From Aristaeella lactis (lineage in GTDB: Bacteria > Bacillota > Clostridia > Christensenellales > Aristaeellaceae): DNA of 64,000 nt. The notes beneath the pieces are model-generated. The model made no database searches. It was not told the DNA's origin and saw only the letters and a program-made list of their open reading frames with translations. The position numbers and the translations under genes are program-made. The stretch lies in NCBI RefSeq assembly GCF_018118585.1, contig NZ_CP069421.1:2914001-2978000 (forward strand). The letters are read 5' to 3'. Below, in pieces: positions 1-64,000 of this stretch. The stretch's first letter is position 1. Each line of letters starts with the position of its first letter.

Positions 1-1120
1 GACCCGTCCTGTGGAAGCGATCGCCCTGGGCATCATCCAGCGCCAGAGCGTCAGTGTTCCGCTGCAGACCGGTATCAAGGCTATCGACAGTATGATCCCG
101 ATTGGCCGCGGCCAGCGCGAACTGATCATCGGTGACCGCCAGACCGGTAAGACCACGATCGCGATCGATACGATCATCAACCAGAAGGATACAGGCGTGC
201 TCTGTATCTACGTGGCCATCGGCCAGAAGCGCTCCAGCGTGGTGCAGATCGCCCAGGAACTGGAGAAGGCCGGCGCCCTGCCTTACACGATCATCGTCAG
301 CGCGTCCGCGGCTGAAAGCGCTCCGCTACAGTACATCGCTCCCTATGCCGGCTGCGCCATGGCGGAGTATTTCCGGGAAAAGGGACAGGATGTCCTGATC
401 GTTTACGATGATCTTTCCAAGCACGCGGTGGCCTACCGTGCCCTGAGCCTGCTGATCCGCCGGCCTCCGGGACGTGAAGCTTACCCCGGCGACGTTTTCT
501 ACCTGCATTCCCGCCTGCTTGAGCGCGCGGTGTGCGTGGCGCCGGAATACGGCGGAGGTTCCATCACCGCCCTGCCGATCATTGAAACCCAGGCGGGTGA
601 CGTTTCCGCCTACATCCCGACCAACGTGATTTCCATCACGGACGGCCAGATCTTCCTGGAAACCGAACTGTTCCACAGCGGTATCCGTCCGGCTATCAAC
701 CCCGGTATCTCCGTCAGCCGTGTCGGCGGCGCTGCCCAGATCAAAGGCATGAAGAAGGTTGCCGGTGAACTGAAACTGCTGTACGCCCAGTACCGCGAAC
801 TGCAGGCATTTGCCCAGTTCGGCAGCGACCTGGACGCGGACACCAAGTCCCGTCTGGCCCTGGGCGAACGCATCGTGGAAGTGCTGAAGCAGAAGCGCTC
901 CGCTCCTGTGGACGTCGGCTGCCAGGTGGCGATCGTTTACGCTGTTATCAACGGCTACCTCAATGACGTGGAGCCGAAGGACGTGGCGGCGTACGAGCAG
1001 AAACTGTATGAATATCTCCAGTCCCGCTACAGCAGCCTGCTGGAACGCATTGAGCTGGGCAAGTGGGATAACGAAGAAATCGAAGAGATGAAGCAGGCCC
1101 TGGCAGGCTTCAGGGGGTAA
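1..1120 (+). CDS. atpA: F1F0 ATP synthase subunit alpha, 5'-truncated by window edge
   Basis: C-terminal part (about 370 of the usual ~500 residues) of the non-catalytic nucleotide-binding alpha subunit of the F1 ATP synthase on the cytoplasmic side of the membrane. The reading frame is open to the left edge (codons T-R-P-V-E-A), so the apparent GTG at position 11 is internal. The P-loop [13 protein letters not shown] lies near the left end and is followed by the family signature region [14 protein letters not shown], which contains the alpha-subunit arginine. It is followed after 3 bp by atpG, with atpD and atpC behind, the normal bacterial atp gene order, so it is part of one operon entering from the left. 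Confidence 0.97.
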
Positions 1121-1123
1121 CGG

Positions 1124-1933
1124 ATGGGCGCTGATATTAAATCATTGCGGAGCCGCATCCGCAGCGTGGACTCCACCCTGCACCTGACCAAGGCGATGGG
1201 CCTGGTGGCGGCTTCCAAGATCCGCCGTGCCACGCGGACCATGAGCCAGAGCAGGGAATACGCTTCCGCGATGGATGACGTGGTTTCCGTGCTGAGCTCA
1301 TCGCCGGAATGCGCGCGGACGCCGTATATGCAGCCCAAGGGCGAAGGCACGCGGCTGATCGTGATCGCCGGTGACCGGGGCCTTGCGGGCGGCTATAACG
1401 CCAACGTGTTCCGCCTGGCATCAACGGTGGAAAACGCGGAAGTCATTCCGATTGGCAAGCGGGCGTGCGAACGCTGGGGCAAGCCGGTGATTTCCTCGGA
1501 AAAGTATCCGGCAACAGAAGCCGCCAAGCTGGCTGAAGAGCTGTGCCGGGACTTCCAGGATGGCAAATTCGGCAAACTGGGAATCCTGTACACCCGTTAC
1601 CGCTCCATGATGAGCCAGGAGGCAACCCTGCTGTGGGTGCTGCCGCTGGAGAAGAAGGAGAAGGAAACAGAGACCGCTGAGGCGGCGCCGGTTTTCGAGC
1701 CGAACGAGCAGACCGTGCTGAATGCCGCGGTGCCTACCTACATCAGCGGCCTGCTGACGGCCTGCATCCGCGAAAGCTACGCCTGTGAAGTGGCGGCACG
1801 CCGTATGGCCATGGATTCCGCCGGCAAGAATGCCCAGGAAATGATCGACAAGCTGCAGCTGCAGTACAACCGGGCACGCCAGAACTCCATTACCCAGGAG
1901 ATCACAGAGATCGTGGCCGGATCGGGAATGTAA
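1124..1933 (+). CDS. atpG: F1F0 ATP synthase subunit gamma
   Basis: 269-residue gamma subunit, the rotating central stalk that couples proton or sodium flow to the alpha3beta3 head. N-terminal helix motif LRSRIRSVDSTLHLTKAMG and C-terminal helix RQNSITQEITEIVAGSG are the two coiled-coil halves typical of the family; GDRGLAGGYNAN is the conserved central motif. A charged insert rich in Lys/Glu (around residues 178-190) precedes PVFEPNEQ. ATG lies 3 bp after the atpA stop, with a purine-rich GGGGG ribosome binding region inside the end of atpA. Length is slightly under the usual 285-290. Confidence 0.97.
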   Translation: MGADIKSLRSRIRSVDSTLHLTKAMGLVAASKIRRATRTMSQSREYASAMDDVVSVLSSSPECARTPYMQPKGEGTRLIVIAGDRGLAGGYNANVFRLASTVENAEVIPIGKRACERWGKPVISSEKYPATEAAKLAEELCRDFQDGKFGKLGILYTRYRSMMSQEATLLWVLPLEKKEKETETAEAAPVFEPNEQTVLNAAVPTYISGLLTACIRESYACEVAARRMAMDSAGKNAQEMIDKLQLQYNRARQNSITQEITEIVAGSGM

Positions 1934-1939
1934 AAATCA

Positions 1940-1963
1940 ATGCAGAATGCAGAATGCAGAATT
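1940..1963. repeat. short tandem repeat TGCAGAA in the atpG-atpD gap
   Basis: Three consecutive copies of a TGCAGAA-like 7-base unit followed by TTAATA, in the 106-bp gap that separates atpG from atpD. Seven other intergenic gaps of this window carry comparable A/T-rich 7-base quasi-repeats, which suggests a genome-wide element family rather than chance. No promoter is obvious here. Confidence 0.6.
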
Positions 1964-2009
1964 AATACTGAAGCCGGAGAAAAAGCCTCCGCTTCGGTCA
2001 GAAGTATAA

Positions 2010-3703
<1,694 letters not shown>

Positions 3704-3710
3704 TCTTCCG

Positions 3711-3740
3711 GCGGACGGGTTTCCCGTCCGCCTTCTCATT
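3711..3740 (+). terminator. terminator of the atp operon
   Basis: Perfect 9-bp stem GCGGACGGG / CCCGTCCGC with a TTT loop, then a pyrimidine-rich tail CTTCTCATTCTT. It sits 7 bp after the atpC stop and closes the ATP synthase operon. Confidence 0.75.
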
Positions 3741-3765
3741 CTTATGGAAACAGGAGGGAAAAGAT

Positions 3766-5025
3766 ATGGATCGCCTGGAGCAATTTCTGAATTTCGCGGA
3801 GCAGTCCCCCACTGCCTTCCACGCCGCGGCAGGCTTTCGGGAAATGCTGCGGGAAGCAGGCTTTTCGGAGCTGAAGGAGACTGATCCCTGGCTGGTGGAC
3901 GCGGGCGGAAAGTACTTTGTTGTAAGGAATGATTCCGCTGTCATTGCGTTCGAGGTTCCGGAAACCGGTTTTTCCTCCTTCCGGATCGTCGCGGCCCATG
4001 GAGATTCTCCCGCCTTTAAGCTGAAGGAGCATTTTGAAGATGCCGGAGAACACTATGTGCGGCTGAATGTGGAGAAATACGGCGGAATGATCATGTCCAC
4101 CTGGATGGACAGGCCGCTTTCGATTGCCGGACGGCTGGCAGTCCGGGAAGGGGATGGCGTGGGGATCCGCCTGGTGAACCTGGACCGGGACGCGGTTCTG
4201 ATCCCGAACCAGCCGATCCATTTCAACCGGGATATCAATGACGGATTTAAGTATGATCCCCAGACAGACCTGCTTCCCCTGTACGGAGACCAGGACGCGA
4301 AGGGCGGCCTGATGGACGAGATCGCGGAAGCGGCCGGTGTCCGCAGGGAGGATATCCTCAGCCATGACCTGTTCCTGTACAGCCGGGAACGGGCCAGCGT
4401 ATGGGGAGCCGGGGACGCGTTCTTCTCCTGCGGAAGGATCGATGACCTGGAATGCGCCTGGGCAGGTATGGCTGCCCTGGCGGAAAGCAGCGCCCGGGAA
4501 GCGGTGAACGTCTGCGCGGTGTTCGACAATGAAGAGGTGGGATCCTCCACCCGCCAGGGAGCGGATTCCTCATTCCTCTATGACACGCTGACGCGGCTCG
4601 GCTTTGCGCTGGGCGCTTCCGACGGAGAGATCCGTGCGGCTGTTGCCGGAAGCTTCATGGTTTCTGCGGACAACGCGCACGCGGTACATCCGAACCATCC
4701 CGAAAAGTTCGACAAACAGAACCGGACCTATATGAACCGGGGCGTGGTGATCAAGCATAATGCCAACCAGAAGTACACCACGGACGCGGTTTCCTCCGCC
4801 CGGTTCACGCTGATCTGTGAACGGGCAGGGGTGCCGGTGCAGCATTTTGTGAACCGGTCCGACCTGCCGGGCGGTTCCACCCTGGGGAATATCTCCAATA
4901 CCCATGTTTCCATGGATACGGTGGATATCGGCCTGGCACAGCTGGCCATGCATTCGCTATATGAGACGGCAGGTACGAAAGACCTTGAGTACCTGATCTC
5001 AGCACTGAAAGAGATGTGGAACTGA
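3766..5025 (+). CDS. M18 family (aspartyl-type) aminopeptidase
   Basis: 419-residue cytosolic zinc aminopeptidase that removes N-terminal, usually acidic, residues from peptides. Recognised by the M18 metal-site segments VAAHGDSPAFKLKEH (first His/Asp ligands), VFDNEEVGSSTRQGADS (Glu-Glu pair, catalytic base and ligand), MVSADNAHAVHPNHPEK, and the C-terminal GNISNTHVSMDTVDIG with the last His ligand. Length is normal for the family. ATG at 3766 follows CAGGAGGGAAAAG. It stands alone between two terminators, so it is probably monocistronic. Confidence 0.93.
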   Translation: MDRLEQFLNFAEQSPTAFHAAAGFREMLREAGFSELKETDPWLVDAGGKYFVVRNDSAVIAFEVPETGFSSFRIVAAHGDSPAFKLKEHFEDAGEHYVRLNVEKYGGMIMSTWMDRPLSIAGRLAVREGDGVGIRLVNLDRDAVLIPNQPIHFNRDINDGFKYDPQTDLLPLYGDQDAKGGLMDEIAEAAGVRREDILSHDLFLYSRERASVWGAGDAFFSCGRIDDLECAWAGMAALAESSAREAVNVCAVFDNEEVGSSTRQGADSSFLYDTLTRLGFALGASDGEIRAAVAGSFMVSADNAHAVHPNHPEKFDKQNRTYMNRGVVIKHNANQKYTTDAVSSARFTLICERAGVPVQHFVNRSDLPGGSTLGNISNTHVSMDTVDIGLAQLAMHSLYETAGTKDLEYLISALKEMWN

Positions 5026-5029
5026 TACA

Positions 5030-5063
5030 AAAAGCGTAATGCCTTAGGGCATTACGCTTTTTA
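5030..5063 (+). terminator. intrinsic terminator after M18 aminopeptidase
   Basis: 14-bp stem AAAAGCGTAATGCC / GGCATTACGCTTTT with a TTAG loop and further T residues, starting 5 bp after the stop codon. The AAAA/TTTT ends make it usable from both directions, but the convergent kinase gene ends about 55 bp further on. Confidence 0.9.
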
Positions 5064-5103
5064 CTTAAAACTTAAAACTGAAAACTGAAAAATTAATAAT
5101 GTT
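5063..5103. repeat. A-rich 7-base quasi-tandem repeat
   Basis: Tandem variants of ACTTAAA and ACTGAAA followed by AATTAATAATG in the gap between two convergent genes. It belongs to the same kind of intergenic heptad repeat as at 1940, 8511, 13747, 20172 and 29376. Confidence 0.5.
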
Positions 5104-5119
5104 ATAGTGTTTTGGGCCA

Positions 5120-6040
5120 TTACGGAGTCAGACCGAATTCGGAGGGGAGGAAATGGGGACAGGTGTTCTCCAGGGAACAGATAACGGAGGAGGCAAGCCG
5201 GACGCCGATGCAGCAGGCCTCTGAAAGACTCTTTCCGTAGGTCAGGCCGGCGGCGACCCCGGCAAAGAAGGCATCCCCGGCTCCTGTGGTATCCGCGACG
5301 GGGACCTGCTGCGCGGCGCAGGTGCCGTACAGGCCGCGGCTGTCTGCCCAGATGGCGCCGTCTCCGCCGAGGGTTACAACCATGGACGGGATGTTGGCGT
5401 CGATCACCCGCTCAGAAAGCTGCCGGGCCAGCGAGTCCGGGGAATCGCCGCTGAACTCCGCGGAGAAGAGGACGCCGGCCTCCTGGCGATTGCAGATAAA
5501 GCAGTCTGTCTGCTGCAGGTAAGCGCGGCGGTCCAGCGCGATGTTGATATTGGACACTGCCGCGTAGATCTTTTTGTTGTATTTGCATTTCAGCCTGTAG
5601 ATCTCTTCCATCAGGGATTCATCGAGATCCAGTTCGAGCAGGATACTGTCCGCTGCGGAAAAAAGGGAGTTGCCTTCCGCCTGGAGGAGGCACAGCAGGG
5701 GGGACAGGTCCGGCCGGTGGGAAATGGATGCGCAGACATCGTTGTTATTGTCGAACACGGCGAGCCAGGTGCCCATTCCGTCCGGTACCTTCTGGATCAT
5801 GCGGGTATCCACACCGTGCTCCCGGAGACGAAGCAGCACATCCTCCCCGGTTCCGTTGGGATCCACCAGGGAGATGAGCACCGGATCCAGCTCCATATTG
5901 CCCAGGTCCTCAGCTATGTTCCGGCTGACACCGCCGTGGACATAGCGAACCTTTCCGGCGTTCCGGCCGCCGGGAATGTAGGTACGGGACGGATATCCCT
6001 TGATATCCACAAAGACGCAACCGATGACCACGATGCTCAT
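5120..6040 (-). CDS. PfkB-family carbohydrate or nucleoside kinase
   Basis: 306-residue soluble kinase of the ribokinase/PfkB fold. The C-terminal signature VADTTGAGDAFFAGVAAGL contains the catalytic Asp and anion-hole glycines; the N-terminal half has YVHGGVSRNIAEDLGNM, the substrate-side glycine motif. The N-terminus and GGVSRNIAE resemble pseudouridine kinases (PsuK) more than fructokinases, but no psuG-like gene is adjacent, so the substrate is left open. ATG at 6040 is preceded by GAAGGAG. The gene is alone on the minus strand, divergent from the folate gene. Confidence 0.85.
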   Translation of the reverse strand: MSIVVIGCVFVDIKGYPSRTYIPGGRNAGKVRYVHGGVSRNIAEDLGNMELDPVLISLVDPNGTGEDVLLRLREHGVDTRMIQKVPDGMGTWLAVFDNNNDVCASISHRPDLSPLLCLLQAEGNSLFSAADSILLELDLDESLMEEIYRLKCKYNKKIYAAVSNINIALDRRAYLQQTDCFICNRQEAGVLFSAEFSGDSPDSLARQLSERVIDANIPSMVVTLGGDGAIWADSRGLYGTCAAQQVPVADTTGAGDAFFAGVAAGLTYGKSLSEACCIGVRLASSVICSLENTCPHFLPSEFGLTP

Positions 6041-6099
6041 AGGCTTACTCCTTCAAAAGGTCCGCGGGTTTTGCCGGGCATTATTGTTCGTTTTTTCTT

Positions 6100-6129
6100 A
6101 TTTTATCATATAAATCGGATGAAAAACAA
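6100..6129 (-). promoter_or_regulatory. candidate promoter of the PfkB kinase gene
   Basis: Read on the minus strand: TTGTTT (6124-6129), 18-base spacer, TAAAAT (6100-6105), about 60 bases before the kinase ATG. Match to sigma-A consensus is moderate. Confidence 0.4.
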
Positions 6130-6235
6130 CCGGAAAACAGCATAAACGAAAACTGTATGATACAATACAAAGTTGCGGGAGTAAGGAAAACAGGCGATAC
6201 CCGCTGCGCCGACTGTGATGCGGAGGAGAAGTGCG

Positions 6236-6790
6236 GTGTATAACGGAGCAAGGACGGAGAAACAGCGGATCCGGCAGGAAATCCGGATGATCTCCAAAGG
6301 TCTGTCTCCGGAATACCGGCAGGAAGCCAGCCGGGAGATTACCCTGAAGGTTCTGAATCTTCCTTCCTGGAAAAAGGCGAAGACGGTAATGGCTTTCCGG
6401 AGCATGCCGGAGGAACCGGATACGCAGGCTTTGCTGGAAACCGCATTGAGGGAAGGGAAAACGCTGCTTTTGCCCCGCTGCCTGGATGGCCAAAGGATGG
6501 CGGCACTGCCGGTAAAAGATCTGGCAGAACTCCGGCCCGGCCGGATGGGGATCCAGGAACCGCCTGTGCCGGAAGAGGGGACGGAGCTTCCCGAACCGGA
6601 TCTGGTCCTGGTACCATGTATGGCAGCTGCGCCAAACGGGATCCGCCTGGGTCATGGCGCCGGATACTATGACCGCTTTCTGGAGAAGCATCCCGTCCAA
6701 ACGGTTTGTCTCTGCTTCCGGGCCCTGCTGCGAAGTGATCTTCCGGCGGAGGAGACGGATATTCCTGTTGACTTTGTGATCTCCGACTGA
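6236..6790 (+). CDS. 5-formyltetrahydrofolate cyclo-ligase
   Basis: ATP-dependent conversion of 5-formyl-THF to 5,10-methenyl-THF, recycling a stored folate form in the cytoplasm. About 184 residues. The family signature IRLGHGAGYYDRFL near residues 140-153 carries the glycine-rich loop, and the basic N-terminal segment EKQRIRQEIR and LPRCLDGQRMAALPV are typical. GTG at 6236 is preferred because GGAGGAG stands about 7 bases upstream; an upstream GTG/ATG pair at 6215/6218 would place that Shine-Dalgarno inside the gene. Divergent from the kinase gene, upstream of dapA. Confidence 0.92.
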   Translation: MYNGARTEKQRIRQEIRMISKGLSPEYRQEASREITLKVLNLPSWKKAKTVMAFRSMPEEPDTQALLETALREGKTLLLPRCLDGQRMAALPVKDLAELRPGRMGIQEPPVPEEGTELPEPDLVLVPCMAAAPNGIRLGHGAGYYDRFLEKHPVQTVCLCFRALLRSDLPAEETDIPVDFVISD

Positions 6791-6803
6791 GAAACCGCGG
6801 GGA

Positions 6804-6832
6804 TTGACGAAGGTTTTTTCCTGAGGTAAACT
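6804..6832 (+). promoter_or_regulatory. candidate promoter of dapA-dapB
   Basis: TTGACG (6804-6809), 17-base spacer, TAAACT (6827-6832), 34 bases before the dapA ATG. The short leader leaves no room for a lysine riboswitch or T-box. Confidence 0.5.
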
Positions 6833-6866
6833 TCATTCAATCGTTCTATTCTGGAGGTGTTCCGGT

Positions 6867-7760
6867 ATGAAGCACACGATCTTTACAGGCGCGGCAACCG
6901 CCATTATCACCCCCTTCACCGAAGAGGGGATTGATTGGGATGCTTTCGGCCGGCTGATTGATTATCAGCTTGCCGGGGGAATCAGCGCGCTTGTTGTCGC
7001 AGGTACAACCGGTGAGGGAAGCACCCTTACGGACAAAGAGCATGAGGACGCTGTTGTATTCTGCGTGAAACGTGTTGCCGGAAAGATTCCGGTCATCGCG
7101 GGCACCGGATCCAACAATACCGCCCATGCCATTGAGCGGACAAAGACTGCCTGCCGTGCTGGCGCGGACGCGGTGCTGCTGGTAACGCCTTATTATAACA
7201 AAACCACCCAGCGGGGCCTGATCGCCAGCTTCTCCGCCATCGCGGATGCCAGCGACGTTCCCTGCATCCTGTATAACGTTCCTTCCCGGACCGGCCTGAA
7301 TATGCTGCCGGAAACCCTGGCGGAGCTGGCAAAGCATGAGAAGATCGCCGCTGTCAAGGAAGCTTGCGGAAACCTGAGCCAGGTAGCCAAGGAAAGGCTT
7401 CTGTGCGGGGATAACCTGGACATCATTTCCGGCTGCGACGACCAGATCGTTCCGACCCTGAGCCTGGGCGGCATTGGCGTCATCTCCGTGATCGCCAATA
7501 TGCTGCCGAAGGAGACTTCCGAAATCTGCACCTGCTTCTTTAACGGTGATGTGCAGGGCGCTGCCGCTATGCAGCTGAAGCTGCTCTCCCTGATGAACCA
7601 GCTGATGATCGAAACCAACCCCATTCCCGCCAAGGCTGCCTGTGCGGCCATGGGCTTCGGAAAGAACCTGCTCCGTCTGCCACTGGTGCCGATGGAGGAG
7701 GGAAACCGGCAGAAGATGCTGCAGCAGATGCGCGACCTGGGACTGGAGGTAAACGAATGA
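6867..7760 (+). CDS. dapA: 4-hydroxy-tetrahydrodipicolinate synthase
   Basis: 297-residue TIM-barrel lyase condensing pyruvate with aspartate semialdehyde, first committed step of DAP and lysine synthesis. Visible: GTTGEGSTL (pyruvate-binding Thr-Thr), YNVPSRTG with the catalytic Tyr, and IAAVKEACGN with the Schiff-base Lys near residue 164. Length is normal. ATG at 6867 follows GGAGGTG. It overlaps dapB by ATGA (4 bases), so the two are translationally coupled; ddh follows after a repeat-containing gap, giving the dehydrogenase variant of the pathway. Confidence 0.96.
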   Translation: MKHTIFTGAATAIITPFTEEGIDWDAFGRLIDYQLAGGISALVVAGTTGEGSTLTDKEHEDAVVFCVKRVAGKIPVIAGTGSNNTAHAIERTKTACRAGADAVLLVTPYYNKTTQRGLIASFSAIADASDVPCILYNVPSRTGLNMLPETLAELAKHEKIAAVKEACGNLSQVAKERLLCGDNLDIISGCDDQIVPTLSLGGIGVISVIANMLPKETSEICTCFFNGDVQGAAAMQLKLLSLMNQLMIETNPIPAKAACAAMGFGKNLLRLPLVPMEEGNRQKMLQQMRDLGLEVNE

Positions 7761-8497
7761 GAATTATCCTGACCGGATATACCGGCCATATGGGCAGGGA
7801 AGTACGTACCTGCGCCGAGGCGGCGGAGAACTGTGAGATTGTCGCGGGCGTGGATCTGATGATCCCCGCTTCCGAGGGAATCTGTGTCAAAACCTTTGAG
7901 GAGTGCACCGCTGAAGCGGATGTGATCATTGATTTCAGCCATCACAGCATGACCGGTGAGCTGCTGGATTTCGCGGAAGCGAAAAAACTGCCGGTGGTGC
8001 TTGCGACCACGGGCCAGACAGAGGAAGAGAAAGCCCGGATCCGGGAAGCGGCAAAGAAGATCCCGATCTTCCTGGCTGCGAACTATTCCCTGGGCATTGC
8101 CACGCTGACCGATCTGGTGAAGCGGGCTGCGGCGCTCTATCCGGACAGCGAGATCGAGATCGTGGAACAGCATCACGACCGGAAGCTGGACGCTCCCAGC
8201 GGGACAGCCCTTTCGCTTTTCAACGCCATCAAGGAAGTCCGACCGGAAGCTACCGCCAACTGCGGACGTTCCGGACAGGGCAAGCGCACAAAGGATGAAG
8301 TGGGCATTCACGCAATCCGTATGGGCAACATCGTCGGCATTCATGAAGTGATGATCAGCACCCAGAATGAGCGGATCAGCCTGAAGCATGAGGCGTTCGG
8401 CCGGGGCGTGTTTGCCGAGGGAAGCCTGAAAGCCGCGGCGTTCCTGGCGGGGAAAAAGCCGGGAATGTATGATATGAAAGATATGCTGAATGCCTGA
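7757..8497 (+). CDS. dapB: 4-hydroxy-tetrahydrodipicolinate reductase
   Basis: 246-residue NAD(P)H-dependent reductase making tetrahydrodipicolinate. N-terminal nucleotide-binding loop TGYTGHMGREV, and the family signature EIVEQHHDRKLDAPSGTA around residues 133-150, with the His-His pair and the Lys that act in catalysis. The start overlaps the dapA stop by 4 bases. The product feeds Ddh encoded 177 bp downstream. Length is close to the usual 240-270. Confidence 0.96.
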   Translation: MRIILTGYTGHMGREVRTCAEAAENCEIVAGVDLMIPASEGICVKTFEECTAEADVIIDFSHHSMTGELLDFAEAKKLPVVLATTGQTEEEKARIREAAKKIPIFLAANYSLGIATLTDLVKRAAALYPDSEIEIVEQHHDRKLDAPSGTALSLFNAIKEVRPEATANCGRSGQGKRTKDEVGIHAIRMGNIVGIHEVMISTQNERISLKHEAFGRGVFAEGSLKAAAFLAGKKPGMYDMKDMLNA

Positions 8498-8510
8498 GAC
8501 AAATCTTTCA

Positions 8511-8655
8511 ATGCATAATGCATAATGCATAATGCATAATGAACCGGGCAGGATCATCTGCATGGGACAATCTGAACAGGGAGTGTCCCGAGGAAATGGT
8601 TTCCGGGAGACAGAAACAAAAACAATTATGCATTATGCATTATGCATTATGCATT
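8511..8655. repeat. large inverted repeat built from ATGCATA units between dapB and ddh
   Basis: Left arm 8511-8541 is four tandem copies of the 7-base unit ATGCATA ending in ATG. Right arm 8624-8655 is the reverse-complementary array (units TATGCAT). The arms are essentially perfect complements of about 30 bases separated by about 80 bases, so the transcript could form a long cruciform-like stem in front of ddh. The unit itself contains the palindrome ATGCAT. No terminator tail follows either arm. The ATGs within the right arm are not the ddh start. Confidence 0.85.
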
Positions 8656-8674
8656 CAGAAGGAGTGCATTTCCA

Positions 8675-9652
8675 ATGAAGATAGCTATCTACGGTTACGG
8701 CAATCTTGGACGGGGCGTGGAACTGGCGATCCGGCAGAACCCGGACGCGGAACTGTTCGGCGTATTTACCCGCCGGGATCCGAAAACGGTGACAACCCTG
8801 ACCGGCGCACCGGTGTATGCCGCGCAGGACGTGGAAAACTACGTCGGACAGATTGACGTTATGATCATCTGCGGCGGCAGCGCTTCCGACCTGCCGGAGA
8901 TGACTCCCATGCTGGCGAAGAGCTTCAACGTGGTGGATTCTTTTGATACCCACGCCCGGGTACCGGAACATTTTGCCAATGTGGATAAGGCAGCGCTGCT
9001 GCACGGCCATACTGCCATTATCAGCGCGGGCTGGGATCCCGGCCTGTTCTCCCTGGCACGTCTGTATATGAACACTGTTCTGCCGGACGGCAGGGATTAT
9101 ACCTTCTGGGGCCGCGGCGTCAGCCAGGGACACAGTGACGCGATCCGCCGGATTCCCGGCGTGAAGGACGCACGGCAGTACACCGTGCCCGTGGAAGACG
9201 CGCTGGCTAAAGTCCGTGCCGGAGAAAACCCGGAACTGACCACCCGCCAGAAGCACACCCGTGAATGCTACGTGGTGGCGGAGGAAGGCGCGGACAAGGC
9301 CCTGATCGAAAAGCAGATCAAGGAAATGCCCAACTACTTCGCGGACTATGATACGACTGTTACTTTTATTTCCGCTGAGGAAATGAAGCTGAATCACAGT
9401 GAACTGCCCCACGGCGGCCAGGTGATCCGCTGCGGCGCAACCGGTAAGGACGGCGCGCATAAGCACGTGATGGAGTTCTCCCTGAAGCTGGATTCCAATC
9501 CGGAGTTCACCGCTTCTGTACTGGTAGCCTGCGCGCGGGCGGTTGTCCGGATGAACAGCAGGCAGATCTTCGGCTGCAAGACGCTCTTTGATGTTCCCCC
9601 GGCAGATCTGTCTCCCATTGATCCGGCGGAAATGCGGAAAAAACTCCTGTAA
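8675..9652 (+). CDS. ddh: meso-diaminopimelate D-dehydrogenase
   Basis: 325-residue NADPH-dependent enzyme that converts tetrahydrodipicolinate plus ammonia directly to meso-DAP, bypassing the succinylase/acetylase steps. Visible: N-terminal Rossmann loop IAIYGYGNLGRGVE, substrate-region segments GGSASDLPE, DSFDTHARVPEH, SAGWDPGLFS and WGRGVSQGHSDAIRR. Length matches characterised Ddh (~320-326). ATG at 8675 is chosen because AAGGAG stands 10 bases upstream and it starts the Rossmann strand; upstream ATGs lie inside the repeat. Together with dapA and dapB it supplies peptidoglycan DAP and lysine. Confidence 0.95.
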   Translation: MKIAIYGYGNLGRGVELAIRQNPDAELFGVFTRRDPKTVTTLTGAPVYAAQDVENYVGQIDVMIICGGSASDLPEMTPMLAKSFNVVDSFDTHARVPEHFANVDKAALLHGHTAIISAGWDPGLFSLARLYMNTVLPDGRDYTFWGRGVSQGHSDAIRRIPGVKDARQYTVPVEDALAKVRAGENPELTTRQKHTRECYVVAEEGADKALIEKQIKEMPNYFADYDTTVTFISAEEMKLNHSELPHGGQVIRCGATGKDGAHKHVMEFSLKLDSNPEFTASVLVACARAVVRMNSRQIFGCKTLFDVPPADLSPIDPAEMRKKLL

Positions 9653-9673
9653 AAGACGCTGATGAATTTCCAG

Positions 9674-9703
9674 ACGGCTGGTTGATACCAGCCGTGTTTT
9701 TTT
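9674..9703 (+). terminator. intrinsic terminator after ddh
   Basis: 8-bp stem ACGGCTGG / CCAGCCGT with TTGATA loop followed by GTTTTTTT, 21 bp after the ddh stop. Confidence 0.92.
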
Positions 9704-10115
9704 ATACAGACAGCGCGCATTTTTTATCCGAACCTGCCGCGTCAAACCCGAACATTCAATCCCCTATATGCTGTATATACACGGAAACAGAGCAACAAGT
9801 TAACAGATTTATCAAAAATTTGCGCAATCATAAAAATGAGATGATTGTGCAGAAATGCGCAACCCAAAAGAGCAAATAATGAGAGCATGTTATTATAAAA
9901 ATGGCGTAAAAGCATTGAAAATAAAGGCGATACAGAAACGCACAAAATGAATATACATGTAAACGTTTGCAGTATACAAGAGCAAAAATCAATTAATAAT
10001 AGAGCAAAGATTTATCAACAATGACCGAATGTGCCATTGTGCAAGTACGGACATTTTGACAAAATATGTGTAAAGGCACGAGGTGCCAAAAAGAAATAAT
10101 TGGAGGAGAAACACT
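9704..10115 (+). promoter_or_regulatory. 412-bp A/T-rich leader/regulatory region of the first sugar importer
   Basis: No credible gene. Contents: an inverted repeat TGCGCAATCAT (9821-9831) / ATGATTGTGCA (9841-9851) with one mismatch and a 9-base loop; several dispersed AGAGCAA words (around 9790, 9880, 9980, 10000); the cre-like site at 9958; a TTGACA hexamer at 10056 without a clear -10 partner; and a GGCAC-GAG-GTGCC repeat at 10075-10087 just before the ribosome binding site. The size and palindromes suggest multiple regulator inputs, with the AraC protein at 13807 the obvious local candidate. Confidence 0.55.
9958..9971 (+). promoter_or_regulatory. cre-like operator (CcpA/LacI family)
   Basis: TGTAAACGTTTGCA fits the catabolite-responsive element consensus TGWAANCGNTNWCA at all but one position (G for W at position 12). 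It is centred about 150 bases before the binding-protein start, in the place expected for carbon-catabolite control of a sugar importer. Binding is inferred; another LacI-family regulator could use the same core. Confidence 0.6.
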
Positions 10116-11783
10116 ATGCGGAAAATCCTGGCTGCCCTGTTGGCTCTGGCGATGGTTCTCGCGATCGTTCCTGCCGTGATGGCGGAAAACGCTCCCATCA
10201 CCGTGACCGTGTTCAAGGGAGATCCTGGCGATCAGCCCACTGCTGACAACAAGATCTACAAGAAGATCGCTGACGAACTCGGAATCAGCTTTGAAATCGA
10301 GTTCCTGGCCAACGACCTGAACCAGACCCTGTCTCTGAAGATCGCTGACGACAAACAGCCCGACCTGTTCGACGGCGGAAACAGCGCTGAAATCCTGGAA
10401 GATGCTGACGTGCTGATCGACCTGCTGCCCTACATCAGCGAAGAGAAGACCCCCAACCTGTACAAGCACCTGCACAGCACCAACGTGAAGCTGGACCAGC
10501 TGCTGAGCAAGGATGGCAAACTGTACATCATCCCCAACTACGGCGTGCTGTACAATGACAACATCAAGACCTACAACGGACCTTCCTTCTTCGCCCAGAA
10601 GAAAGTCATCGAGTGGAACAACTACGTTGTGCCGAAGACCGTTGACGAGTACTTCGCAATGCTCGAAGGCTACATCAAGGAGAACCCCACTGCTGAAGAC
10701 GGCACCCCCTACACCGGATTCGCCATCCTGTGCGAAGACTGGCGCCGTTTCTGCCTGATCAACCCCGTGCAGCACCTCATGGGCCGTCCCAACGACGGTG
10801 AAGTGCTGGTTGACGTGAATGATCCGGAATTCGCCACCTGGACCTTCATCGACCAGGATTACGCGAAGCCCTACTACGCCAAGCTGAATGACATCTATCA
10901 CAAGGGCCTCATCAGCGCCGACACCTTCGTTATGAACTATGACCAGTACATCGCTGCTCTGTCCAGCGGCTACGTGCTGGGTATGTTCGACCAGGCCTGG
11001 GACTTCGGCACTGCCACCCAGTCCCTGCAGACTGCTGAAAAGTACGCTGAAACCTTCCTGCCCATCCCGCTTCTGTATGATGAAGACGATCTGGAAGGCA
11101 TCGCACTGCCCTCTGAAAACTGGAAGATCGAAGAGCACTACATCAACGGTGACGTTATCAACCGTGACCGTGGCTTCGGTATCGCCGCTACCGCTGAAGA
11201 TCCCGAGCGCCTGGTGCAGCTGCTGGACACCCTGCTCTCCGACGAGTGGCAGATTCTCCTCCAGTGGGGTATTGAAGGTGAAGACTACTTCATCGATGAA
11301 AACGGCCGTATGAACATGACCCTCGAGCAGTACAAGAACCTGTCTGACTCCGAATGGAAGCGCGCCAACAAGGCTGAAGCTATCTTCACCTCCGCTCCCA
11401 AGAAGCAGGGCACCCAGGACAACGGCAACGCATGGGATCCCACCCTGCAGCCCGAAATCCGTACCGCTAACGAGCCTCAGTACGACAAGGACCTGTATGC
11501 CAAGCTGGGCATCAAGGCCATTGAAGAACTGTTCAACCCGGCTATCGAGCTGGCTCCCTACGGAGAAGCCTGGCAGATCAACAAAGAGCCCATCGACATC
11601 GATTATCAGAAGTGGCTGTCCATCCAGATGGAGTGGCTGCCCAAGATCATCATGTGCGATCCGAGCGAAATCGACGCCAACTTCAAGGCTTTCCAGGAAG
11701 AGATCGCTCCCTACTCCAAGATTTATGCTGACTTCATGCATGAAGAAATCCTGAAGCAGGTTTATCCGGAACGCTATCAGTAA
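10116..11783 (+). CDS. secreted ABC-transporter sugar-binding protein (family 1, LplA-like)
   Basis: 555-residue extracellular solute-binding protein, expected to capture an oligosaccharide for the two permeases that follow. N-terminal signal peptide MRKILAALLALAMVLAIVPA then AVMA|ENAP, a signal peptidase I site with no lipobox Cys, so anchoring differs from a normal lipoprotein. The size and the region FYNYGVLYNDN-like plus large aromatic C-terminus fit the LplA/LipO class that pairs with LplB/LplC permeases. ATG at 10116 is set by TGGAGGAG 8 bases upstream; an upstream in-frame ATG at 10083 lacks a site and would hide the signal peptide. Codon use is strongly biased, suggesting high expression. 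Substrate unknown. Confidence 0.9.
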   Translation: MRKILAALLALAMVLAIVPAVMAENAPITVTVFKGDPGDQPTADNKIYKKIADELGISFEIEFLANDLNQTLSLKIADDKQPDLFDGGNSAEILEDADVLIDLLPYISEEKTPNLYKHLHSTNVKLDQLLSKDGKLYIIPNYGVLYNDNIKTYNGPSFFAQKKVIEWNNYVVPKTVDEYFAMLEGYIKENPTAEDGTPYTGFAILCEDWRRFCLINPVQHLMGRPNDGEVLVDVNDPEFATWTFIDQDYAKPYYAKLNDIYHKGLISADTFVMNYDQYIAALSSGYVLGMFDQAWDFGTATQSLQTAEKYAETFLPIPLLYDEDDLEGIALPSENWKIEEHYINGDVINRDRGFGIAATAEDPERLVQLLDTLLSDEWQILLQWGIEGEDYFIDENGRMNMTLEQYKNLSDSEWKRANKAEAIFTSAPKKQGTQDNGNAWDPTLQPEIRTANEPQYDKDLYAKLGIKAIEELFNPAIELAPYGEAWQINKEPIDIDYQKWLSIQMEWLPKIIMCDPSEIDANFKAFQEEIAPYSKIYADFMHEEILKQVYPERYQ

Positions 11784-11801
11784 TCAATAGTATCCACGCG
11801 A

Positions 11802-11825
11802 GGGGGAGAGATTCGTCTCTCCCCC
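11802..11825 (+). other. intercistronic hairpin between binding protein and permeases
   Basis: Perfect 10-bp stem GGGGGAGAGA / TCTCTCCCCC with a TTCG tetraloop, not followed by a T run. Such hairpins after a binding-protein gene commonly protect the upstream mRNA from 3' decay and lower permease expression; here that role is inference. Confidence 0.75.
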
Positions 11826-11855
11826 CCTTGCCGTTATTGAGAGGAGAAGGAAAAG

Positions 11856-12812
11856 ATGACCCTGAAGACATCCACCGCAGGAGCGATCTTGCCGACAAAG
11901 AAGAAAGGATTCTTCCGGACGCTAGGGAAACAGTATCAGCTGATGATCATGTCCGTTCCCGTGCTCCTGTATGTTCTGCTGTTCAACTATGGTCCTCTGT
12001 GGGGCTGGCTGACGGCCTTCCAGGATTATAACGTCAAGAAGGGCCTGGCAGGAAGTAAGTGGGTCGGCTGGGACAACTTTAAATTCATCTTTGGCGACAG
12101 TGAGTTTTATCTCGCACTGCGCAATACAGTGGCTATGAGCGTGATCAACCTGGTGTTCGGTACGCTCTGCGCTATCATACTGGCTATTCTTCTGAACGAG
12201 GTCCGGAACCGCAAATTCAAGCGGACGGTTCAGACGGTGACATACCTGCCCCATTTCCTGTCCTGGGTTATCGTGGTCGGTATGGCACAGGATATCTTTG
12301 CTTCCAAAGGCTCCATCAACGAGCTTCTTCTGGCACTGGGCTCAAAGGAACCGGTGTTCTTCCTGGGCAAGGGAGAATACTACTGGTGGCTGTTCGGTGC
12401 GATCAACGTCTGGAAGGAAGTCGGATGGGGCACCATTATCTACATCGCTGCCATGACGGGTATAGACCCGTGCCTTTATGAGGCGGCGGAAATTGACGGC
12501 GCGGGACGTTTCCAGCGGATCCTGCACGTAACGCTGCCCGGTATCAAATCCACCTTTATGGTATTGCTGATCATGAATATCGGTCATCTGCTGGATGCCG
12601 GTTTCGAGGTTCAGTACCTCATGGAAAACCCCCTGATCTGGAAATTCTCGCGTACGATTGACGTATACGTTATGAAATACAGCTTCGGCGGCGCAAGGCC
12701 GCGGTTCTCAATCGGTGTGGCGGCCGGCATGTTCAAGAGCGTTGTTGCTATTATCCTTCTGTTAGGCGCGAACGGAATCGCCAAAGCGCTCGACGAAGAG
12801 ACGCTGATTTAA
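11856..12812 (+). CDS. sugar ABC transporter permease, LplB type
   Basis: 318-residue inner-membrane permease with about six transmembrane helices. The cytoplasmic EAA loop that contacts the ATPase is visible as EAAEIDGAGRFQRILHVTLPGI (residues about 210-231). N-terminus is a basic tail before the first helix (LMIMSVPVLLYVLLFNYGPL). Purine-rich AGAGGAGAAGG precedes ATG 11856. Follows the binding-protein gene and is followed 12 bp later by the partner permease; no ATPase gene is nearby. Confidence 0.93.
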   Translation: MTLKTSTAGAILPTKKKGFFRTLGKQYQLMIMSVPVLLYVLLFNYGPLWGWLTAFQDYNVKKGLAGSKWVGWDNFKFIFGDSEFYLALRNTVAMSVINLVFGTLCAIILAILLNEVRNRKFKRTVQTVTYLPHFLSWVIVVGMAQDIFASKGSINELLLALGSKEPVFFLGKGEYYWWLFGAINVWKEVGWGTIIYIAAMTGIDPCLYEAAEIDGAGRFQRILHVTLPGIKSTFMVLLIMNIGHLLDAGFEVQYLMENPLIWKFSRTIDVYVMKYSFGGARPRFSIGVAAGMFKSVVAIILLLGANGIAKALDEETLI

Positions 12813-12824
12813 GGAGGAATGAAC

Positions 12825-13748
12825 ATGACAACCACAGCCATGAAGCCCTTTAAAACCAGAAGACACCGGGACATTGTGTTTCCCATTTGCAATACTCTGG
12901 TCCTGATCCTGATCATGTTCATTACCCTTTATCCGGTACTGAACACCGTGGCATACTCATTCAATGAAGCCATGGATGCCGTCAAGGGCGGCATCGGAAT
13001 CTGGCCCCGTAAATTCAGTACAGACGCTTACGCTTCCATTATCAAGGATCCCGCGGTCTACAAAGCGTTTGGCGTATCCGTGTCCAAGACAGTTGTGACA
13101 ACGCTGCTGAACCTTTTCCTGACCACCATGGTGTCCTATGCCCTCTCCCGGAAGGAATACGTGCTGCGCAGGTTCATCACCACTGTCATGGTGCTGACCA
13201 TGTATGTAAACGCGGGCCTGATTCCCGGCTACCTGCTGGTTTCCAAGGTGCTGGGACTGAAGAACACTTTCTGGGCCTATATTATACCGTCACTGTTCCA
13301 GTGCTTTAACATGATTGTTATCCGGACCTATATCAGCAACAGTATTCCGGACGCACTGGTGGAATCCGGTAAGATTGACGGCGCCGGTGACCTGCGGTGC
13401 TATTTCCAGATCATCCTGCCGCTGTGCGTGCCGGTGCTGGCAACCGTTGCCCTGTTTATCGCGGTCGGCGCGTGGAACGACTGGTTCTCCACCTGGCTGT
13501 ATAACAGCAGCAAGGCTGACCTGCATACCCTGCAGTACCTGCTGAAGATGAAACTTGAGACAACGCAGAACCAGGCGAACGCGGCCATGACTTCCGCGGA
13601 CGCCCTGGCCGCCAAAGCATCGAAGGTCGCGCCGATCACGGTCCGTGCCTCGATCACGGTGGTTTCCGCGGTGCCGATCATGGTGGTTTATCCCTTCCTG
13701 CAGAAGTACTTCGTAACCGGTATGGCGCTGGGCAGCGTAAAAGGATAA
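12825..13748 (+). CDS. sugar ABC transporter permease, LplC/MalG type
   Basis: 307-residue partner permease with six predicted helices and the EAA-type loop ESGKIDGAGDLRCYFQIILPL near residues 190-210. C-terminus ends in VTGMALGSVKG, the tail typical of LplC/YtcP proteins (the pectin-locus permease at 41587 ends with VKGVMIGSVKG). ATG 12825 is preferred over 12819 because AAGGAGG then sits 7 bases away rather than one. Forms the membrane channel with the preceding protein. Confidence 0.92.
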   Translation: MTTTAMKPFKTRRHRDIVFPICNTLVLILIMFITLYPVLNTVAYSFNEAMDAVKGGIGIWPRKFSTDAYASIIKDPAVYKAFGVSVSKTVVTTLLNLFLTTMVSYALSRKEYVLRRFITTVMVLTMYVNAGLIPGYLLVSKVLGLKNTFWAYIIPSLFQCFNMIVIRTYISNSIPDALVESGKIDGAGDLRCYFQIILPLCVPVLATVALFIAVGAWNDWFSTWLYNSSKADLHTLQYLLKMKLETTQNQANAAMTSADALAAKASKVAPITVRASITVVSAVPIMVVYPFLQKYFVTGMALGSVKG

Positions 13749-13782
13749 TTAAGAATTCAGAATTAGGAATTAAGAATTATTA
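13747..13782. repeat. AATTAAG/AATTCAG heptad repeat
   Basis: Five consecutive 7-base units of the form AATTNAG (AATTAAG, AATTCAG, AATTAGG, AATTAAG, AATTATT) filling the gap between the permease and the AraC gene. Same intergenic repeat class as at 20172 and elsewhere. Confidence 0.7.
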
Positions 13783-13806
13783 CCCGACAGAAGGAGGAGC
13801 GGTCCG

Positions 13807-14712
13807 GTGTCACAAATGAGAGCCCGAGAGGTGTCAGCCCGGGCTGCCCGGTATGAAGACGGTTTCCGTGTGCTTCAGGGCAGGCGGGAATACGTCACTT
13901 ACCTGGATGATTCATCCATCCGCATCTGGTATTCAGATGTTCCGTGGAGATATGAGATCCATGATCACTCCGCGATTGAGATCCTCCTGACCCTGGAAGG
14001 CATGGTAACCTATACCATAGAGGATAAGGTTTACCAGGTCCGCAAGGGCGAAATCCTGATCATTCCGCAGGATACTGCCCACTCCCTGACCATGGAAGAG
14101 GGAAGCAGCCGGTACCTGTACCTGTTTGAGCCGGACGCGATCATGACCATGCGGGATATCAAATCCATGGCCATCTATTTTAACAAACCCTTCCACCTGC
14201 GGGACGGTTCGGATGCCCATGTGAGGATCCGGGAACTGCTGCTCCGGGCGAAAGACCTGTATGAAAAGCGGGAGCTGATGTGGAATACCGCCTGCTACAG
14301 CTGCATCCTCCGGGTGTATGCCACCCTGGGCCAGCGGTACCTGAGCGGAATCCGGCCGCGCACCGCTGACAACATGCGGAACATGGATTCCGAAGTGATC
14401 AACGCGGTCATGACCTATATCAACAACCACTATCGGGAAGAGCTTTCCCTGGAGAACGTGGCAGGGTTTGCGGGATTCAGCCGCTACTATTTCTCCCGGT
14501 CATTCAAAAAGCAAACCGGCTATTCCTTCAAGGATTACCTGTGCCAGAAGCGGCTCCAGGTGGCGATGGATCTGCTGATCCGGACAAACCGCTCCATGCG
14601 GGATGTGGCCATTGAAAGCGGCTTCGGCTCTGTGGCAACCTTTAACCGGGTGTTCCGGGAAAAGAAGGGATGTACGCCCACGCAGTACAGGGCGATTTAC
14701 GGAACGTACTAA
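13807..14712 (+). CDS. AraC-family transcriptional regulator with cupin sensor
   Basis: 301 residues: N-terminal cupin-like effector domain (about 35-115, including HDHSAIEILLTLEG and VRKGEILIIPQDTAHSL) and a C-terminal double helix-turn-helix (about 195-300, ending TPTQYRAIYGTY). The first domain probably senses the imported sugar. It is a close paralogue of the regulator at 40639-41544, with long identical stretches such as IWYSDVPWRYE/IWYSDIPWRYE and GYSFKDYLCQKRLQ. GTG 13807 is used because AAGGAGGAG stands about 8 bases upstream; ATG 13816 is an alternative. Likely controls the importer genes before it. Confidence 0.92.
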   Translation: MSQMRAREVSARAARYEDGFRVLQGRREYVTYLDDSSIRIWYSDVPWRYEIHDHSAIEILLTLEGMVTYTIEDKVYQVRKGEILIIPQDTAHSLTMEEGSSRYLYLFEPDAIMTMRDIKSMAIYFNKPFHLRDGSDAHVRIRELLLRAKDLYEKRELMWNTACYSCILRVYATLGQRYLSGIRPRTADNMRNMDSEVINAVMTYINNHYREELSLENVAGFAGFSRYYFSRSFKKQTGYSFKDYLCQKRLQVAMDLLIRTNRSMRDVAIESGFGSVATFNRVFREKKGCTPTQYRAIYGTY

Positions 14713-14714
14713 AA

Positions 14715-14746
14715 AAATGGGCATTCAGAAAACTGAATGCCCATTT
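14715..14746 (+). terminator. terminator after AraC gene
   Basis: 14-bp perfect stem AAATGGGCATTCAG / CTGAATGCCCATTT with AAAA loop, 3 bp after the stop. The T run is short, but the stem is followed by an A/T heptad repeat (AATATTG units, 14747-14780) and a second hairpin. Confidence 0.7.
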
Positions 14747-14780
14747 AATGAATATTGAATATTGAAGACTGAAGAATAAG

Positions 14781-14810
14781 AACAGCCTGGCTGATGCCGG
14801 GCTGTTTCTT
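14781..14810. terminator. second, bidirectional terminator between convergent genes
   Basis: Stem AACAGCCTGGC / GCCGGGCTGTT (one G-T pair), TGAT loop, then TCTT. It lies 16 bp from the end of the convergent small membrane-protein gene and can serve both sides. Confidence 0.65.
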
Positions 14811-14825
14811 CTATATATTGTATGA

Positions 14826-15185
14826 TCAGTTTTCCTGCTTTTTCCGGTCTGCCAGGTGGTCCTGTATCTCTTTTATATCCTGCAGATCCTGTTCCTTTTT
14901 GAGCCTGCGGTACATGAAATATACGCCAATGACAGCACCTGTAATGATGGGATCAAGCTCAGGATGCCCGGGAAAAATGGTGAGCGCGCCGCCGGTCAGG
15001 TGATTGAGAGCCCAGAAGAACAGGGCGCCCAGGAGGCCGAAGACAACCACCATGGGATCCACAGACAGGGAGCCGGTGGAAGTATCAGAAGACCCTTTGG
15101 TCTGTACAATGCTTTCATCCGGCACATGGTTTTGCTTTTCCTGCATATCCCGGATGATCGCCCCGGTACTTTGGAGGCCTTTCAT
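14826..15185 (-). CDS. small two-helix membrane protein, function unknown
   Basis: 119 residues from ATG 15185, which has GAAAGGAAAGG upstream; an open frame continues to 15245 but without a better site. Residues about 45-66 (VVVFGLLGALFFWALNHL) and 80-96 (IITGAVIGVYFMYRRL) are membrane segments; the N-terminus is polar and the C-terminus is a charged helix rich in Lys, Asp and Gln (KKEQDLQDIKEIQDHLADRK), probably a coiled coil. I do not recognise a family. It is monocistronic between terminators and the AEC transporter. Confidence 0.65.
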   Translation of the reverse strand: MKGLQSTGAIIRDMQEKQNHVPDESIVQTKGSSDTSTGSLSVDPMVVVFGLLGALFFWALNHLTGGALTIFPGHPELDPIITGAVIGVYFMYRRLKKEQDLQDIKEIQDHLADRKKQEN

Positions 15186-15324
15186 AGAACCCTTTCCTTT
15201 CTCTGCGGTCCGCGGTGAATACTCACTGTGATTGAAGTATAGCATCGATGATCCGGCAGGAAAAGGATGATCGCGGTATAATACCGGGGGTTATTTTGCT
15301 TTCAGCAGGGGAAAAGGGAAACGC

Positions 15325-16257
15325 TTATACCAGCAGGCTGAGAAGCGGGATGGTGAGAATACTCAGGATGGTTGAGAGCAGGGCGCAGTTGGCGGCCAGC
15401 TCCTGGCCGTTGTGGTGAATCTCGGCGAGGTTCAGCAGGATGCTGGCACACGGCGTACCGGCCAGGATTACGACACTGCCTTTGAACACAGGATCCAGGG
15501 GCAGGGGGAGCACCAGCAGGTAGCAGAAGAGCGGGAAAACGATCAGTTTTCCGGCTGAAATGAGCCAGGCAAGCCGCGTGGTGAAGAGCGTTTTGAAATC
15601 CATGGTGGCCAGGCGGACGCCAAGGATGATCATGCACAGGGGCGTGGACATGGCACCGACGGAACTGAAGCCGGTACGCAGGATATCCGGGATCCAGTTT
15701 TTTGCCCGCAGAAGGCACAGGATGATGCCTGTGAACACTGCCAGCATGGAGGGATTGACCAGGGCGGCTTTCAGGGAAATGTGTTTCTTTTCCCCGGTCA
15801 GGGTGAAAACGCCGACGGTCCAGGCCAGGATATTGAGGGCGGCATTGAACATGGAAGAGTAAACCGCTGCCTCAGGCGCGTCCGGGAAAAGGGCGCGGAC
15901 AACCGGCATGCCGAAAAAGCCCACATTACCCATGACGGTGGCAATGGACAGCATACGCAGGGCGAATTCCTTCCTTTTCTCCTTGCCAAGCACCAGCAGG
16001 ATCAGGAGCATGAGCGCCGTTTCCCCGGCCAGGGCGATCAGCAGGAACAACCCCATTTTGGCAAAAAGTTCCGGAGAGGGATCCAGATAGGAAAGGGCGT
16101 TCACATACAGGCCGAACCCGCAGATGTACAGCAGGATGACGCTGACGCTGCTCAGGTGGTCCGGTTTGATTTTTTTGACCTTGCACATGAAAAAACCGGG
16201 CAGCAGGTACAGGAGCATCAGCAGCACGTTGCCGAAGGTTACGCTGAAAGGGGTCAT
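15325..16257 (-). CDS. AEC (auxin efflux carrier-like) family transporter
   Basis: 310-residue membrane transporter with about ten helices in two five-helix halves. Family features: N-terminal FGNVLLMLLYLLPGFFMCK, the crossover region ATVMGNVGFFGMPVV (helix-breaking Asn-Gly-Pro, about residues 108-122), and the second-half ILAGTPCASILLNLAE. Bacterial AEC members export or exchange organic acids such as malate or malonate; the substrate here is not determinable. ATG 16257 follows GTGAGGTGAATTGCC. Divergent from nrdD. Confidence 0.9.
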   Translation of the reverse strand: MTPFSVTFGNVLLMLLYLLPGFFMCKVKKIKPDHLSSVSVILLYICGFGLYVNALSYLDPSPELFAKMGLFLLIALAGETALMLLILLVLGKEKRKEFALRMLSIATVMGNVGFFGMPVVRALFPDAPEAAVYSSMFNAALNILAWTVGVFTLTGEKKHISLKAALVNPSMLAVFTGIILCLLRAKNWIPDILRTGFSSVGAMSTPLCMIILGVRLATMDFKTLFTTRLAWLISAGKLIVFPLFCYLLVLPLPLDPVFKGSVVILAGTPCASILLNLAEIHHNGQELAANCALLSTILSILTIPLLSLLV

Positions 16258-16343
16258 GGCAATTCACCTCACGTCAGCATTATAGCATCGCTTTTTTTGT
16301 ACGTACAGGAGGGAATGGCTGAAAGCGTTGAAATTCATGGTTT

Positions 16344-16415
16344 CCACAATATATAGATATTTTTTTGAAAAACCTTCACAACATATTGACTTTAAGTGGA
16401 GGGGCATGCTATATT
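16344..16415 (+). promoter_or_regulatory. nrdD promoter with tandem NrdR boxes
   Basis: Two 16-base elements similar to the NrdR-box consensus (ACACWATATATNGNGT-like): CCACAATATATAGATA at 16344-16359 and TCACAACATATTGACT at 16376-16391. Their starts are exactly 32 bases apart, the three-helical-turn spacing NrdR sites require. The second box overlaps the -35 hexamer TTGACT (16386-16391), which is followed by an 18-base spacer and TATATT (16410-16415). This arrangement predicts repression of ribonucleotide reductase by NrdR-(d)ATP. Confidence 0.8.
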
Positions 16416-16487
16416 TAGTGAGCAAAATTTCTATGTCATTCTGCACTACAGAACAACAACAAATAGAAAGAAACAGGAGTGCTTGTC

Positions 16488-18899
16488 ATGTATCAGGTTG
16501 TCAAAAGAGACGGAAAAATCACGGAATTTGAGATCAGCAAGATCTCAAAAGCCATCACCAAAGCTTTCGAAGCTCTGGGCAAACAGTATCATCCCAGTGT
16601 GATCGATATGCTGGCTCTTCGGGTCACTGCCGAATATGAGCCGATGATCCGCGATAACAAGATCGCGGTGGAAACCATCCAGGACTGCGTTGAAAAGGTG
16701 CTGTCCGAGGCCGGTTATGCCGATGTGGCCAAGGCCTACATTCTGTACCGCAAGCAGCGGGAGAAAGTACGTAACGTCAATTCCGCGCTCCTGAACTATA
16801 AAGACCTGGTGGACAACTATCTCCGCATCAATGACTGGCGCGTGAAGGAGAACTCCACTGTTACCTACTCCGTGGGCGGACTGATCCTGTCCAACTCCGG
16901 CGCCATCACGGCCAACTACTGGCTGAGCGAGATCTATGACAACGAGATCGCTGAAGCCCACCGCAGCGCCGCAATCCATATCCATGACCTGAGCATGCTC
17001 ACCGGCTACTGCGCCGGCTGGAGCCTGAAGCAGCTGATCCAGGAAGGCCTCGGCGGTGTTCCCGGAAAGATTACCAGCTCTCCGGCCAGCCACCTGTCCA
17101 CGCTGTGCAACCAGATGGTCAACTTCCTGGGCATCATGCAGAACGAGTGGGCCGGTGCTCAGGCGTTCTCCAGCTTTGATACCTATCTGGCTCCCTTTGT
17201 CCGGATCGACAACCTGTCCCAGAAGGAAGTCAAGCAGTGCATCCAGAGCTTCATCTACGGTGTGAACACCCCCAGCCGCTGGGGTACTCAGGCGCCTTTC
17301 TCCAATATCACGCTGGACTGGACCTGCCCGAAGGACCTGGAAAACCTGCCGGCCATCATCGGCGGCAAGGAAATGGACTTCACCTACGGTGAGTGCCAGA
17401 AGGAAATGGACATGGTCAACAAGGCCTTCATCGAGATCATGATCGAAGGCGATGCCAACGGCCGCGGCTTCCAGTACCCGATCCCCACCTATTCCATCAC
17501 CCGGGATTTCGACTGGTCTGAAACCGAGAACAACCGCCTGCTGTTCGAGATGACTGCCAAGTACGGCACCCCCTACTTCAGCAACTACATCAACTCTGAC
17601 ATGGAGCCCAGCGATGTGCGCAGCATGTGCTGCCGCCTGCGCCTGGACCTGCGGGAACTGCGCAAAAAGAGCGGCGGCTTCTTCGGCAGCGGTGAATCCA
17701 CCGGCTCCATCGGCGTTGTGACCATCAATATGCCCCGTCTGGGCTATGAAGCGGCGGACGAAAAGGAATTCTACGAGAAGCTGGATCACCTGATGGATAT
17801 TGCTGCCCGCAGCCTGAAGACCAAGCGTACGGTCATCACGAAGCTGCTGGAGGGCGGACTGTATCCCTATACCAAGCGGTACCTGGGCACCTTCAGCAAC
17901 CACTTCAGCACCATCGGTCTGGTGGGCATGAACGAAGCGGCTCTGAACGCCCGGTGGCTGAAGAAAGACCTGACCCATCCGGAAGCCCAGAAGTTTGCGC
18001 AGGACGTGCTGAACCATATGCGTGAACGCCTGAGCGACTACCAGGAGCAGTACGGCGACCTGTACAACCTGGAAGCGACTCCCGCGGAATCCACCACCTA
18101 CCGTTTCGCAAAGCATGACAAGGAGCAGTATCCGGACATCATCACCGCGAACATGAACGGTACTCCCTACTACACCAACTCCAGCCATCTGCCCGTGGGC
18201 TACAGTGAGGATATCTTCTCCGCGCTGGACGTGCAGGATGAACTGCAGACGCTGTATACCTCCGGTACTGTTTTCCACGCCTTCCTGGGTGAGAAGCTGC
18301 CGGACTGGAGAGCCGCCGCGAACCTGGTTCGCAAGATCGCGGAAAACTACAAGCTGCCCTACTACACCATGAGCCCTACCTATTCCGTGTGTAAGGACCA
18401 CGGCTACCTGACCGGTGAGCAGCACACCTGCCCCCACTGCGGACAGAAGACCGAGGTTTACAGCCGGATCACCGGTTACTACCGCCCCGTCCAGAACTGG
18501 AACGACGGTAAAGCTCAGGAATTCAAGGACAGGAAGGTCTATGATATCGGCCACAGCCGGCTGACCCATTCCGGCCCGATCGTGGCTTCCGCTCCGGCAG
18601 CCGCTCCGGCGGAACAGCCCGCTGCTGAACCCGAGAAGGAAACCAAGTCCTGCTCCTGCGCCCGCGCGATCCTGTTCGTCAGCGCGACCTGCCCGAACTG
18701 CAAGCTGGCTATCAGTATGCTGGAGAAGGCCGGGTTCCTGTTCAAGAAAGTGCTGGCTACAGATAATCCGGAACTGACCAACCAGTATGGCGTAAAGCAG
18801 GCTCCGACCCTGGTCGTATTGGGTCAGGACGGCGAATTCACCAAGTACAAGGGTGTTTCCGAGATCAAGGGCATGCTGACCGCCAAGCAGGTTGGATAA
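16488..18899 (+). CDS. nrdD: anaerobic (class III) ribonucleoside-triphosphate reductase fused to a thioredoxin-like domain
   Basis: 803-residue glycyl-radical enzyme reducing NTPs to dNTPs without oxygen. Layout: ATP-cone (about 1-95, starting MYQVVKRDGKITEFEISK), catalytic ten-strand barrel, Cys-rich zinc segment ending TCPHCGQ, and glycyl-radical loop RITGYYRP with the radical glycine at about residue 663. After a Pro/Ala/Glu linker (PAAAPAEQPAAEPEKE) comes an unusual C-terminal ~80-residue thioredoxin/glutaredoxin-like domain with CPNC (735-738) and the cis-Pro motif QAPTLVV. ATG 16488 has CAGGAG 8 bases upstream. trxB follows; the activase nrdG is not in the window. Confidence 0.95.
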   Translation: MYQVVKRDGKITEFEISKISKAITKAFEALGKQYHPSVIDMLALRVTAEYEPMIRDNKIAVETIQDCVEKVLSEAGYADVAKAYILYRKQREKVRNVNSALLNYKDLVDNYLRINDWRVKENSTVTYSVGGLILSNSGAITANYWLSEIYDNEIAEAHRSAAIHIHDLSMLTGYCAGWSLKQLIQEGLGGVPGKITSSPASHLSTLCNQMVNFLGIMQNEWAGAQAFSSFDTYLAPFVRIDNLSQKEVKQCIQSFIYGVNTPSRWGTQAPFSNITLDWTCPKDLENLPAIIGGKEMDFTYGECQKEMDMVNKAFIEIMIEGDANGRGFQYPIPTYSITRDFDWSETENNRLLFEMTAKYGTPYFSNYINSDMEPSDVRSMCCRLRLDLRELRKKSGGFFGSGESTGSIGVVTINMPRLGYEAADEKEFYEKLDHLMDIAARSLKTKRTVITKLLEGGLYPYTKRYLGTFSNHFSTIGLVGMNEAALNARWLKKDLTHPEAQKFAQDVLNHMRERLSDYQEQYGDLYNLEATPAESTTYRFAKHDKEQYPDIITANMNGTPYYTNSSHLPVGYSEDIFSALDVQDELQTLYTSGTVFHAFLGEKLPDWRAAANLVRKIAENYKLPYYTMSPTYSVCKDHGYLTGEQHTCPHCGQKTEVYSRITGYYRPVQNWNDGKAQEFKDRKVYDIGHSRLTHSGPIVASAPAAAPAEQPAAEPEKETKSCSCARAILFVSATCPNCKLAISMLEKAGFLFKKVLATDNPELTNQYGVKQAPTLVVLGQDGEFTKYKGVSEIKGMLTAKQVG

Positions 18900-18912
18900 T
18901 GCAAGCAGACAG

Positions 18913-18941
18913 ACGGGGACGCGGCTGCGTCCCCGTTTTTT
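18913..18941 (+). terminator. strong hairpin-T-run between nrdD and trxB
   Basis: Perfect 10-bp stem ACGGGGACGC / GCGTCCCCGT, GGCT loop, then further T residues that run straight into the trxB ribosome binding site TGGAGGA. By form it is an intrinsic terminator; because no promoter is visible between it and trxB it may act as a partial terminator or attenuator. Confidence 0.85.
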
Positions 18942-18955
18942 GGAGGAAATCAAAG

Positions 18956-19870
18956 ATGACTGATATCATTGTGGTCGGCGGAGGTCCTGCGGGAATGACC
19001 GCCGCGCTGTATGCGCAGCGGAACGGCAAGAGCGCCCTGGTGCTGGAGAAGCATGGCTTCGGCGGCCAGATCACCTACAGCCCCAAGGTGGAGAACTGGC
19101 CGGGCACGGCGCAGATGAGCGGCAACGAATACGCGGAAGCCCTGCTGGACCAGATCATGGCCCAGGGAGCGGAAGTGGACCTGGCGGAAGTGGTCCGGAT
19201 TGAGGATCATGGCGATTTCAAGCGGGTTTTCACCGATGACGGACTGGAGCGGGACGCGAAAGCCGTAATCGTGGCCGCGGGCGTGAAGCATCGGATGCTG
19301 GGCTTGCCGGGTGAAAATGAGCTGGTTGGCGAGGGAATCAGTTTCTGCGCGGTGTGCGACGGGGATTTCTATACCGGAAAGACCGTCTGTGTGGCCGGCG
19401 GCGGCAATTCCGCACTGCAGGAAGCGATCCTGCTTTCCGGAAAATGCGAAAAGGTGATCATGCTGCAGGATCTCCCGGACTTTACCGGAGAGAAGAAGCT
19501 GCAGGAGATCCTTTTCTCCCGGCCGAACGTGGAAAAGCATTCCGGTGTAAAGATTACTGCGCTGAACACGGAGGAAGGCCTTCTCCGCAGCGTGACCATA
19601 CAGTCGCAGGCCGGCGGGGAAGAAACACAGGTGGCTTGTGACGGCCTGTTTGTGGCTATCGGCCTGATCCCGGAGAACGATGCCTTCGCTCACCTGGCGG
19701 AATTGAACAAATGGGGATACTTTGACAGCGATGAACGCTGCGAGACGAAAACCCCCGGAGTCTTTGTGGCAGGAGACTGCCGCAGCAAGACAGTGCGTCA
19801 GCTGACCACCGCGGCGGCGGACGGCGCGACTGCAGCGCTGGCAGCGTGCAGGTATATCGATTCCTTATAA
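18956..19870 (+). CDS. trxB: thioredoxin reductase
   Basis: 304-residue flavoprotein transferring electrons from NADPH (or reduced ferredoxin in some anaerobes) to thioredoxin-type proteins. FAD loop VVGGGPAGMTAALYAQRNG at the N-terminus, redox-active CAVCD near residues 132-136, second nucleotide-binding loop VAGGGNSALQEA, and C-terminal FAD motif GVFVAGDCRSKTVRQ. The NADPH-side motif is GGGNSALQEA where many TrxBs have GGGDSAxEE. ATG 18956 follows TGGAGGA. Its position suggests it reduces the CPNC domain fused to NrdD. Confidence 0.95.
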   Translation: MTDIIVVGGGPAGMTAALYAQRNGKSALVLEKHGFGGQITYSPKVENWPGTAQMSGNEYAEALLDQIMAQGAEVDLAEVVRIEDHGDFKRVFTDDGLERDAKAVIVAAGVKHRMLGLPGENELVGEGISFCAVCDGDFYTGKTVCVAGGGNSALQEAILLSGKCEKVIMLQDLPDFTGEKKLQEILFSRPNVEKHSGVKITALNTEEGLLRSVTIQSQAGGEETQVACDGLFVAIGLIPENDAFAHLAELNKWGYFDSDERCETKTPGVFVAGDCRSKTVRQLTTAAADGATAALAACRYIDSL

Positions 19871-20112
19871 AGGAATCGATATACAATGAAATATTGGGCT
19901 TCGCCCAATGTGAAATATCATACGCAACCTCAATCAGCACATTGCTCTCTTGGAGCGCTTCGCACTGCTTGTTTCGGTTGACTCGTTCAGGTTGCTTTTG
20001 CCTTTGGCAAATGCCACACCGTGGCACCGCTTCCTTCGCTCCCTTACGCGGGATGCGAAATATCGGCCTTGCGGCCGATGTGAAATATTCGGCTGCCGCC
20101 GAATGTGATATA
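19853..20112. repeat. array of short hairpins with GTGAAAT linkers
   Basis: A perfect 14-bp palindrome (19853-19866 / 19870-19883, loop ATA) overlaps the trxB stop. It is followed by hairpins ATTGGGC-TTC-GCCCAAT (19893-19909), ATCGGCC-TTGC-GGCCGAT (about 20061-20078) and ATTCGG-centred GCC/GGC (about 20086-20106), each flanked by a conserved (G/A)TGAAAT linker, and ends in GTGATATATAC. Between the first and second hairpins lies about 140 bases with smaller palindromes (TTGCCTTTGGCAA, GCCACACCGTGGC). No coding frame is convincing. It looks like a REP/MITE-like intergenic element or a structured RNA. Confidence 0.7.
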
Positions 20113-20119
20113 TACTTTT

Positions 20120-20153
20120 AAAGGGAACGGTTCGGTGAACCGTTCCCTTTTGT
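20120..20153 (+). terminator. terminator downstream of the hairpin array
   Basis: 14-bp perfect stem AAAGGGAACGGTTC / GAACCGTTCCCTTT with a GGT loop followed by TTGT. Either ends trxB read-through or closes a small RNA from the array. Confidence 0.75.
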
Positions 20154-20171
20154 ATGGAAAACACACTGTCA

Positions 20172-20203
20172 TTATGAATTGTGAATTATGAATTCTGAAT
20201 TGA
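20172..20203. repeat. TGAATTN heptad repeat
   Basis: Tandem 7-base units around TGAATT (TATGAATTGTGAATTATGAA and a further CTGAATT), in the gap before the convergent hsp20 gene; same class as the repeat at 13747. Confidence 0.6.
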
Positions 20204-20246
20204 AAAACAGGGGAGCAGGCGATGCCGCCTGCTTCCCCCTGTTTTT
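20203..20246. terminator. bidirectional terminator at the end of hsp20
   Basis: Left arm AAAAACAGGGGAGCAGGC and right arm GCCTGCTTCCCCCTGTTTTT with a GATGCC loop and a small bulge; the A and T runs make it functional on both strands. Its end overlaps the hsp20 stop codon. Confidence 0.8.
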
Positions 20247-20700
20247 ATCCAATGAGGATTTGTTTCTTTTCAGGAACCTTCTTGGCTTCCTTCTTGGGAA
20301 GTTTAACGGTCAGGACACCGTCTTCGTATTTGGCCTGCACATCCTCCTCTGTGAGGTTGTCACCTACGTAGAAGCTGCGCTGCATGGTACCGGTGTACCG
20401 TTCCTGGCGGAGCATTTTGCCGTGCTTCTCTTCCTTGTTCTCCAGGTTCTTCTGGGTGGAGATGGTCAGATAGCCGTTCTGCAGCTCCAGGGTGATATCA
20501 TCCTTCTTCATGCCGGGCAGATCCACAGCCAGTTCATACCCTTCGTCCGTTTCCCTGACGTCGGTCTTCATCATCCGGGCGGCATTTTTGCCATACAGCA
20601 TATGCTCCGGGCGGTTGAAGCCGCGGAAGAAATCACGGTCGAAGTCATCAAACAGGTCCATCATATTCTCACCGAAAACAGCAGGCAGGAAAGTACTCAT
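20245..20700 (-). CDS. Hsp20 / alpha-crystallin family small heat-shock protein
   Basis: 151-residue ATP-independent holdase. N-terminal arm MSTFLPAVFGENMMDLFDDF, alpha-crystallin domain from about residue 45 (TDVRETDEGYELAVDLPGMK), conserved end motif YEDGVLTVKLPKKE, and the C-terminal IxI-type anchor QILIG. ATG 20700 is preceded by GGAGGG; an open frame extends upstream to 20823 but runs through the promoter. Expression is predicted to be heat- and proteotoxic-stress controlled through the CtsR box upstream. Confidence 0.95.
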   Translation of the reverse strand: MSTFLPAVFGENMMDLFDDFDRDFFRGFNRPEHMLYGKNAARMMKTDVRETDEGYELAVDLPGMKKDDITLELQNGYLTISTQKNLENKEEKHGKMLRQERYTGTMQRSFYVGDNLTEEDVQAKYEDGVLTVKLPKKEAKKVPEKKQILIG

Positions 20701-20805
20701 ATAAAACCCTCCATTCTTTTGATCCGGTTCCGTTTCCAATTCCGGTTCCGGGTGAACTCTTTTTGTGGTCTCCGGCCACCGCACTCTCTTTCTTGTGCTG
20801 ATTAT

Positions 20806-20834
20806 AGTATACTCAAAAGTCAAAGATAGTCAAA
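20806..20834 (-). promoter_or_regulatory. hsp20 promoter overlapped by a perfect CtsR operator
   Basis: On the plus strand 20818-20834 reads AGTCAAA-GAT-AGTCAAA, an exact match to the CtsR heptad direct repeat RGTCAAA-NAN-RGTCAAA. On the minus strand the second heptad contains the -35 TTGACT (20828-20833), followed by a 16-base spacer and TATACT (20806-20811). A third half-site AGTCAA lies at 20843-20848. CtsR bound here would block RNA polymerase; the ctsR gene is not in the window. Confidence 0.88.
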
Positions 20835-20931
20835 GTCATAAATAGTCAAGAAAAAGGGCTTCCCGCCGAAAAGATGCGGAAAGCTCGTAAAAACTGTAAA
20901 TTTCTGAATTATTCTTTAAAAATCACGGTTG

Positions 20932-22059
20932 TCAAATACGGACGAGATCATAATTCCGGGTTCCCAGGCCGATCTTTTCGCCGTGGGCAAGGGTTTCACG
21001 CCAGCTGACGTTAGGATTGCTGTCCTTGAAATGATCATGGTGATGCTTCCAGCCGGGCCGGGCCAGGTTATCGGAAAGCTGGCTGTTGGGCATGGGATCC
21101 GCCGCAAGACAGAGATCCGCACAGGCCTGGTCCAGTGCTACCGGATCAAAGGAGGCCAGCATGCCGAGGTTAGGCAGGATCGGAGCGTCATTTTCCCCGT
21201 GGCAGTCGCAGTTGGGGGAAACGTCCATGATCAGGCTGATATGGAAACTGGGCTTTCCGTTGCAGATGGCGGCGGTGTATTCCGCCATTTTACGTCCCAG
21301 CATATCAGCGGATGTGTCGAAGGACGGATGGATGGCATCAAAGGCGCAGGCGCCGATACATCTTCCGCAGCCCTTGCAGATACCCTGCATGATAAAGGCT
21401 TTGCCGCTTTCATAGGTGATCGCGTCGGAACCGCATTCCCGGGCGCATTTACGGCAGGAACGGCACAGATCCGGACTGACAACCGGCTTACCGTCGCTGT
21501 GCTGCTGCATCTTTCCGGCGCGGCTTCCGCCGCCCATGCCCAGATTTTTGACCGCACCGCCGAAGCCGGCCATCTCATGCCCCTTGAAGTGATTGAGGGA
21601 GATGATGATATCCGCGTCATACAGGGCACGGCCGATATAAGCCTCTTTGCAGTATTCACCGCCGGGAACGGGAACGGTGATGTCATCGGTTCCCTTCAGG
21701 CCGTCGCCGATGATGATATAGCAGCCTGTGGTGACGCTGTTGAAGCCGTTGACTTCCGCGTTGTACAGATGATCCACGGCGTTCTTCCGGCTGCCGGGAT
21801 AGAGGGTATTGCAATCCGTGAGGAACGGTTTTCCGCCAAGCTCTTTGATCAGGTCAGCGACTGCTTTGACATAGTTGGGCCGGAGATAGGCAAAATTGCC
21901 CAGCTCTCCGAAGTGCATTTTGATGGCAACAAACTTTTCCGTGAAATCGATCTTATCGATTCCGGCCCGGCGGCACAGCCGCTGCAGCTTGACACCCTGG
22001 CTGACGTTGGGAACGGTTCTGAAGTCGGTAAAGTAAACGGGGGATCTGGCGGTACTCAT
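20932..22059 (-). CDS. DUF362 protein with two [4Fe-4S] clusters
   Basis: 375-residue iron-sulfur protein. DUF362 core (about 1-185) with KMHFGELGNFAYLRP and SLNHFKGHEMAGFGGAVKN, then a ferredoxin domain (about 190-245) with CRSCRKCARECG and CKGCGRCIGACAFDA, and a C-terminal DUF362 extension with PNCDCHGENDAPI. Widespread in anaerobes; biochemical role not established, presumed electron transfer. ATG 22059 follows GAAGGAGGAAGC. It is 24 bp downstream of the Lgt-like gene on the same strand and may be co-transcribed with it. Confidence 0.9.
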   Translation of the reverse strand: MSTARSPVYFTDFRTVPNVSQGVKLQRLCRRAGIDKIDFTEKFVAIKMHFGELGNFAYLRPNYVKAVADLIKELGGKPFLTDCNTLYPGSRKNAVDHLYNAEVNGFNSVTTGCYIIIGDGLKGTDDITVPVPGGEYCKEAYIGRALYDADIIISLNHFKGHEMAGFGGAVKNLGMGGGSRAGKMQQHSDGKPVVSPDLCRSCRKCARECGSDAITYESGKAFIMQGICKGCGRCIGACAFDAIHPSFDTSADMLGRKMAEYTAAICNGKPSFHISLIMDVSPNCDCHGENDAPILPNLGMLASFDPVALDQACADLCLAADPMPNSQLSDNLARPGWKHHHDHFKDSNPNVSWRETLAHGEKIGLGTRNYDLVRI

Positions 22060-22083
22060 GCAGCTTCCTCCTTCACCGGTTTT

Positions 22084-23190
22084 TTATTCTTTTTTGGGCT
22101 GAAGATTCAAATGGATGGTCAGGCCGATGCAGACCAGGTCAACGACCATGGTGGCATAGAGGATAGCGAAACGGACCAGATCATCAACGGGTTCCAGTTC
22201 TATTTCATCCCAGTTCCTGGAGGCATAGCCGATCAGCAGAGCCGCGGTGACAACGCAGAGCAGGACAGCAGGCAGCAGTCCTTTCTGCTTTTTCCAGGTC
22301 CACAGCATGGCGGAGCAGGCGAGGACCGCGAGGGGCATACTCAGGTAAAGCCAGGGAGCATATTCATATTTGTCAAAAACAAACTCGGAAGCCATATCCG
22401 CCAGCGAGGCAAGCACCAGCGTCACCAGGCACCAGATCACCTTCGTCTTCCCGGGTTTCCGGCGGATCAGCAGTGCCACCAGGACAATGATCAGCGTGGC
22501 GAGTGCCGCCAGCTGGTTTACACGGACGAACACGATGAGACGGAGATAGTGATCCCGCCGCATCTGCTCCAGCAGGATCTGGGTGGTTCCCAGGACCATC
22601 AGGAACACAGCGGTCTGGCGGCCGGGGAAAGCTTTCTTTTCATTTTTCAGCAGTACAATCAGCAGGATCAGGGCGGCCAGGGCCTCCCAGAACCAGACGA
22701 TATAGCGCCACTCTTCGAAGTACTCATCCTGGTATGCGCATACGGAAAGCGGGAAGAAATGAGTCCAGTCCACTTCCGTGATACGGCCGATGCCTTCTCC
22801 GGTGAATACTTCACCGATCCGGGCAAAGAAGATGGAAGCACAGGCTCCGGGAGCAAGGGCATCCAGGGCATCCAGCCATCTGACACCGGAAAGCTTTCCG
22901 GCGATCAGGGCGCCAAGGGCACCGCCCAGCAGCGCACCGTAAAGAGTATAGCCGCCGTCCCAGGGGCGCAGCAGCATGAAGAGCTTTCCTTCGTAGGCTT
23001 CCAGGTCATAGGGGCAGAAGAGCACCCAGGCCGCGTGTCCGACGATCAGCGCGCCGAGGATCACGGCGGGCAGCAGGGGACGGATCTCCTTTTTGCGCAA
23101 AGACAGCGCGACGCCCGCAAGGGCGCCGAGCAGGATCATGAGGCTGTAGGGGGTCACGTGCAGCGACCCGAGAGTCCAGAGCGGTGTCAT
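22084..23190 (-). CDS. Lgt-like (prolipoprotein diacylglyceryl transferase family) membrane protein, divergent
   Basis: 368 residues, multi-helix membrane protein. N-terminus SLHVTPYSLMILLGALAGV and RPWDGGYTLYGALLGGALG correspond to the Lgt fold, and FFARIGEVFTGEGIGR aligns with the Lgt signature GRIGNFINxE; the usual Asn after Gly is Glu here, and the HGG/FHGG histidine region reads DGGYTLYG. About five extra C-terminal helices follow. I judge it a paralogue with possibly altered chemistry rather than the main Lgt. It overlaps the upstream phosphodiester glycosidase gene by 4 bases (ATGA), implying a shared function. Confidence 0.75.
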   Translation of the reverse strand: MTPLWTLGSLHVTPYSLMILLGALAGVALSLRKKEIRPLLPAVILGALIVGHAAWVLFCPYDLEAYEGKLFMLLRPWDGGYTLYGALLGGALGALIAGKLSGVRWLDALDALAPGACASIFFARIGEVFTGEGIGRITEVDWTHFFPLSVCAYQDEYFEEWRYIVWFWEALAALILLIVLLKNEKKAFPGRQTAVFLMVLGTTQILLEQMRRDHYLRLIVFVRVNQLAALATLIIVLVALLIRRKPGKTKVIWCLVTLVLASLADMASEFVFDKYEYAPWLYLSMPLAVLACSAMLWTWKKQKGLLPAVLLCVVTAALLIGYASRNWDEIELEPVDDLVRFAILYATMVVDLVCIGLTIHLNLQPKKE

Positions 23191-24263
23191 GGCTGAGTGT
23201 TTCCTTCTTCCGTAACAGCCGGGGTTTCGGCCGGAATATCTTCAGGAACATCTGTGGGAACTTCGGTAGGAACTTCTGTGGGAACCGGCGGTTCTTCCGC
23301 GGTAATAAAGTACACCAGGTCAGTGATCTCACGGACGCCGCCTTTTTTGAAACGGTTCATCTTGACGCCGTTCAGAAGCAGGCAGGCGGAGTTTCCGCCG
23401 TCCAGGTTGTAGGCGTTGACAGCACCCATATCATAGGCCAGCTGGGCAAGTTCCTGGGCGGTGAATCCGCCGTCCTTGGCGTTGGTGTCCTTCGGGCCTT
23501 CGGTGGTTATGATCAGGTAGCTCAGCTTGTCCATCTGGCAGATGGCCTGCCGCTGGGTCTTGTTGGGGAGCCCCATGCCGGCGCCGGAACCGTAGTTGTT
23601 CTTGTCAAAGACCTGCAGCTCGCCGTCGATCACCAGGGCGGGACCGAAGAGGAAACTGTGCAGGATGTGGCCTTCATAGGGAGCGAAGGCATCGGCCGCC
23701 GGGCGGTAAAGGATATGGAAATCACCCTGGTCATCAATGATCAGCGCGTCATAGTTGCCAAAGGGCTTCGGGGCCCGCATCTGGACACCGTTGCGGTAGA
23801 TGATGCCCTCACTGCGGCCGGAATACCAATCTCCGCTGATGGCCAGGACGGGGTTCACCTTCTTGGCTTCACGGATAGGGCTGGTTTCCTGGCTGACGTG
23901 GGTGCGCAGCTGGGTGGGATCGGCGATCTGGACCCAGGTGAAAAACACCTTTGTGTTGCCGATCATCCGGTTCTCGATCTTTACATAGAGGGTACCGTCC
24001 CGGTATTCCCAGGCTGCCTCGGTGGCTTCGTCATAGACGTAGCCGTCGGGATTGGCGGAGTAGTGCTCCAGGTCGGCGCCGCGCGCGTCGGGCAGGGGAA
24101 GCTGGGGGCCCGGATTGGGGTTGGTCAGTTCCACCGGATTGTATTCAGGAAGATCAAGCTCTTCAGCGCCGGCATAAGTCAGCGCAGAGGGCACGATAAA
24201 CGGGATCATCAGCAGGAGAAGAATGGTCGGGATCAGCCACAGCAGGGCACGTTTTTTTGTCAT
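23187..24263 (-). CDS. membrane-anchored phosphodiester glycosidase (NAGPA/DUF2233 family)
   Basis: 358 residues: basic N-terminus and one transmembrane helix (about 8-28, LLWLIPTILLLLMIPFIV), extracellular NAGPA domain (about 110-315) with VLAISGDWYSG, FLFGPALVIDGE and the signature YNLDGGNSACLLLNG, then a Pro-Thr-Glu tail (PTEVPTEVPTDVPEDIP) typical of cell-wall-spanning spacers. The family cleaves sugar-phosphodiester links, for example on exopolysaccharide or teichoic-type polymers; the substrate is unknown. ATG 24263 follows ACGGAGG. Translationally coupled to the Lgt-like gene. Confidence 0.85.
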   Translation of the reverse strand: MTKKRALLWLIPTILLLLMIPFIVPSALTYAGAEELDLPEYNPVELTNPNPGPQLPLPDARGADLEHYSANPDGYVYDEATEAAWEYRDGTLYVKIENRMIGNTKVFFTWVQIADPTQLRTHVSQETSPIREAKKVNPVLAISGDWYSGRSEGIIYRNGVQMRAPKPFGNYDALIIDDQGDFHILYRPAADAFAPYEGHILHSFLFGPALVIDGELQVFDKNNYGSGAGMGLPNKTQRQAICQMDKLSYLIITTEGPKDTNAKDGGFTAQELAQLAYDMGAVNAYNLDGGNSACLLLNGVKMNRFKKGGVREITDLVYFITAEEPPVPTEVPTEVPTDVPEDIPAETPAVTEEGNTQP

Positions 24264-24355
24264 GAAAAACCTCCGTTACAGTAAACGCCGCAAAGGGCGG
24301 AAAATGGTGAAAAACAATACATTACAGTTTATCACGGGGTGGTGCGGAAAGTCAA

Positions 24356-24829
24356 TTAAACCAGGTCCGCCGGCTTCAGCTCCGCAATGCGGATCAGGTC
24401 TTCCGGGGCAAGCTCCACCTGGCAGCCGACCCGGCCGGCGCTGACAAAGATACGGGAGAGCCCGGAAGCGCTCCCGTGAATAAACGAAGGGAAGCGTTTC
24501 TTCATTCCGATGGGGGAGCAGCCGCCATGGACATAGCCGGTCAGGGGCAGCAGGTCACGCTGGGGGATCATGCTGACGGATTTTTCACCGGCGGCTGCCG
24601 CGGCTTTCTTCAGGTTCAGTTCCGTATTGACCGGAATGACAAACACATAGTATTTCTGCGGCTTGCCGATAGTGACCAGGGTTTTGAAGACCTGGTCGGG
24701 GGCCTCGTTCAGGATGCCGGCGATCTGTTCCCCGGTCAGGGTGGGATCCGCCTCATACAGATGGGGTGTATAGGCGATCTTTTTGCTGTCCAGCACGCGC
24801 ATACAGTTGGTTTTGTCCTGCTTTCCCAT
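24356..24829 (-). CDS. ybaK: YbaK/EbsC-type aminoacyl-tRNA deacylase (Cys-tRNA(Pro) type)
   Basis: 157-residue editing protein hydrolysing mischarged Cys-tRNA(Pro). Characteristic segments: NTELNLKKAAAAAGEKSV with the catalytic Lys, LTGYVHGGCSPIGMKKRFPS, and IFVSAGRVGCQVELAPEDL. Length is normal (155-160). ATG 24829 begins MGKQDKTNCMRVLDSKKI; an open frame continues far upstream through the mutS-like promoter and is ignored. AAGGGGG lies about 8 bases upstream. Divergent from the MutS-like gene. Confidence 0.92.
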   Translation of the reverse strand: MGKQDKTNCMRVLDSKKIAYTPHLYEADPTLTGEQIAGILNEAPDQVFKTLVTIGKPQKYYVFVIPVNTELNLKKAAAAAGEKSVSMIPQRDLLPLTGYVHGGCSPIGMKKRFPSFIHGSASGLSRIFVSAGRVGCQVELAPEDLIRIAELKPADLV

Positions 24830-24859
24830 TTTACAAGCCCCCTTTTTAATCCGGGGATC

Positions 24860-24888
24860 ATTGTACCATATCGCGGGAAGACTGTCAT
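24860..24888 (-). promoter_or_regulatory. candidate ybaK promoter
   Basis: Minus-strand ATGACA (24883-24888), 17-base spacer, TACAAT (24860-24865), 30 bases before the start codon. Confidence 0.6.
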
Positions 24889-24907
24889 CCGGAGCGGGCC
24901 GCCGGGC

Positions 24908-24936
24908 TTTACGCGGGGACGGGGATCGGCTATAAT
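24908..24936 (+). promoter_or_regulatory. candidate promoter of the MutS-like gene
   Basis: TTTACG (24908-24913), 17-base spacer, perfect TATAAT (24931-24936), 36 bases before ATG 24973. Confidence 0.65.
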
Positions 24937-24972
24937 GCGGAAAGAAATGAAATGAAAATGAAGGAGCCTGAC

Positions 24973-26694
24973 ATGAAACAGTCTCAACTGAGCATTCTGT
25001 TTCCCCGGCAGGAGGAAGTGACATACCGGGAGATCCCGGAGGAAACCTGGCATGATCTCGGACTGGATATCCTGGCGGAAAAGGTGGCATCCCAGCCCCA
25101 GGAGGTTCAGCTGATCCGTCGAGTAATGATGAGCCTGACGGCCGATCCGCGGGTGGCGGCTTTCCGCAGCGATGTTTTTGAGGATATCATGCGGCACCCG
25201 GAAATCCGGGAACGGCTGATGAAGCTGCTGGACAAGGTCAAGATGTTCTATGATTATGGCGTGGTCAACCGCCATGAGGGCGACGAGACAAGCATCTGGG
25301 ATCTGATGCACCGGCTGGAGGAATACCACGACTATATCCTGACCGTGGAAGCGATCCGGGAATGTCTGTCGGATAAAGACCTGGTATCGGAAGGACTGAC
25401 CGCGCTGCGGGATGCTGTGGATCAAATCTACAGGGACCGGGGATTTGAAGCCCTGCGCAGGGATGTGGAGGAAATGCGGATCGCCGCTTCCGACATCCGG
25501 AGCCTGACGGTGGGCATCAATGTCAATGAACGGTTTGAGGCGGTCAGCCTCGGCCTGGTATCCGTCAACGCGAAGCCTTTTACCCGCTCGAACCTGCTGA
25601 AGAATTTCCTGACCTCTGTTGTGCCCCGGGATGAGATCCGGAAGGAAGCGGACTGGAACGGAAGTTACAACTATTATCCGGCCAATACGGAAACAGGACC
25701 GCTGGGTTCCATCGGGCAGACGATCGAAAAGGCTGTGGTTTTCCGCAATCCGCTGGCAGCCCTTTCCCTGGCACGGGTCCCTGCGGCAGACGGCAGCGGC
25801 AATGTACCGCGGCAGATGGACAGCGCCGCGTCCATGCTGACTTCCCGGATCGCCCGGAAACTGCGGGACACCCTGGGGCAGTACCTGAACGTCAGCGTGA
25901 AGGAAATGGCGGACCTGATCCCGGAACTGGCGTTTTATACACGGTGGGCGGAATATATTGAAAAGAAACAGAAAGCAGGCTGGCATTTCTGCAAGCCGCA
26001 GGCCAGGCTGAACCGGGACGGGGCAGCCGGTATGGAGGCGGAAGGACTCTACAACCTGAAGCTGATCGCCACCGAGAAACCGGAGAATGTGGTTCCGAAC
26101 AACCTGGTTTTTGACCGGGAGAAGCGGGTCTATGTCCTGACCGGTGCCAACCGGGGCGGAAAAACCACCGTAACCCAGGCTGTCGGCCAGCTCTTTATCC
26201 TGGCCCAGAGCGGCCTGCCGGTGCCGGCGGATCGCTTCAGCTATGATCCGGCGGACAGCGTGCTCACCCACTTCCCGGCGGATGAGGACAAGACACTGGA
26301 CCTGGGTCGGCTGGGAGAGGAATGCCGGCGGTTCAGGGAACTGTTTGTGCGCTGCACCCCGGATACCCTGCTTTTGCTGAACGAGACTTTTGCCACCACG
26401 TCCTTTGAGGAAGGATATTTTATCGCGGCGGACGCGGTACGGGCGATCCTGGGCCGGGGAACCCGCACGATCTACAATACCCACATGCACAAACTGGCCC
26501 AGGACCTGGACATGGTGATTAATACAGGGGACGCGGAAGGGAAAGCGGTTTCCCTTGTGGCGGAAACAAAGGAAGGAAAGCATTCCTTCCGGGTGGTCAT
26601 CGCCCCGCCGGAAGGCCAGTCCTTTGCCCGGGACATCGCCGAGAAATACGGTGTGACCTATGAAAGCCTGACCGCGGCCAAAGAAACAAACTGA
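24973..26694 (+). CDS. MutS-family ATPase without the mismatch-recognition domain
   Basis: 573-residue protein with a helical clamp-like N-terminal two thirds and a C-terminal MutS domain-V ATPase. Walker A is TGANRGGKTT (about residues 390-399, versus GPNMGGKST in MutS); Walker B region is DTLLLLNETFATTS, where the classical DELGRGT acid is replaced by NET. The mismatch-binding domain I (Phe-x-Glu) is absent, so this is one of the MutS-like subfamilies of unknown role, not MutS1/MutS2 (no Smr domain). ATG 24973 follows GAAGGAG by 7 bases. Monocistronic, closed by a terminator. Confidence 0.85.
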   Translation: MKQSQLSILFPRQEEVTYREIPEETWHDLGLDILAEKVASQPQEVQLIRRVMMSLTADPRVAAFRSDVFEDIMRHPEIRERLMKLLDKVKMFYDYGVVNRHEGDETSIWDLMHRLEEYHDYILTVEAIRECLSDKDLVSEGLTALRDAVDQIYRDRGFEALRRDVEEMRIAASDIRSLTVGINVNERFEAVSLGLVSVNAKPFTRSNLLKNFLTSVVPRDEIRKEADWNGSYNYYPANTETGPLGSIGQTIEKAVVFRNPLAALSLARVPAADGSGNVPRQMDSAASMLTSRIARKLRDTLGQYLNVSVKEMADLIPELAFYTRWAEYIEKKQKAGWHFCKPQARLNRDGAAGMEAEGLYNLKLIATEKPENVVPNNLVFDREKRVYVLTGANRGGKTTVTQAVGQLFILAQSGLPVPADRFSYDPADSVLTHFPADEDKTLDLGRLGEECRRFRELFVRCTPDTLLLLNETFATTSFEEGYFIAADAVRAILGRGTRTIYNTHMHKLAQDLDMVINTGDAEGKAVSLVAETKEGKHSFRVVIAPPEGQSFARDIAEKYGVTYESLTAAKETN

Positions 26695-26707
26695 TCAAAG
26701 ACATGAC

Positions 26708-26739
26708 AAAAGCCGGAGGAATAATCCTCCGGCTTTTTT
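26708..26739. terminator. bidirectional terminator
   Basis: 13-bp stem AAAAGCCGGAGGA / TCCTCCGGCTTTT with ATAA loop and more T residues, between the convergent MutS-like and DUF1858 genes. Confidence 0.92.
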
Positions 26740-26751
26740 GCCGATCAGAAC

Positions 26752-26964
26752 TTACTTGTTCTCAGCGATCTTCTCGTTGATCGCGTCAATGACCTGCTCC
26801 GCGGGAATGCCGTGAACCGCGCAGGCGTCCTGCAGGGATTCATTGCGGGAAGCGGGGCAGCCCAGGCAGTGCATGCCGATGGACAGCAGGATCTCGATCG
26901 CTTCGGGATACTTGGTAACAACTTCACCAACCAGTGTTTCACCGGTAACATACTGTTCAGCCAT
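26752..26964 (-). CDS. DUF1858 redox-disulfide protein
   Basis: 70-residue cytosolic protein of the DUF1858 / hybrid-cluster-protein-associated family. Central IGMHCLGCPASRNESL holds the CxxC pair after a His, flanked by two short helices (PEAIEILLSI and IPAEQVIDAINEKI). Thought to be a small redox or metal-binding partner in anaerobes; direct function is not established. ATG 26964 follows GTAGGAGGGA. Stands alone; no hybrid-cluster protein gene is in the window. Confidence 0.88.
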   Translation of the reverse strand: MAEQYVTGETLVGEVVTKYPEAIEILLSIGMHCLGCPASRNESLQDACAVHGIPAEQVIDAINEKIAENK

Positions 26965-27070
26965 GATAAAATCCCTCCTACATACTGAATTACTGGCACA
27001 TCATACACTATCCCCGGAGAAAAAACAAGCCATATCCCTTATAAATCAATTGCTCATAAGTATTGGCCGA

Positions 27071-27403
27071 TCAGTGCCTGTTCAGGATTTCACTTATCTG
27101 TGCTTTGGTTTTTTCATATTCCGCATTGAGACGGCGCATTTCAGCGGGATCTTCCCGCGAGATATAGAATTCAGACAAGCCGCATTTTGGCGGGAACATG
27201 CCGAAATACTGCGATTTTACAACAGCGAAAAAATCACCGATGTCATCCGGCTGTGACAAGGCAATCTCTACATTCCTGAGCATGGTTATCATTGTGGATT
27301 GAGCAGGTCTGGTGTCCTGGCGGGGCTCATGTCTGATTGTGTGAAACATGTTTCGCAAAAGTTTGTCCAAAGCATGAATATCATTTATATCGTTATTTTC
27401 CAT
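27071..27403 (-). CDS. hypothetical protein, about 110 residues
   Basis: No family recognised. Start ATG 27403 (MENNDINDIHALDK) has AAAGGA about 9 bases upstream; a TTG seven codons earlier is less likely. Sequence is soluble and mostly helical: a short acidic N-terminus, a helix with RNMFHTIRHEP, a segment STMITMLRNVEIALSQPDDIGDFFAVVK, then FYISREDPAEMRRLNAEYEKTKAQISEIL as a C-terminal coiled-coil-like helix. Two possible metal or DNA contacts cannot be inferred. Divergent from the gene at 27599. Confidence 0.6.
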   Translation of the reverse strand: MENNDINDIHALDKLLRNMFHTIRHEPRQDTRPAQSTMITMLRNVEIALSQPDDIGDFFAVVKSQYFGMFPPKCGLSEFYISREDPAEMRRLNAEYEKTKAQISEILNRH

Positions 27404-27448
27404 GTTGCCCTGTCCTTTCTTCAATCTGCGGATATCCTGACTGTTTTA

Positions 27449-27477
27449 AGCTTATCAGGCATTCCGGAACCCGTCAA
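27449..27477 (-). promoter_or_regulatory. candidate promoter of the 110-residue hypothetical gene
   Basis: Minus strand TTGACG (27472-27477), 17-base spacer, TAAGCT (27449-27454), 45 bases before the start codon. Confidence 0.4.
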
Positions 27478-27511
27478 CAAAAGAGTGAAGGCGCCTTTTA
27501 CGCTTCCGGGC

Positions 27512-27540
27512 TTGTGCCGGAAAGAGATAGAAGCTATACT
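27512..27540 (+). promoter_or_regulatory. candidate promoter of the gene at 27599
   Basis: TTGTGC (27512-27517), 17-base spacer, TATACT (27535-27540), 58 bases before ATG 27599. A small inverted repeat ACTGT/ACAGT follows the -10 region. Confidence 0.5.
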
Positions 27541-27598
27541 GTCCCTGATACAGTGAGATCGTTTACACAGTCCATCAACATGACGGAGGAATATATAC

Positions 27599-29377
27599 AT
27601 GGGCAACTACCGGAACTTTAAGCTGGTCTATTATTTTATCGCGCAGGCAACGGCACGGGCGGAAAAGGAAAAGCTGGAAAAGGATATCGGCTTTTTTGAA
27701 AAGTACCTGCGGCCGGACAAGGTTTACCTGGAGCCCTACCGCGCCGGGATCCTGGCGGATGAGGAGCATGTGAACCTGTGCCGGAAGGTTTTTGAGAAGC
27801 ACGGGGTGGCGGTGGCCGGCGGCCTGACCACCACGATCCGAACCCCGGAAGGGGATGAACCGAAGCAGCGCCTGTTTGACACTTTCTGCTACAACGATGA
27901 AAAGATGCTGGCGGAACTCCGGAAGGTCTGCAGCTTTATCGGCGGGCATTTTGACGAGTTCATTATTGACGATTTCTTCTTTACCAACTGTACCTGCGAG
28001 GCCTGCCGCCGGGGACGGGATGAATATAACCGGGAGCGCGGGATTACGGACGGCAGCTGGAAGGAATACCGCCTTCACCTGATGGAAAAGGTGAGCCGGG
28101 AGGACGTGATCGCCCCGGCGAAGGCAGCCAATCCGAAATGCCGGATCACCATCAAGTATCCCAACTGGGCGGAGAGCTACCAGGAAACAGGATACAATCC
28201 TGCGGCGCAGCGGAAGCTGTTCGACCGGATCTACACCGGAACGGAAGCCCGGGATACCGTAACCACAGACCAGCACCTGCCCCGCTACCTGAGCTATTCC
28301 CTGATGACTTATTTTGAGAACATGTGGCCGGAACACAACGGCGGAGGCTGGTTCGATCCCTTTGACCTGCATATCACGGAACAGTACCTGGAGCAGGCGT
28401 ACCTGACCGCGTTCTCCAAACCGAAGGAGATCATGCTGTTCTGCTTCCAGATGCTGACGGACAATCCATTCATTCCGCCGCTGGGCTGGCACCTGGACAA
28501 ACTGGATGAGGTGCTGGATTACTGCGGCAATCCGGTGGGCATTCAGTGTTACCTGCCGGACAACTGCCAGGGTGAGGACAACATCCAGGATTTCCTGGGT
28601 ATGTGCGGCCTGCCGGTGATGCTGACACCCTACTGGCCGGAAAAGGCGGAGTATATCCTGCTGACCCGTTCCTCCGCCTGCGATCCGGATGTGGTGGAAA
28701 AGCTGGAGAAGTATGTGGCGGCTGGCGGCAAAGCGCTGGTGACCAGCGGCTTCGTGGAAGATACCATGGACCGGGGAATCCAGCGGATGACCTCCATCCG
28801 TTTCACCGGCCGCAGGATCCGGGGCCGGAATTACCGGGTGGAGAACGCGGGAGTATGGCCCTCGACAGAATTTCCCCGGGGTACGGAAGAGATCGGTATT
28901 CCGGTGTGCGAATTCCGGAATAATGCCACCTGGGCACTGGCGAAGGTGGCGGAATCGGAAGAAAGCTTTGGTTTGCTGCTGCGGGATACTTACGGAAAGG
29001 GACAGATGCTGACTCTGGCGGTACCGGACAACTTTCCGGATCTGTACAAGCTGCCGGGGAAAGTCCTGACCCGGATCCGCAGGGAGTTTCCCGCGGGCGG
29101 TGTCTACCTGGAAAGCAAGGCGGGTATAAGCCTCTTTCCTTATGATAATGATACTTTTGTCCTCTATCCGTATGTGGCTTCGGGAGCGCAGCCGGCAACG
29201 ATCCTGATCCATGTGACCGGCGATGCGGAAGCGCTTGAGCTGCCGCTGCGGAAGCATCCTGTGACCGGGGAAACCATCAGGATCCCGCCGCTGTACCGGC
29301 GGAACGGAGAGACGGTGTTTGAAGGGCGGGCGATGCCAGGGAAATATGAACTGTGCAGGATTATAAAGCGGAAATGA
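27599..29377 (+). CDS. putative cytoplasmic glycosidase-like protein of unknown family
   Basis: 592 residues, no signal peptide, ACGGAGGA before ATG 27599. The N-terminal ~340 residues look like a TIM barrel: KVYLEPYRAG, VAVAGGLTTTI, a strand-end acidic patch FDEFIIDDFFFTNCTCEACR, CRITIKYPNWAESY, and WFDPFDLHITEQYLEQAYL. A middle Rossmann/flavodoxin-like part (VVEKLEKYVAAGGKALVTSG, about 360-400) resembles the beta-galactosidase trimerisation domain, and the end is a beta-sandwich. I suggest a glycoside hydrolase because of this layout and because it converges on the rhamnose/galacturonide operon, but no catalytic pair is identified. Confidence 0.6.
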   Translation: MGNYRNFKLVYYFIAQATARAEKEKLEKDIGFFEKYLRPDKVYLEPYRAGILADEEHVNLCRKVFEKHGVAVAGGLTTTIRTPEGDEPKQRLFDTFCYNDEKMLAELRKVCSFIGGHFDEFIIDDFFFTNCTCEACRRGRDEYNRERGITDGSWKEYRLHLMEKVSREDVIAPAKAANPKCRITIKYPNWAESYQETGYNPAAQRKLFDRIYTGTEARDTVTTDQHLPRYLSYSLMTYFENMWPEHNGGGWFDPFDLHITEQYLEQAYLTAFSKPKEIMLFCFQMLTDNPFIPPLGWHLDKLDEVLDYCGNPVGIQCYLPDNCQGEDNIQDFLGMCGLPVMLTPYWPEKAEYILLTRSSACDPDVVEKLEKYVAAGGKALVTSGFVEDTMDRGIQRMTSIRFTGRRIRGRNYRVENAGVWPSTEFPRGTEEIGIPVCEFRNNATWALAKVAESEESFGLLLRDTYGKGQMLTLAVPDNFPDLYKLPGKVLTRIRREFPAGGVYLESKAGISLFPYDNDTFVLYPYVASGAQPATILIHVTGDAEALELPLRKHPVTGETIRIPPLYRRNGETVFEGRAMPGKYELCRIIKRK

Positions 29378-29405
29378 AAAATGAAGAATGAAAAATGAAG
29401 AATGG
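29376..29405. repeat. GAAAAATGAAGAAT repeat
   Basis: Two copies of a 14-base unit (two 7-base halves GAAAAAT and GAAGAAT) directly after the stop of the preceding gene. Another member of the intergenic heptad repeats. Confidence 0.6.
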
Positions 29406-29411
29406 CGGAAA

Positions 29412-29445
29412 AAACCCGCTTCTGATAAAAATCAGAAGCGGGTTT
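29412..29445. terminator. bidirectional terminator between convergent genes
   Basis: 15-bp perfect stem AAACCCGCTTCTGAT / ATCAGAAGCGGGTTT with AAAA loop; ends the gene at 27599 and, on the other strand, the rhamnose operon. Confidence 0.88.
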
Positions 29446-29477
29446 CCTGATTATATGATTCTTTCGGATGTCCGGAG

Positions 29478-30875
29478 TTATTCAAACCATTTTTCGGGCA
29501 GGAAGGTCCGCTGGTTTTCCAGCATGTCATTAAAGAGCTTTTCCCCGTCCTTCGGGGTAACTGCGGCCAGCTGCGGGTCATTGAGGAAGGTGGTCAGGCC
29601 CAGCTTCCGGTCACAGCGGAGGGCAGCGGTCAGGGTATTTTCCTGATTCAGCACATGCCGGGTGATGAGCGGCAGGATGGAGGCGGGAACCGGCCCCGCG
29701 TATACGGGATCAATACGGTTCAGCCCGAAGAGGGCGTTGGTTTCCACCACGGCGCCCAGGGGCAGATTGGGAATCTGGCCCCGGTTGGGAATGTTGACAT
29801 TGGACACCATATCGCCGAGACCGAGCAGGGCTTTCAGCAGCAGGTGCCCTTCCTCCCCGGAACCGTTCAGGGTGATTTCCTTCTTTCCGCTGACCAGGTC
29901 ATCCGACATCTGCAGTTTTTCCTTCAGGTCCTGCTTCCGCCAGGAAACGGGGGTCAGGCTGAATTTCCATTCCCGGACTGTTTCGGGATCCCGTGTATAC
30001 CAGGGCGCCACGAACTCCGCCAGGTGCCGGTCCCCGGCAGCGGCAATGACCCCGTAACGCCGGAACAGATCAAACTTTACCCGCTGGGCACAGCTGAAGT
30101 GAGAATTCATCCAGTTGTCATCCCCGCCTTCGCTGTAGCCGCTTTCCGCGTACTTTTCCGCAAACCGGGCATAGAGGGGATAGAGGTCCGTCCCCTTCCA
30201 GGAGGCGCTGGTCAGCCAGGTGAAGTGGTTAATGCCGGTGACTGTTGTATACAGGTCCTGCCGTTTTACCCTGTCGATCCCTTCCCCGGTTTTCAGCATG
30301 GAACAGAGCAGCTTCTGGGTGCCGAAGACCTCATGGCAGCAGCCGAAGGCCCGGATCGACGGAAAAACCTCATAGAGGGTGCGCACACAAAGGGACATGG
30401 GATTGGTATAGTTGATCACCCAGGCTTCCGGCGCGTAATCCCGGATGGCCTCGCCGATGGTGACAAACATGGGAATGGTGCGCATGGAACGCATGAATCC
30501 GCCGGCGCCGACCGTATCACCCACCGGCTGCCAGACCCCCAGCCGCTCCGGCAGATGGACGTCTGATTCCATTTCATCAAAGGTGCCGGGCAGGATGGAG
30601 ATGACCACAAAGTCCGCTCCGGTCAGGGCTTCCTGCAGGGAATCAGAGACTGTATAAGCCCAACGGGAAACAGCATCCGGATGGGCGCTGATCTTTTCGC
30701 CGATGATCCTGTTCCGGTCTGCGGCTTCCCGGTCAATATCATACAGGCGTACGGTACCGCAGATTTCGCCGTCCAGGGCAAGATCCTTCATAAAGCCCCA
30801 GGCCCAGCCGCGGGAACCGCCGCCGATATAGGCAACTTTCAGCTCCCGGATGTTTTTTCCTGCATGCTGTTTCAT
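29478..30875 (-). CDS. GH4 NAD-dependent glycosidase, probable alpha-galacturonidase
   Basis: 465-residue cytoplasmic GH4 enzyme using NAD+ and Mn2+ in a redox-assisted hydrolysis. NAD loop VAYIGGGSRGWAWGF (residues 14-28), INYTNPM (154-160), the metal/active-site motif CHEV at 180-183, and VTGINHFTW. CHEV is the signature reported for GH4 alpha-galacturonidases such as LplD, while CHSV and CHGx mark galactosidases and glucuronidases. Last gene of the rhaB-rhaA-rhaD operon and overlapping rhaD by 4 bases, so it probably splits galacturonate from rhamnogalacturonan oligosaccharides and the released rhamnose enters RhaABD. Substrate is inferred from motif and context. Confidence 0.88.
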   Translation of the reverse strand: MKQHAGKNIRELKVAYIGGGSRGWAWGFMKDLALDGEICGTVRLYDIDREAADRNRIIGEKISAHPDAVSRWAYTVSDSLQEALTGADFVVISILPGTFDEMESDVHLPERLGVWQPVGDTVGAGGFMRSMRTIPMFVTIGEAIRDYAPEAWVINYTNPMSLCVRTLYEVFPSIRAFGCCHEVFGTQKLLCSMLKTGEGIDRVKRQDLYTTVTGINHFTWLTSASWKGTDLYPLYARFAEKYAESGYSEGGDDNWMNSHFSCAQRVKFDLFRRYGVIAAAGDRHLAEFVAPWYTRDPETVREWKFSLTPVSWRKQDLKEKLQMSDDLVSGKKEITLNGSGEEGHLLLKALLGLGDMVSNVNIPNRGQIPNLPLGAVVETNALFGLNRIDPVYAGPVPASILPLITRHVLNQENTLTAALRCDRKLGLTTFLNDPQLAAVTPKDGEKLFNDMLENQRTFLPEKWFE

Positions 30876-31708
30876 TTGTCCGTCCCCCGATCCGGTTCCT
30901 CCAGATATCCCTCCCGGGCTTTGATGCCGAACCGCTTTTCCAGCAGGTGCATCTGTTCATCCGTGATCGTGTTGATCCGCGGCAGATGGGCGATCTTCAT
31001 ATAGATCTCAGCGGCTTTTTCCGCGGTTTCGATCAGGCCGAAGGTCTCATCCAGGTCTTTGCCGGCTCCGTAAATCCCGTGCTGGCTCCAGACTACCAGG
31101 CGCGCGGTCTTCATTTTCTCTGCTGTGGCTTCACCGATCTCATTGGTGCCGCACAGCATCCAGGGAAGCACGTTTACACCGTCCGGGAAAACAACCACGC
31201 ATTCAGTGCACATCTGCCAGAGGGTTCGGGTAAACTCCCGTTCATCCAGTGTGTGTACATAGGTCATGGCCAGCAGGTTTGCCGGATGGCAGTGCATGAT
31301 CACCCGGTTTGCCGGGTTCACCTTCAGCCGCGCTGAATGGCTCATCATATGGGCAGGGAACTCACTGGTAAACTGTCCGCCGTCCGAGTATCCCCAGAGC
31401 AGGTCCGCCTGCTGCCCGCAGCCCCGCAGACGGATGATCCCCAGATTGACCTCCGGTTCATACTGTATATTTCTGAAGTATTTGCCGGTGCCGGTGACCA
31501 GGAAGATTTTCCCGTCCAGTTCCGGCATGGAAAAGCCTGTCGGGATGGTTCGCAGGACACTGTGCATATCCAGGTATTCCCCGGCTTCCTTTTCGTCCAG
31601 CATCAGGGAAATATTGCCTCCGTTGCGTTCATCCCAGCCATGGTCATACATGGCTGTCGCGGTGCGTATCATTTCCGTCATAAAGGGGGCGGCCAGGATA
31701 TCTTTCAT
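30872..31708 (-). CDS. rhaD: L-rhamnulose-1-phosphate aldolase
   Basis: 278-residue class II (zinc) aldolase cleaving rhamnulose-1-phosphate to dihydroxyacetone phosphate and L-lactaldehyde. Visible: N-terminal GWDERNGGNISLML, the Glu/phosphate region FLVTGTGKYFRN, and the zinc ligands VIMHCHPANLLAM (His-x-His) with a later SQHGIYGAGKDLDE His. Length fits RhaD (~275). Overlaps rhaA upstream and the GH4 gene downstream by 4 bases each, so the operon is tightly coupled. Confidence 0.95.
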   Translation of the reverse strand: MKDILAAPFMTEMIRTATAMYDHGWDERNGGNISLMLDEKEAGEYLDMHSVLRTIPTGFSMPELDGKIFLVTGTGKYFRNIQYEPEVNLGIIRLRGCGQQADLLWGYSDGGQFTSEFPAHMMSHSARLKVNPANRVIMHCHPANLLAMTYVHTLDEREFTRTLWQMCTECVVVFPDGVNVLPWMLCGTNEIGEATAEKMKTARLVVWSQHGIYGAGKDLDETFGLIETAEKAAEIYMKIAHLPRINTITDEQMHLLEKRFGIKAREGYLEEPDRGTDK

Positions 31709-32961
31709 TTGCGGTTCACCAGCACTTTCTTTTCATATTCTTCCACCAGCGGGAACCATTCGCCGTCGGCGGGCTTTCCGCAGAAGCGGCAGTATTCCGC
31801 CCAGATGTCCCCGAAGGGCATGGTTTTTATTTCTTCCTGCAGGACCATCAGCCGGCTGAACTGCCCCTTATCCTGCAGTCCTTTCATTTCCTCATGGGGC
31901 TGCAGCAGGGCATAGAGCAATGCCTTCTGCAGGTTCCGGTATCCGGTTGCCCAGGCGGATATGCGGTTGATGCTGGCATCAAAGTAATCCAGGGCGATAT
32001 GCACACGGCCGTCCAGACCGCCGCAGCGAACGATCTCCCGGGCAATTTCCCGGGTTTCATCGTCATACAGGACCACATGGTCACTGTCCCAGCGGATCGG
32101 CCGGGTTATATGCAGGGCGATTTCCCGGAAGAAAGTCAGCAGGGCGGGGATCTTGTCGCTGACCACCTCGGTGGGATGGTAGTGACCGTTGTCCATCAGG
32201 GGGATGCACTTGTCCCGGTTCATGGCGGCATAACACAGGGCGAACTCTGCGCTGCCTGTTGTATAGGCCTCCACGCCAATGCCGAACACTTTGCTTTCAA
32301 TGCAGGGCTTCACCCGGCTGAAGTCATAGGGTTCCCGCAGGATCTCGTCAATGGCGTCACGGTAACGGATCCGGGGGCCTATACGGTCGCCGGGGATGTC
32401 CTTGAACCCGTCGCCGGTCCAGATGTTCATGACGCAGGGGAAGCCCAGTTCCTCCGCCAGGTAGCTGCTGATGCGGATACAGGCCTTGCCGTGCTCAATC
32501 CAGAATTTCCGGGTTTCGGCATTCGGACTGGAAAGGGTCAGCGGATCGCATTTCGGATGGGAGAAGAAGGTGGGGTTAAAATCACAGCCAAGGTTCCGTT
32601 CTTTGCAGAAAGCTGCCCATTTCCGGAAATGTTTCGGCTGCAGCCTGTTCCGGTCTGCCCATTCACCGTTTTCAAAGATGGCATAGCTGGCATGCAGGTT
32701 CATCTTCGGCGTGCCGGGGATCAGGCTCAGGACCATATCCAGGTCAGCCATCAGCTCTTCCGGCGTCCTGGCCCGTCCGGGGTAATTGCCGGTGGTCTGG
32801 ATGCCGCCGGTCAGGGGCTTGGAGGGATCGGTATCAAAACCGCGGACATCATCACCCTGCCAGCAGTGAAGGCTGACAGGCACTGCCCTGAGGAGACGGA
32901 TGACGGCATCGGTATCCACACCCAGGGCTGCATACCGTTTCCTGGATTCTTCATAACTCAT
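31705..32961 (-). CDS. rhaA: L-rhamnose isomerase
   Basis: 418-residue metal-dependent TIM-barrel isomerase converting L-rhamnose to L-rhamnulose. Recognised by SLHCWQGDDVRGFD near the N-terminus, KMNLHASYAIFENGE, NIWTGDGFKD, and the metal-site segments LMDNGHYHPTE and RWDSDHVVLYDDE. Length is normal. ATG overlaps the rhaB stop by 4 bases. Second step after import and hydrolysis; product goes to RhaB then RhaD. Confidence 0.96.
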   Translation of the reverse strand: MSYEESRKRYAALGVDTDAVIRLLRAVPVSLHCWQGDDVRGFDTDPSKPLTGGIQTTGNYPGRARTPEELMADLDMVLSLIPGTPKMNLHASYAIFENGEWADRNRLQPKHFRKWAAFCKERNLGCDFNPTFFSHPKCDPLTLSSPNAETRKFWIEHGKACIRISSYLAEELGFPCVMNIWTGDGFKDIPGDRIGPRIRYRDAIDEILREPYDFSRVKPCIESKVFGIGVEAYTTGSAEFALCYAAMNRDKCIPLMDNGHYHPTEVVSDKIPALLTFFREIALHITRPIRWDSDHVVLYDDETREIAREIVRCGGLDGRVHIALDYFDASINRISAWATGYRNLQKALLYALLQPHEEMKGLQDKGQFSRLMVLQEEIKTMPFGDIWAEYCRFCGKPADGEWFPLVEEYEKKVLVNRK

Positions 32962-34238
32962 GTATCAGTTCCACCTTTCAGCTGAATGCGTATATTTCCC
33001 AGAGCGGTAGCTTCGATCGGCAGGGCGGTCACCTGCTTTCCGGTCGATTCTTCGGTCAGGCGGTTCAGGTATGTGTTCTTCGCTCCGCCGCCGACGATGT
33101 ACAGCCTGTCATAGCGCCGCCCGGTGTTCTGCTCCATTTCCTCAACAGCCCGGCGGTATCCGTCGGCGAGGGACCTGCAGGCGCACCGGAAGTAGCCGGC
33201 AATACACCGGGGCGGATGGGGAAGCCTGGAATCAAAGGCGGCCTTCATGCTTTCCGGTGCCAGGAAGACCGGGTCATTCACATCCACCAGGTGATCAAAA
33301 TGCTTTTCGGCCGCTTCGGCCATGATCTCATCCCAGGGTCTGTCCGGACACAGCTCCGCCCGGAGCCGGTTCATGAGCCACATACCCATGATGTTCTTCT
33401 GGTAACGGTTATATCCGGCACCGCCTTCATTGCTCCAGTTGGCCAGCCGGCCGGCTTCAGTGATGACCGGCCGTTCGGTCTTCACCCCCAGCAGGCTCCA
33501 GGTGCCGCTGGAGATATAAGGCTGGCAGCCTTCCATGGGAATGCCTTCCACCGCGCTTCCGGTATCATGGGTGGCGCAGAGCATAACCCTGATCCCCCTG
33601 TATTCCCCGATCACGGTGCCGGGCTGCCGGAGAGGCCCGAAAAAACGCGCGGGCAGGCCCAGGACGCTGATGATTCCGGGATCGTATTCCCCGGTTTCCG
33701 CGCTGACCAGGCCGGTGGTCGTGGCATTGGTGTATTCATGGCTTTCCGCACCGCACAGCCGGTACATCAGGTATTCCGGGATCATCAGGAAACCATCGGC
33801 CTGATCCAGCCGCCCGGAAACCTTGTCGGCATACAGCTGGTAGAGGGTGTTGAAGGGCTGGTACTGGATGCCGGTGCGCCGGTACAGCTCCGGAAAAGGC
33901 ATCTTTTCGTGAACCTCTCCGATCACTGCTTCCGTACGGCTGTCACGGTAGGCGTAGCAGGGAAGGACAGGGCTGCCGCCATTCATCAGCACATAATCCA
34001 CGGCCCAGGTATCAATGGAAAGGCTTTGGATGGAGGGGTATTTTTCCAGGGCTTTGTCAATGCCTGCTTTGACATGGAAAAGCAGGGCATCGGTATCCCA
34101 GGTCAGGCTGCCGTCCTGTTCCGTGATGCCGTTGGGAAAGCGATAGACCTCCTCTGTACGGATCCCGCTTCCTTCCCGCCAGCCCACAATGTGCCGGCCG
34201 CTGGACGCGCCGATGTCGATCGCCAGAACGTAATGCAT
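32958..34238 (-). CDS. rhaB: rhamnulokinase
   Basis: 426-residue FGGY-family kinase phosphorylating L-rhamnulose. N-terminal ATP-site strand LAIDIGASSGRHIVG, IDTWAVDYVLMNG, the hinge DTGSAVEGIPMEG, and C-terminal VGGGAKNTYLNRLTEESTGKQVTALPIEATALGN, the adenosine-binding end of the family. Somewhat shorter than E. coli RhaB (489). First gene of the rhaBAD-GH4 block; 46 bp separate it from the GH43 gene, so it is probably part of the longer transcript from 43495. Confidence 0.94.
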   Translation of the reverse strand: MHYVLAIDIGASSGRHIVGWREGSGIRTEEVYRFPNGITEQDGSLTWDTDALLFHVKAGIDKALEKYPSIQSLSIDTWAVDYVLMNGGSPVLPCYAYRDSRTEAVIGEVHEKMPFPELYRRTGIQYQPFNTLYQLYADKVSGRLDQADGFLMIPEYLMYRLCGAESHEYTNATTTGLVSAETGEYDPGIISVLGLPARFFGPLRQPGTVIGEYRGIRVMLCATHDTGSAVEGIPMEGCQPYISSGTWSLLGVKTERPVITEAGRLANWSNEGGAGYNRYQKNIMGMWLMNRLRAELCPDRPWDEIMAEAAEKHFDHLVDVNDPVFLAPESMKAAFDSRLPHPPRCIAGYFRCACRSLADGYRRAVEEMEQNTGRRYDRLYIVGGGAKNTYLNRLTEESTGKQVTALPIEATALGNIRIQLKGGTDT

Positions 34239-34284
34239 GTTTTATCCTTTCATAAAGGGAGATTTCAGGAGATCCTTTGCGGGA

Positions 34285-35127
34285 TCAGAGATCCACCGGT
34301 ACAAAGCGGGGACGCTCCAGCAGATGGGTGTTCGGACTGTGGAGAGCCAGGAGGGTTCTGCCTTCCTTCGAACGGAAAAGCATACCGTGGCCGCCGTCCT
34401 CCAGGAAAAGCGGATCAGCCTGTGAAAAATGCCCGTCGATCTCCCCGTTGTCGGAAACAGCCAGCCCCTGGGCATATCCTTTTTCTGAAAAGCCGGACCA
34501 GAGGCAGAGCAGGGAGCCGTCTTTTCCGCGCCACAAAAAAGGACCGTCCGTGACGAAACCGGTTATGCCGGAGGAATGCCGTACGGCATGGCTCCAGGGA
34601 GCGTCGGAACCCCGGAAGAGCAGAACCGGTGTACCGGCCGACGTCTTCAGGTCATCCGTCAGGCGCATGGCGAGAACTTCTCCGTCGCCGGCCTGGACCC
34701 ATTCATGGCAGAATACGATCCAGGGGGTACCGTCCGCGGAAACGTAGAATGTTCCGTCAAGACATTCCCAGTCCGCGGGGGTAACCGGACCGTCGGACCA
34801 GGGCTCAAAGGGGCCCAGGGGAGAGGGGGACCGCAGGATGGCCGTGCCGCGCCGGCGGGTGTCGCTTTTGAAGCTGGCGAACATATAAAACATTCCCTGC
34901 CAGGGATGCACTTCCGGAGCCCAGTAATTCCGGTCGGCCCAGAAGGAGCCGTCATTCCGGAAACAGACGCGGGGGCCTTCCCAGGACACAAGATCCTGTC
35001 CGGTATACACGTCGAAACCGTCCGCGGGTCCCCAACAGTCGGGGCCGCGGGTGCCGTAAAGATAATAGGTGCCGTTGTGCACAAGGACATAGGGATCCCG
35101 AATATTGATCTGATCAGTATGAATCAT
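34285..35127 (-). CDS. GH43-family glycosidase, intracellular
   Basis: 280-residue five-bladed beta-propeller hydrolase without signal peptide. NIRDPYVLVHNGTYYLYG holds the catalytic-base Asp (residue 11), WAPEVHPWQGMFYMFAS the family core, LDGTFYVSADGTPWIVF the pKa-modulating Asp, and HEWVQAGDGEVLAM the presumed general-acid Glu. GH43 enzymes are alpha-L-arabinofuranosidases, beta-xylosidases or beta-galactosidases; next to rhamnose and galacturonide genes, trimming arabinan/galactan side-chain fragments of rhamnogalacturonan I is likely. GAGGAG precedes ATG 35127. Confidence 0.88.
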   Translation of the reverse strand: MIHTDQINIRDPYVLVHNGTYYLYGTRGPDCWGPADGFDVYTGQDLVSWEGPRVCFRNDGSFWADRNYWAPEVHPWQGMFYMFASFKSDTRRRGTAILRSPSPLGPFEPWSDGPVTPADWECLDGTFYVSADGTPWIVFCHEWVQAGDGEVLAMRLTDDLKTSAGTPVLLFRGSDAPWSHAVRHSSGITGFVTDGPFLWRGKDGSLLCLWSGFSEKGYAQGLAVSDNGEIDGHFSQADPLFLEDGGHGMLFRSKEGRTLLALHSPNTHLLERPRFVPVDL

Positions 35128-35136
35128 AGAATGGTT

Positions 35137-37404
35137 TTACTCCTCTGTCGGGACGGAGGCATCCCGGTCCGGAATGCCGTTCTCTTTTTTCGGATTTCTT
35201 CCGCGCCGGTACTGCAGGGGCGTTTCGCCTGTTACCTGCTTGAAGCGGCGGATAAAGGAGCCGGAGTCGTAATAGCCGACCTGCGTGCTGATGTCCCGGA
35301 TAGTCAGGTCGCTGGATTCCAGCAGTTCCTTGGCGTGTTCCACCCGCAGGAGGGTCAGGTATTCCAGCGGAGACATCCCGGCCTTTTCCTTGAAGGAAAG
35401 GCTGAACCGGGTGGTTGAAAGCTCCAGGGAGTCCGCCAGGGCGGTGATGGAGATCTCCGGATCGCTGAAGTGCTCTTCCATGTAGCGGACGACCTGGCTG
35501 ATCTCATCCTCCTCGTCCGGAACTTTCTCCCCGGAAGCTGATTCTCCGGTGATCAGGCGGTCGCACAGCCTGCGCAGGAGTTCATCCAGGTCATCAATGG
35601 ACTGGCAGGAGGTGAGAGTGAAGATGTTGTAGGTTTCCTGAACGGAGCCCTGTCCGGACAGCGCCGCCGTATGCGTGTGCACCAGGGAACGGATCACCTC
35701 GCTGTAGATCATCCGGAACGCGAAGGGAGACATGCTGGTGTTCTTCAGGAAATGCAGCAGGTCGCTGATCCGGACGTCCAGAACTTCCCGGCTTCCCAGG
35801 GTCAGCGCCTGACTGATGGAGGTTGTGATCTTGCGGGCCTGGGGAAGGATCTCCTCCAGGTCAGGGGAGATATCGCCGTAGCAGAGTACCTTCTGGCTGC
35901 CCATGACAAACCGGTTTTCATAGGCGGCTGCTGCCTCCAGATAGGCGGAAGGGGCTTCTGTGAAATCGGTATGCAGGGCGGAAATGGAGGTGATACAGCG
36001 CTCTCCGCCGGCAGCGCATTCGCAGCGCAGCGTTTCCGCCATGCCGGTAAGCACCTTCGGGTCATCGGAGAAAACAAGGTAAAGGTTGGCCTTCAGGGCA
36101 ACCAGTTCCACGCCGGCACCGGAATAACCGGAGAGACGATTGAAGGGCGGCAGGCTGAGATCAAAGGGATGATCATTTCCGGCAGAGCCGCTGCAAAGGA
36201 TGACCGCGTATACAGGCCGGTCGATCTCCAGCCCCACAGCCTGCCCTGCAGCCACGGCTTCCTGCCTGGTCTCAAAGCGTCCTTTCACAAAGCGGAAGAC
36301 AAAATCATGCCGTTGGAGGGGCAAGGCGCGTTCCAGCCGGGAGGACAGCTCCTGGTTCCGTGTGGTGAGCCGGCTGATGCCGGAGGAGATCTGCTGGAGC
36401 TCATCGCGGGGTGTTTCATCTGTTTCCCGCGAAAGCATACCGGTGATCGCCCGGATGGGCTTAGCATGACGCCGGGCCATCCAGAGAGCAAGCAGAAGGC
36501 TCAGGAAGACAAATACCGGCAGGATGGCCAGGATGCTGAAGAGCTGCTGCATGATGGAGGAGTTGATATCGGCGTTGCGGAGGACCGCAGTATAGGTCAG
36601 CCCCCAGTTTCTGCCGGAGAAAGTGACCTGGGTCCAGTCCTGGTTTTCCCATCGGAACAGGCGGGAAGGAGCGTCCTGGGAGGCTTCCACCCGGTCCCGG
36701 GGAAGGGAAAGCTTCTCCGAGGAGGACAGCAGGTCATCCCCCTGGTAGATATAGGTGTTGACACGGTCGTCAATGGCGTCGGCAAAAAGCGACTGGTAGA
36801 CGCTGTCCTTGATCAGGAACAGCAGGATGCCCTTTCCGGATCCGGGAGCCGACCCCAGCGGCACCAGGAAGGTGACAACCCGGGAACTGTCCACAAGGGT
36901 GGAGGAAACCTGCTGGGCGGGGAGAATGGTCATCCGGTCAGTGCTCGCAATCCGGGAGACAAGATTTTCCATCGGGATAAACTCATAGCGCATCATGCGC
37001 GCAAAAAGGGAAAGGGTCATGGAGGACGATGAGGAATAGATCATGTCATCCCCGAAGAAATAGAGATAAACCTGATCACAGAAGGTGCTGGCCGTTGTGG
37101 TGTAGGGGACCATCTGGAGCTGGAGGTCATAGGCTTTCCAGGGCTCTTCATTGTAGCGGAAGAACTCGATATCCGGACTGAGACCGATCTCCTCGGCGGT
37201 ATTCAGCATGGCGGAGATATAGCTTTCATGCTGGCTGGCGATCCGGGAAAGCCGGTTGATCTGGTTATCAATGATCTCTTCCCGGGCTTCTCCGCTGAGA
37301 CGGACATACAGGTATCCCGTGATGCTGCAGAACAGCAGCAGCACAACAGCGATATACGACAGCGCATACCGGATGAAGACAGAGGTCCGGCTCTTTCTGA
37401 TCAC
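35137..37404 (-). CDS. membrane-bound AraC-family sensor-regulator
   Basis: 755 residues: transmembrane helix (about 12-34, ALSYIAVVLLLFCSITGYLYV), extracellular sensor of Cache type (about 35-280), second helix (about 283-305, ILAILPVFVFLSLLLALWM), a HAMP-like/linker helix, an intermediate domain, and a C-terminal AraC double helix-turn-helix (about 650-745, ALADSLELSTTRFSLSFKEK and DISTQVGYYDSGSFIRRFKQ). It would sense an extracellular sugar or a loaded binding protein and activate the pectin operon directly. GTG start at 37404 with GGAAGGAG 8 bases upstream, the site lying inside the end of the preceding lipoprotein gene. Confidence 0.92.
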   Translation of the reverse strand: MIRKSRTSVFIRYALSYIAVVLLLFCSITGYLYVRLSGEAREEIIDNQINRLSRIASQHESYISAMLNTAEEIGLSPDIEFFRYNEEPWKAYDLQLQMVPYTTTASTFCDQVYLYFFGDDMIYSSSSSMTLSLFARMMRYEFIPMENLVSRIASTDRMTILPAQQVSSTLVDSSRVVTFLVPLGSAPGSGKGILLFLIKDSVYQSLFADAIDDRVNTYIYQGDDLLSSSEKLSLPRDRVEASQDAPSRLFRWENQDWTQVTFSGRNWGLTYTAVLRNADINSSIMQQLFSILAILPVFVFLSLLLALWMARRHAKPIRAITGMLSRETDETPRDELQQISSGISRLTTRNQELSSRLERALPLQRHDFVFRFVKGRFETRQEAVAAGQAVGLEIDRPVYAVILCSGSAGNDHPFDLSLPPFNRLSGYSGAGVELVALKANLYLVFSDDPKVLTGMAETLRCECAAGGERCITSISALHTDFTEAPSAYLEAAAAYENRFVMGSQKVLCYGDISPDLEEILPQARKITTSISQALTLGSREVLDVRISDLLHFLKNTSMSPFAFRMIYSEVIRSLVHTHTAALSGQGSVQETYNIFTLTSCQSIDDLDELLRRLCDRLITGESASGEKVPDEEDEISQVVRYMEEHFSDPEISITALADSLELSTTRFSLSFKEKAGMSPLEYLTLLRVEHAKELLESSDLTIRDISTQVGYYDSGSFIRRFKQVTGETPLQYRRGRNPKKENGIPDRDASVPTEE

Positions 37405-37407
37405 GGT

Positions 37408-38955
37408 TTATTTCTCCTTCCAGCGGTCATAGATCTGCTGGTAAACCTGACGGTATTCCACGCTTCCGTTTTCTTTCAGCTTTGACCTGAAGGCTTCGCG
37501 GCTTTCATCCGTTACACCCCGGGTGACCATGGCAACGATCTCCGCGTCCACCAGGGACTTCAGCTTTGCCTTCAGGCGGGTGGTTTCGGCGGACTGGGCT
37601 GTTGTTTTCGGCGCCACGGCTGTCAGCAGCTTGCCGGAGACGGGTTCCAGCACGCCGGCCTGCTCATACAGATCGCAGTAGGCGGACTTTTCCAGCCGGT
37701 GGGCGGCCGGGACATAGACAGAGGCGTAATATTCAGCCGGGGCAAAAAACTGGCCGCAGATGACCGGAACGGACTGATACAGCTCGTTGTCCGGCGGAAC
37801 ATAGCTGACCTCATACCGGCCGTCCTCCCGCCGGATGAGCGTGTCGCCGACGGGGCCGTTCTGGGAGACGAGCATGTTTTCCGTTTCAAACTGGGCATCC
37901 AGCCAGCGGAGACTGGCCTCGATATCCCTGTTGTCCGTGGTCAGGGCGGCGCCGAACTCAATGATGTCCATGTTTCTCGGCAGGCAGGCATTCCTTCCCT
38001 CAACGTGCACCGGAACCATCACCTGGTAATTGGCGGCAGTGCCGGGGCTGAGGGCGGTGTTCTGGAGCCGCCAGTAGCTGAACATGCCGGTATTTCCTTC
38101 GTTGACCTTGGCGGCCCAGATGCTGCTGCCCTGGCTGATAAAATCAATGTCCAGGAGACCTTCCAGATACAGATCGTGAAGCCAGGTGAGCGTCTCAAAA
38201 AAGGCGTCCTCCTCCGGCGCAAAACGTACGTTTCCGGTATTGTCCACATAGACATAATCCTCGTTCAGGGGCAGGCCGAAAAAGGAGAAGAGATTGTATA
38301 TGCCGGTGGTATTGTCATCAAAGGTGAATTCCAGGGGAATCTCATCCTGAAGGCCGTTACCGTTGGGATCATCCGACCGGAAACGCCTGAGCACTTCCGT
38401 CAGCTGGTCCACGGTCCGGGGGACCTGCAGGTTCAGCTTGTCCAGCCATGTTTTGTTGATAAAGAAATGCCCGTTGGTGTTGACACCCTGGGAGATGAGG
38501 AACCCGAGCTGGTAAATATGGCCGTCAGAAGCGGTAAGCTGCTCCCGCAGACCGGCCTGGTCCATACGGGCCGCGTAGTTGGGCAGGAAGCCCTTGTCGA
38601 TATATTCATCCAGCGGGACCAGAAGATGGCGGGTTACGCCGTATTCCTCCACATCCAGGGATCCCCGCAGGATCATGTCCGGCATCTTTCCCTTGGCAAA
38701 GGCCAGACCGACGGAGCTGCTCCATTCGGAATCCTTTACTTCACTGAAGTCAACATGAACGCCTGTCTGCTGTTCGATCTGCCGGTAATACCACATACTG
38801 CTGAAGTCCACGGCGATATTGTCGATCTCATACTGCAGCGCGGTAAGGGATGCGCCGGGAGGGGCAGAGCCCTCTCCCGGCCGTGAAACAGCACACCCTG
38901 TCAGCAGAAACAGGGCGGCAGCCAGCAGGCAGGTGATCTTTACGGTACGGTTCAT
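37408..38955 (-). CDS. lipoprotein sugar-binding protein of the pectin locus
   Basis: 515 residues from ATG 38955 (GAGGGAG upstream). Signal peptide ends in the lipobox LLTGC, so the protein is lipid-anchored outside the membrane. Mature part is an LplA-like binding protein: LTALQYEIDNIAVDFSSMWY, KGKMPDMILRGSLDVEEYGV, and a C-terminal helix bundle. It is a tandem paralogue of the next upstream gene at 39072-40577, matching along the entire length (MPDMILR, DVEEYGV, FFAPAEYYASVYV). Ends 3 bp before the AraC-sensor start. Expected to deliver oligosaccharides to the permeases at 41587/42542, or to signal to the sensor. Confidence 0.9.
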   Translation of the reverse strand: MNRTVKITCLLAAALFLLTGCAVSRPGEGSAPPGASLTALQYEIDNIAVDFSSMWYYRQIEQQTGVHVDFSEVKDSEWSSSVGLAFAKGKMPDMILRGSLDVEEYGVTRHLLVPLDEYIDKGFLPNYAARMDQAGLREQLTASDGHIYQLGFLISQGVNTNGHFFINKTWLDKLNLQVPRTVDQLTEVLRRFRSDDPNGNGLQDEIPLEFTFDDNTTGIYNLFSFFGLPLNEDYVYVDNTGNVRFAPEEDAFFETLTWLHDLYLEGLLDIDFISQGSSIWAAKVNEGNTGMFSYWRLQNTALSPGTAANYQVMVPVHVEGRNACLPRNMDIIEFGAALTTDNRDIEASLRWLDAQFETENMLVSQNGPVGDTLIRREDGRYEVSYVPPDNELYQSVPVICGQFFAPAEYYASVYVPAAHRLEKSAYCDLYEQAGVLEPVSGKLLTAVAPKTTAQSAETTRLKAKLKSLVDAEIVAMVTRGVTDESREAFRSKLKENGSVEYRQVYQQIYDRWKEK

Positions 38956-38975
38956 ATGTACTCCCTCTATACGGC

Positions 38976-39017
38976 AAAAGGGCATCGCCCCCGGAATCAA
39001 TTCCTGCGGCGATGCCC
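38976..39017 (-). terminator. attenuator-like hairpin between the tandem binding-protein genes
   Basis: Minus-strand stem GGGCATCGCC / GGCGATGCCC (38980-38989 and 39008-39017), 18-base loop, followed by TTTTG. It would reduce read-through from the abundant first binding protein into the lipoprotein and regulator genes. Confidence 0.65.
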
Positions 39018-39071
39018 GGCGGCTTTTCTGATGCTTGCATTTTAACATCTCAGGCCGCGACGTTCAAGGAT

Positions 39072-40577
39072 TTACTTTGCCAGATAGGCATTGTAAGCAT
39101 TCTGGTACAGCTCGATGTAACGGTCGGAACCGATGGCCTTGGCCTGAGCCTGGAATTCGTTCCAGCTCTCATCCGTTACACCATTGCGGACGAAGTTGGC
39201 GAAGGATTCCTCAACCAGCTTCTGCAGGTCGGTGTAGAGGGTGGCGGCTTCGGTGGCGTCATCGTTGCTCATCTTGCTCAGGTCGCGGAGATACTGGAAG
39301 CTCTTGGGTTCCAGCACGCCGGCTTCGGCGTACCACTTGCTGTCTTCATAGCGTTCCACGCGGTGAGGAGCCATCTGGTAGATGGAGGTGTAATAGTCAC
39401 CGGGAGCGAAGAACTGGCCCATGGTAACCGGAACGAACTGATACAGGCCGTTGTCTTCGGGAATGTTGATGACTTCATACTTGCCTTCATCGTTGAGCAC
39501 GATCTGCTCGCCGACCTTGCCGTTGAGGGAGACCATCATGGTTTCGGTTTCCAGCTGGGCATCGATCCACTTCAGGGCGGCAACGGGATCCTTGCAGTTC
39601 TTTGTCAGGTAGGCGCCGGCTTCCGGAACCTCCAGGATCTGGGAAACGCAGGCCTTGAATCCGTCCGCGGCAGGCGGGAGGATGGACTTGAAGTTTTCCA
39701 CGTTTTCAGCCTTGATGGCGGTGTTGATCAGGCGCAGGTAGCAGAAGTAACCGACTTCGCCGTCGTTGACTTTGTTGGCCCACAGGTTGGAGTCCTGGGT
39801 CAGGGATTCGGGATCCATCAGTTCCTCTTCATACAGCTGGTGCAGCCATTCAACACAGGCACGCCAGCCGTCCTGGGCAAAGGTGAGCTGGACCTTGTTG
39901 TCAGCGTCGATGAAGTAGTAATAGGTATTTTCCGGAACGCCGAAGGAAGCAAACTGGTTCCAGATGGTTTCCGGTCCGAACTGGGTGTAGGACGCGGAGA
40001 AGGGCCACTTGATCCCGTCCGCCTTCATGGCGCGGAGCAGTTCGGTCACTTCATCAATGGTGGCGGGAGCGGTCTTTCCCAGCTTGTCCAGTTCCTTCTG
40101 GTTCACATACCAGGTACCGGTATGGTTGACGTTCTGGGCCATGAGAAAGCCGATGTAATAGGTCTTGCCGTCGCTGGCGGGGATGGAGTCGCCGGCGTTG
40201 TTGATGTTCAGGCGGCTGACGTAGTTGGGCATGATCTCCTCGGTCAGGTATTCATCGAGGGGAAGCAGCAGGCCCTGGGAGACGCCGTATTCCTCTACGT
40301 CCACAGAGTGGCGGAGGATCATGTCAGGCATCTGGTCCGGCACGGCGAACATCAGGTTCACGCTGGTGGCCCAGTCCGCGTCCTTCACCATCTGGAAGGT
40401 CACGTGGGTGTTGGTCTTGTTTTCCAGCTCGTCGAAGAACCAGAGACCGTTGAAATCGGTGTTCTGATTTTCCAGCGCGTACTGGAAGGCGGTGAGTTCC
40501 GTCTTCTCTTCAGCGAAGGCGGCGCTCAGGCTGAGCAGCATACAGCATGCCAGCAGCAGGGAAACGAGTTTCTTCAT
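39072..40577 (-). CDS. secreted sugar-binding protein of the pectin locus
   Basis: 501 residues, signal peptide MKKLVSLLLACCMLLSLSAA then FAEEK; no Cys follows a lipobox pattern at the cleavage point, so signal peptidase I processing is likely. Mature domain is LplA-like (LTAFQYALENQNTDFNGLWF, QMPDMILRHSVDVEEYGVSQ). Paralogous to the downstream lipoprotein. ATG 40577 follows AAAAGGAGG. Placed after the permeases and the AraC gene, the reverse of the first importer locus where the binding protein comes first. Confidence 0.9.
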   Translation of the reverse strand: MKKLVSLLLACCMLLSLSAAFAEEKTELTAFQYALENQNTDFNGLWFFDELENKTNTHVTFQMVKDADWATSVNLMFAVPDQMPDMILRHSVDVEEYGVSQGLLLPLDEYLTEEIMPNYVSRLNINNAGDSIPASDGKTYYIGFLMAQNVNHTGTWYVNQKELDKLGKTAPATIDEVTELLRAMKADGIKWPFSASYTQFGPETIWNQFASFGVPENTYYYFIDADNKVQLTFAQDGWRACVEWLHQLYEEELMDPESLTQDSNLWANKVNDGEVGYFCYLRLINTAIKAENVENFKSILPPAADGFKACVSQILEVPEAGAYLTKNCKDPVAALKWIDAQLETETMMVSLNGKVGEQIVLNDEGKYEVINIPEDNGLYQFVPVTMGQFFAPGDYYTSIYQMAPHRVERYEDSKWYAEAGVLEPKSFQYLRDLSKMSNDDATEAATLYTDLQKLVEESFANFVRNGVTDESWNEFQAQAKAIGSDRYIELYQNAYNAYLAK

Positions 40578-40638
40578 GGGTTTTTCCTCCTTTTTATTTC
40601 AGGGCATACAGCCCTTGATACCGATCAGGCAGGGCGCT

Positions 40639-41544
40639 TTACAGCATTCCGTAAACGGCCCGGTATTGGGTGGGGGTACAGCCTTTGCAGGCGCGGAAGG
40701 CGCGGTTGAAGGATGCCGTGCTGCCAAAGCCGCTTTCGACGGCTATCCCCCGCATGGACAGATTGGTGCTGGTGAGCAGATCCATGGCAGCCTGCAGCCG
40801 TTTCTGGCACAGATAATCCTTAAAGGAGTATCCGGTCTGCTGCTTGAAAGACCGGGAAAAATAGAAACGGCTGAACCCGGAAAAACCGGCAACATCATCC
40901 AGGCGCAGGTCTTCGCGGTAATGATCATTGATGTAGGTCATCACAGCGTTGATCACCTCTGTGTCCATGCTCCGAACCGTATCGCCGGTCCGGGACCTGA
41001 TTCCGATCAGGTAGTGCCGGCCCAGCGTGGCATATACCTGGAGAATGCAGCTGTAGCACGCCGTATTCCACATCAGTTCCTGCTTTTCGTAGAAATCCTT
41101 CGCCCGAAGAAGCAGTTCCCTGATCTGCTTATGGGCATCTGATTCATCCCGGAGGTGGAAAGGTTTATGAAGATACAGGACCATGGATTTGATATCCCGC
41201 ATGGTCATGATTGTGTCGGTTTCAAAAAGGAAAAGGTAGCGGCTGCTGCCTTCGCCCATTTCCAGGGAATGGGGCGTGTTGGACGGTACGATCAGCACTT
41301 CTCCCTTGCGTACGGGATAACTCGTTCCCTCTACGGAGTAGGTGACTGTTCCCTCCAGGACCAGGACGATCTCAACAGCCGAATGGTCATGGGTTTCATA
41401 ACGCCAAGGAATGTCTGAATACCAGATGCGGATGGAGGAATCACCCTGGTAGGTCACATATTCACGTTTGCCCTCCAGTACCCGATAACCGTCTATATGG
41501 CGGGCGGCCCGGGCGGACACCTCCACCCCTTTCTTCTGAGACAT
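40639..41544 (-). CDS. AraC-family regulator of the pectin importer
   Basis: 301 residues with cupin sensor (HDHSAVEIVLVLEG, VRKGEVLIVPSNTPHSLEM) and C-terminal double helix-turn-helix (LDDVAGFSGFSRFYFSRSF, GIAVESGFGSTASFNRAF). Same length and most residues identical to the regulator at 13807; both begin MSQ and share EVSARAAR. ATG 41544 follows a perfect AGGAGGTG. Lies between the permease pair and the first binding protein. Likely regulates this importer and, given the near-identical recognition helices, could cross-act on the first locus. Confidence 0.92.
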   Translation of the reverse strand: MSQKKGVEVSARAARHIDGYRVLEGKREYVTYQGDSSIRIWYSDIPWRYETHDHSAVEIVLVLEGTVTYSVEGTSYPVRKGEVLIVPSNTPHSLEMGEGSSRYLFLFETDTIMTMRDIKSMVLYLHKPFHLRDESDAHKQIRELLLRAKDFYEKQELMWNTACYSCILQVYATLGRHYLIGIRSRTGDTVRSMDTEVINAVMTYINDHYREDLRLDDVAGFSGFSRFYFSRSFKQQTGYSFKDYLCQKRLQAAMDLLTSTNLSMRGIAVESGFGSTASFNRAFRACKGCTPTQYRAVYGML

Positions 41545-41586
41545 CGGGCCGCACCTCCTTTCCGGAAACCTTCTGATTAAAACGCA

Positions 41587-42525
41587 TTATCCTTTGACAG
41601 ACCCGATCATGACGCCTTTGACAAAGTACTTCTGCATGAAGATGTACAGGAAAACAGCCGGAACAGTAGCTACCACAATACAGCAGTACTTCGCGACTTC
41701 CGCCTTGCGGAGAGCTGCCTGCAGGCCGCCCAGGTTATCCGCGTAGGCTGCGAAGAAGGTATCGGAAGAACCGGTGGAAGTGAGGGAGGCCAGGATTTCC
41801 CGGAGAACCCTCTGCAGGGGGAACAGCGCACGGTCGCGCAGCATGACCTGGGCGGTGAAATAGTCATTCCACCGGGCGACCCCGTAATACACTGAAAGCA
41901 CAGCGACAATCGTGCCGGACAGGGGCAGGACGCATTTGAAGAAGTAGGTGAAATGGTTGGATCCGTCGATGACAGCAGCTTCGTAAAGATCTTCCGGAAT
42001 GGTGGTCTGGATATAGGTTCGGGCTACCATCAGGTTCCAGACGGAGACCAGGTTCATCAGGATCATGATTGCCCGGGTGTTCCACAGCCCCAGGTTCAGG
42101 ACGTTCAGGAAGATCGGGATCAGGCCGCCGGAGAAGAACATGGTAAAAGTAATGGCCAGGTTTACCAGCTTTTTGCCGGCAAATTTACGGGACAGCGCAT
42201 AGGCGGCGGCCAGGGTGATGATAACGCTCAGGGCTGAACCGACAACGGTGTAGAAAATGGAGTTCACATAGCTGCGCAGCAGCTCGCTGTTCTGTAAAAC
42301 GGTCTCGTATCCCATCAGGGAAAAGTCAACCGGCCACAGCAGGACTTTTGCCTGCAGCACCGCATCCGGATCCGAGACGGAAGCAATCAGGATCAGCCAG
42401 AGAGGATAGAGGACAATAAACAGGACCAGGATCCAGAAGAAGAGATTGAAAGTGTTAAAGATCCTGTCCTTCCGGGTTTCACGGATCCGGTTGCGCTTCC
42501 TGTGTTTAAGGGACAGTACAGTCAT
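41587..42525 (-). CDS. sugar ABC permease, LplC/YtcP type (pectin locus)
   Basis: 312-residue six-helix permease. Basic N-terminus (LKHRKRNRIRETRKDRI) then helix FNLFFWILVLFIVLYPLW; EAA-type loop YEAAVIDGSNHFTYFFKCVLPL near residues 195-217; C-terminal QKYFVKGVMIGSVKG. GGAGGGAAAAGG precedes ATG 42525. Pairs with the permease encoded 16 bp upstream to form the channel for rhamnogalacturonide or related oligosaccharides. Confidence 0.92.
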   Translation of the reverse strand: MTVLSLKHRKRNRIRETRKDRIFNTFNLFFWILVLFIVLYPLWLILIASVSDPDAVLQAKVLLWPVDFSLMGYETVLQNSELLRSYVNSIFYTVVGSALSVIITLAAAYALSRKFAGKKLVNLAITFTMFFSGGLIPIFLNVLNLGLWNTRAIMILMNLVSVWNLMVARTYIQTTIPEDLYEAAVIDGSNHFTYFFKCVLPLSGTIVAVLSVYYGVARWNDYFTAQVMLRDRALFPLQRVLREILASLTSTGSSDTFFAAYADNLGGLQAALRKAEVAKYCCIVVATVPAVFLYIFMQKYFVKGVMIGSVKG

Positions 42526-42541
42526 CCTTTTCCCTCCTTTC

Positions 42542-43495
42542 TCAGAACAGGCTGATGTCGCTCATTTTGCGGGAGACAGCGTTCACGCCCATAATAATGA
42601 CGAAGTTGATGATGTTCAGACAAAGGCCGATGGCGGAAGCATAGGAATACTGGGCCTTGGGGGCGGCAATGCCGACGTTGTAGACATAGACGCCAAAGAT
42701 ATCCGAGGTGGCCATGTTGCCGCTGGTCTGCAGGAGCAGCGCCTTGTCCGTGTTGGATTGCAGCAGGGAACCGCTGTTCAGGATCAGCATCATGACCGCA
42801 ATGGGAATCAGATGGGGGATATCAATATGCTTGATCTTTTCCCAGCGGGTGGCGCCGTCGATAGTTGCGGCTTCGTACAGCTGGGGATCAATACCGGTGA
42901 GGGTCGCGATATAAAGAATGGTGTTCCATCCCGCGTTCTGCCAGATATCCGAACCGATGAAGAGCGGCCGGAACCAGCCGGGTTCCATAATAAAGTAGAT
43001 GCTTTTTCCGCCGGCGGCAGTAATCAGGTGGTTGATGATGCCGTTGGTTGGGGAAAAAAAGAGGTAAATCATTCCGGCCAGCACCACGGTGGAAATGAAG
43101 TGAGGCACATAGACCGCAGTCTGGGCAAATCCCTTGAAGCGCTTGCTGTTCAGCTGATTCAGCAGGATGGCCAGTATGATCGGGACGGGGAAACCGAACA
43201 GCAGGCCGTAGAAGTTCAGCAGAAAAGTGTTCAGGAACATTCTTCCGCAGTAATAGCTGCCAAAGAATTTTTCAAAATGTTTCAGGCCTACCCAGGGGCT
43301 TCCCTCAATTTTGAGTACTGCCTTATAATCCTTGAATGCGATCTGGATACCGTACATGGGGAAGTAACAGAAGACAATAAAGAAAACCAGACAGGGGAGC
43401 AGCAGTACCCACAGCTGCCAGTCCCTGCGCAGGGTCATAGCTATTCTGTGCCGGATCCCTCCGCGATAAGCCAGCGGGGATGAGGAAAGACTCAT
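42542..43495 (-). CDS. sugar ABC permease, LplB type (pectin locus)
   Basis: 317-residue permease, first gene of the minus-strand pectin operon. First helix LWVLLLPCLVFFIVFCYFPMYG, EAA loop YEAATIDGATRWEKIKHIDIPHL about residues 210-230. ATG 43495 follows GAAGGAGGATACCCC. All downstream genes to 29478 run in the same direction with short gaps or overlaps, so one long operon of eleven genes is plausible, moderated by the hairpin at 38976. Confidence 0.92.
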   Translation of the reverse strand: MSLSSSPLAYRGGIRHRIAMTLRRDWQLWVLLLPCLVFFIVFCYFPMYGIQIAFKDYKAVLKIEGSPWVGLKHFEKFFGSYYCGRMFLNTFLLNFYGLLFGFPVPIILAILLNQLNSKRFKGFAQTAVYVPHFISTVVLAGMIYLFFSPTNGIINHLITAAGGKSIYFIMEPGWFRPLFIGSDIWQNAGWNTILYIATLTGIDPQLYEAATIDGATRWEKIKHIDIPHLIPIAVMMLILNSGSLLQSNTDKALLLQTSGNMATSDIFGVYVYNVGIAAPKAQYSYASAIGLCLNIINFVIIMGVNAVSRKMSDISLF

Positions 43496-43584
43496 GGGGT
43501 ATCCTCCTTCGGGAGTTAAGTGGATTTGTCAACGATTGCTCTGTTATCCCGATTATGAACGAAAACGCACCAGAAAAGAAAGAA

Positions 43585-43677
43585 GCAAAAATTTTGCATA
43601 CCGTTGATTTTCCTTGATTTCGCGAAAAGATAAAAATGTGCAGTTTTTTTGTGGCTGTTCCATTTTCGCAAGAAATG
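43585..43677. promoter_or_regulatory. palindromes in the divergent promoter region of the pectin locus
   Basis: Within the 237-bp gap between divergent operons are three palindromes: GCAAAAATTTTGC (43585-43597), TTTCGCGAAA (43618-43627) and CATTT-N7-AAATG (43661-43677). Near the right-hand gene, TATATA stands at about 43695. They are candidate operators for one of the AraC proteins or a LacI-type repressor. No -35/-10 pair with good spacing was found on the minus strand. Confidence 0.45.
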
Positions 43678-43732
43678 ATAAAATCTACCTAATTATATAA
43701 GGGACAAAACACATTGAAGGGAAAGACAAAAA

Positions 43733-45163
43733 ATGCTGTCGGAGACAAGCGTGAGCTTCCGAACGGAAGATGAGAAACTGCAGCGGGTTTATGACGCGGC
43801 AGAAAAAAAGTGCCTCCTGAACCTGAAGGATTTCAGCGGCGACACCGTGCTGGTGGAAGGAGGCGGGTATGAAAAGATCTGGCTGGAAACACAGCCGATG
43901 GGCGGGGAAATGTATGCCCTGCGGAACCTTGAGGCCGCGAAGAACAATATTCTCCTTTTTATGAAACATCAGCGGGAGGACGGACGTATGCCCGGCTCCA
44001 TCCAGCATATCAACGGAAAAACAGAACCGCAGTTCAATAAATACCAGGGATTCTGCTTCCCTGATCCGGCCCTGAACCTGTATTACCTGATGGGAAAAGA
44101 CGGGGAATACCTGGAACAGCTGAAGGAAGCGCTGATCCGCTTTGACGCCTGTTTATGGAGGACGAGGGATGTTTCGGGGGACGGGCTGCTTTCTTCCTTC
44201 TGTGTGTATGATACGGGAGAGGATCTGGCGGTCCGCTACGGGGACGCGCCCTGCTGGTGGGAGGAGGATGAACCGCCGGAAGGATACGGGGTGGTTCCCA
44301 TGGCCAGCATGGATGTGACGAGCTGGAGCTTCGCGGCGCGTCGCGCGGCGGCAGAGATCTGCCGCATTCAGGGAGATCCGGCTTTTACGGACTGGGAAAA
44401 GAAGGCGGGAGACGTGGCGGATGCCCTGCGCAGGCGACTGTGGGATGCCAGGCGCGGCGCACTGTATGACCGGGACCGGGCGGGAAAAACGATCAATATC
44501 CTGTGCCATAACACGCTGCGTTGCATGTATTGGGGAAGCGTTTCCCGGGATATGGCAGACCGGTTTGTGAAGGAACACCTGCTGAACGCTTCGGAATTCT
44601 GGACGCCGTTCCCCCTGCCGAGCGTTGCCGCGGATGACCCGGCTTTCCGGAACGCACCGGAGAATAACTGGAGCGGACAGCCGGAGGGCCTGACCTACCA
44701 GCGGGCCATCACCGCCCTTGAGCGGTACGGGTATGCCCGGATCGTGACGGCCCTGGGGAAGAAACTGATCGATGCTGTTGACGCGAACGGCTGCCGGTTT
44801 ACCCAGCAATATGACCCGTTTACCGGGAAGGCTTCGCTGGTGGACGAGGCGGACCATCGGCCGGTCAGCGGAGACAGCGGCGAAAAGGTCCAGGATGCCT
44901 ACGGCCCGACAATGCTCGCCTGCCTGGAGTATATTGCCCACCGCTTCGGAATCCATCCGCATATGGGGCAGGTGTGGTTCAGCCTTGACCGCGGAAAACC
45001 ATATGAATATGAAGCGGCCTTTTACGGCCATCGCTACGGGATCCGGAGCGATGGAAAGAAAGCGGAGATCCGGGCTGACGGAAAGGATATCGGCAGGTTC
45101 AGCTGCGGCAGACGCATCGTAACGAATGAAAACGGGGACTTCCTGCGGACAGAGCAGATTTAG
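43733..45163 (+). CDS. cytoplasmic (alpha/alpha)6-barrel glycoside hydrolase-like protein
   Basis: 476 residues without signal peptide. Repeating helical pairs with motifs typical of GH37/GH63-like toroids: LETQPMGGEMYALRN, KHQREDGRMPGSIQ, FPDPALNLYYLM, TRDVSGDGLLSSFCVYDTGED, and NNWSGQPEGLTYQRAITALERYGY, where the Trp-Ser-Gly segment and following Glu recall the catalytic region of GH63/GH37. I cannot assign the specificity; in this locus a pectic-oligosaccharide debranching activity is likely. ATG 43733 has only a weak AAGGGA site. First gene of the rightward pair with the GH28-like gene 15 bp downstream. Confidence 0.7.
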   Translation: MLSETSVSFRTEDEKLQRVYDAAEKKCLLNLKDFSGDTVLVEGGGYEKIWLETQPMGGEMYALRNLEAAKNNILLFMKHQREDGRMPGSIQHINGKTEPQFNKYQGFCFPDPALNLYYLMGKDGEYLEQLKEALIRFDACLWRTRDVSGDGLLSSFCVYDTGEDLAVRYGDAPCWWEEDEPPEGYGVVPMASMDVTSWSFAARRAAAEICRIQGDPAFTDWEKKAGDVADALRRRLWDARRGALYDRDRAGKTINILCHNTLRCMYWGSVSRDMADRFVKEHLLNASEFWTPFPLPSVAADDPAFRNAPENNWSGQPEGLTYQRAITALERYGYARIVTALGKKLIDAVDANGCRFTQQYDPFTGKASLVDEADHRPVSGDSGEKVQDAYGPTMLACLEYIAHRFGIHPHMGQVWFSLDRGKPYEYEAAFYGHRYGIRSDGKKAEIRADGKDIGRFSCGRRIVTNENGDFLRTEQI

Positions 45164-45178
45164 AACGGAGGAAACAGT

Positions 45179-46585
45179 ATGGAGACCATTCGGGAGGGAA
45201 AGGAACCTTCCTGGTGCCGGGAACTCAAGACAAACATGGCGCGGATGGCGCAGGAACTGATAAAGGTTGTCCGGGAACGGACAGACGGGGGGCCGATCTT
45301 TACGCCGGAGGAATTCGGGTACCAGCCCGGGGAAACGGCGACCGAAGCCATCCAGGGAGCGATCGAAGCGGCAGCAGAGCAGGGCGGGATCGTGCGGCTC
45401 GGGAACGGAGATTACGTCAGCGGAACGCTGGTAATGCGCTCCGGCGTATGCCTGGAGGTCCGGGCAGGCTCCCGGCTGCTGGGCAGCACGGATCTTCGCG
45501 ACTATCCGGAGCATCACGCCGCGCGGCTGACGGTCCAGGATACCAGTATGGGTATGCACCAGTCGCTGCTCTTTGCTGAAGGATGTGAGAATATCTGCCT
45601 GCGGGGCGGAGGTGTCATTGACGGGCGGGGAAGCCCGGCGCATTTTCCCGGGGAGGAGACGGCCCAGGGTACGCCGGGCCGGCCGTTCCTGATCCGGATG
45701 ATCGACTGCCGGAACGTTCATATCGCGGACCTGACCATGAAAGACGCCGCCTGCTGGATGCAGAACTACCTGAACTGTGAAAACCTGCTGCTGGAAGGGC
45801 TTACGGTCCGCAACCATGCCAACTATAACAATGACGGGATGGATATAGACGGATGCCGGAATGTGGTGATCCGGAACTGCCGGGTCAGCAGCGGGGATGA
45901 CGCGCTCTGCTTTAAAGGCGCAGGCCAGCGGGAACTGAGCCGGGTTCTGGTGGAAGACTGCGATTTTTATTCCGCGTGCAACGCGGTGAAGGTGGGAACA
46001 GATACCCAGGGGGATTTCCGGCAGGTGTATATCCGCCGCTGCCGAATCGGCGGCCTGGCAGAGGATCCGTCCGGGCTGAAGCATGCCTGCGCGGACAGCG
46101 GGATCTCCCTTGAAATGGTGGACGGCGGAACGCTGGAGAATTTTCTGATCGAGGATATCCATATGATCCGCGCCTGGAGCCCGTTCTTCCTGCGGCTGGA
46201 AAACCGAGGAAGGGTCAAACCGGGGGATCCGGCACCCGGCCCGGGGACCCTGCGCCGGGTTCTGTTTTCGGATATCCGCGGACGGGAGACAGGCCCCCGC
46301 GGTTCCTATCTGCTGGGGATCCCTGAAAAGCCGATAGAGGACATCGCTTTCCGCCGGGTTCTCCTGCGGCAGGAGACTTCCCGCCGGCCTGTGCGGAAAG
46401 AAAAGGATTTTGATGAAATGCGCGGCGTGTATCCGGACGCCCATATGATCGATCCGGTGGGAGACGCCCCGGCCTATGCCCTTTGGGCGCGCCATGTACG
46501 GGGTTTGTCCCTGGACGGGTATGAAGTGATCCCGGAGGGGAAGGAACGACGACCGGCGTATATCTTTACGGACACAGAATTTTAA
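45179..46585 (+). CDS. GH28-family (polygalacturonase-like) beta-helix protein
   Basis: 468 residues, no signal peptide, right-handed parallel beta-helix. GH28 acid triad positions are visible: Asp 219 in NNDGMDIDG and Asp 240/241 in SSGDDALCFKG. The conserved His of the GHG motif is missing: the aligned segment reads SACNAVKVGT (265-274). Cytoplasmic GH28 proteins in such loci act on short imported pectic oligomers, for example unsaturated or rhamnogalacturonide ends. GGAGG precedes ATG 45179. Closed by a terminator 17 bp later. Confidence 0.85.
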   Translation: METIREGKEPSWCRELKTNMARMAQELIKVVRERTDGGPIFTPEEFGYQPGETATEAIQGAIEAAAEQGGIVRLGNGDYVSGTLVMRSGVCLEVRAGSRLLGSTDLRDYPEHHAARLTVQDTSMGMHQSLLFAEGCENICLRGGGVIDGRGSPAHFPGEETAQGTPGRPFLIRMIDCRNVHIADLTMKDAACWMQNYLNCENLLLEGLTVRNHANYNNDGMDIDGCRNVVIRNCRVSSGDDALCFKGAGQRELSRVLVEDCDFYSACNAVKVGTDTQGDFRQVYIRRCRIGGLAEDPSGLKHACADSGISLEMVDGGTLENFLIEDIHMIRAWSPFFLRLENRGRVKPGDPAPGPGTLRRVLFSDIRGRETGPRGSYLLGIPEKPIEDIAFRRVLLRQETSRRPVRKEKDFDEMRGVYPDAHMIDPVGDAPAYALWARHVRGLSLDGYEVIPEGKERRPAYIFTDTEF

Positions 46586-46601
46586 CCGGATAGTGCGGTA
46601 A

Positions 46602-46630
46602 ACGGGAGAGCCATGGCGGCTCTCCCTTTT
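46602..46630 (+). terminator. terminator after the GH28-like gene
   Basis: 9-bp stem GGGAGAGCC / GGCTCTCCC (46604-46612, 46618-46626), ATGGC loop, then TTTT. Confidence 0.85.
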
Positions 46631-46703
46631 GCGTTCTGCAGACCTGCGACACCCGGCGGATCCGGAGGGGCGGCCTATACAGAAGAAAATCATGTATTAA
46701 TTT

Positions 46704-46876
46704 GTTAACTAATAAGTTAACCAATACAACCCGCGAAACAAGAAAACACATGTCTTTTCCGGAAAGAAGATAACAATAAATGACCAGCAAAGCCCGATAT
46801 ATGTGCAAAAATTGTCTTGACAGGCGATTTTTCTTTCGCTAAAATTAGTTAACAAATGGTTTACAAAAAGGTTAAC
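46704..46876 (+). promoter_or_regulatory. promoter of the GH26 cluster flanked by phased GTTAAC operators
   Basis: The 319-bp gap 46586-46904 contains no gene. A near-consensus promoter TTGACA (46817-46822), 17-base spacer, TAAAAT (46840-46845) is present. GTTAAC occurs at 46704 and 46716 upstream, and at 46848 and 46871 downstream, with a GTTTAC variant at 46859. The units are 11-12 bases apart, one helical turn. TTTGTTAACTAA (46701-46712) and TTAGTTAACAAA (46845-46856) are exact reverse complements. The downstream sites cover the start region, so repression, possibly by looping to the upstream pair, is likely. The regulator is unknown. Confidence 0.75.
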
Positions 46877-46904
46877 AAACTAACAAAACAGGGAGAGAAC
46901 GGAA

Positions 46905-48377
46905 ATGAAAAGCAGTATGAAAAGCATATGCGGAATCGCAGCAGCGGTCATGACCCTGCTTTTCATCATTCTCTCCGGGACAGCAGAAGAGACGGGAGAA
47001 ACGATGTTAGTGGAAGCGGAAACAGGTGAACTGAAGGGACATACTGCCGTTGCCGGAAACGGCGGGAATCAGTGGGTGGAAGGCTTTAAAACTGCCGGGG
47101 AGGATTCTGTTTCGGTAGAGGTGCCGGTCTCCCGGGAAGGTTTTTATGATATCGCGGTTATCCAGGCAAGCCAGGGCGGGCACAAGGAAAACCCGGTGCT
47201 CCTGGACGGGCAGAATATCGGAAGCGCGGTTACAGATGAAACGACGTTCGGGAAAAGCGTGCTGGAACATATCTGGCTGTCCGCAGGTATGCATACCCTG
47301 GGTGTCGGTACCAGCTGGGGACATATCCGGCTGGACGGGTTTGAGCTGAAGCCTTCCGCTGCGCTGCCGGAGGACCTGTATACCGTTCCGGAAAAAATGT
47401 GCGTCGGCGAAGCCTCACCGGAAGCGCGGAAGCTGTATGACTGGCTGCGGGAATGCTACGGGAAAAAGATCCTTTCCGGCCAGCAGTGTGCCGGCGGAAT
47501 GTACGGAATGGAAAACCAGGCAATCTGGCGGGCAACGGGCGGTGATTATCCAGCGGTTCTCGGACTGGACATGATCGATTATTCTCCCAGCCGCGTGGAG
47601 CATGGCGGCGAGAGCGACAAGGCGGTCCCGTACGCGGTTGAATACTGGAACCAGGGCGGGATCGTGACCTTTTGCTGGCACTGGAACGCACCATCGCCCT
47701 ATCTGAAGGAACCCTGGTATTCGGGCTTTTATACCGAGCATACCAGCTTCAACCTGGGCAGGGTCATGAACGGAGAGGATGAAGAGGGATACCGGCTCCT
47801 GAACAGGGATATCGACGCGGTGGCGGCGCAGCTGCTGCGGCTGAAGGAAGCCGGGGTACCGGTGCTGTGGCGGCCGCTGCATGAGGCCAGCGGCGGGTGG
47901 TTCTGGTGGGGAGCCTCCGGAAAGGAAGCATACCTGAAACTGTATCACCTGCTGTTTGACCGGCTGACCCATGAATACGGCCTCAACAACCTGATCTGGA
48001 TCTGGAACGGACAGGATCCGGAGTGGTATCCGGGGGATGACGAGGTGGATATGATCGGCATCGACATCTATCCCGGGGAACGTGTTTATGATTCCCAGAG
48101 CGCGTCCTTCATACCGCTGACGCGGATCGCGGGGGAACGGAAGATGATCGTGCTGTCCGAGAACGGCTGCATTCCGGATCCGGAGCGGGTATTCCGGGAC
48201 GGAACTGTCTGGGGATACTGGTGCACCTGGGGCGGTGAATTTGTGCTTCGGAACACAAAATTCAACAAGCCTTCAGAGCAGTATACAGAATCGGATATGA
48301 TCCGGAAGGCCTATTCGGACATGCGGGTCGTGACCCGGAAGGATCTGCCCGATTTCCGCGCGGCGGACGGAGACTGA
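46905..48377 (+). CDS. secreted GH26 endo-beta-mannanase-like enzyme with N-terminal CBM
   Basis: 490 residues: signal peptide (about 1-27), CBM35/CBM6-like beta-sandwich (about 33-150, MLVEAETGELKGHTAV and HIRLDGFELKP), then a GH26 TIM barrel (about 165-470). Proton donor Glu 327 in WRPLHEASGGWFWWG and nucleophile Glu 419 in VLSENGCI are both present, as is HWNAPSPYL. GH26 enzymes are mostly beta-mannanases; a few cut other beta-linked glycans. GGGAGAG precedes ATG 46905. First gene of a cluster running to 63163, so its product oligosaccharides are probably the cargo of the importers behind it. Confidence 0.92.
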   Translation: MKSSMKSICGIAAAVMTLLFIILSGTAEETGETMLVEAETGELKGHTAVAGNGGNQWVEGFKTAGEDSVSVEVPVSREGFYDIAVIQASQGGHKENPVLLDGQNIGSAVTDETTFGKSVLEHIWLSAGMHTLGVGTSWGHIRLDGFELKPSAALPEDLYTVPEKMCVGEASPEARKLYDWLRECYGKKILSGQQCAGGMYGMENQAIWRATGGDYPAVLGLDMIDYSPSRVEHGGESDKAVPYAVEYWNQGGIVTFCWHWNAPSPYLKEPWYSGFYTEHTSFNLGRVMNGEDEEGYRLLNRDIDAVAAQLLRLKEAGVPVLWRPLHEASGGWFWWGASGKEAYLKLYHLLFDRLTHEYGLNNLIWIWNGQDPEWYPGDDEVDMIGIDIYPGERVYDSQSASFIPLTRIAGERKMIVLSENGCIPDPERVFRDGTVWGYWCTWGGEFVLRNTKFNKPSEQYTESDMIRKAYSDMRVVTRKDLPDFRAADGD

Positions 48378-48413
48378 GTCTGCCGCGTGCGAATGGACCG
48401 GAGGAAAGAACAA

Positions 48414-51398
48414 GTGAGAAAGAAAACGGGAATTGTGCTGGCGATGCTGCTGGCGCTGGCAGCCGGCACGGCGATGGCTGCCACCGATCTGGGTATCCGG
48501 GAGTATGAGGACCAGGTGAGCACTTATTCCATAAACCCGGACATTCCCTCCTATGCGGAATACTGCGCGGCCCATGGAACGGCGGCCCGGCCTGAAAAGG
48601 AGATCGTCCTGGAGGCGGCGGATACCGTCCGGTACGCGGAGGAAGGCGGAGAGAACACTCCCCTGCTGAAGGCACAGGCTGAAGGACGGGATGGAGTCTC
48701 GGTGCTGACGGGTGAGGAAGCGGTCATCGAGTGGGATTTTGAGGCTGAAGAGGCCGGGTGGTATGACCTGGAGGTGGAATACTATCCCTGGCCGGGGCGG
48801 AACGCTGAGATCCAGCGGGCTTTTTTCCTGGACGGTGCTCTTCCGTACAGGGAGCTTGCGCTGGTGAACTTTTCCCGGGTATGGCGGAACGACCTTCATC
48901 CGGAGATCGTCCGCAGCACGGCTGAGGACGGAACGGAAGAGATCCGCTGGCTCAGGGATAACCAGGGGAACGAACTGAAACCTTCTCCGGCGGAAGCGCC
49001 GGAGTGGCGCACTTCTCTCCTCCATGACTCAAACGGATATATCAGCGAAAGCCTGAAGCTTTACCTGGACCGGGGCGCGCATACGCTGACGGTGCTGTCC
49101 CTGCGAGAACCGATGCTGATCCGGCGTATGTGTTTCCGGGCGGGTACGGACGTGAAGCCGTATGCCCCGCCGGAAGCGGGCGGAGCCGCGAACCGGGTGA
49201 TCCGGATTGAGGCGGAAGCAGCGTCCGGCACCTCCTCCCAGATGCTGTACCCTGTGCAGGATCAGTCCTCCCGATCTGTTTCCCCGTCCAGCCCGAAGTA
49301 TCTGCTGAACAACAGCATCGGCGGCAACGCGTGGAAAAGCGCGGGACAGTGGATCGAGTGGCGCTTTTCCGTGCCGGAGGAAGGAAACTACGCGATCTCA
49401 CTTTACGATAAGCAGAATTTTATCCGCGGAACAGACGTGTACCGCAAGATCTATATTGACGGAGAAGTGCCGTTTGCCGAATTCCAGGCGGCCGCATTTC
49501 CCTATACCCAGGACTGGCGCCTGGAAACGCTGTCCGGGGAGCAGGGAGAACCGTACCTGATCCATCTGGCGGCAGGGGAACATACCCTGCGGATGGAGGT
49601 TGTACTGGGCGAAATGGCAGCTGTCATCCGGCAGGTGCAGGACTGTGTGCTGCAGCTGAACGGGATTTACCGGCAGGTGCTTTATATCACCGGTGTTTCG
49701 CCGGATCCGTACCGGGATTACCAGATCGAAAGAAGCCTGCCGGGACTGGAAGCACAGCTGCAAACGGTTAAGAAGGACCTGCGGTCGGCCATTGAGGCGC
49801 TGGAAAAAACAGCAGGACACCGGAGCGACAAGCTGACTGTGCTGAAGACGATGGATGACCAGCTGACAGAGCTGATCCGGGACCAGGAACGTTTCACCGA
49901 GGTGCTTTCTTCCTATAAGACTAACGTACGTGCCTGCGGCAATTGGATCACCCAGGTGCTGGGTCAGCCGCTGCAGATTGACAGGATCTTTGTCCATACC
50001 GCCGACGTCCGTCCGGAGATCAGCGGGACGGATTTCCTTTCCGGTACGGGTTTCGAATTATCCCGTTTATACAGCTCCTTCACTATCAATTACAACCAGA
50101 TCGGCAATGTGGCGGAGAAAACGGAGGACTCCCGGGTGATCACGCTGTGGGTCGGCACGGGACGGGACCAGGCCAATGTGATCAAAGCCCTGATCGACGA
50201 GCATTTTACGCCGAAGACCGGGATCAGCGTGAACGTCCAGCTGGTGGATATGAACACGCTGCTGCGCGCCACGCTGTCCGGCCAGGGGCCGGACGTGGCC
50301 ATTCAGGTTGCGAATACCACGGGGATCGCGGGCGCGGTGATGAATACCGGGAACGATACGCCGGTGAACTACGGCCTGCGCAACGCCGTTATGGATCTCA
50401 CGCAGTTTGATGATTTTGCCGAGGTGGCGGAGCGGTTCGCTCCGAGCGCCCTGGTTCCCTTCTCCTTTAACGGCGCGGCTTACGCGCTGCCGGACACGCA
50501 GACTTTCCCCATGATGTTCTACCGGAAGGACATCCTGGCTGAGATCGGCCTGGAAGTGCCGGAAACCTGGGACGACGTCAAGGTGGCCATGAGCGTGCTG
50601 AGCAAGAACCAGATGGAATTCGGCATGCTGCCCGGGGAGCAGACTTTTGCCATGCTGCTGTTCCAGGCCGGAGGCGAGTACTACACGGAGAACGGAGACG
50701 CGTCCGCACTGGACAGCGATATCGCGGTCAATGTGTTCCGCCGGTACTGCGATTTTTATACAGATTACAAGCTGGACATGGCCACCTCGGTGGAAGAACG
50801 CTTCCGTACGGGTGAATGCCCGATCATCATTACGGATTATACAACCTACAACAACCTGCAGGTATCCGCGCCGGATATCAAGGGACTGTGGGATTTCACC
50901 CATGTGCCCGGTACCCTCCGGGAAGACGGAACGCTGGACACAACAACCGGCTGCTCCGGTCTTGCGGATATCATCATGAGCGCGACAAAGGAACCGGAAG
51001 CCTGCTGGGAATTCCTGAAGTGGTGGACCGGCGCGGAGATCCAGACGCTGTACGGACGGGAAATGGAGTCACTGATGGGCGCCTCCGCACGGGTGGCCAC
51101 CGCGAACCTTGAAGCTCTGGCGGGACTGAACTGGCCCATCCGGGACTACCGGGAACTGGCAAAGCAGTTCAGCCATGTGAGGGGGATCCCCCAGGTGCCC
51201 GGCGGTTATTACACCTGGCGAAATGTGAACAACGCCTTCTACGCGGTGACTACGGGCAGCGCCAGCACGGGACGCACCGAGTTCGGCAATACGCCCCGTG
51301 AGGAACTGATGGACAAGATTTATTACATTAACGCGGAGATTACCTATAAACGGACAGAATTCGGACTGCCTGTCGCAGAAACAGGGGAGGGGAAATGA
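48414..51398 (+). CDS. giant solute-binding protein with carbohydrate-binding-like N-terminal region
   Basis: 994 residues from GTG 48414 (GGAGGAAAG upstream), giving signal peptide MRKKTGIVLAMLLALAAGTA with MAATD; earlier GTG/ATG codons lack a site. Layout: beta-sandwich 1 (about 60-255, VIEWDFEAEEAGWYDLEVEY), beta-sandwich 2 (about 260-430, IRIEAEAA and WIEWRFSVPEEGNYAISLYD), a helical/coiled-coil part (about 435-535, LEAQLQTVKKDLRSAIEALE), then a family-1 binding-protein domain (about 570-985: VITLWVGTGRDQANVI, GQGPDVAIQVANTTG, LPDTQTFPMMFYRKDIL). Most binding proteins are 400-550 residues. It is followed 1 bp later by its permeases. Substrate unknown, presumably a GH26 product. Confidence 0.88.
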   Translation: MRKKTGIVLAMLLALAAGTAMAATDLGIREYEDQVSTYSINPDIPSYAEYCAAHGTAARPEKEIVLEAADTVRYAEEGGENTPLLKAQAEGRDGVSVLTGEEAVIEWDFEAEEAGWYDLEVEYYPWPGRNAEIQRAFFLDGALPYRELALVNFSRVWRNDLHPEIVRSTAEDGTEEIRWLRDNQGNELKPSPAEAPEWRTSLLHDSNGYISESLKLYLDRGAHTLTVLSLREPMLIRRMCFRAGTDVKPYAPPEAGGAANRVIRIEAEAASGTSSQMLYPVQDQSSRSVSPSSPKYLLNNSIGGNAWKSAGQWIEWRFSVPEEGNYAISLYDKQNFIRGTDVYRKIYIDGEVPFAEFQAAAFPYTQDWRLETLSGEQGEPYLIHLAAGEHTLRMEVVLGEMAAVIRQVQDCVLQLNGIYRQVLYITGVSPDPYRDYQIERSLPGLEAQLQTVKKDLRSAIEALEKTAGHRSDKLTVLKTMDDQLTELIRDQERFTEVLSSYKTNVRACGNWITQVLGQPLQIDRIFVHTADVRPEISGTDFLSGTGFELSRLYSSFTINYNQIGNVAEKTEDSRVITLWVGTGRDQANVIKALIDEHFTPKTGISVNVQLVDMNTLLRATLSGQGPDVAIQVANTTGIAGAVMNTGNDTPVNYGLRNAVMDLTQFDDFAEVAERFAPSALVPFSFNGAAYALPDTQTFPMMFYRKDILAEIGLEVPETWDDVKVAMSVLSKNQMEFGMLPGEQTFAMLLFQAGGEYYTENGDASALDSDIAVNVFRRYCDFYTDYKLDMATSVEERFRTGECPIIITDYTTYNNLQVSAPDIKGLWDFTHVPGTLREDGTLDTTTGCSGLADIIMSATKEPEACWEFLKWWTGAEIQTLYGREMESLMGASARVATANLEALAGLNWPIRDYRELAKQFSHVRGIPQVPGGYYTWRNVNNAFYAVTTGSASTGRTEFGNTPREELMDKIYYINAEITYKRTEFGLPVAETGEGK

Positions 51399-51399
51399 G

Positions 51400-52332
51400 A
51401 TGAGCATGGCAATCCGGAACGGACGGAGCATGCGGAAAAAGGATACCCTGTGGCATCAGGTCCGGATCAACAGGGCATCCTACCTGCTGATGGCGCCGTA
51501 TTTTACCCTGTTTTTCCTCTTTACAGTGCTGCCCGTGCTGATGTCTGTTTACCTGTCGTTCAACTATTTCAACATGCTGGAGATGCCCCGCTGGGTCGGC
51601 TGGGCCAATTATATCAAGCTTCTGCTGGAGGATGATATTTTCATCATCTCCCTGCGGAATACCCTGCTATTCGCCGTGGTGACCGGACCGGTCAGCTATC
51701 TGCTGTGCCTGCTGTTTGCATGGATCATCAATGAGTTCAGGCCGAAAGTGCGGGCTTTTCTGACGCTTGTTTTCTATGCGCCGTCCATCTGCGGCAACGC
51801 GTATATGATCTGGAACCTGATCCTGACAGGCGACCGGTACGGATACCTGAACGGCATTCTGCTGCGGACGGGTATCCTGAACGAGCCGATCCTCTGGATG
51901 CAAACCGAAAAGTTTGTCATGCCGGTGCTGATCGTTGTACAGCTGTGGCTGTCCCTGGGAACCGGCTTCCTGTCCTTTATCGCAGGCCTGCAGACGGTGG
52001 ACAAGGGCCTCTATGAAGCGGCGGCGATCGACGGTGTGAAGAACCGGTGGCAGGAACTGTGGTTTGTGACCCTGCCCGCGATGAAGCCGCAGCTGATGTT
52101 CGGCGCGGTGATGCAGATCACGCAGTCTTTTGCCGTGGCGGATATCTCCATTGCGCTGGCGGGCAATCCGTCGGTCAATTATTCCGGTGCGACCATTGTG
52201 ACCCATCTGCTGGATTACGGTTCCACCCGGCTGGATATGGGGTATGCCTCGGCGATCGCGACAATCCTGTTCCTGCTGATGGTGGGAACAAACAAGCTGG
52301 TGCAGCGGATTCTCAGAAGGGTGGGTGAATGA
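51400..52332 (+). CDS. sugar ABC permease, MalF/UgpA type
   Basis: 310-residue six-helix permease; LLMAPYFTLFFLFTVLPVLMSVYLS is the first membrane segment and YEAAAIDGVKNRWQELWFVTLPAM the EAA loop (about residues 204-227). ATG 51400 follows GGGGAGGGG. The binding-protein stop lies 1 bp upstream and the partner permease overlaps the end by 4 bases, so the binding protein and both permeases form one unit. Confidence 0.93.
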   Translation: MSMAIRNGRSMRKKDTLWHQVRINRASYLLMAPYFTLFFLFTVLPVLMSVYLSFNYFNMLEMPRWVGWANYIKLLLEDDIFIISLRNTLLFAVVTGPVSYLLCLLFAWIINEFRPKVRAFLTLVFYAPSICGNAYMIWNLILTGDRYGYLNGILLRTGILNEPILWMQTEKFVMPVLIVVQLWLSLGTGFLSFIAGLQTVDKGLYEAAAIDGVKNRWQELWFVTLPAMKPQLMFGAVMQITQSFAVADISIALAGNPSVNYSGATIVTHLLDYGSTRLDMGYASAIATILFLLMVGTNKLVQRILRRVGE

Positions 52333-53318
52333 CCGGTATGGAAAAGGCAAAGATCAGCCGGCTGCTTCCCCGCATGCCGCACCGGAAACCTGCGGAGCTG
52401 AGCCCCGAGGAGGAAACAGCCCTGCGGCAGAAGCGCCTGGCGAAGATCTACCGGAAAATGAAACGGCAGTCCGGAAAGAAAAAACTGAACCGGTCCACGG
52501 CCGGCAACGCGGTTCTGTTTATCCTGATGGGGATCTGCGGCGTGTTTATGGTCCTGCCGCTGGTCATGATCCTCAACAACGCGGTGAAGCCGCTGGACGA
52601 ACTGTACCAGTATCCGCCGAGGATCTTTGTGCGGAATCCCACGCTGAATAACTTCACAGACCTGTATGTGCTGCTGAATGAAAGCTGGGTTCCGTTCTCC
52701 CGGTATATCCTGAATACCATCATCATTACGGTTGGGGGAATGACCGGTCATGTGATCATCGCGTCCATGGCGGCCTATCCCCTGGCCAAGAATCATTTTC
52801 CCGGCAAAAAGATCCTGTTTTCCGTGGTTGTACTGTCCATGATGTTCTCCTGGACGGTGACCCAGATTCCGCAGTACCTGATCATCTCCTGGCTTGGGAT
52901 CAACAACACCTATGCCGCGCTGGTGCTGCCGGCATGGTCTTTCGGCATGGGCCTGTACCTGATGAAGCAGTTCATGGAGCAGCTGCCGGATTCCCTGATG
53001 GAAAGCGCACGGCTGCAGGGCGCCAATGAATGGCAGATCTTCTGGCGGATCGTGATGCCGAACGTGAAGCCGGCCTGGCTCACGCTGGCGATCTTCCAGT
53101 TCCAGCAGATGTGGGCCAATACGGGCAGCATGTTCCTGCGTTCCGAGGAGCTGAAGCCCCTGCAGTACGCCCTGCAGCAGATTACTTCCGGCGGTGTGAG
53201 CCGGGCGGGCGCCGGGGCGGCAGTGACCTTCCTGATCGCGGCGGTCCCGATCATCTTTTTCCTGATCTGCCAGAGCTCGATCATGGAGACCATGACGACC
53301 TCCGGCATGAAGGACTGA
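52329..53318 (+). CDS. sugar ABC permease, MalG type, with extended N-terminus
   Basis: 329-residue permease. A charged cytoplasmic N-terminal extension of about 55 residues (ELSPEEETALRQKRLAKIYRK) precedes the first helix (AVLFILMGICGVFMVLPLVM). EAA-type loop is MESARLQGANEWQIFWRIVMP (about 220-240), with Ser-Ala replacing the usual Glu-Ala-Ala. ATGA overlap with the preceding permease. Followed 11 bp later by the NHL protein gene. Confidence 0.92.
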   Translation: MTGMEKAKISRLLPRMPHRKPAELSPEEETALRQKRLAKIYRKMKRQSGKKKLNRSTAGNAVLFILMGICGVFMVLPLVMILNNAVKPLDELYQYPPRIFVRNPTLNNFTDLYVLLNESWVPFSRYILNTIIITVGGMTGHVIIASMAAYPLAKNHFPGKKILFSVVVLSMMFSWTVTQIPQYLIISWLGINNTYAALVLPAWSFGMGLYLMKQFMEQLPDSLMESARLQGANEWQIFWRIVMPNVKPAWLTLAIFQFQQMWANTGSMFLRSEELKPLQYALQQITSGGVSRAGAGAAVTFLIAAVPIIFFLICQSSIMETMTTSGMKD

Positions 53319-53329
53319 GGAGGCGGAGC

Positions 53330-54811
53330 ATGAAGCAAGTGAAACGGATCCTGTGCCTGATGCTTCTGGCCTGCCTGGCCGCGGGAAGCGCGTGCGCCGC
53401 GGATTCCCTGCCGTATGACTGTTACAACTATGACCACTGGAACAATATCCTGTATACCCCGGCGCCTTACGTTCCGGACGGACTGGTCAGCGGTGCCACG
53501 CTCAGGCTGGAAGGGGAGCCTGTCGGCGCCTTCCGGAATCCCCAGGACCTGTGCGTGTCGGCGGACGGGGATGTGTATATCGCGGATACCGGGAACAACC
53601 GGATCGTGGTGCTGGCGCCGGACCTGAAGACGGTCAGGCGGATCATCACCGGCTTTGAGGCGGAGGGCGGCACGCAGACATTCAACGCGCCTACCGGCGT
53701 CGCACTGTCGGAAAAACACAGGCTGTATATCGCGGACAGCCTGAACCGCCGGATCGTTGTGCTTGAACCGGACGGAACCTTTGTCAAGTATGTGCGGGAC
53801 CCGCAGAGCGAGGTGCTGGACGAGGGCTATGTGTTCACTCCCCTGCGGGTGTCTGTGGATTACGCGGACCGGGTCTATGTGATCGCACAGAACATGTTCC
53901 AGGGCATCATGGTTTTCAGCGGGGAAGGAGATTTCACCGGCTTTTTCGGAACGATCAGCGTGAAGATCTCCCTGTGGGAAAAGTTCTGGCGCAAGCTGGC
54001 GACCAAGGAGGAGCGGAGCAAACAGCAGCTGTTTATTCCCACTGAATTTACCGGTATCGATGTGGATGACGAAGGCTTTGTTTACGCGTCCAGCAAGGAT
54101 ACGGACGGCCTGCAGGCTGTCCGCCGGCTGAATCCGAAGGGTGAAGACGTGATCCGGAAGGGCCCCCGCGGAAATCTGGGCGGTGACCGGGTGTTCGGTT
54201 CGGTCGGCAACTATGCCGGCCCAAGCCAGATCGTGGACGTGGTGTACCGCGGCCACGGGGCTTATTCCCTGCTGGACAGCCGGCGGGGCAGGATCTTTAC
54301 CTATGACCATGAAGGAAACCTGCTGTACATCTTTGGCGGCATCGGCACGCAGGCCGGGACCTTCCAGACGCCCGCGGCCATTGAGAAGCTGGGAAGCAGC
54401 CTGCTCGTCCTGGATTCCCAGCAGGGGAACCTGACTGTATTCGCAGAGACGGAATACGGCGCCCTGATCAACCGGGCGGTCAGCCTGCGGTTTGACGGGG
54501 ATGAAAGCCAGGCGGTTCCGCTGTGGCAGGAAGTGCTGCGGCTGGACGAGATCAACGAACTGGCGAATACCGGGATCGGCAAGGCCTACCTGTCCGCGGG
54601 AGACAACGCGAACGCCATGCTGTACCTGCGGCGCGGAATGAACCGGGAGTATTACTCCGTCGCCTTTAAGCGGTGGAGGAATGAACGGCTGCGGAACAAT
54701 ATCAGCCTGATCCTTTCCGGCGTTGTCGCTGCGGCTGCACTGGCCGTGCTCTGGGTGAAGGCGGTCCGGCCGGCGATCCGCAAAAAAGGGAAGAGGAGGG
54801 ATCCGTCATGA
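53330..54811 (+). CDS. NHL-repeat beta-propeller membrane protein
   Basis: 493 residues. N-terminal signal sequence MKQVKRILCLMLLACLAAGSACAAD, then NHL-type propeller blades (about 45-370): PQDLCVSADGDVYIADTGNNRIVVL, PTGVALSEKHRLYIADSLNRRIVVL, FTGIDVDDEGFVYASSKDTDG. A TPR-like helical segment (about 400-455, LWQEVLRLDEINELANTGIGKAYLSAG) and a C-terminal membrane helix (about 465-483) with basic tail follow. It should be displayed outside the membrane, perhaps as a scaffold or glycan binder for the importer. GGAGGCGG precedes ATG 53330. Overlaps the YIP1 gene by 4 bases. Confidence 0.85.
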   Translation: MKQVKRILCLMLLACLAAGSACAADSLPYDCYNYDHWNNILYTPAPYVPDGLVSGATLRLEGEPVGAFRNPQDLCVSADGDVYIADTGNNRIVVLAPDLKTVRRIITGFEAEGGTQTFNAPTGVALSEKHRLYIADSLNRRIVVLEPDGTFVKYVRDPQSEVLDEGYVFTPLRVSVDYADRVYVIAQNMFQGIMVFSGEGDFTGFFGTISVKISLWEKFWRKLATKEERSKQQLFIPTEFTGIDVDDEGFVYASSKDTDGLQAVRRLNPKGEDVIRKGPRGNLGGDRVFGSVGNYAGPSQIVDVVYRGHGAYSLLDSRRGRIFTYDHEGNLLYIFGGIGTQAGTFQTPAAIEKLGSSLLVLDSQQGNLTVFAETEYGALINRAVSLRFDGDESQAVPLWQEVLRLDEINELANTGIGKAYLSAGDNANAMLYLRRGMNREYYSVAFKRWRNERLRNNISLILSGVVAAAALAVLWVKAVRPAIRKKGKRRDPS

Positions 54812-55440
54812 ACCGGATGGGAATCAAGGACAAATGGCAGCATTTTTTCCATACGGTCAGCCATCCGGCAGACGGGTATTACTGGATCCGGCATCAGGAA
54901 AAGGGCAGCCTGTGGATCGCCTTCCTGATGGTGCTCCTGTACGGAATCGTGTTCTCCATGAACCGGATCTCTTCCAGCTTTATTGTCAACGATATTGAGC
55001 CCCGCACCGTGAACCTGCCGGCGGAGCTGGCAGGCGTCATTCTGCTGTATCTCATCCTCTGTGTCGGCAACTGGTCCGTGACCTGCCTGATGGACGGAGA
55101 GGGAAGGTTTAAAGACATCCTGATCGCAGCGGGTTACGCCTTGTTTCCCATGATGGCGGCCACCGCGGCGGCGACGGCTGTTTCCCACCTGGTGGCGGAG
55201 AATGAGGAGGCGTTCTACACCCTGCTGATCGGCCTGGGTACGGCCTACACCGTGATCATGCTGGTGATCGGGATCATGCAGGTACATAACTATACCTTCG
55301 GTAAAACGCTGATCACACTGTTTCTGACGGTGGTGGCGATGCTGATCATTATTTTCCTGGGACTGCTGGTGATCAATTTCATTACGCAGGTGTATTCGTT
55401 TTTCCGGGGGATCTATATGGAACTGATTTTCCGTGTGTAA
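54808..55440 (+). CDS. YIP1-family membrane protein
   Basis: 210 residues with five predicted helices (LWIAFLMVLLYGIVFSM, LAGVILLYLILCVGNW, ILIAAGYALFPMMAATAAAT, and two more at the C-terminus). DGEGRFKDILIAAGYALFP is the family core. Bacterial YIP1 proteins have no assigned activity. Translationally coupled to the NHL protein (ATGA), so the two likely form a membrane complex beside the permeases. Confidence 0.85.
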   Translation: MNRMGIKDKWQHFFHTVSHPADGYYWIRHQEKGSLWIAFLMVLLYGIVFSMNRISSSFIVNDIEPRTVNLPAELAGVILLYLILCVGNWSVTCLMDGEGRFKDILIAAGYALFPMMAATAAATAVSHLVAENEEAFYTLLIGLGTAYTVIMLVIGIMQVHNYTFGKTLITLFLTVVAMLIIIFLGLLVINFITQVYSFFRGIYMELIFRV

Positions 55441-55454
55441 GGAGGGAATGCTGA

Positions 55455-58046
55455 ATGAATGAGAAAAACAGGCTGACCCTCCCGACCGCCTTCCGGCGTG
55501 TACTGTGGATCATCGCGGGCCTGGCTGCGGCTGCCGCGGTGCTGTTCCTTGCCCGGTACGTGATCCACTACCGGGCGTATGACGAGTACCGTCAGTATAT
55601 TGTTCAGCCCGCGGCGAAAACGGAAGCGGAAGCCCTGAAGCCCCTGAAGGATCCGGAGAACGCAGTGCCGGGATTCGTTCTCGCGGCACAGAATGACCGG
55701 CTGGGACTCTACCTGAAGGAAAAAACCGCGGAGATCGCGCTGTATGACAGGAAGAGCGGGCTGACCGTCTATTCCAATCCGCAGGACGCGGCAGATGACC
55801 CGGTGGCCCGGTCCGGACTGAACCAGGCAAACCTGAAGAGCCAGTTTATCCTGAACTACCTGGATACAAACTCCCGGGAAGGTACACCCTGGAGCTCCTA
55901 CGCCAAGTGCGTGGAGAACGGGCAGATTGAATACCTTCAGCTGGAAAACGGTTTCCGGGCGGTTTATACACTGTCCAATGAAAAGCTGATGCTTGTACCG
56001 CAGCAGATGACGGCGGAATGGTACGGCATCCTGTCGGCTTCCGGAAAGAAGCAGGCGGCCAAATCCTATGTTCTGGATGAGGAAACCGGTCTGTATGTGC
56101 TGAAGTCCCAGGGCGTCACGGCCCGCCACCGTCAGCAGATCGACGCGGACGCGCGCAAGGCCGGTTTCACCATGGAGGATTACGCGGAGATGCAGGCGCT
56201 GGCAGAGGAAGAGGAATCCGAAGCGGCGGAAAGCACTTCCTTTGTGGTTGCCCTGGATTACACGCTGACGCCGGATGGGCTGACGGTCACCATCCCCCAC
56301 GCGGAACTCGCGGAGACGGGCGGGGCAAAGATCCGGACCATCCAGCTGCTGCCGTTCTTCGGCGCGGCCGGTACGGCGGAGAAGGGTGTGATCGTGGTTC
56401 CCGACGGCAGCGGCGCCTTGATCCGTTTCAACAACGGCAAGAATACCGCGCCCCAGTATAACCAGAACATTTATGACCTGGATCTGATCGACAGCGATAT
56501 TACCGCCACGCAGAATATGCAGTCCGCCAGGCTGGCGCTTTTCGGCATCTGCCGGGAGGACTGCGGCCTGCTGGTCTCCTGCGGCAGAGGCGCGGCACTG
56601 GCGTCTGTCACCGCGGATGTGGCGGGAAGGAACAACAGCTATAACTACGCCTACTTTACCTTCGGCCTGAGACGGACCGATACCCTGATGGTGGCCGGAG
56701 AGGAAGCGATCGTGGCGGAACAGGATTCCTACCCGGTGGACTGCGCCGTATTCTACCGGATCCTGGACGGGGAATATACCGGCTATAACGGACTGGCAAG
56801 GGCTGTGCGGGAATCCCTGCTCGCGGACGGCAGCCTGACACTGAAAACGGAAAAGTCCGGCGATATCCCCTTCTACTGCGACATTCTCTGCGGCGTTCGG
56901 GAAACGGCGCACTGGATGGGTGTTCAGTATCTCCGGGTTATGCCGATGACGACCTTCGCCCAGGCGGAGGAGATTTTGTCCGGGCTCCGTCAGGAGCAGG
57001 TAGGGAACCTGCGGGTGAACCTGCAGGGCTGGATGAACGGCGGATATTACCACGATCCGGTGAACCACGTCTCTGTGCAGGGCGGACTCGGCGGGGAAAG
57101 AGGATTGCAAAGCCTGCGCGCGGCAGCCGCTGAAACCGGAGGAAAGATTTATCCGGACGCAGCCCTGCAGCAGGTGACCGAGATCGCGAAAGGATTCCTG
57201 CGCAGCGAGGAAGCCAGCCGGTATTACGCCAAGGGCTATGTGGCGGAATTCGGTACCGTCAGTCCGGTTTCCATGAGGCGTACGGCCACCATGGGATTTA
57301 CGGAGCGGGCGTATATGCTCCTGTCCCCCCGTTTCCTGCCCCGGTATGCCGCCAGTCTGGCATCGGCGGCGGAGCGGCTGGGCCTGGACGCGCTTTCACT
57401 CCGGGACCTGGGAAACGAGGTCCATGCGGACAAGCGGCGGACGAACGTCATCAGCCGCGAAGCGGACCTGGACCTGGTCAGGCATGCCTTCGGCGTTATT
57501 GGCGCCGGAAAGCGTGAACTGATGGTTTCCGGCGGCAACGATTACAGCTTCCCCTATGTCCGGCACGTGATCAACGCGCCGGTGGAGGCGACGATGTTCG
57601 CTATTGTGGATGAGCAGATTCCGCTATGGGAGATGATCATCCACGGTTCGGCTGATTACTGCGGCTCGCCGCTGAACCTGATGCAGAGCGAGGACCGGCG
57701 GGCAGCCCTGCTGCACCTGATCGAATACGGCGCGTCAACGCACTACACATTTACCTGGCAGGACGCGGCGGATATGAAGTACACCGGGCTGAACAACAAT
57801 TACGCCACGACCTTCTCTTCATGGAAGGAGGAGGCAGCGGAAAGCTACCGCTTTGTGAACGGAGCGCTGGCTGGGGTGAGCGGCGCGGAGATGCTCCGGC
57901 ATGACCGGCTCAGCGATACGCTGGCCCGCGTGACGTATTCCAACGGCACGGTGCTGTATGTGAACAGCGGGGAGCATGAAGCTGAGGCGGACGGATACCG
58001 GATCCCGGCAATGGATTATCTGGCGGTCGGAGGAGAAAACGAATGA
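55455..58046 (+). CDS. large membrane-anchored DUF5696-type protein
   Basis: 863 residues. One N-terminal transmembrane helix (about 17-36, VLWIIAGLAAAAAVLFLARYV), the rest extracellular. Beta-rich first half (about 60-440: NDRLGLYLKEKTAEIALYDR, VVPDGSGALIRFNNGK) and a probable TIM-barrel second half (about 460-800: RVMPMTTFAQAEEILSGLRQ, VNLQGWMNGGYYHDPVNHVS, SLRDLGNEVHADKRR, YGASTHYTFTWQDAADM). I assign it to DUF5696 from memory of such clusters; enzymatic activity is not established, though the fold is glycosidase-like. GGAGGGAATGC precedes ATG 55455. ATGA overlap with the next permease. Confidence 0.75.
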   Translation: MNEKNRLTLPTAFRRVLWIIAGLAAAAAVLFLARYVIHYRAYDEYRQYIVQPAAKTEAEALKPLKDPENAVPGFVLAAQNDRLGLYLKEKTAEIALYDRKSGLTVYSNPQDAADDPVARSGLNQANLKSQFILNYLDTNSREGTPWSSYAKCVENGQIEYLQLENGFRAVYTLSNEKLMLVPQQMTAEWYGILSASGKKQAAKSYVLDEETGLYVLKSQGVTARHRQQIDADARKAGFTMEDYAEMQALAEEEESEAAESTSFVVALDYTLTPDGLTVTIPHAELAETGGAKIRTIQLLPFFGAAGTAEKGVIVVPDGSGALIRFNNGKNTAPQYNQNIYDLDLIDSDITATQNMQSARLALFGICREDCGLLVSCGRGAALASVTADVAGRNNSYNYAYFTFGLRRTDTLMVAGEEAIVAEQDSYPVDCAVFYRILDGEYTGYNGLARAVRESLLADGSLTLKTEKSGDIPFYCDILCGVRETAHWMGVQYLRVMPMTTFAQAEEILSGLRQEQVGNLRVNLQGWMNGGYYHDPVNHVSVQGGLGGERGLQSLRAAAAETGGKIYPDAALQQVTEIAKGFLRSEEASRYYAKGYVAEFGTVSPVSMRRTATMGFTERAYMLLSPRFLPRYAASLASAAERLGLDALSLRDLGNEVHADKRRTNVISREADLDLVRHAFGVIGAGKRELMVSGGNDYSFPYVRHVINAPVEATMFAIVDEQIPLWEMIIHGSADYCGSPLNLMQSEDRRAALLHLIEYGASTHYTFTWQDAADMKYTGLNNNYATTFSSWKEEAAESYRFVNGALAGVSGAEMLRHDRLSDTLARVTYSNGTVLYVNSGEHEAEADGYRIPAMDYLAVGGENE

Positions 58047-58969
58047 CTGGCATCCGCAGAAAAAACCGTATTTTTCATCTTTCCTATGAGCAGAGGAACG
58101 CCGTGCGCGGATACTGGTTCATCCTTCCGTGGCTGATCGGCTTCCTGGTGTTTTATGCCGGGTGCCTGGTGCAGCTGGGAGAATTCAGCCTGTCCCGGAT
58201 CGGCCTGGACGCCGCTACGGGTATGACAAAGGAGTATATCGGCTTCGGCAATTATATCGAGGCATTCACAAGCCACGCCACCTTCAAGCAGACACTGACA
58301 TCCTCTGTGATGGATATGCTGATCGACCTGCCGATGATCCTGTTCTTCAGCCTTTTTGTGGCGATGCTCCTGAACCGGAAGTTCAAAGGCAGGGCACTGG
58401 TACGCGCGATCTTCTTCCTGCCGATTATCCTGAGCGCGGACGCGGTGGGCTCCGCCATCACCCGGGCGACGGAACTGGTGAATGCCGGCGTGTCCTCCGC
58501 AAACCTGGAAACCGCGCAGGCGGGGACCGTCTCCGTAGCCTATTACATGCAGCTTTTCGGCGACCTGGCCATTCCGGAATCCGTGCTTGGCTACATTGTG
58601 GATGCGGTGAACCGGATCTCGTCCATCATCAAGGGATCGGGCGTGCAGATCATCCTGTTCATCGCGGCGCTGCAGTCCATTCCGGGTTCCCTGTATGAGG
58701 TGGCCCGCATTGAAGGAGCGACAGGGTATGAATCCTTCTGGAAGGTGACTTTTCCCATGGTTATGCCGCACATGATCACAAACACGATCTACACGGTCGT
58801 GGACCGGTTTTCCTCCAGTGAGGTGATCAGACTGGCAACGCGCACTTACAAGGAACTGTACAACTACGGCCTGTCGTCAGCGTTCTCTGTGGTCTCGACA
58901 CTGATCACCATCCTGATCCTGGGGCTGATCGTTTACCTGCTGAACCGGCGGACCTTCTATTACAACTGA
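58043..58969 (+). CDS. sugar ABC permease, second pair, MalF type
   Basis: 308-residue six-helix permease; YWFILPWLIGFLVFYAGCLVQ is the first helix and YEVARIEGATGYESFWKVTFPMV the EAA loop (about 218-240), with Val-Ala-Arg in place of Ala-Ala. Contains an extracellular stretch ELVNAGVSSANLETAQAG between helices that is longer than usual. Coupled to the DUF5696 gene by ATGA overlap, which ties that protein to transport. Confidence 0.92.
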   Translation: MTGIRRKNRIFHLSYEQRNAVRGYWFILPWLIGFLVFYAGCLVQLGEFSLSRIGLDAATGMTKEYIGFGNYIEAFTSHATFKQTLTSSVMDMLIDLPMILFFSLFVAMLLNRKFKGRALVRAIFFLPIILSADAVGSAITRATELVNAGVSSANLETAQAGTVSVAYYMQLFGDLAIPESVLGYIVDAVNRISSIIKGSGVQIILFIAALQSIPGSLYEVARIEGATGYESFWKVTFPMVMPHMITNTIYTVVDRFSSSEVIRLATRTYKELYNYGLSSAFSVVSTLITILILGLIVYLLNRRTFYYN

Positions 58970-58989
58970 CGGGAGGAGGGAGAAAGAAC

Positions 58990-59994
58990 ATGCAGACAAT
59001 CCATCCGGCACAGAACGGAAAAATCACCTGGCAGGGATTCCGGAATTCTCCCGCCTACGCCAATCAGCGGGATAAAACCCTGAACGGGATGAAGAACCTG
59101 GTGATCGGTCTTTTCCGGCTGATCGTGATCGCCGGGATCAGCTATGTCATTCTCGCTCCGGTGATCAATATCATCTCGAACTCCTTCTTTTCCCGGCAGG
59201 ACTCCATTAACCCCATGGTATTCACGATCCCGATCAACCCGACGCTGGAACGCTATAGCATGGCAGTCAAATACCTGAATTACCTGCCCATTCTGGGCAA
59301 TACGATTCTGTATGTGTTCGGGGTGACCCTGATCCAGCTGCTGATCTGCTCCATGGTCGGTTACGGTTTTGCCCGTTTCCGCTTTCCGCTGAAGAGCGTG
59401 CTTTTTGCTTTTGTGCTTGTGATGATCGTCATTCCGCTGAATACGATCCAGTTCCCGCTTTATACGACCTTCCGCTTCTTTAATCCCCTGGGAATTGTAG
59501 GACTTTTCAACGGTGGGAAGACGATCAACCTGCTGCAGACCGCCTGGCCGACGTTCATCATGTCCGTTTTCGGCTGCGGCCTGCGGTCCGGCCTGTACAT
59601 CTATATCTTCAACCAGTTCTTCCGCGGCCTGCCGAAGGAGATTGAGGAGGCGGCCCTGGTGGACGGCGCCGGCACAGCCCGGACGTTTTTCACCATCATG
59701 ATGCCCAATGCGGCTCCGGCGGTCATTACGGTTGCCGTGTTCTCCATCGTCTGGCAGTACAACGATTCCTTTTTTGCCAACACCTTCAACATTTCCGATT
59801 CCATCCTCGTGACCAGGAAGCTGGAATCGCTGATCAACGTGATCGCCAATGCGGAAAAGGTGCTGACCATCCGCGAACAGCAGCTGTATTTTGACGCCGG
59901 CGTGGTTCTGGTCCTGGTGCCGGTGGTGGTGATCTACCTGGTGCTGCAGCGGCGGTTTATCGAGGGCGTGGAACGTTCCGGTATTGTGGGCTGA
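58990..59994 (+). CDS. sugar ABC permease, second pair, MalG type
   Basis: 334-residue permease with a polar N-terminal tail of about 35 residues before the first helix (LVIGLFRLIVIAGISYVILAPV). EAA loop EEAALVDGAGTARTFFTIMMPN near residues 218-239. ATG 58990 follows GGAGGAGGGAG. Its binding protein is probably the one encoded at 61796, with the repeat protein in between. Confidence 0.92.
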   Translation: MQTIHPAQNGKITWQGFRNSPAYANQRDKTLNGMKNLVIGLFRLIVIAGISYVILAPVINIISNSFFSRQDSINPMVFTIPINPTLERYSMAVKYLNYLPILGNTILYVFGVTLIQLLICSMVGYGFARFRFPLKSVLFAFVLVMIVIPLNTIQFPLYTTFRFFNPLGIVGLFNGGKTINLLQTAWPTFIMSVFGCGLRSGLYIYIFNQFFRGLPKEIEEAALVDGAGTARTFFTIMMPNAAPAVITVAVFSIVWQYNDSFFANTFNISDSILVTRKLESLINVIANAEKVLTIREQQLYFDAGVVLVLVPVVVIYLVLQRRFIEGVERSGIVG

Positions 59995-60013
59995 GCCCGC
60001 TTTCAATTGTTAA

Positions 60014-60031
60014 TTACCCGGGATCGGGTAA
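60014..60031 (+). other. small hairpin in front of the repeat-protein gene
   Basis: 7-bp stem TTACCCG / CGGGTAA with GGAT loop followed by an A-rich stretch and GGAGG. A likely mRNA-stability or processing hairpin separating membrane from secreted-protein genes; A run rather than T run follows, so not a terminator on this strand. Confidence 0.5.
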
Positions 60032-60053
60032 AAAATAAAAGGAGGAAAGTCCT

Positions 60054-61763
60054 GTGAAGAAACTCATTTCCTGGTTGCTGGTTGCCGTTATGGCAGTCGG
60101 TATGTGCTCCTGGGCGTCTGCCGATCCGGTGAACGCGCTTGACTTCGAAGACGGCGTTTTTGCCTTCCTCGGTGTTTCCGCTGCGAAACCGAACGCAGAT
60201 GCCTCAACGGCCCTGGAGGTTGTTGACTACAACGGCTCCAAGGCACTGCGCGTTGCCGCGCAGGGAATCCCCTATGTGGCCCTGAACCTGGAGGGCCTGG
60301 CCGGCGAAAAGCTGGCTGACGTTGCCGCTGTCACGTTTGACATCGGTGTTGACAAGGCCGCGGACGGCAAGTTCTACGCGGTCTCCGGCGTGGTATACAG
60401 CTACACCGGCGAGAACGCGGATGAGAACAAGGCCGACTGGTCTGTCTATCTGGAAAAGAAAAATCCGCGCAATGTAAAGATTCAGTTCAAGGCGCCGCTT
60501 GTTGCCGGCGCGGGCAACTACATCATGATCTCCAGGGAAGACCAGGCCGGCGGAGAACCCGCGACCTTCTACCTGGACAACATTCAGTTCCTGGACGCGG
60601 AAGGAAACGCGATCGCCCTGGATCCGACTGCGGAATATGTGTCGGAGGCTTCCGAAAAGGATCTGAGCAACCTTGTTGCCCTGACGAACGCCGTTGAATT
60701 CCCGGATTTCCACAAGTCTGCCGGTGCCTGGGCACAGGACGGCCTGGAAATGCCGCAGGAGATTATTGATGCGCTGGTGCCCGGCTCCGTGGTGGAAGTG
60801 GAATACGCGAGTGCGGACGGCTCCATGTGGATCGTCATGCCCTGGGCAACCGCCGGCTGGATGCGTGTCGGCCAGGGAACTGCTGCCATCAACAACAGCA
60901 AGACCATTGCCCAGATTCCCTATGAGATGATCGAAGCCCTCTGCGGTGAAGACAAATCCACCTGGGGTGCCATGCTGCAGTGCGAAAGCGCTTCCGACTG
61001 GGAAGTCTTTGCCGTGCGCGTGGGTCAGCGGGCAAACCGGATCGTGCTGAAGAACGCGGTTGAATTCCCCGGCTTTACCAAGTCCGCTGACGCCTGGGCG
61101 CAGGACGGCCTGGAAATGCCGCAGGAGATCATTGACGCGCTGGTGCCCGGCTCTGTGGTGGAGATCACCTACAGCTCCGAGGACGGCGATATCTGGCTGG
61201 TCATGCCCTGGGCGGAAGCCGGCTGGATGCGCGTGTCCCAGGGAACCGCTGCCAAGATGGGCGGCAAGGCCTATATCACCTATGAAGAGATCGCTGCGCT
61301 GTGCGGTGAGGACAAGTCCACCTGGGGCGCCATGATGCAGTGCGAAGGCTCCTCTCCCTGGGAGGTTTACGGCATCCGCGTGGGCCAGAAGGCAGAGTTC
61401 TTCGGCCTGACCAACCTGGTTGAATTCCCCGGCTTCACCAAGTCCGCTGACGCCTGGGCGCAGGACGGCCTGGAAATGCCCCAGGAGATCATCGACGCCC
61501 TGGTTCCCGGCAGCGTTGTGACCATCTCCTATGAATCCGAAGACGGCAATATGTGGCTGGTCATGCCCTGGGCAGCCGCCGGCTGGATGCGCGTTGGCAA
61601 CGACGGCGCGGACGTGGCGGACGGCAAAATCGCGCAGGTGACTTATGAACAGATCGAAGCCCTCTGCGGCGAGGACAAGTCCACCTGGGGCGCCATGATG
61701 CAGTGCGAAAGCTCCTCCCCCTGGAATGTTTATGCTGTGGCCGTGGGCCAGGCGATCAAATGA
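60054..61763 (+). CDS. secreted protein with three tandem ~120-residue repeats
   Basis: 569 residues. Signal peptide MKKLISWLLVAVMAVGMCSW then ASAD; N-terminal jelly-roll-like domain (about 25-195, LDFEDGVFAFLG and FYLDNIQFLD, as in carbohydrate-binding modules). Then three near-identical repeats starting at residues 212, 334 and 454, each with WAQDGLEMPQEIIDALVPGS, VMPWAxAGWMRV and CGEDKSTWGAMxQCE. Each repeat has five Trp/Cys-rich positions including two Cys, suggesting Trp-lined ligand sites. No lipobox, sortase signal or membrane helix seen. GTG 60054 with GGAGG 8 bases upstream. Function unknown; glycan binding is inference. Confidence 0.8.
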   Translation: MKKLISWLLVAVMAVGMCSWASADPVNALDFEDGVFAFLGVSAAKPNADASTALEVVDYNGSKALRVAAQGIPYVALNLEGLAGEKLADVAAVTFDIGVDKAADGKFYAVSGVVYSYTGENADENKADWSVYLEKKNPRNVKIQFKAPLVAGAGNYIMISREDQAGGEPATFYLDNIQFLDAEGNAIALDPTAEYVSEASEKDLSNLVALTNAVEFPDFHKSAGAWAQDGLEMPQEIIDALVPGSVVEVEYASADGSMWIVMPWATAGWMRVGQGTAAINNSKTIAQIPYEMIEALCGEDKSTWGAMLQCESASDWEVFAVRVGQRANRIVLKNAVEFPGFTKSADAWAQDGLEMPQEIIDALVPGSVVEITYSSEDGDIWLVMPWAEAGWMRVSQGTAAKMGGKAYITYEEIAALCGEDKSTWGAMMQCEGSSPWEVYGIRVGQKAEFFGLTNLVEFPGFTKSADAWAQDGLEMPQEIIDALVPGSVVTISYESEDGNMWLVMPWAAAGWMRVGNDGADVADGKIAQVTYEQIEALCGEDKSTWGAMMQCESSSPWNVYAVAVGQAIK

Positions 61764-61795
61764 TGACCTGATTTCTGGAAAGGAGAAACTGACTT

Positions 61796-63163
61796 ATGAA
61801 AAAAATAACAGCAATGCTGCTGGTTCTGGCTATGGCGCTTTCCATGGCTGTAACGGCGCTGGCGGAAGATCCCCGGAACATTACCATCGGTCTCTGGTGG
61901 GACATCTACTATGACTCCAATGACGAATCCTGGGAAGACAATGAAGCCGCGACCGGCAAGGATTCCGATCTCATGCGTTTCGACAATGTGAAGAACATTG
62001 AGAACACCTATGGCGTGACCTATGAGTTCCAGAACCTGACCTATGCCGGCGTGCAGGATTCCGTGAACAACTCCATCCTGGCCGGTGAACCGGACTGTGA
62101 CGTGTACATGGTGGAGCTGGGCTGGGGCGTTCCCGCCGTCATGAACGGCTATGCCATGGACCTGCGGGAAGTCCTGGATCCCGATGATCCGCTGCTCACC
62201 CATAACGACACCGTCATGAATTATGTGGCGCTGGAAAGCGGCGCTGTCTCCCTGCTCACCGTCAACGGCGCAGAGGACCAGGTGGCCGCCACCTATCCCC
62301 TGGCTTTCAACCTGCAGATGATCGAGGAAGCCAACCTGGAGGATCCCCGGGACCTGGCTGCCCGCGGCGAGTGGACCTGGGACAAGTTCCGGGAGTACTG
62401 CATTGCCCTGACCAAGGACAACGACGGCGACGGCGTCACGGATGTTTACGGCTACGGCGCCTGGATCACGGACTGCCTGCCTTACTGGTATATGTCCAAC
62501 GGCACAACGCTGGCCTCCTCTCCCAAGGAGAACCTCTCCTCTGTGGAGATGGGTGAAACCCTGAAGTTCCTGCAGGATCTGTGGCTCACGGACAAGGCGG
62601 CCTATCCGCTGCCCGAGGAGAACGGCTGGGATGTCTGCCGCTGGCTGTACCGTGACAAGAAGGTGGCCTTCACCACCACCGCTGCCTGGATCATGGCCAA
62701 CTATGACGACTATAACTGGGACGGCAAGGCCGAAACCACCCTGGACTTCGACATGGTCTTTGTGGATTACCCCATCGGACCTCACGGCAACGCGGAAACG
62801 AACGCCACAAAGATCGCGGCCGGCAGCTTCTACTTCATCCCCGTCGGCATCGAGAATCCGAAGCTGGTCTATGATGTTTTCCGCGCCTACCAGAACTGGT
62901 ATCATGACGACACTGCCCTCCGGGATGATCCGGAAGAGCTGGAGTGGTGGTACACCACCACGTCCGACAAGCTGGACCTCCAGGAGTGGAACTTTGAAAT
63001 CATGAAGAAGATGGGCGAAAAGACGGTGGTCGACTTTGCCGGCACCGTGCTGGGAGAGATGCCGCTGGTGGAATTCATCAACGGCGACCTGACCCCCGCC
63101 CAGCTGCAGGAGGAATACAAGCAGGTGGTTCAGGATACCCTGGACCAGATTTTCGGAGCCTGA
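61796..63163 (+). CDS. secreted sugar-binding protein of the GH26 cluster
   Basis: 455-residue family-1 binding protein. Signal peptide MKKITAMLLVLAMALSMAVT with ALAED as the cleavage region, no lipobox. Core motifs: ITIGLWWDIYYDS, LAGEPDCDVYMVELGWGVPAVM, WTWDKFREYCIALTKDNDGDGVTDVYGYGAW (the DxDxDG calcium-type loop common in this family), and KVAFTTTAAWIMANYDD. AAAGGAG precedes ATG 61796. Probably serves the permeases at 58043/58990. Last gene of the cluster, closed by a terminator. Confidence 0.92.
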   Translation: MKKITAMLLVLAMALSMAVTALAEDPRNITIGLWWDIYYDSNDESWEDNEAATGKDSDLMRFDNVKNIENTYGVTYEFQNLTYAGVQDSVNNSILAGEPDCDVYMVELGWGVPAVMNGYAMDLREVLDPDDPLLTHNDTVMNYVALESGAVSLLTVNGAEDQVAATYPLAFNLQMIEEANLEDPRDLAARGEWTWDKFREYCIALTKDNDGDGVTDVYGYGAWITDCLPYWYMSNGTTLASSPKENLSSVEMGETLKFLQDLWLTDKAAYPLPEENGWDVCRWLYRDKKVAFTTTAAWIMANYDDYNWDGKAETTLDFDMVFVDYPIGPHGNAETNATKIAAGSFYFIPVGIENPKLVYDVFRAYQNWYHDDTALRDDPEELEWWYTTTSDKLDLQEWNFEIMKKMGEKTVVDFAGTVLGEMPLVEFINGDLTPAQLQEEYKQVVQDTLDQIFGA

Positions 63164-63189
63164 TCCGGAAACCTGTTTCCAAAAGGAAA

Positions 63190-63223
63190 GGGAGAGTCAC
63201 AATTCTGTGGCTCTCCCTCTTTT
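63190..63223 (+). terminator. terminator of the GH26 cluster
   Basis: 12-bp stem GGGAGAGTCACA / TGTGGCTCTCCC (one T-G pair), ATTC loop, then TCTTTTGG, 27 bp after the last stop. Confidence 0.88.
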
Positions 63224-63234
63224 GGTTTGTTGAG

Positions 63235-63834
63235 TTACAGTGCTTTGCGGATCTGCGCAAGCAGCTCGTCATAGGTTTCGCAGGCAGGCAGCTCCGGATA
63301 ATCCTTTTTGATCTGCTCAGTGGAGCGGAACAGGATTCCGGCCTTGCTGGCCTGGATCATGCCCAGGTCATTGTAGCTGTCGCCGGCGGCGATTGTTTCA
63401 AAGCCGATGCTCTGCAGAGCTTTGACGGTGGTCAGCTTGCTCTTTTCCACGCGGATGCGGTAACCGGTGATCATGCCGTCTTCCCCCACCTCCAGCTCGT
63501 TGCAGAAGATGGTGGGCCAGCCCAGCTTCTTCATCAGGGGAGAAGCAAACTGGGTAAAGGTGTCGGACAGGATGATCGCCTGGGTTTCACTCCGCAGGGT
63601 GTCCAGGAATTCCTTCGCACCGGGCATGGGATCGATGGTGGCGATGGTGTCCTGGATGTCTTTCAGGCCCAGGCCGTGTTCCCGCAGGATGCCAAGCCGC
63701 CATTTCATCAGCTTGTCATAGTCCGGCTCGTCCCGGGTGGTGCGTTTCAGTTCGGGGATACCGCTGGCCTGGGAAAAGGCGATCCAGATCTCAGGAACGA
63801 GTACCCCCTCAAGGTCCAAACATACGATATTCAT
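63235..63834 (-). CDS. thrH: ThrH-type HAD phosphatase (phosphoserine phosphatase / homoserine phosphotransferase)
   Basis: 199 residues from ATG 63834 (a TTG three codons earlier is less likely). HAD motif I reads CLDLEGVLVPEIW, with Glu instead of the usual second Asp, a hallmark of ThrH; motif II AIILSDTFTQFASPL, motif III Lys region EKSKLTTVKAL, motif IV AAGDSYNDLGMI. ThrH dephosphorylates phosphoserine and can transfer the phosphate to homoserine. Only a weak ribosome binding site is visible (GAGG about 14 bases upstream). Lies 15 bp from the rubredoxin gene and may be co-transcribed with it. Confidence 0.93.
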   Translation of the reverse strand: MNIVCLDLEGVLVPEIWIAFSQASGIPELKRTTRDEPDYDKLMKWRLGILREHGLGLKDIQDTIATIDPMPGAKEFLDTLRSETQAIILSDTFTQFASPLMKKLGWPTIFCNELEVGEDGMITGYRIRVEKSKLTTVKALQSIGFETIAAGDSYNDLGMIQASKAGILFRSTEQIKKDYPELPACETYDELLAQIRKAL

Positions 63835-63849
63835 AAACAACAATCAGCC

Positions 63850-64000
63850 TCAGACGGGAGTAAAGGCATCCTTTCCGAGACCGCAGACGGGGCAGACCCA
63901 ATCCTCCGGGATGTCTTCCCACGCAGTGCCGGCAGCAATACCGCCTTCGGGGTCGCCGACTTCAGGATCGTAAATGTAGCCGCAGGGACATTCGTACTTC
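63850..64000 (-). CDS. rubredoxin, N-terminus cut by window edge
   Basis: 49 readable residues of a small one-iron electron carrier, lacking only the first one to few residues. First ligand knuckle reads [20 protein letters not shown] and the second [14 protein letters not shown]. The second has normal CxxCG spacing; the first is CPCG, one residue shorter than the usual CxxCG. The [17 protein letters not shown] core is otherwise standard. Stop TGA lies 15 bp before the thrH start on the same strand. In anaerobes rubredoxin supplies electrons to oxygen- or peroxide-detoxifying enzymes. Confidence 0.92.

Follow-up and report, generated by a model that had tools for sequence, protein, structure and literature searches.

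Gene content and layout of the predicted operon

In the window, i.e., the whole 64,000-nt stretch of DNA that was analysed, we have found eleven plus-strand genes in the order GH26, giant solute-binding protein (gSBP), PermA1, PermB1, NHL, YIP1, DUF5696, PermA2, PermB2, CBM65 protein, and SBP2. Their orientation and coordinates agree with an earlier note on this DNA, which counted ten genes although its own list holds eleven. The intergenic gaps are from -4 to 59 nt, and 4-nt overlaps are present at PermA1/PermB1, NHL/YIP1, and DUF5696/PermA2, the last two being the ATGA overlaps that the note had pointed out. The eleven genes are predicted to be a single operon, which would be co-transcribed as a whole. 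According to a pattern scan, a terminator-like hairpin (46604..46626, +; 9 pairs, 7 GC, T-rich tail) lies 5' of the operon and 3' of a GH28 gene, a promoter-like TTGACA-17-TAAAAT (46817..46845, +; 11/12 consensus matches) is found about 60 nt 5' of GH26, and a second hairpin (63189..63218, +; 13 pairs, 7 GC, T-rich tail) lies 3' of the operon; one more, weaker than these, separates PermB2 from the CBM65 gene (59986-60000). As a class, terminator-like hairpins are in excess in the window (32 vs 14.4 in shuffles), and promoter-like sites are not (5 vs 8.0). By Pfam, none of the eleven genes encodes a transcriptional regulator. AraC-type genes lie on the opposite strand of the window at 40639-41544 and 35137-37404, and LacI or other regulators adjoin the block in some relatives. 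GTTAAC was rejected as a general operator mark, since only 3 of 42 GH26 loci carry at least two copies 5' of GH26.

The first gene (46905..48377, +) encodes a secreted GH26 enzyme of the beta-mannanase type with a CBM35 (Pfam GH26 6.3e-71, CBM35 5e-15), the closest solved chain being that of the GH26 endo-beta-1,4-mannanase 3zm8 (3e-84). It is followed by gSBP (48387..51398, +; 1003 residues), in which the sugar SBP domain is confined to the C-terminal part (Pfam SBP_bac_1 at 598-886) and the N-terminal half shows no clear family; for the predicted model of gSBP (pLDDT 78.7), SBPs and SBP fusions lead among the 50 matches listed by the fold search. SBP2 (61796..63163, +; SBP_bac_1 3.4e-9) closes the operon. 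The protein encoded at 60054..61763 (+) is secreted and had been described as a triple-repeat protein of unknown family. This description must be given up, since the three repeats are CBM65_1 modules of a known carbohydrate-binding family (Pfam 1.2e-68, 228.8 bits vs a curated cut-off of 25). A phmmer search of solved structures with this protein gave 0 matches at E 0.1. CBM65 binds beta-1,4-glucan or xyloglucan.

The NHL protein (53330..54811, +; NHL 8.4e-14 and 3e-13) has a propeller and a TPR-like region between an N-terminal signal-like helix and a C-terminal membrane helix, and its profile matches in solved structures are to TPR and Pizza/NHL. Its start is more likely at 53330 than at 53030, where the longer frame overlaps PermB1. 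YIP1 (54808..55440, +) is a Yip1-domain membrane protein (Pfam Yip1 2.9e-16), and DUF5696 (55455..58046, +; Pfam 5.5e-184) consists of an extracytoplasmic barrel and a single membrane helix at its N-terminus.

Conservation of an eight-gene core

The core gSBP-PermA-PermB-NHL-YIP1-DUF5696-PermA-PermB is a conserved unit with nearly constant order in many related bacteria. The same block is found again in most of the 160 other neighbourhoods fetched, which confirms that the cluster in the window is real and beyond chance. The resulting 161 neighbourhoods hold 158 distinct DUF5696 proteins (L052=L143, L062=L204, and L110=L215 are duplicates), several others being near-identical. The first set of 80 neighbourhoods was hand-picked from the listed matches, mostly high-scoring ones on contigs with room, and the second comprises the best 80 of at least 574 confirmed, with a bias to the GH26 type of the window. 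Lipobox and helix counts rest on crude ad hoc rules.

NHL lies directly upstream of YIP1-DUF5696 in all 149 loci with enough flank. YIP1 is called by ORF upstream of DUF5696 in 149 of 153 loci, the remaining four being recovered by tblastn. Downstream of DUF5696, the next genes are a permease pair in 149 of 152 loci (misses: L118, L136, L139). Among loci with enough flank, gSBP is in the block in 67/70 of the first set and 52/52 of the second; in the other three (L108, L109, and L114), gSBP and its permease pair are missing from the fetched stretch. Both upstream permeases are called by ORF in 59/70 and 50/52 loci, and those without both calls comprise four rearranged loci, the three without the block, and six with one or both uncalled. 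In the four rearranged loci, gSBP stays with its own pair, and NHL-YIP1-DUF5696 stay with the other pair. The neighbourhood check that the earlier note had proposed, for co-occurrence of DUF5696, YIP1, NHL, and giant SBP, shows the block kept in most of the 161 neighbourhoods, and the note's tie between the unknown genes and transport has held. Its refuting condition of homologues mostly lacking importer genes was not borne out, since with few exceptions homologues have adjoining importer genes.

NHL and YIP1 are one fused polypeptide in 21 of 81 first-set loci. Starting in reverse from YIP1, we have observed that 129 of 150 listed matches have a listed DUF5696 at most 2.5 kb away. Of the 21 outlying matches, all except G009:C24 were fetched, and 19 of these 20 have DUF5696 adjoining; an NHL-YIP1 fusion is found in 12 of the 20. 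In a class sample, 26 of 78 Yip1 matches are not near DUF5696, and around 5 of 57 strong DUF5696 places there is no Yip1 match up to a distance of 5 kb. Of 200 genomes that sample the family of the window, 113 have DUF5696, and it is above cut-off in 43 of 398 from the phylum and in 0 of 14 well-known control genomes. This distribution may explain why it was overlooked. In an open-licence library we have found no printed description of the module, in line with the earlier suggestion of a candidate undescribed system, and neither 'NHL' nor 'Yip1' occurs in the main text of the C. phytofermentans genome paper or the Paenibacillus JDR-2 paper.

Two importers, varying enzymes and the likely substrate

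As the earlier note had it, there are two complete permease pairs, with BPD_transp_1 in all four proteins by Pfam: PermA1 (51400..52332, +; 5.6e-8) and PermB1 (52329..53318, +; 2.9e-16) for importer 1, and PermA2 (58043..58969, +; 1.3e-11) and PermB2 (58990..59994, +; 2.9e-12) for importer 2. In trees of all 81 first-set loci plus every third number of the second set, each of the four falls in its own clade and pairs 1 and 2 are separate, which supports the view that the two pairs are separate lineages inherited together with the block. The permeases of the block are only of the SBP-dependent importer kind. No ATPase gene is found in the block by Pfam, and two UgpC-type ATPases elsewhere are above cut-off.

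The glycoside hydrolases beside the core vary by locus (GH26, GH10, GH43, GH3, GH31, and others), and because of this difference between loci the core looks general. For the locus of the window, the substrate is most likely beta-mannan, since its GH26 is closest to beta-mannanases and GH130 and an epimerase are found in the orthologous L. phytofermentans locus (L193), where GH130, AGE epimerase, and GDSL esterase come after the block. In the window, the operon itself has no GH130 gene next to it. The earlier picture of a glycan cluster with unknown surface proteins has stood in its importer linkage and gains separate permease lineages, but has lost the triple-repeat protein to CBM65.

The DUF5696 protein

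The DUF5696 of the window matches PF18952 with 613.5 bits over profile positions 5-612 (curated cut-off 25.6 bits). Its predicted model (pLDDT 88.2, pTM 0.86) shares the fold of NagBb (5WZN; GH129/GH101 alpha-N-acetylgalactosaminidases; Foldseek E 5.1e-27, TM-score on target 0.69) and of the GH129-like 3,6-anhydro-D-galactosidase 5OPQ (E 6.5e-31). As modelled, it is thus a membrane-anchored GH129/GH101-like barrel, which differs from GH129/GH101 in its 13-14% identity and its N-terminal membrane helix. The PF11308 (GH129) profile gave only three weak matches in 151 genomes of the order of the window. The catalytic pair of NagBb is D435 and E478, the latter being what we take as the second carboxylate, and the window's DUF5696 does not keep both: D651 is at the nucleophile position, and S692 at the second one. 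N695 was considered for the latter and rejected, as the short relatives put this position at residue 692.

We have counted these residues in 159 module proteins of 690-1100 residues (156 distinct; L066 and L216 dropped). The nucleophile-position Asp on beta-4, as in GH129, is kept in 136 and missing in 23, and the second carboxylate is kept in 12 and missing in 147; both are kept in only 4 and neither in 15, compared with both in 11 of 11 fetched short relatives. For the distinct proteins, the numbers are 4 with both, 129 with Asp only, 8 with Glu only, and 15 with neither. D719 and D659 are each kept in 147/159. The want of a second carboxylate does not make DUF5696 necessarily dead. In the accessible text of PMC5698469, the GH129-like ZGAL_3152 conserves only Asp435 of the NagBb pair and is reported as an active galactosidase requiring other acidic residues, so both the active and the inactive reading stay.

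Comparison with known systems

In Bacteroidota, SusC/SusD PULs combine a conserved capture-and-import core with varying enzymes, as the module does. The module uses ABC importers of the inner membrane, whereas SusC/SusD is a pair in the outer membrane that depends on TonB. We claim no relation in sequence between them, and Pfam matches no SusC/SusD-like pair in any of the eleven proteins.

Sheridan et al. (2016, PMC5320581) define Gram-positive PULs (gpPULs) as loci that combine a polysaccharide-degrading enzyme, a carbohydrate transport system, and a transcriptional regulator. The operon holds the enzyme (GH26) and the transport system (two SBPs and two permease pairs), but has no regulator among its eleven genes. 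Alike are the adjoining of a polysaccharide-degrading enzyme to an ABC sugar importer and the difference of enzymes between loci (PMC5320581); the fixed eight-gene core, two importers, NHL, Yip1, and DUF5696 are unmentioned in the accessible part of that paper. La Rosa et al. (2019, PMC6385246) describe beta-mannan loci of Roseburia intestinalis that contain a GH26 mannanase, an SBP, two permeases, GH130, an epimerase, and esterases. In the L. phytofermentans locus, GH130, AGE epimerase, and GDSL esterase likewise come after the block. The accessible text of the same paper names one importer (one SBP, two permeases), compared with two in the module, and NHL is absent from its main text. As for Yip1, the family member YknW is described to modulate the assembly of an ABC transporter in Bacillus (PMC4887032). 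In YknWXYZ, a Yip1-family membrane protein works with an ABC transporter, as we propose for the module, but YknWXYZ serves export, includes an MFP and an ATPase of its own, and has no SBP (PMC4887032, as far as accessible).

A probable dual-importer glycan uptake module

Overall, we favour, as rather probable, the explanation that a conserved dual-importer module for glycan uptake is present here in a beta-mannan-type edition. The GH26/CBM35 enzyme would cleave the polysaccharide outside the membrane, and the triple-CBM65 protein would hold it there; gSBP and SBP2 would capture the freed oligosaccharides and pass them to permease pairs 1 and 2, both powered by a common UgpC/MsmX-type ATPase encoded elsewhere. 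DUF5696, tethered by its single membrane helix beside pair 2, may trim or grip oligosaccharides before import, and the Yip1 protein and NHL-TPR propeller may assemble both importers and DUF5696 and hold them together, so that NHL, YIP1, and DUF5696 would form a single complex with the importers. We favour this because of the block conservation, the YIP1 reverse test, the NHL-YIP1 fusion, and the permease clades; because rearranged loci keep each pair with its own partners; because SBP-dependent importers come without an ATPase in the block, with two UgpC-type ATPases elsewhere; because hydrolases of many families lie beside the core, of GH26 type here, with GH130 and AGE epimerase in L. phytofermentans; and because of the GH129-like fold of DUF5696 and the YknW precedent (PMC4887032, in its accessible part). 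What counts against it is the absence of gSBP and its pair at L108, L109, and L114, the Yip1 matches away from DUF5696 and the strong DUF5696 places without a nearby Yip1 match, the high conservation of pair 1 irrespective of the enzymes beside it, the mostly lacking second carboxylate and the nucleophile-position Asp missing in 23 proteins, and the missing GH130 beside the operon.

A bolder version, which we regard as less likely than not, is that the eight genes make one inner-membrane machine, in which two different type-I importers and a membrane-tethered barrel derived from GH129 dock to a Yip1/NHL-TPR hub, a functional counterpart in Bacillota of the SusCD 'utilisome'. Capture, trimming, and import of one glycan would proceed in one complex, and the same machine would serve many glycans through exchange of the enzymes, SBP2, and DUF5696. 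Should the module be a general core for glycan uptake, it would offer a set of marker genes by which glycan loci can be recognised in Bacillota of rumen, gut, and soil, predict partnerships of importers and binding proteins, give bacterial Yip1 proteins next to importers a testable role, and show that Pfam DUF5696 unites short GH129-like proteins with the catalytic pair and tethered relatives mostly without it. The operon itself, from a gut-type Clostridia genome, probably serves the use of plant beta-mannan.

Two other readings place the whole cluster differently, and we find both very improbable. The operon could be an ordinary gpPUL in which the two importers are unrelated and further genes have hitch-hiked, and its content does match most of the published definition (PMC5320581, accessible text). 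This is contradicted by the synteny in 161 neighbourhoods, the NHL-YIP1 fusion, and the clean permease clades, by which an accidental side-by-side position of the importers is ruled out. Equally hard to credit is a system for export or envelope assembly, with Yip1 and the ABC permeases moving cargo outward: bacterial Yip1-family proteins are indeed reported with ABC exporters (PMC4887032, PMC10707071, accessible parts), but here the permeases are of importer type, two SBPs and flanking glycoside hydrolases are present, and ATPase and membrane-fusion protein are absent among the eleven proteins.

The remaining alternatives modify single parts of the favoured module. That DUF5696 is a non-catalytic GH129-like barrel, solely a glycan-binding or scaffolding subunit, with the rest unchanged, is a serious candidate that we place a little short of an even balance: the pair is rare in module proteins and universal in the fetched short relatives, and the gene keeps its place even where neither carboxylate is left, but the prevalent nucleophile-position Asp, the well-kept D719 and D659, and active ZGAL_3152 (PMC5698469, accessible text) count against it. 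It is unlikely that importer 1 (gSBP and pair 1) and NHL-YIP1 have a constant job, such as sensing, or import a single ligand that every locus shares, leaving only importer 2, DUF5696, and SBP2 to handle the locus-specific glycan. Importer 1 is a separable block in the rearranged loci, and PermA1 and PermB1 show the highest mean conservation in every identity bin, with or without GH26 nearby (133 loci); this holds whatever the flanking enzymes and would be expected with a constant ligand no less than with a shared glycan. With PermA1 identity held equal, the PermA2/PermA1 identity ratio is the same in loci with GH26 nearby and in others, so that a substrate-linked switch of importer 2 is not supported, and a slower rate by itself accounts for the PermA1/PermB1 numbers.

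A fixed core in a glycan uptake locus

The locus is a Gram-positive glycan uptake locus of known type, and what is new is its fixed core, since we have found no description of the block among the papers listed from a body of 5.39 million open-licence ones. In the same literature no mention of DUF5696 was found, nor anything linking the Yip1 domain with an ABC transporter and polysaccharide, or the NHL repeat with an extracellular solute-binding protein (SBP) and a glycoside hydrolase. The combination of YIP1 family, NHL repeat, solute-binding and permease led only to a report that is unrelated, judging by its title and abstract.

Gene order and fusions mark the eight-gene core, giant SBP (gSBP)-PermA1-PermB1-NHL-YIP1-DUF5696-PermA2-PermB2, as a unit. 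Matches to DUF5696 (PF18952) come from 113 of the 200 genomes sampled in the window's family, from 55 of 195 in its class (47 above the cut-off) and from 52 of 398 in its phylum (43 above the cut-off). We have compared 80 fetched neighbourhoods (the first set, counted with the window) with 80 named from a related-locus search (the second set, the best 80 of at least 574), three loci being common to both, and have counted only loci with enough flank. NHL lies immediately upstream of DUF5696 in 80/80 and 69/69 loci, respectively, and YIP1, judged by ORF, is upstream in 79/81 and 70/72, the four misses being recovered by tblastn. A permease pair follows DUF5696 in 75/78 and 74/74, and gSBP lies within the block in 67/70 (downstream in 4 of these) and 52/52. 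NHL and YIP1 form a single fused protein in 21 of 81 first-set loci, in none of the 80 second-set loci and in 12 of 20 further loci; of four fused proteins scanned with Pfam, all contain Yip1 and NHL, the latter marginally below the cut-off in locus L138.

Some loci show additional features. A 2538-residue open frame at the usual block position includes DUF5696 in L066:5119-12735. In the Lachnospiraceae-type locus of L. phytofermentans (L193), the gene between GH26 and gSBP (2336-2974) encodes a membrane protein with DUF624, roughly 212 residues long. Many relatives have at this place an open frame of 188-276 residues that contains 3-5 helices, the L193 frame being the only one scanned for the assignment.

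Association with two importers

The earlier note tied the genes of unknown function to importers, and the neighbours of YIP1 bear this out, as its homologues do not occur mostly without importers. The YIP1 profile matched 97 of 200 genomes of the family, and for 129 of the 150 matches listed a DUF5696 match (likewise among 150 listed) lies no more than 2.5 kb away. Of the 21 others, 20 were fetched: 19 adjoin DUF5696 and one stops at a contig edge. In the class sample, Pfam Yip1 is found within 5 kb of 52 of 57 strong DUF5696 places, and 26 of 78 above-cut-off Yip1 matches are away from DUF5696; therefore the Yip1 family is broader than the dual-importer system. The genome that contains the window has two such modules, which account for both of its Yip1 matches. 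Downstream of the second one (L033, C1:1283500-1303000) come a GH10 enzyme of xylanase type with CBM4_9, a gene resembling signal peptidase S26 and a sortase-like gene.

The two permease pairs are separate lineages in FastTree trees rooted on another of the window's permeases. For the A permeases, the 102 downstream members form one clade (0.951) and the 96 upstream or gSBP-adjacent members another (0.835); for the B permeases, the numbers are 101 (0.989) and 91 (0.771), and neither tree has an exception to the split. Four rearranged loci (L117, L121, L133 and L134) have the order SBP2-[NHL+YIP1]-DUF5696-A-B-gSBP-A-B, or nearly so, and their gSBP-adjacent permeases group with the upstream clade. 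From these loci and the clades it follows that gSBP is the partner of pair 1 (PermA1 and PermB1), and that NHL-YIP1-DUF5696 stay with pair 2 (PermA2 and PermB2). Over 133 loci, PermA1 and PermB1 have the highest mean conservation in every bin, regardless of the flanking enzymes. No ATPase gene was found inside the block; two UgpC-type ATPases above the cut-off lie elsewhere.

DUF5696 and its predicted GH129-like fold

The predicted model of DUF5696 is confident (pLDDT 88.2, pTM 0.86), and Foldseek places GH129-type structures on top (5OPQ, 6.5e-31; 5WZN, 5.1e-27), with GH101 and GH36 next. A profile of 25 diverse members gives the same result (1.7e-12 and 6.1e-11), and a closer 40-member profile reaches only 0.03. 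Eleven short relatives (L260-L270, open frames of 565-676 residues), chosen among the weaker DUF5696 matches, give 6.6e-103 as a profile against the GH129 enzyme NagBb (5WZN). All eleven keep Asp and Glu at NagBb positions 435 and 478 (chain positions counted in the printed alignment), and Glu478 is presumably the second catalytic residue of NagBb. Asp435 is one of its two catalytic residues, according to PMC5698469. These short relatives are apparently GH129-type enzymes that have been classified with a DUF; short-type places in the class sample have a Yip1 neighbour in 0 of 8 cases.

Among 159 module proteins, 4 keep both residues, 132 Asp only, 8 Glu only and 15 neither; the window's protein has D651 and S692 at these positions. 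Of the pair, the GH129-like ZGAL_3152 retains Asp435 alone, and its activity needs other acidic residues (PMC5698469). Since most members keep Asp and this precedent has Asp435 alone of the pair, catalysis is possible in most of them, and is less likely in the 23 members without Asp.

Encoded proteins and a probable mechanism

The first gene of the operon encodes a GH26 protein also carrying CBM35. The gSBP (1003 residues) has a sugar SBP in its C-terminal part, and the four permease genes make two pairs. The NHL protein consists of a propeller, a TPR-like region and a C-terminal helix, the Yip1 protein has five helices, and the DUF5696 protein, whose closest named relatives among the matches listed are from goat-omasum Clostridia MAGs (86% and 78%), has a single N-terminal helix. 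The set is completed by a second SBP (SBP2) and by a secreted protein bearing three CBM65_1 modules.

The gSBP model (pLDDT 78.7) is strand-rich at about 73-251 and 271-406 and helical at 410-525, and its SBP part begins near 583. Besides the SBP, its relatives show weak CBM-like Pfam matches to GH115_C (12/35, best 2.6e-7) and Golvesin_C (16/35, best 1.1e-4), the latter being only 0.06 in the window's protein, under any cut-off. By a crude rule, a lipobox is present in 7 of 138 gSBPs versus 61 of 130 SBP2s; as it is so seldom present, gSBP may be anchored by its own N-terminal helix or via a complex. Because the C-terminal tail of NHL is basic and the fused chains continue from NHL directly into Yip1, the sequences suggest that the propeller is outside and the NHL-Yip1 joint inside.

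In the most likely mechanism, the secreted GH26 would cleave polysaccharide, the CBM65 modules would retain it, and each of the two importers would be fed by an SBP. The DUF5696 and PermA2 genes overlap, and DUF5696 would act on sugar next to importer 2. Yip1 and the NHL propeller would keep the components together, by analogy with the Yip1-family protein YknW, which modulates ABC transporter assembly (PMC4887032).

Substrate and regulation

The closest solved structures to GH26 are beta-mannanases (3zm8, 3e-84; 6hpf, 8.6e-84). Downstream of the same block, L. phytofermentans KNHs2131 carries GH130, a GDSL esterase and an AGE-type epimerase, enzyme classes in common with Roseburia beta-mannan loci (PMC6385246). 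C. phytofermentans has three GH26 enzymes, each reported active on beta-mannan (PMC4230839), one of which may correspond to the L193 GH26. Near the block in other loci, we have observed GH10, GH30, GH106, GH31, an apiosidase-like protein and GH35/GH42, as well as GH3, GH43, GH38, or GH28 with melibiase; some scanned neighbours are not glycan enzymes. Because of these varied families, the core does not look mannan-bound.

GTTAAC is present five times in the window, four of these copies lying around the operon's promoter-like site (46704-46876); genome-wide, GTTAAC pairs are found at five sites versus 2 in the backward control. One pair (C1:1946640-1946657, in locus L258) is just 5' of an AGE-family epimerase gene and a LacI gene, which are located behind an SBP and two permeases. 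This pair resembles those near the operon's promoter and gives a hint, no more, of a regulon shared by the operon and the epimerase/LacI genes. At least two copies upstream of GH26 are found in only 3 of 42 relatives.

Predicted operon limits and neighbouring genes

In the 3.45 Mb genome, the window is C1:2914001-2978000, and its segment 46905-63163 contains eleven genes, all on the plus strand, with intergenic gaps of -4 to 59 nt. A promoter-like site (11/12 consensus matches) lies about 60 nt 5' of the first gene, and terminator-like hairpins matching the consensus are at 46604-46626 and 63189-63218; because of these sites, the limits 46905-63163 proposed earlier coincide with those of the predicted operon. 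Such consensus matches are not proof of transcription, which is predicted from them: the window has 32 terminator-like sites versus 14.4 in shuffles, and 5 promoter-like sites versus 8.0, fewer than shuffled. A weaker hairpin at 59986-60000, 5' of the CBM65 gene, could be a message end or an attenuation site ahead of this gene.

Beyond the operon's terminator, a HAD-like hydrolase gene is on the minus strand (63235-63843). Another carbohydrate cluster lies 5' of the operon (34285-46585). Its minus strand encodes GH43, AraC-type regulators, an SBP and two permeases, after which an MGH1-like GH and GH28 are encoded on the plus strand.
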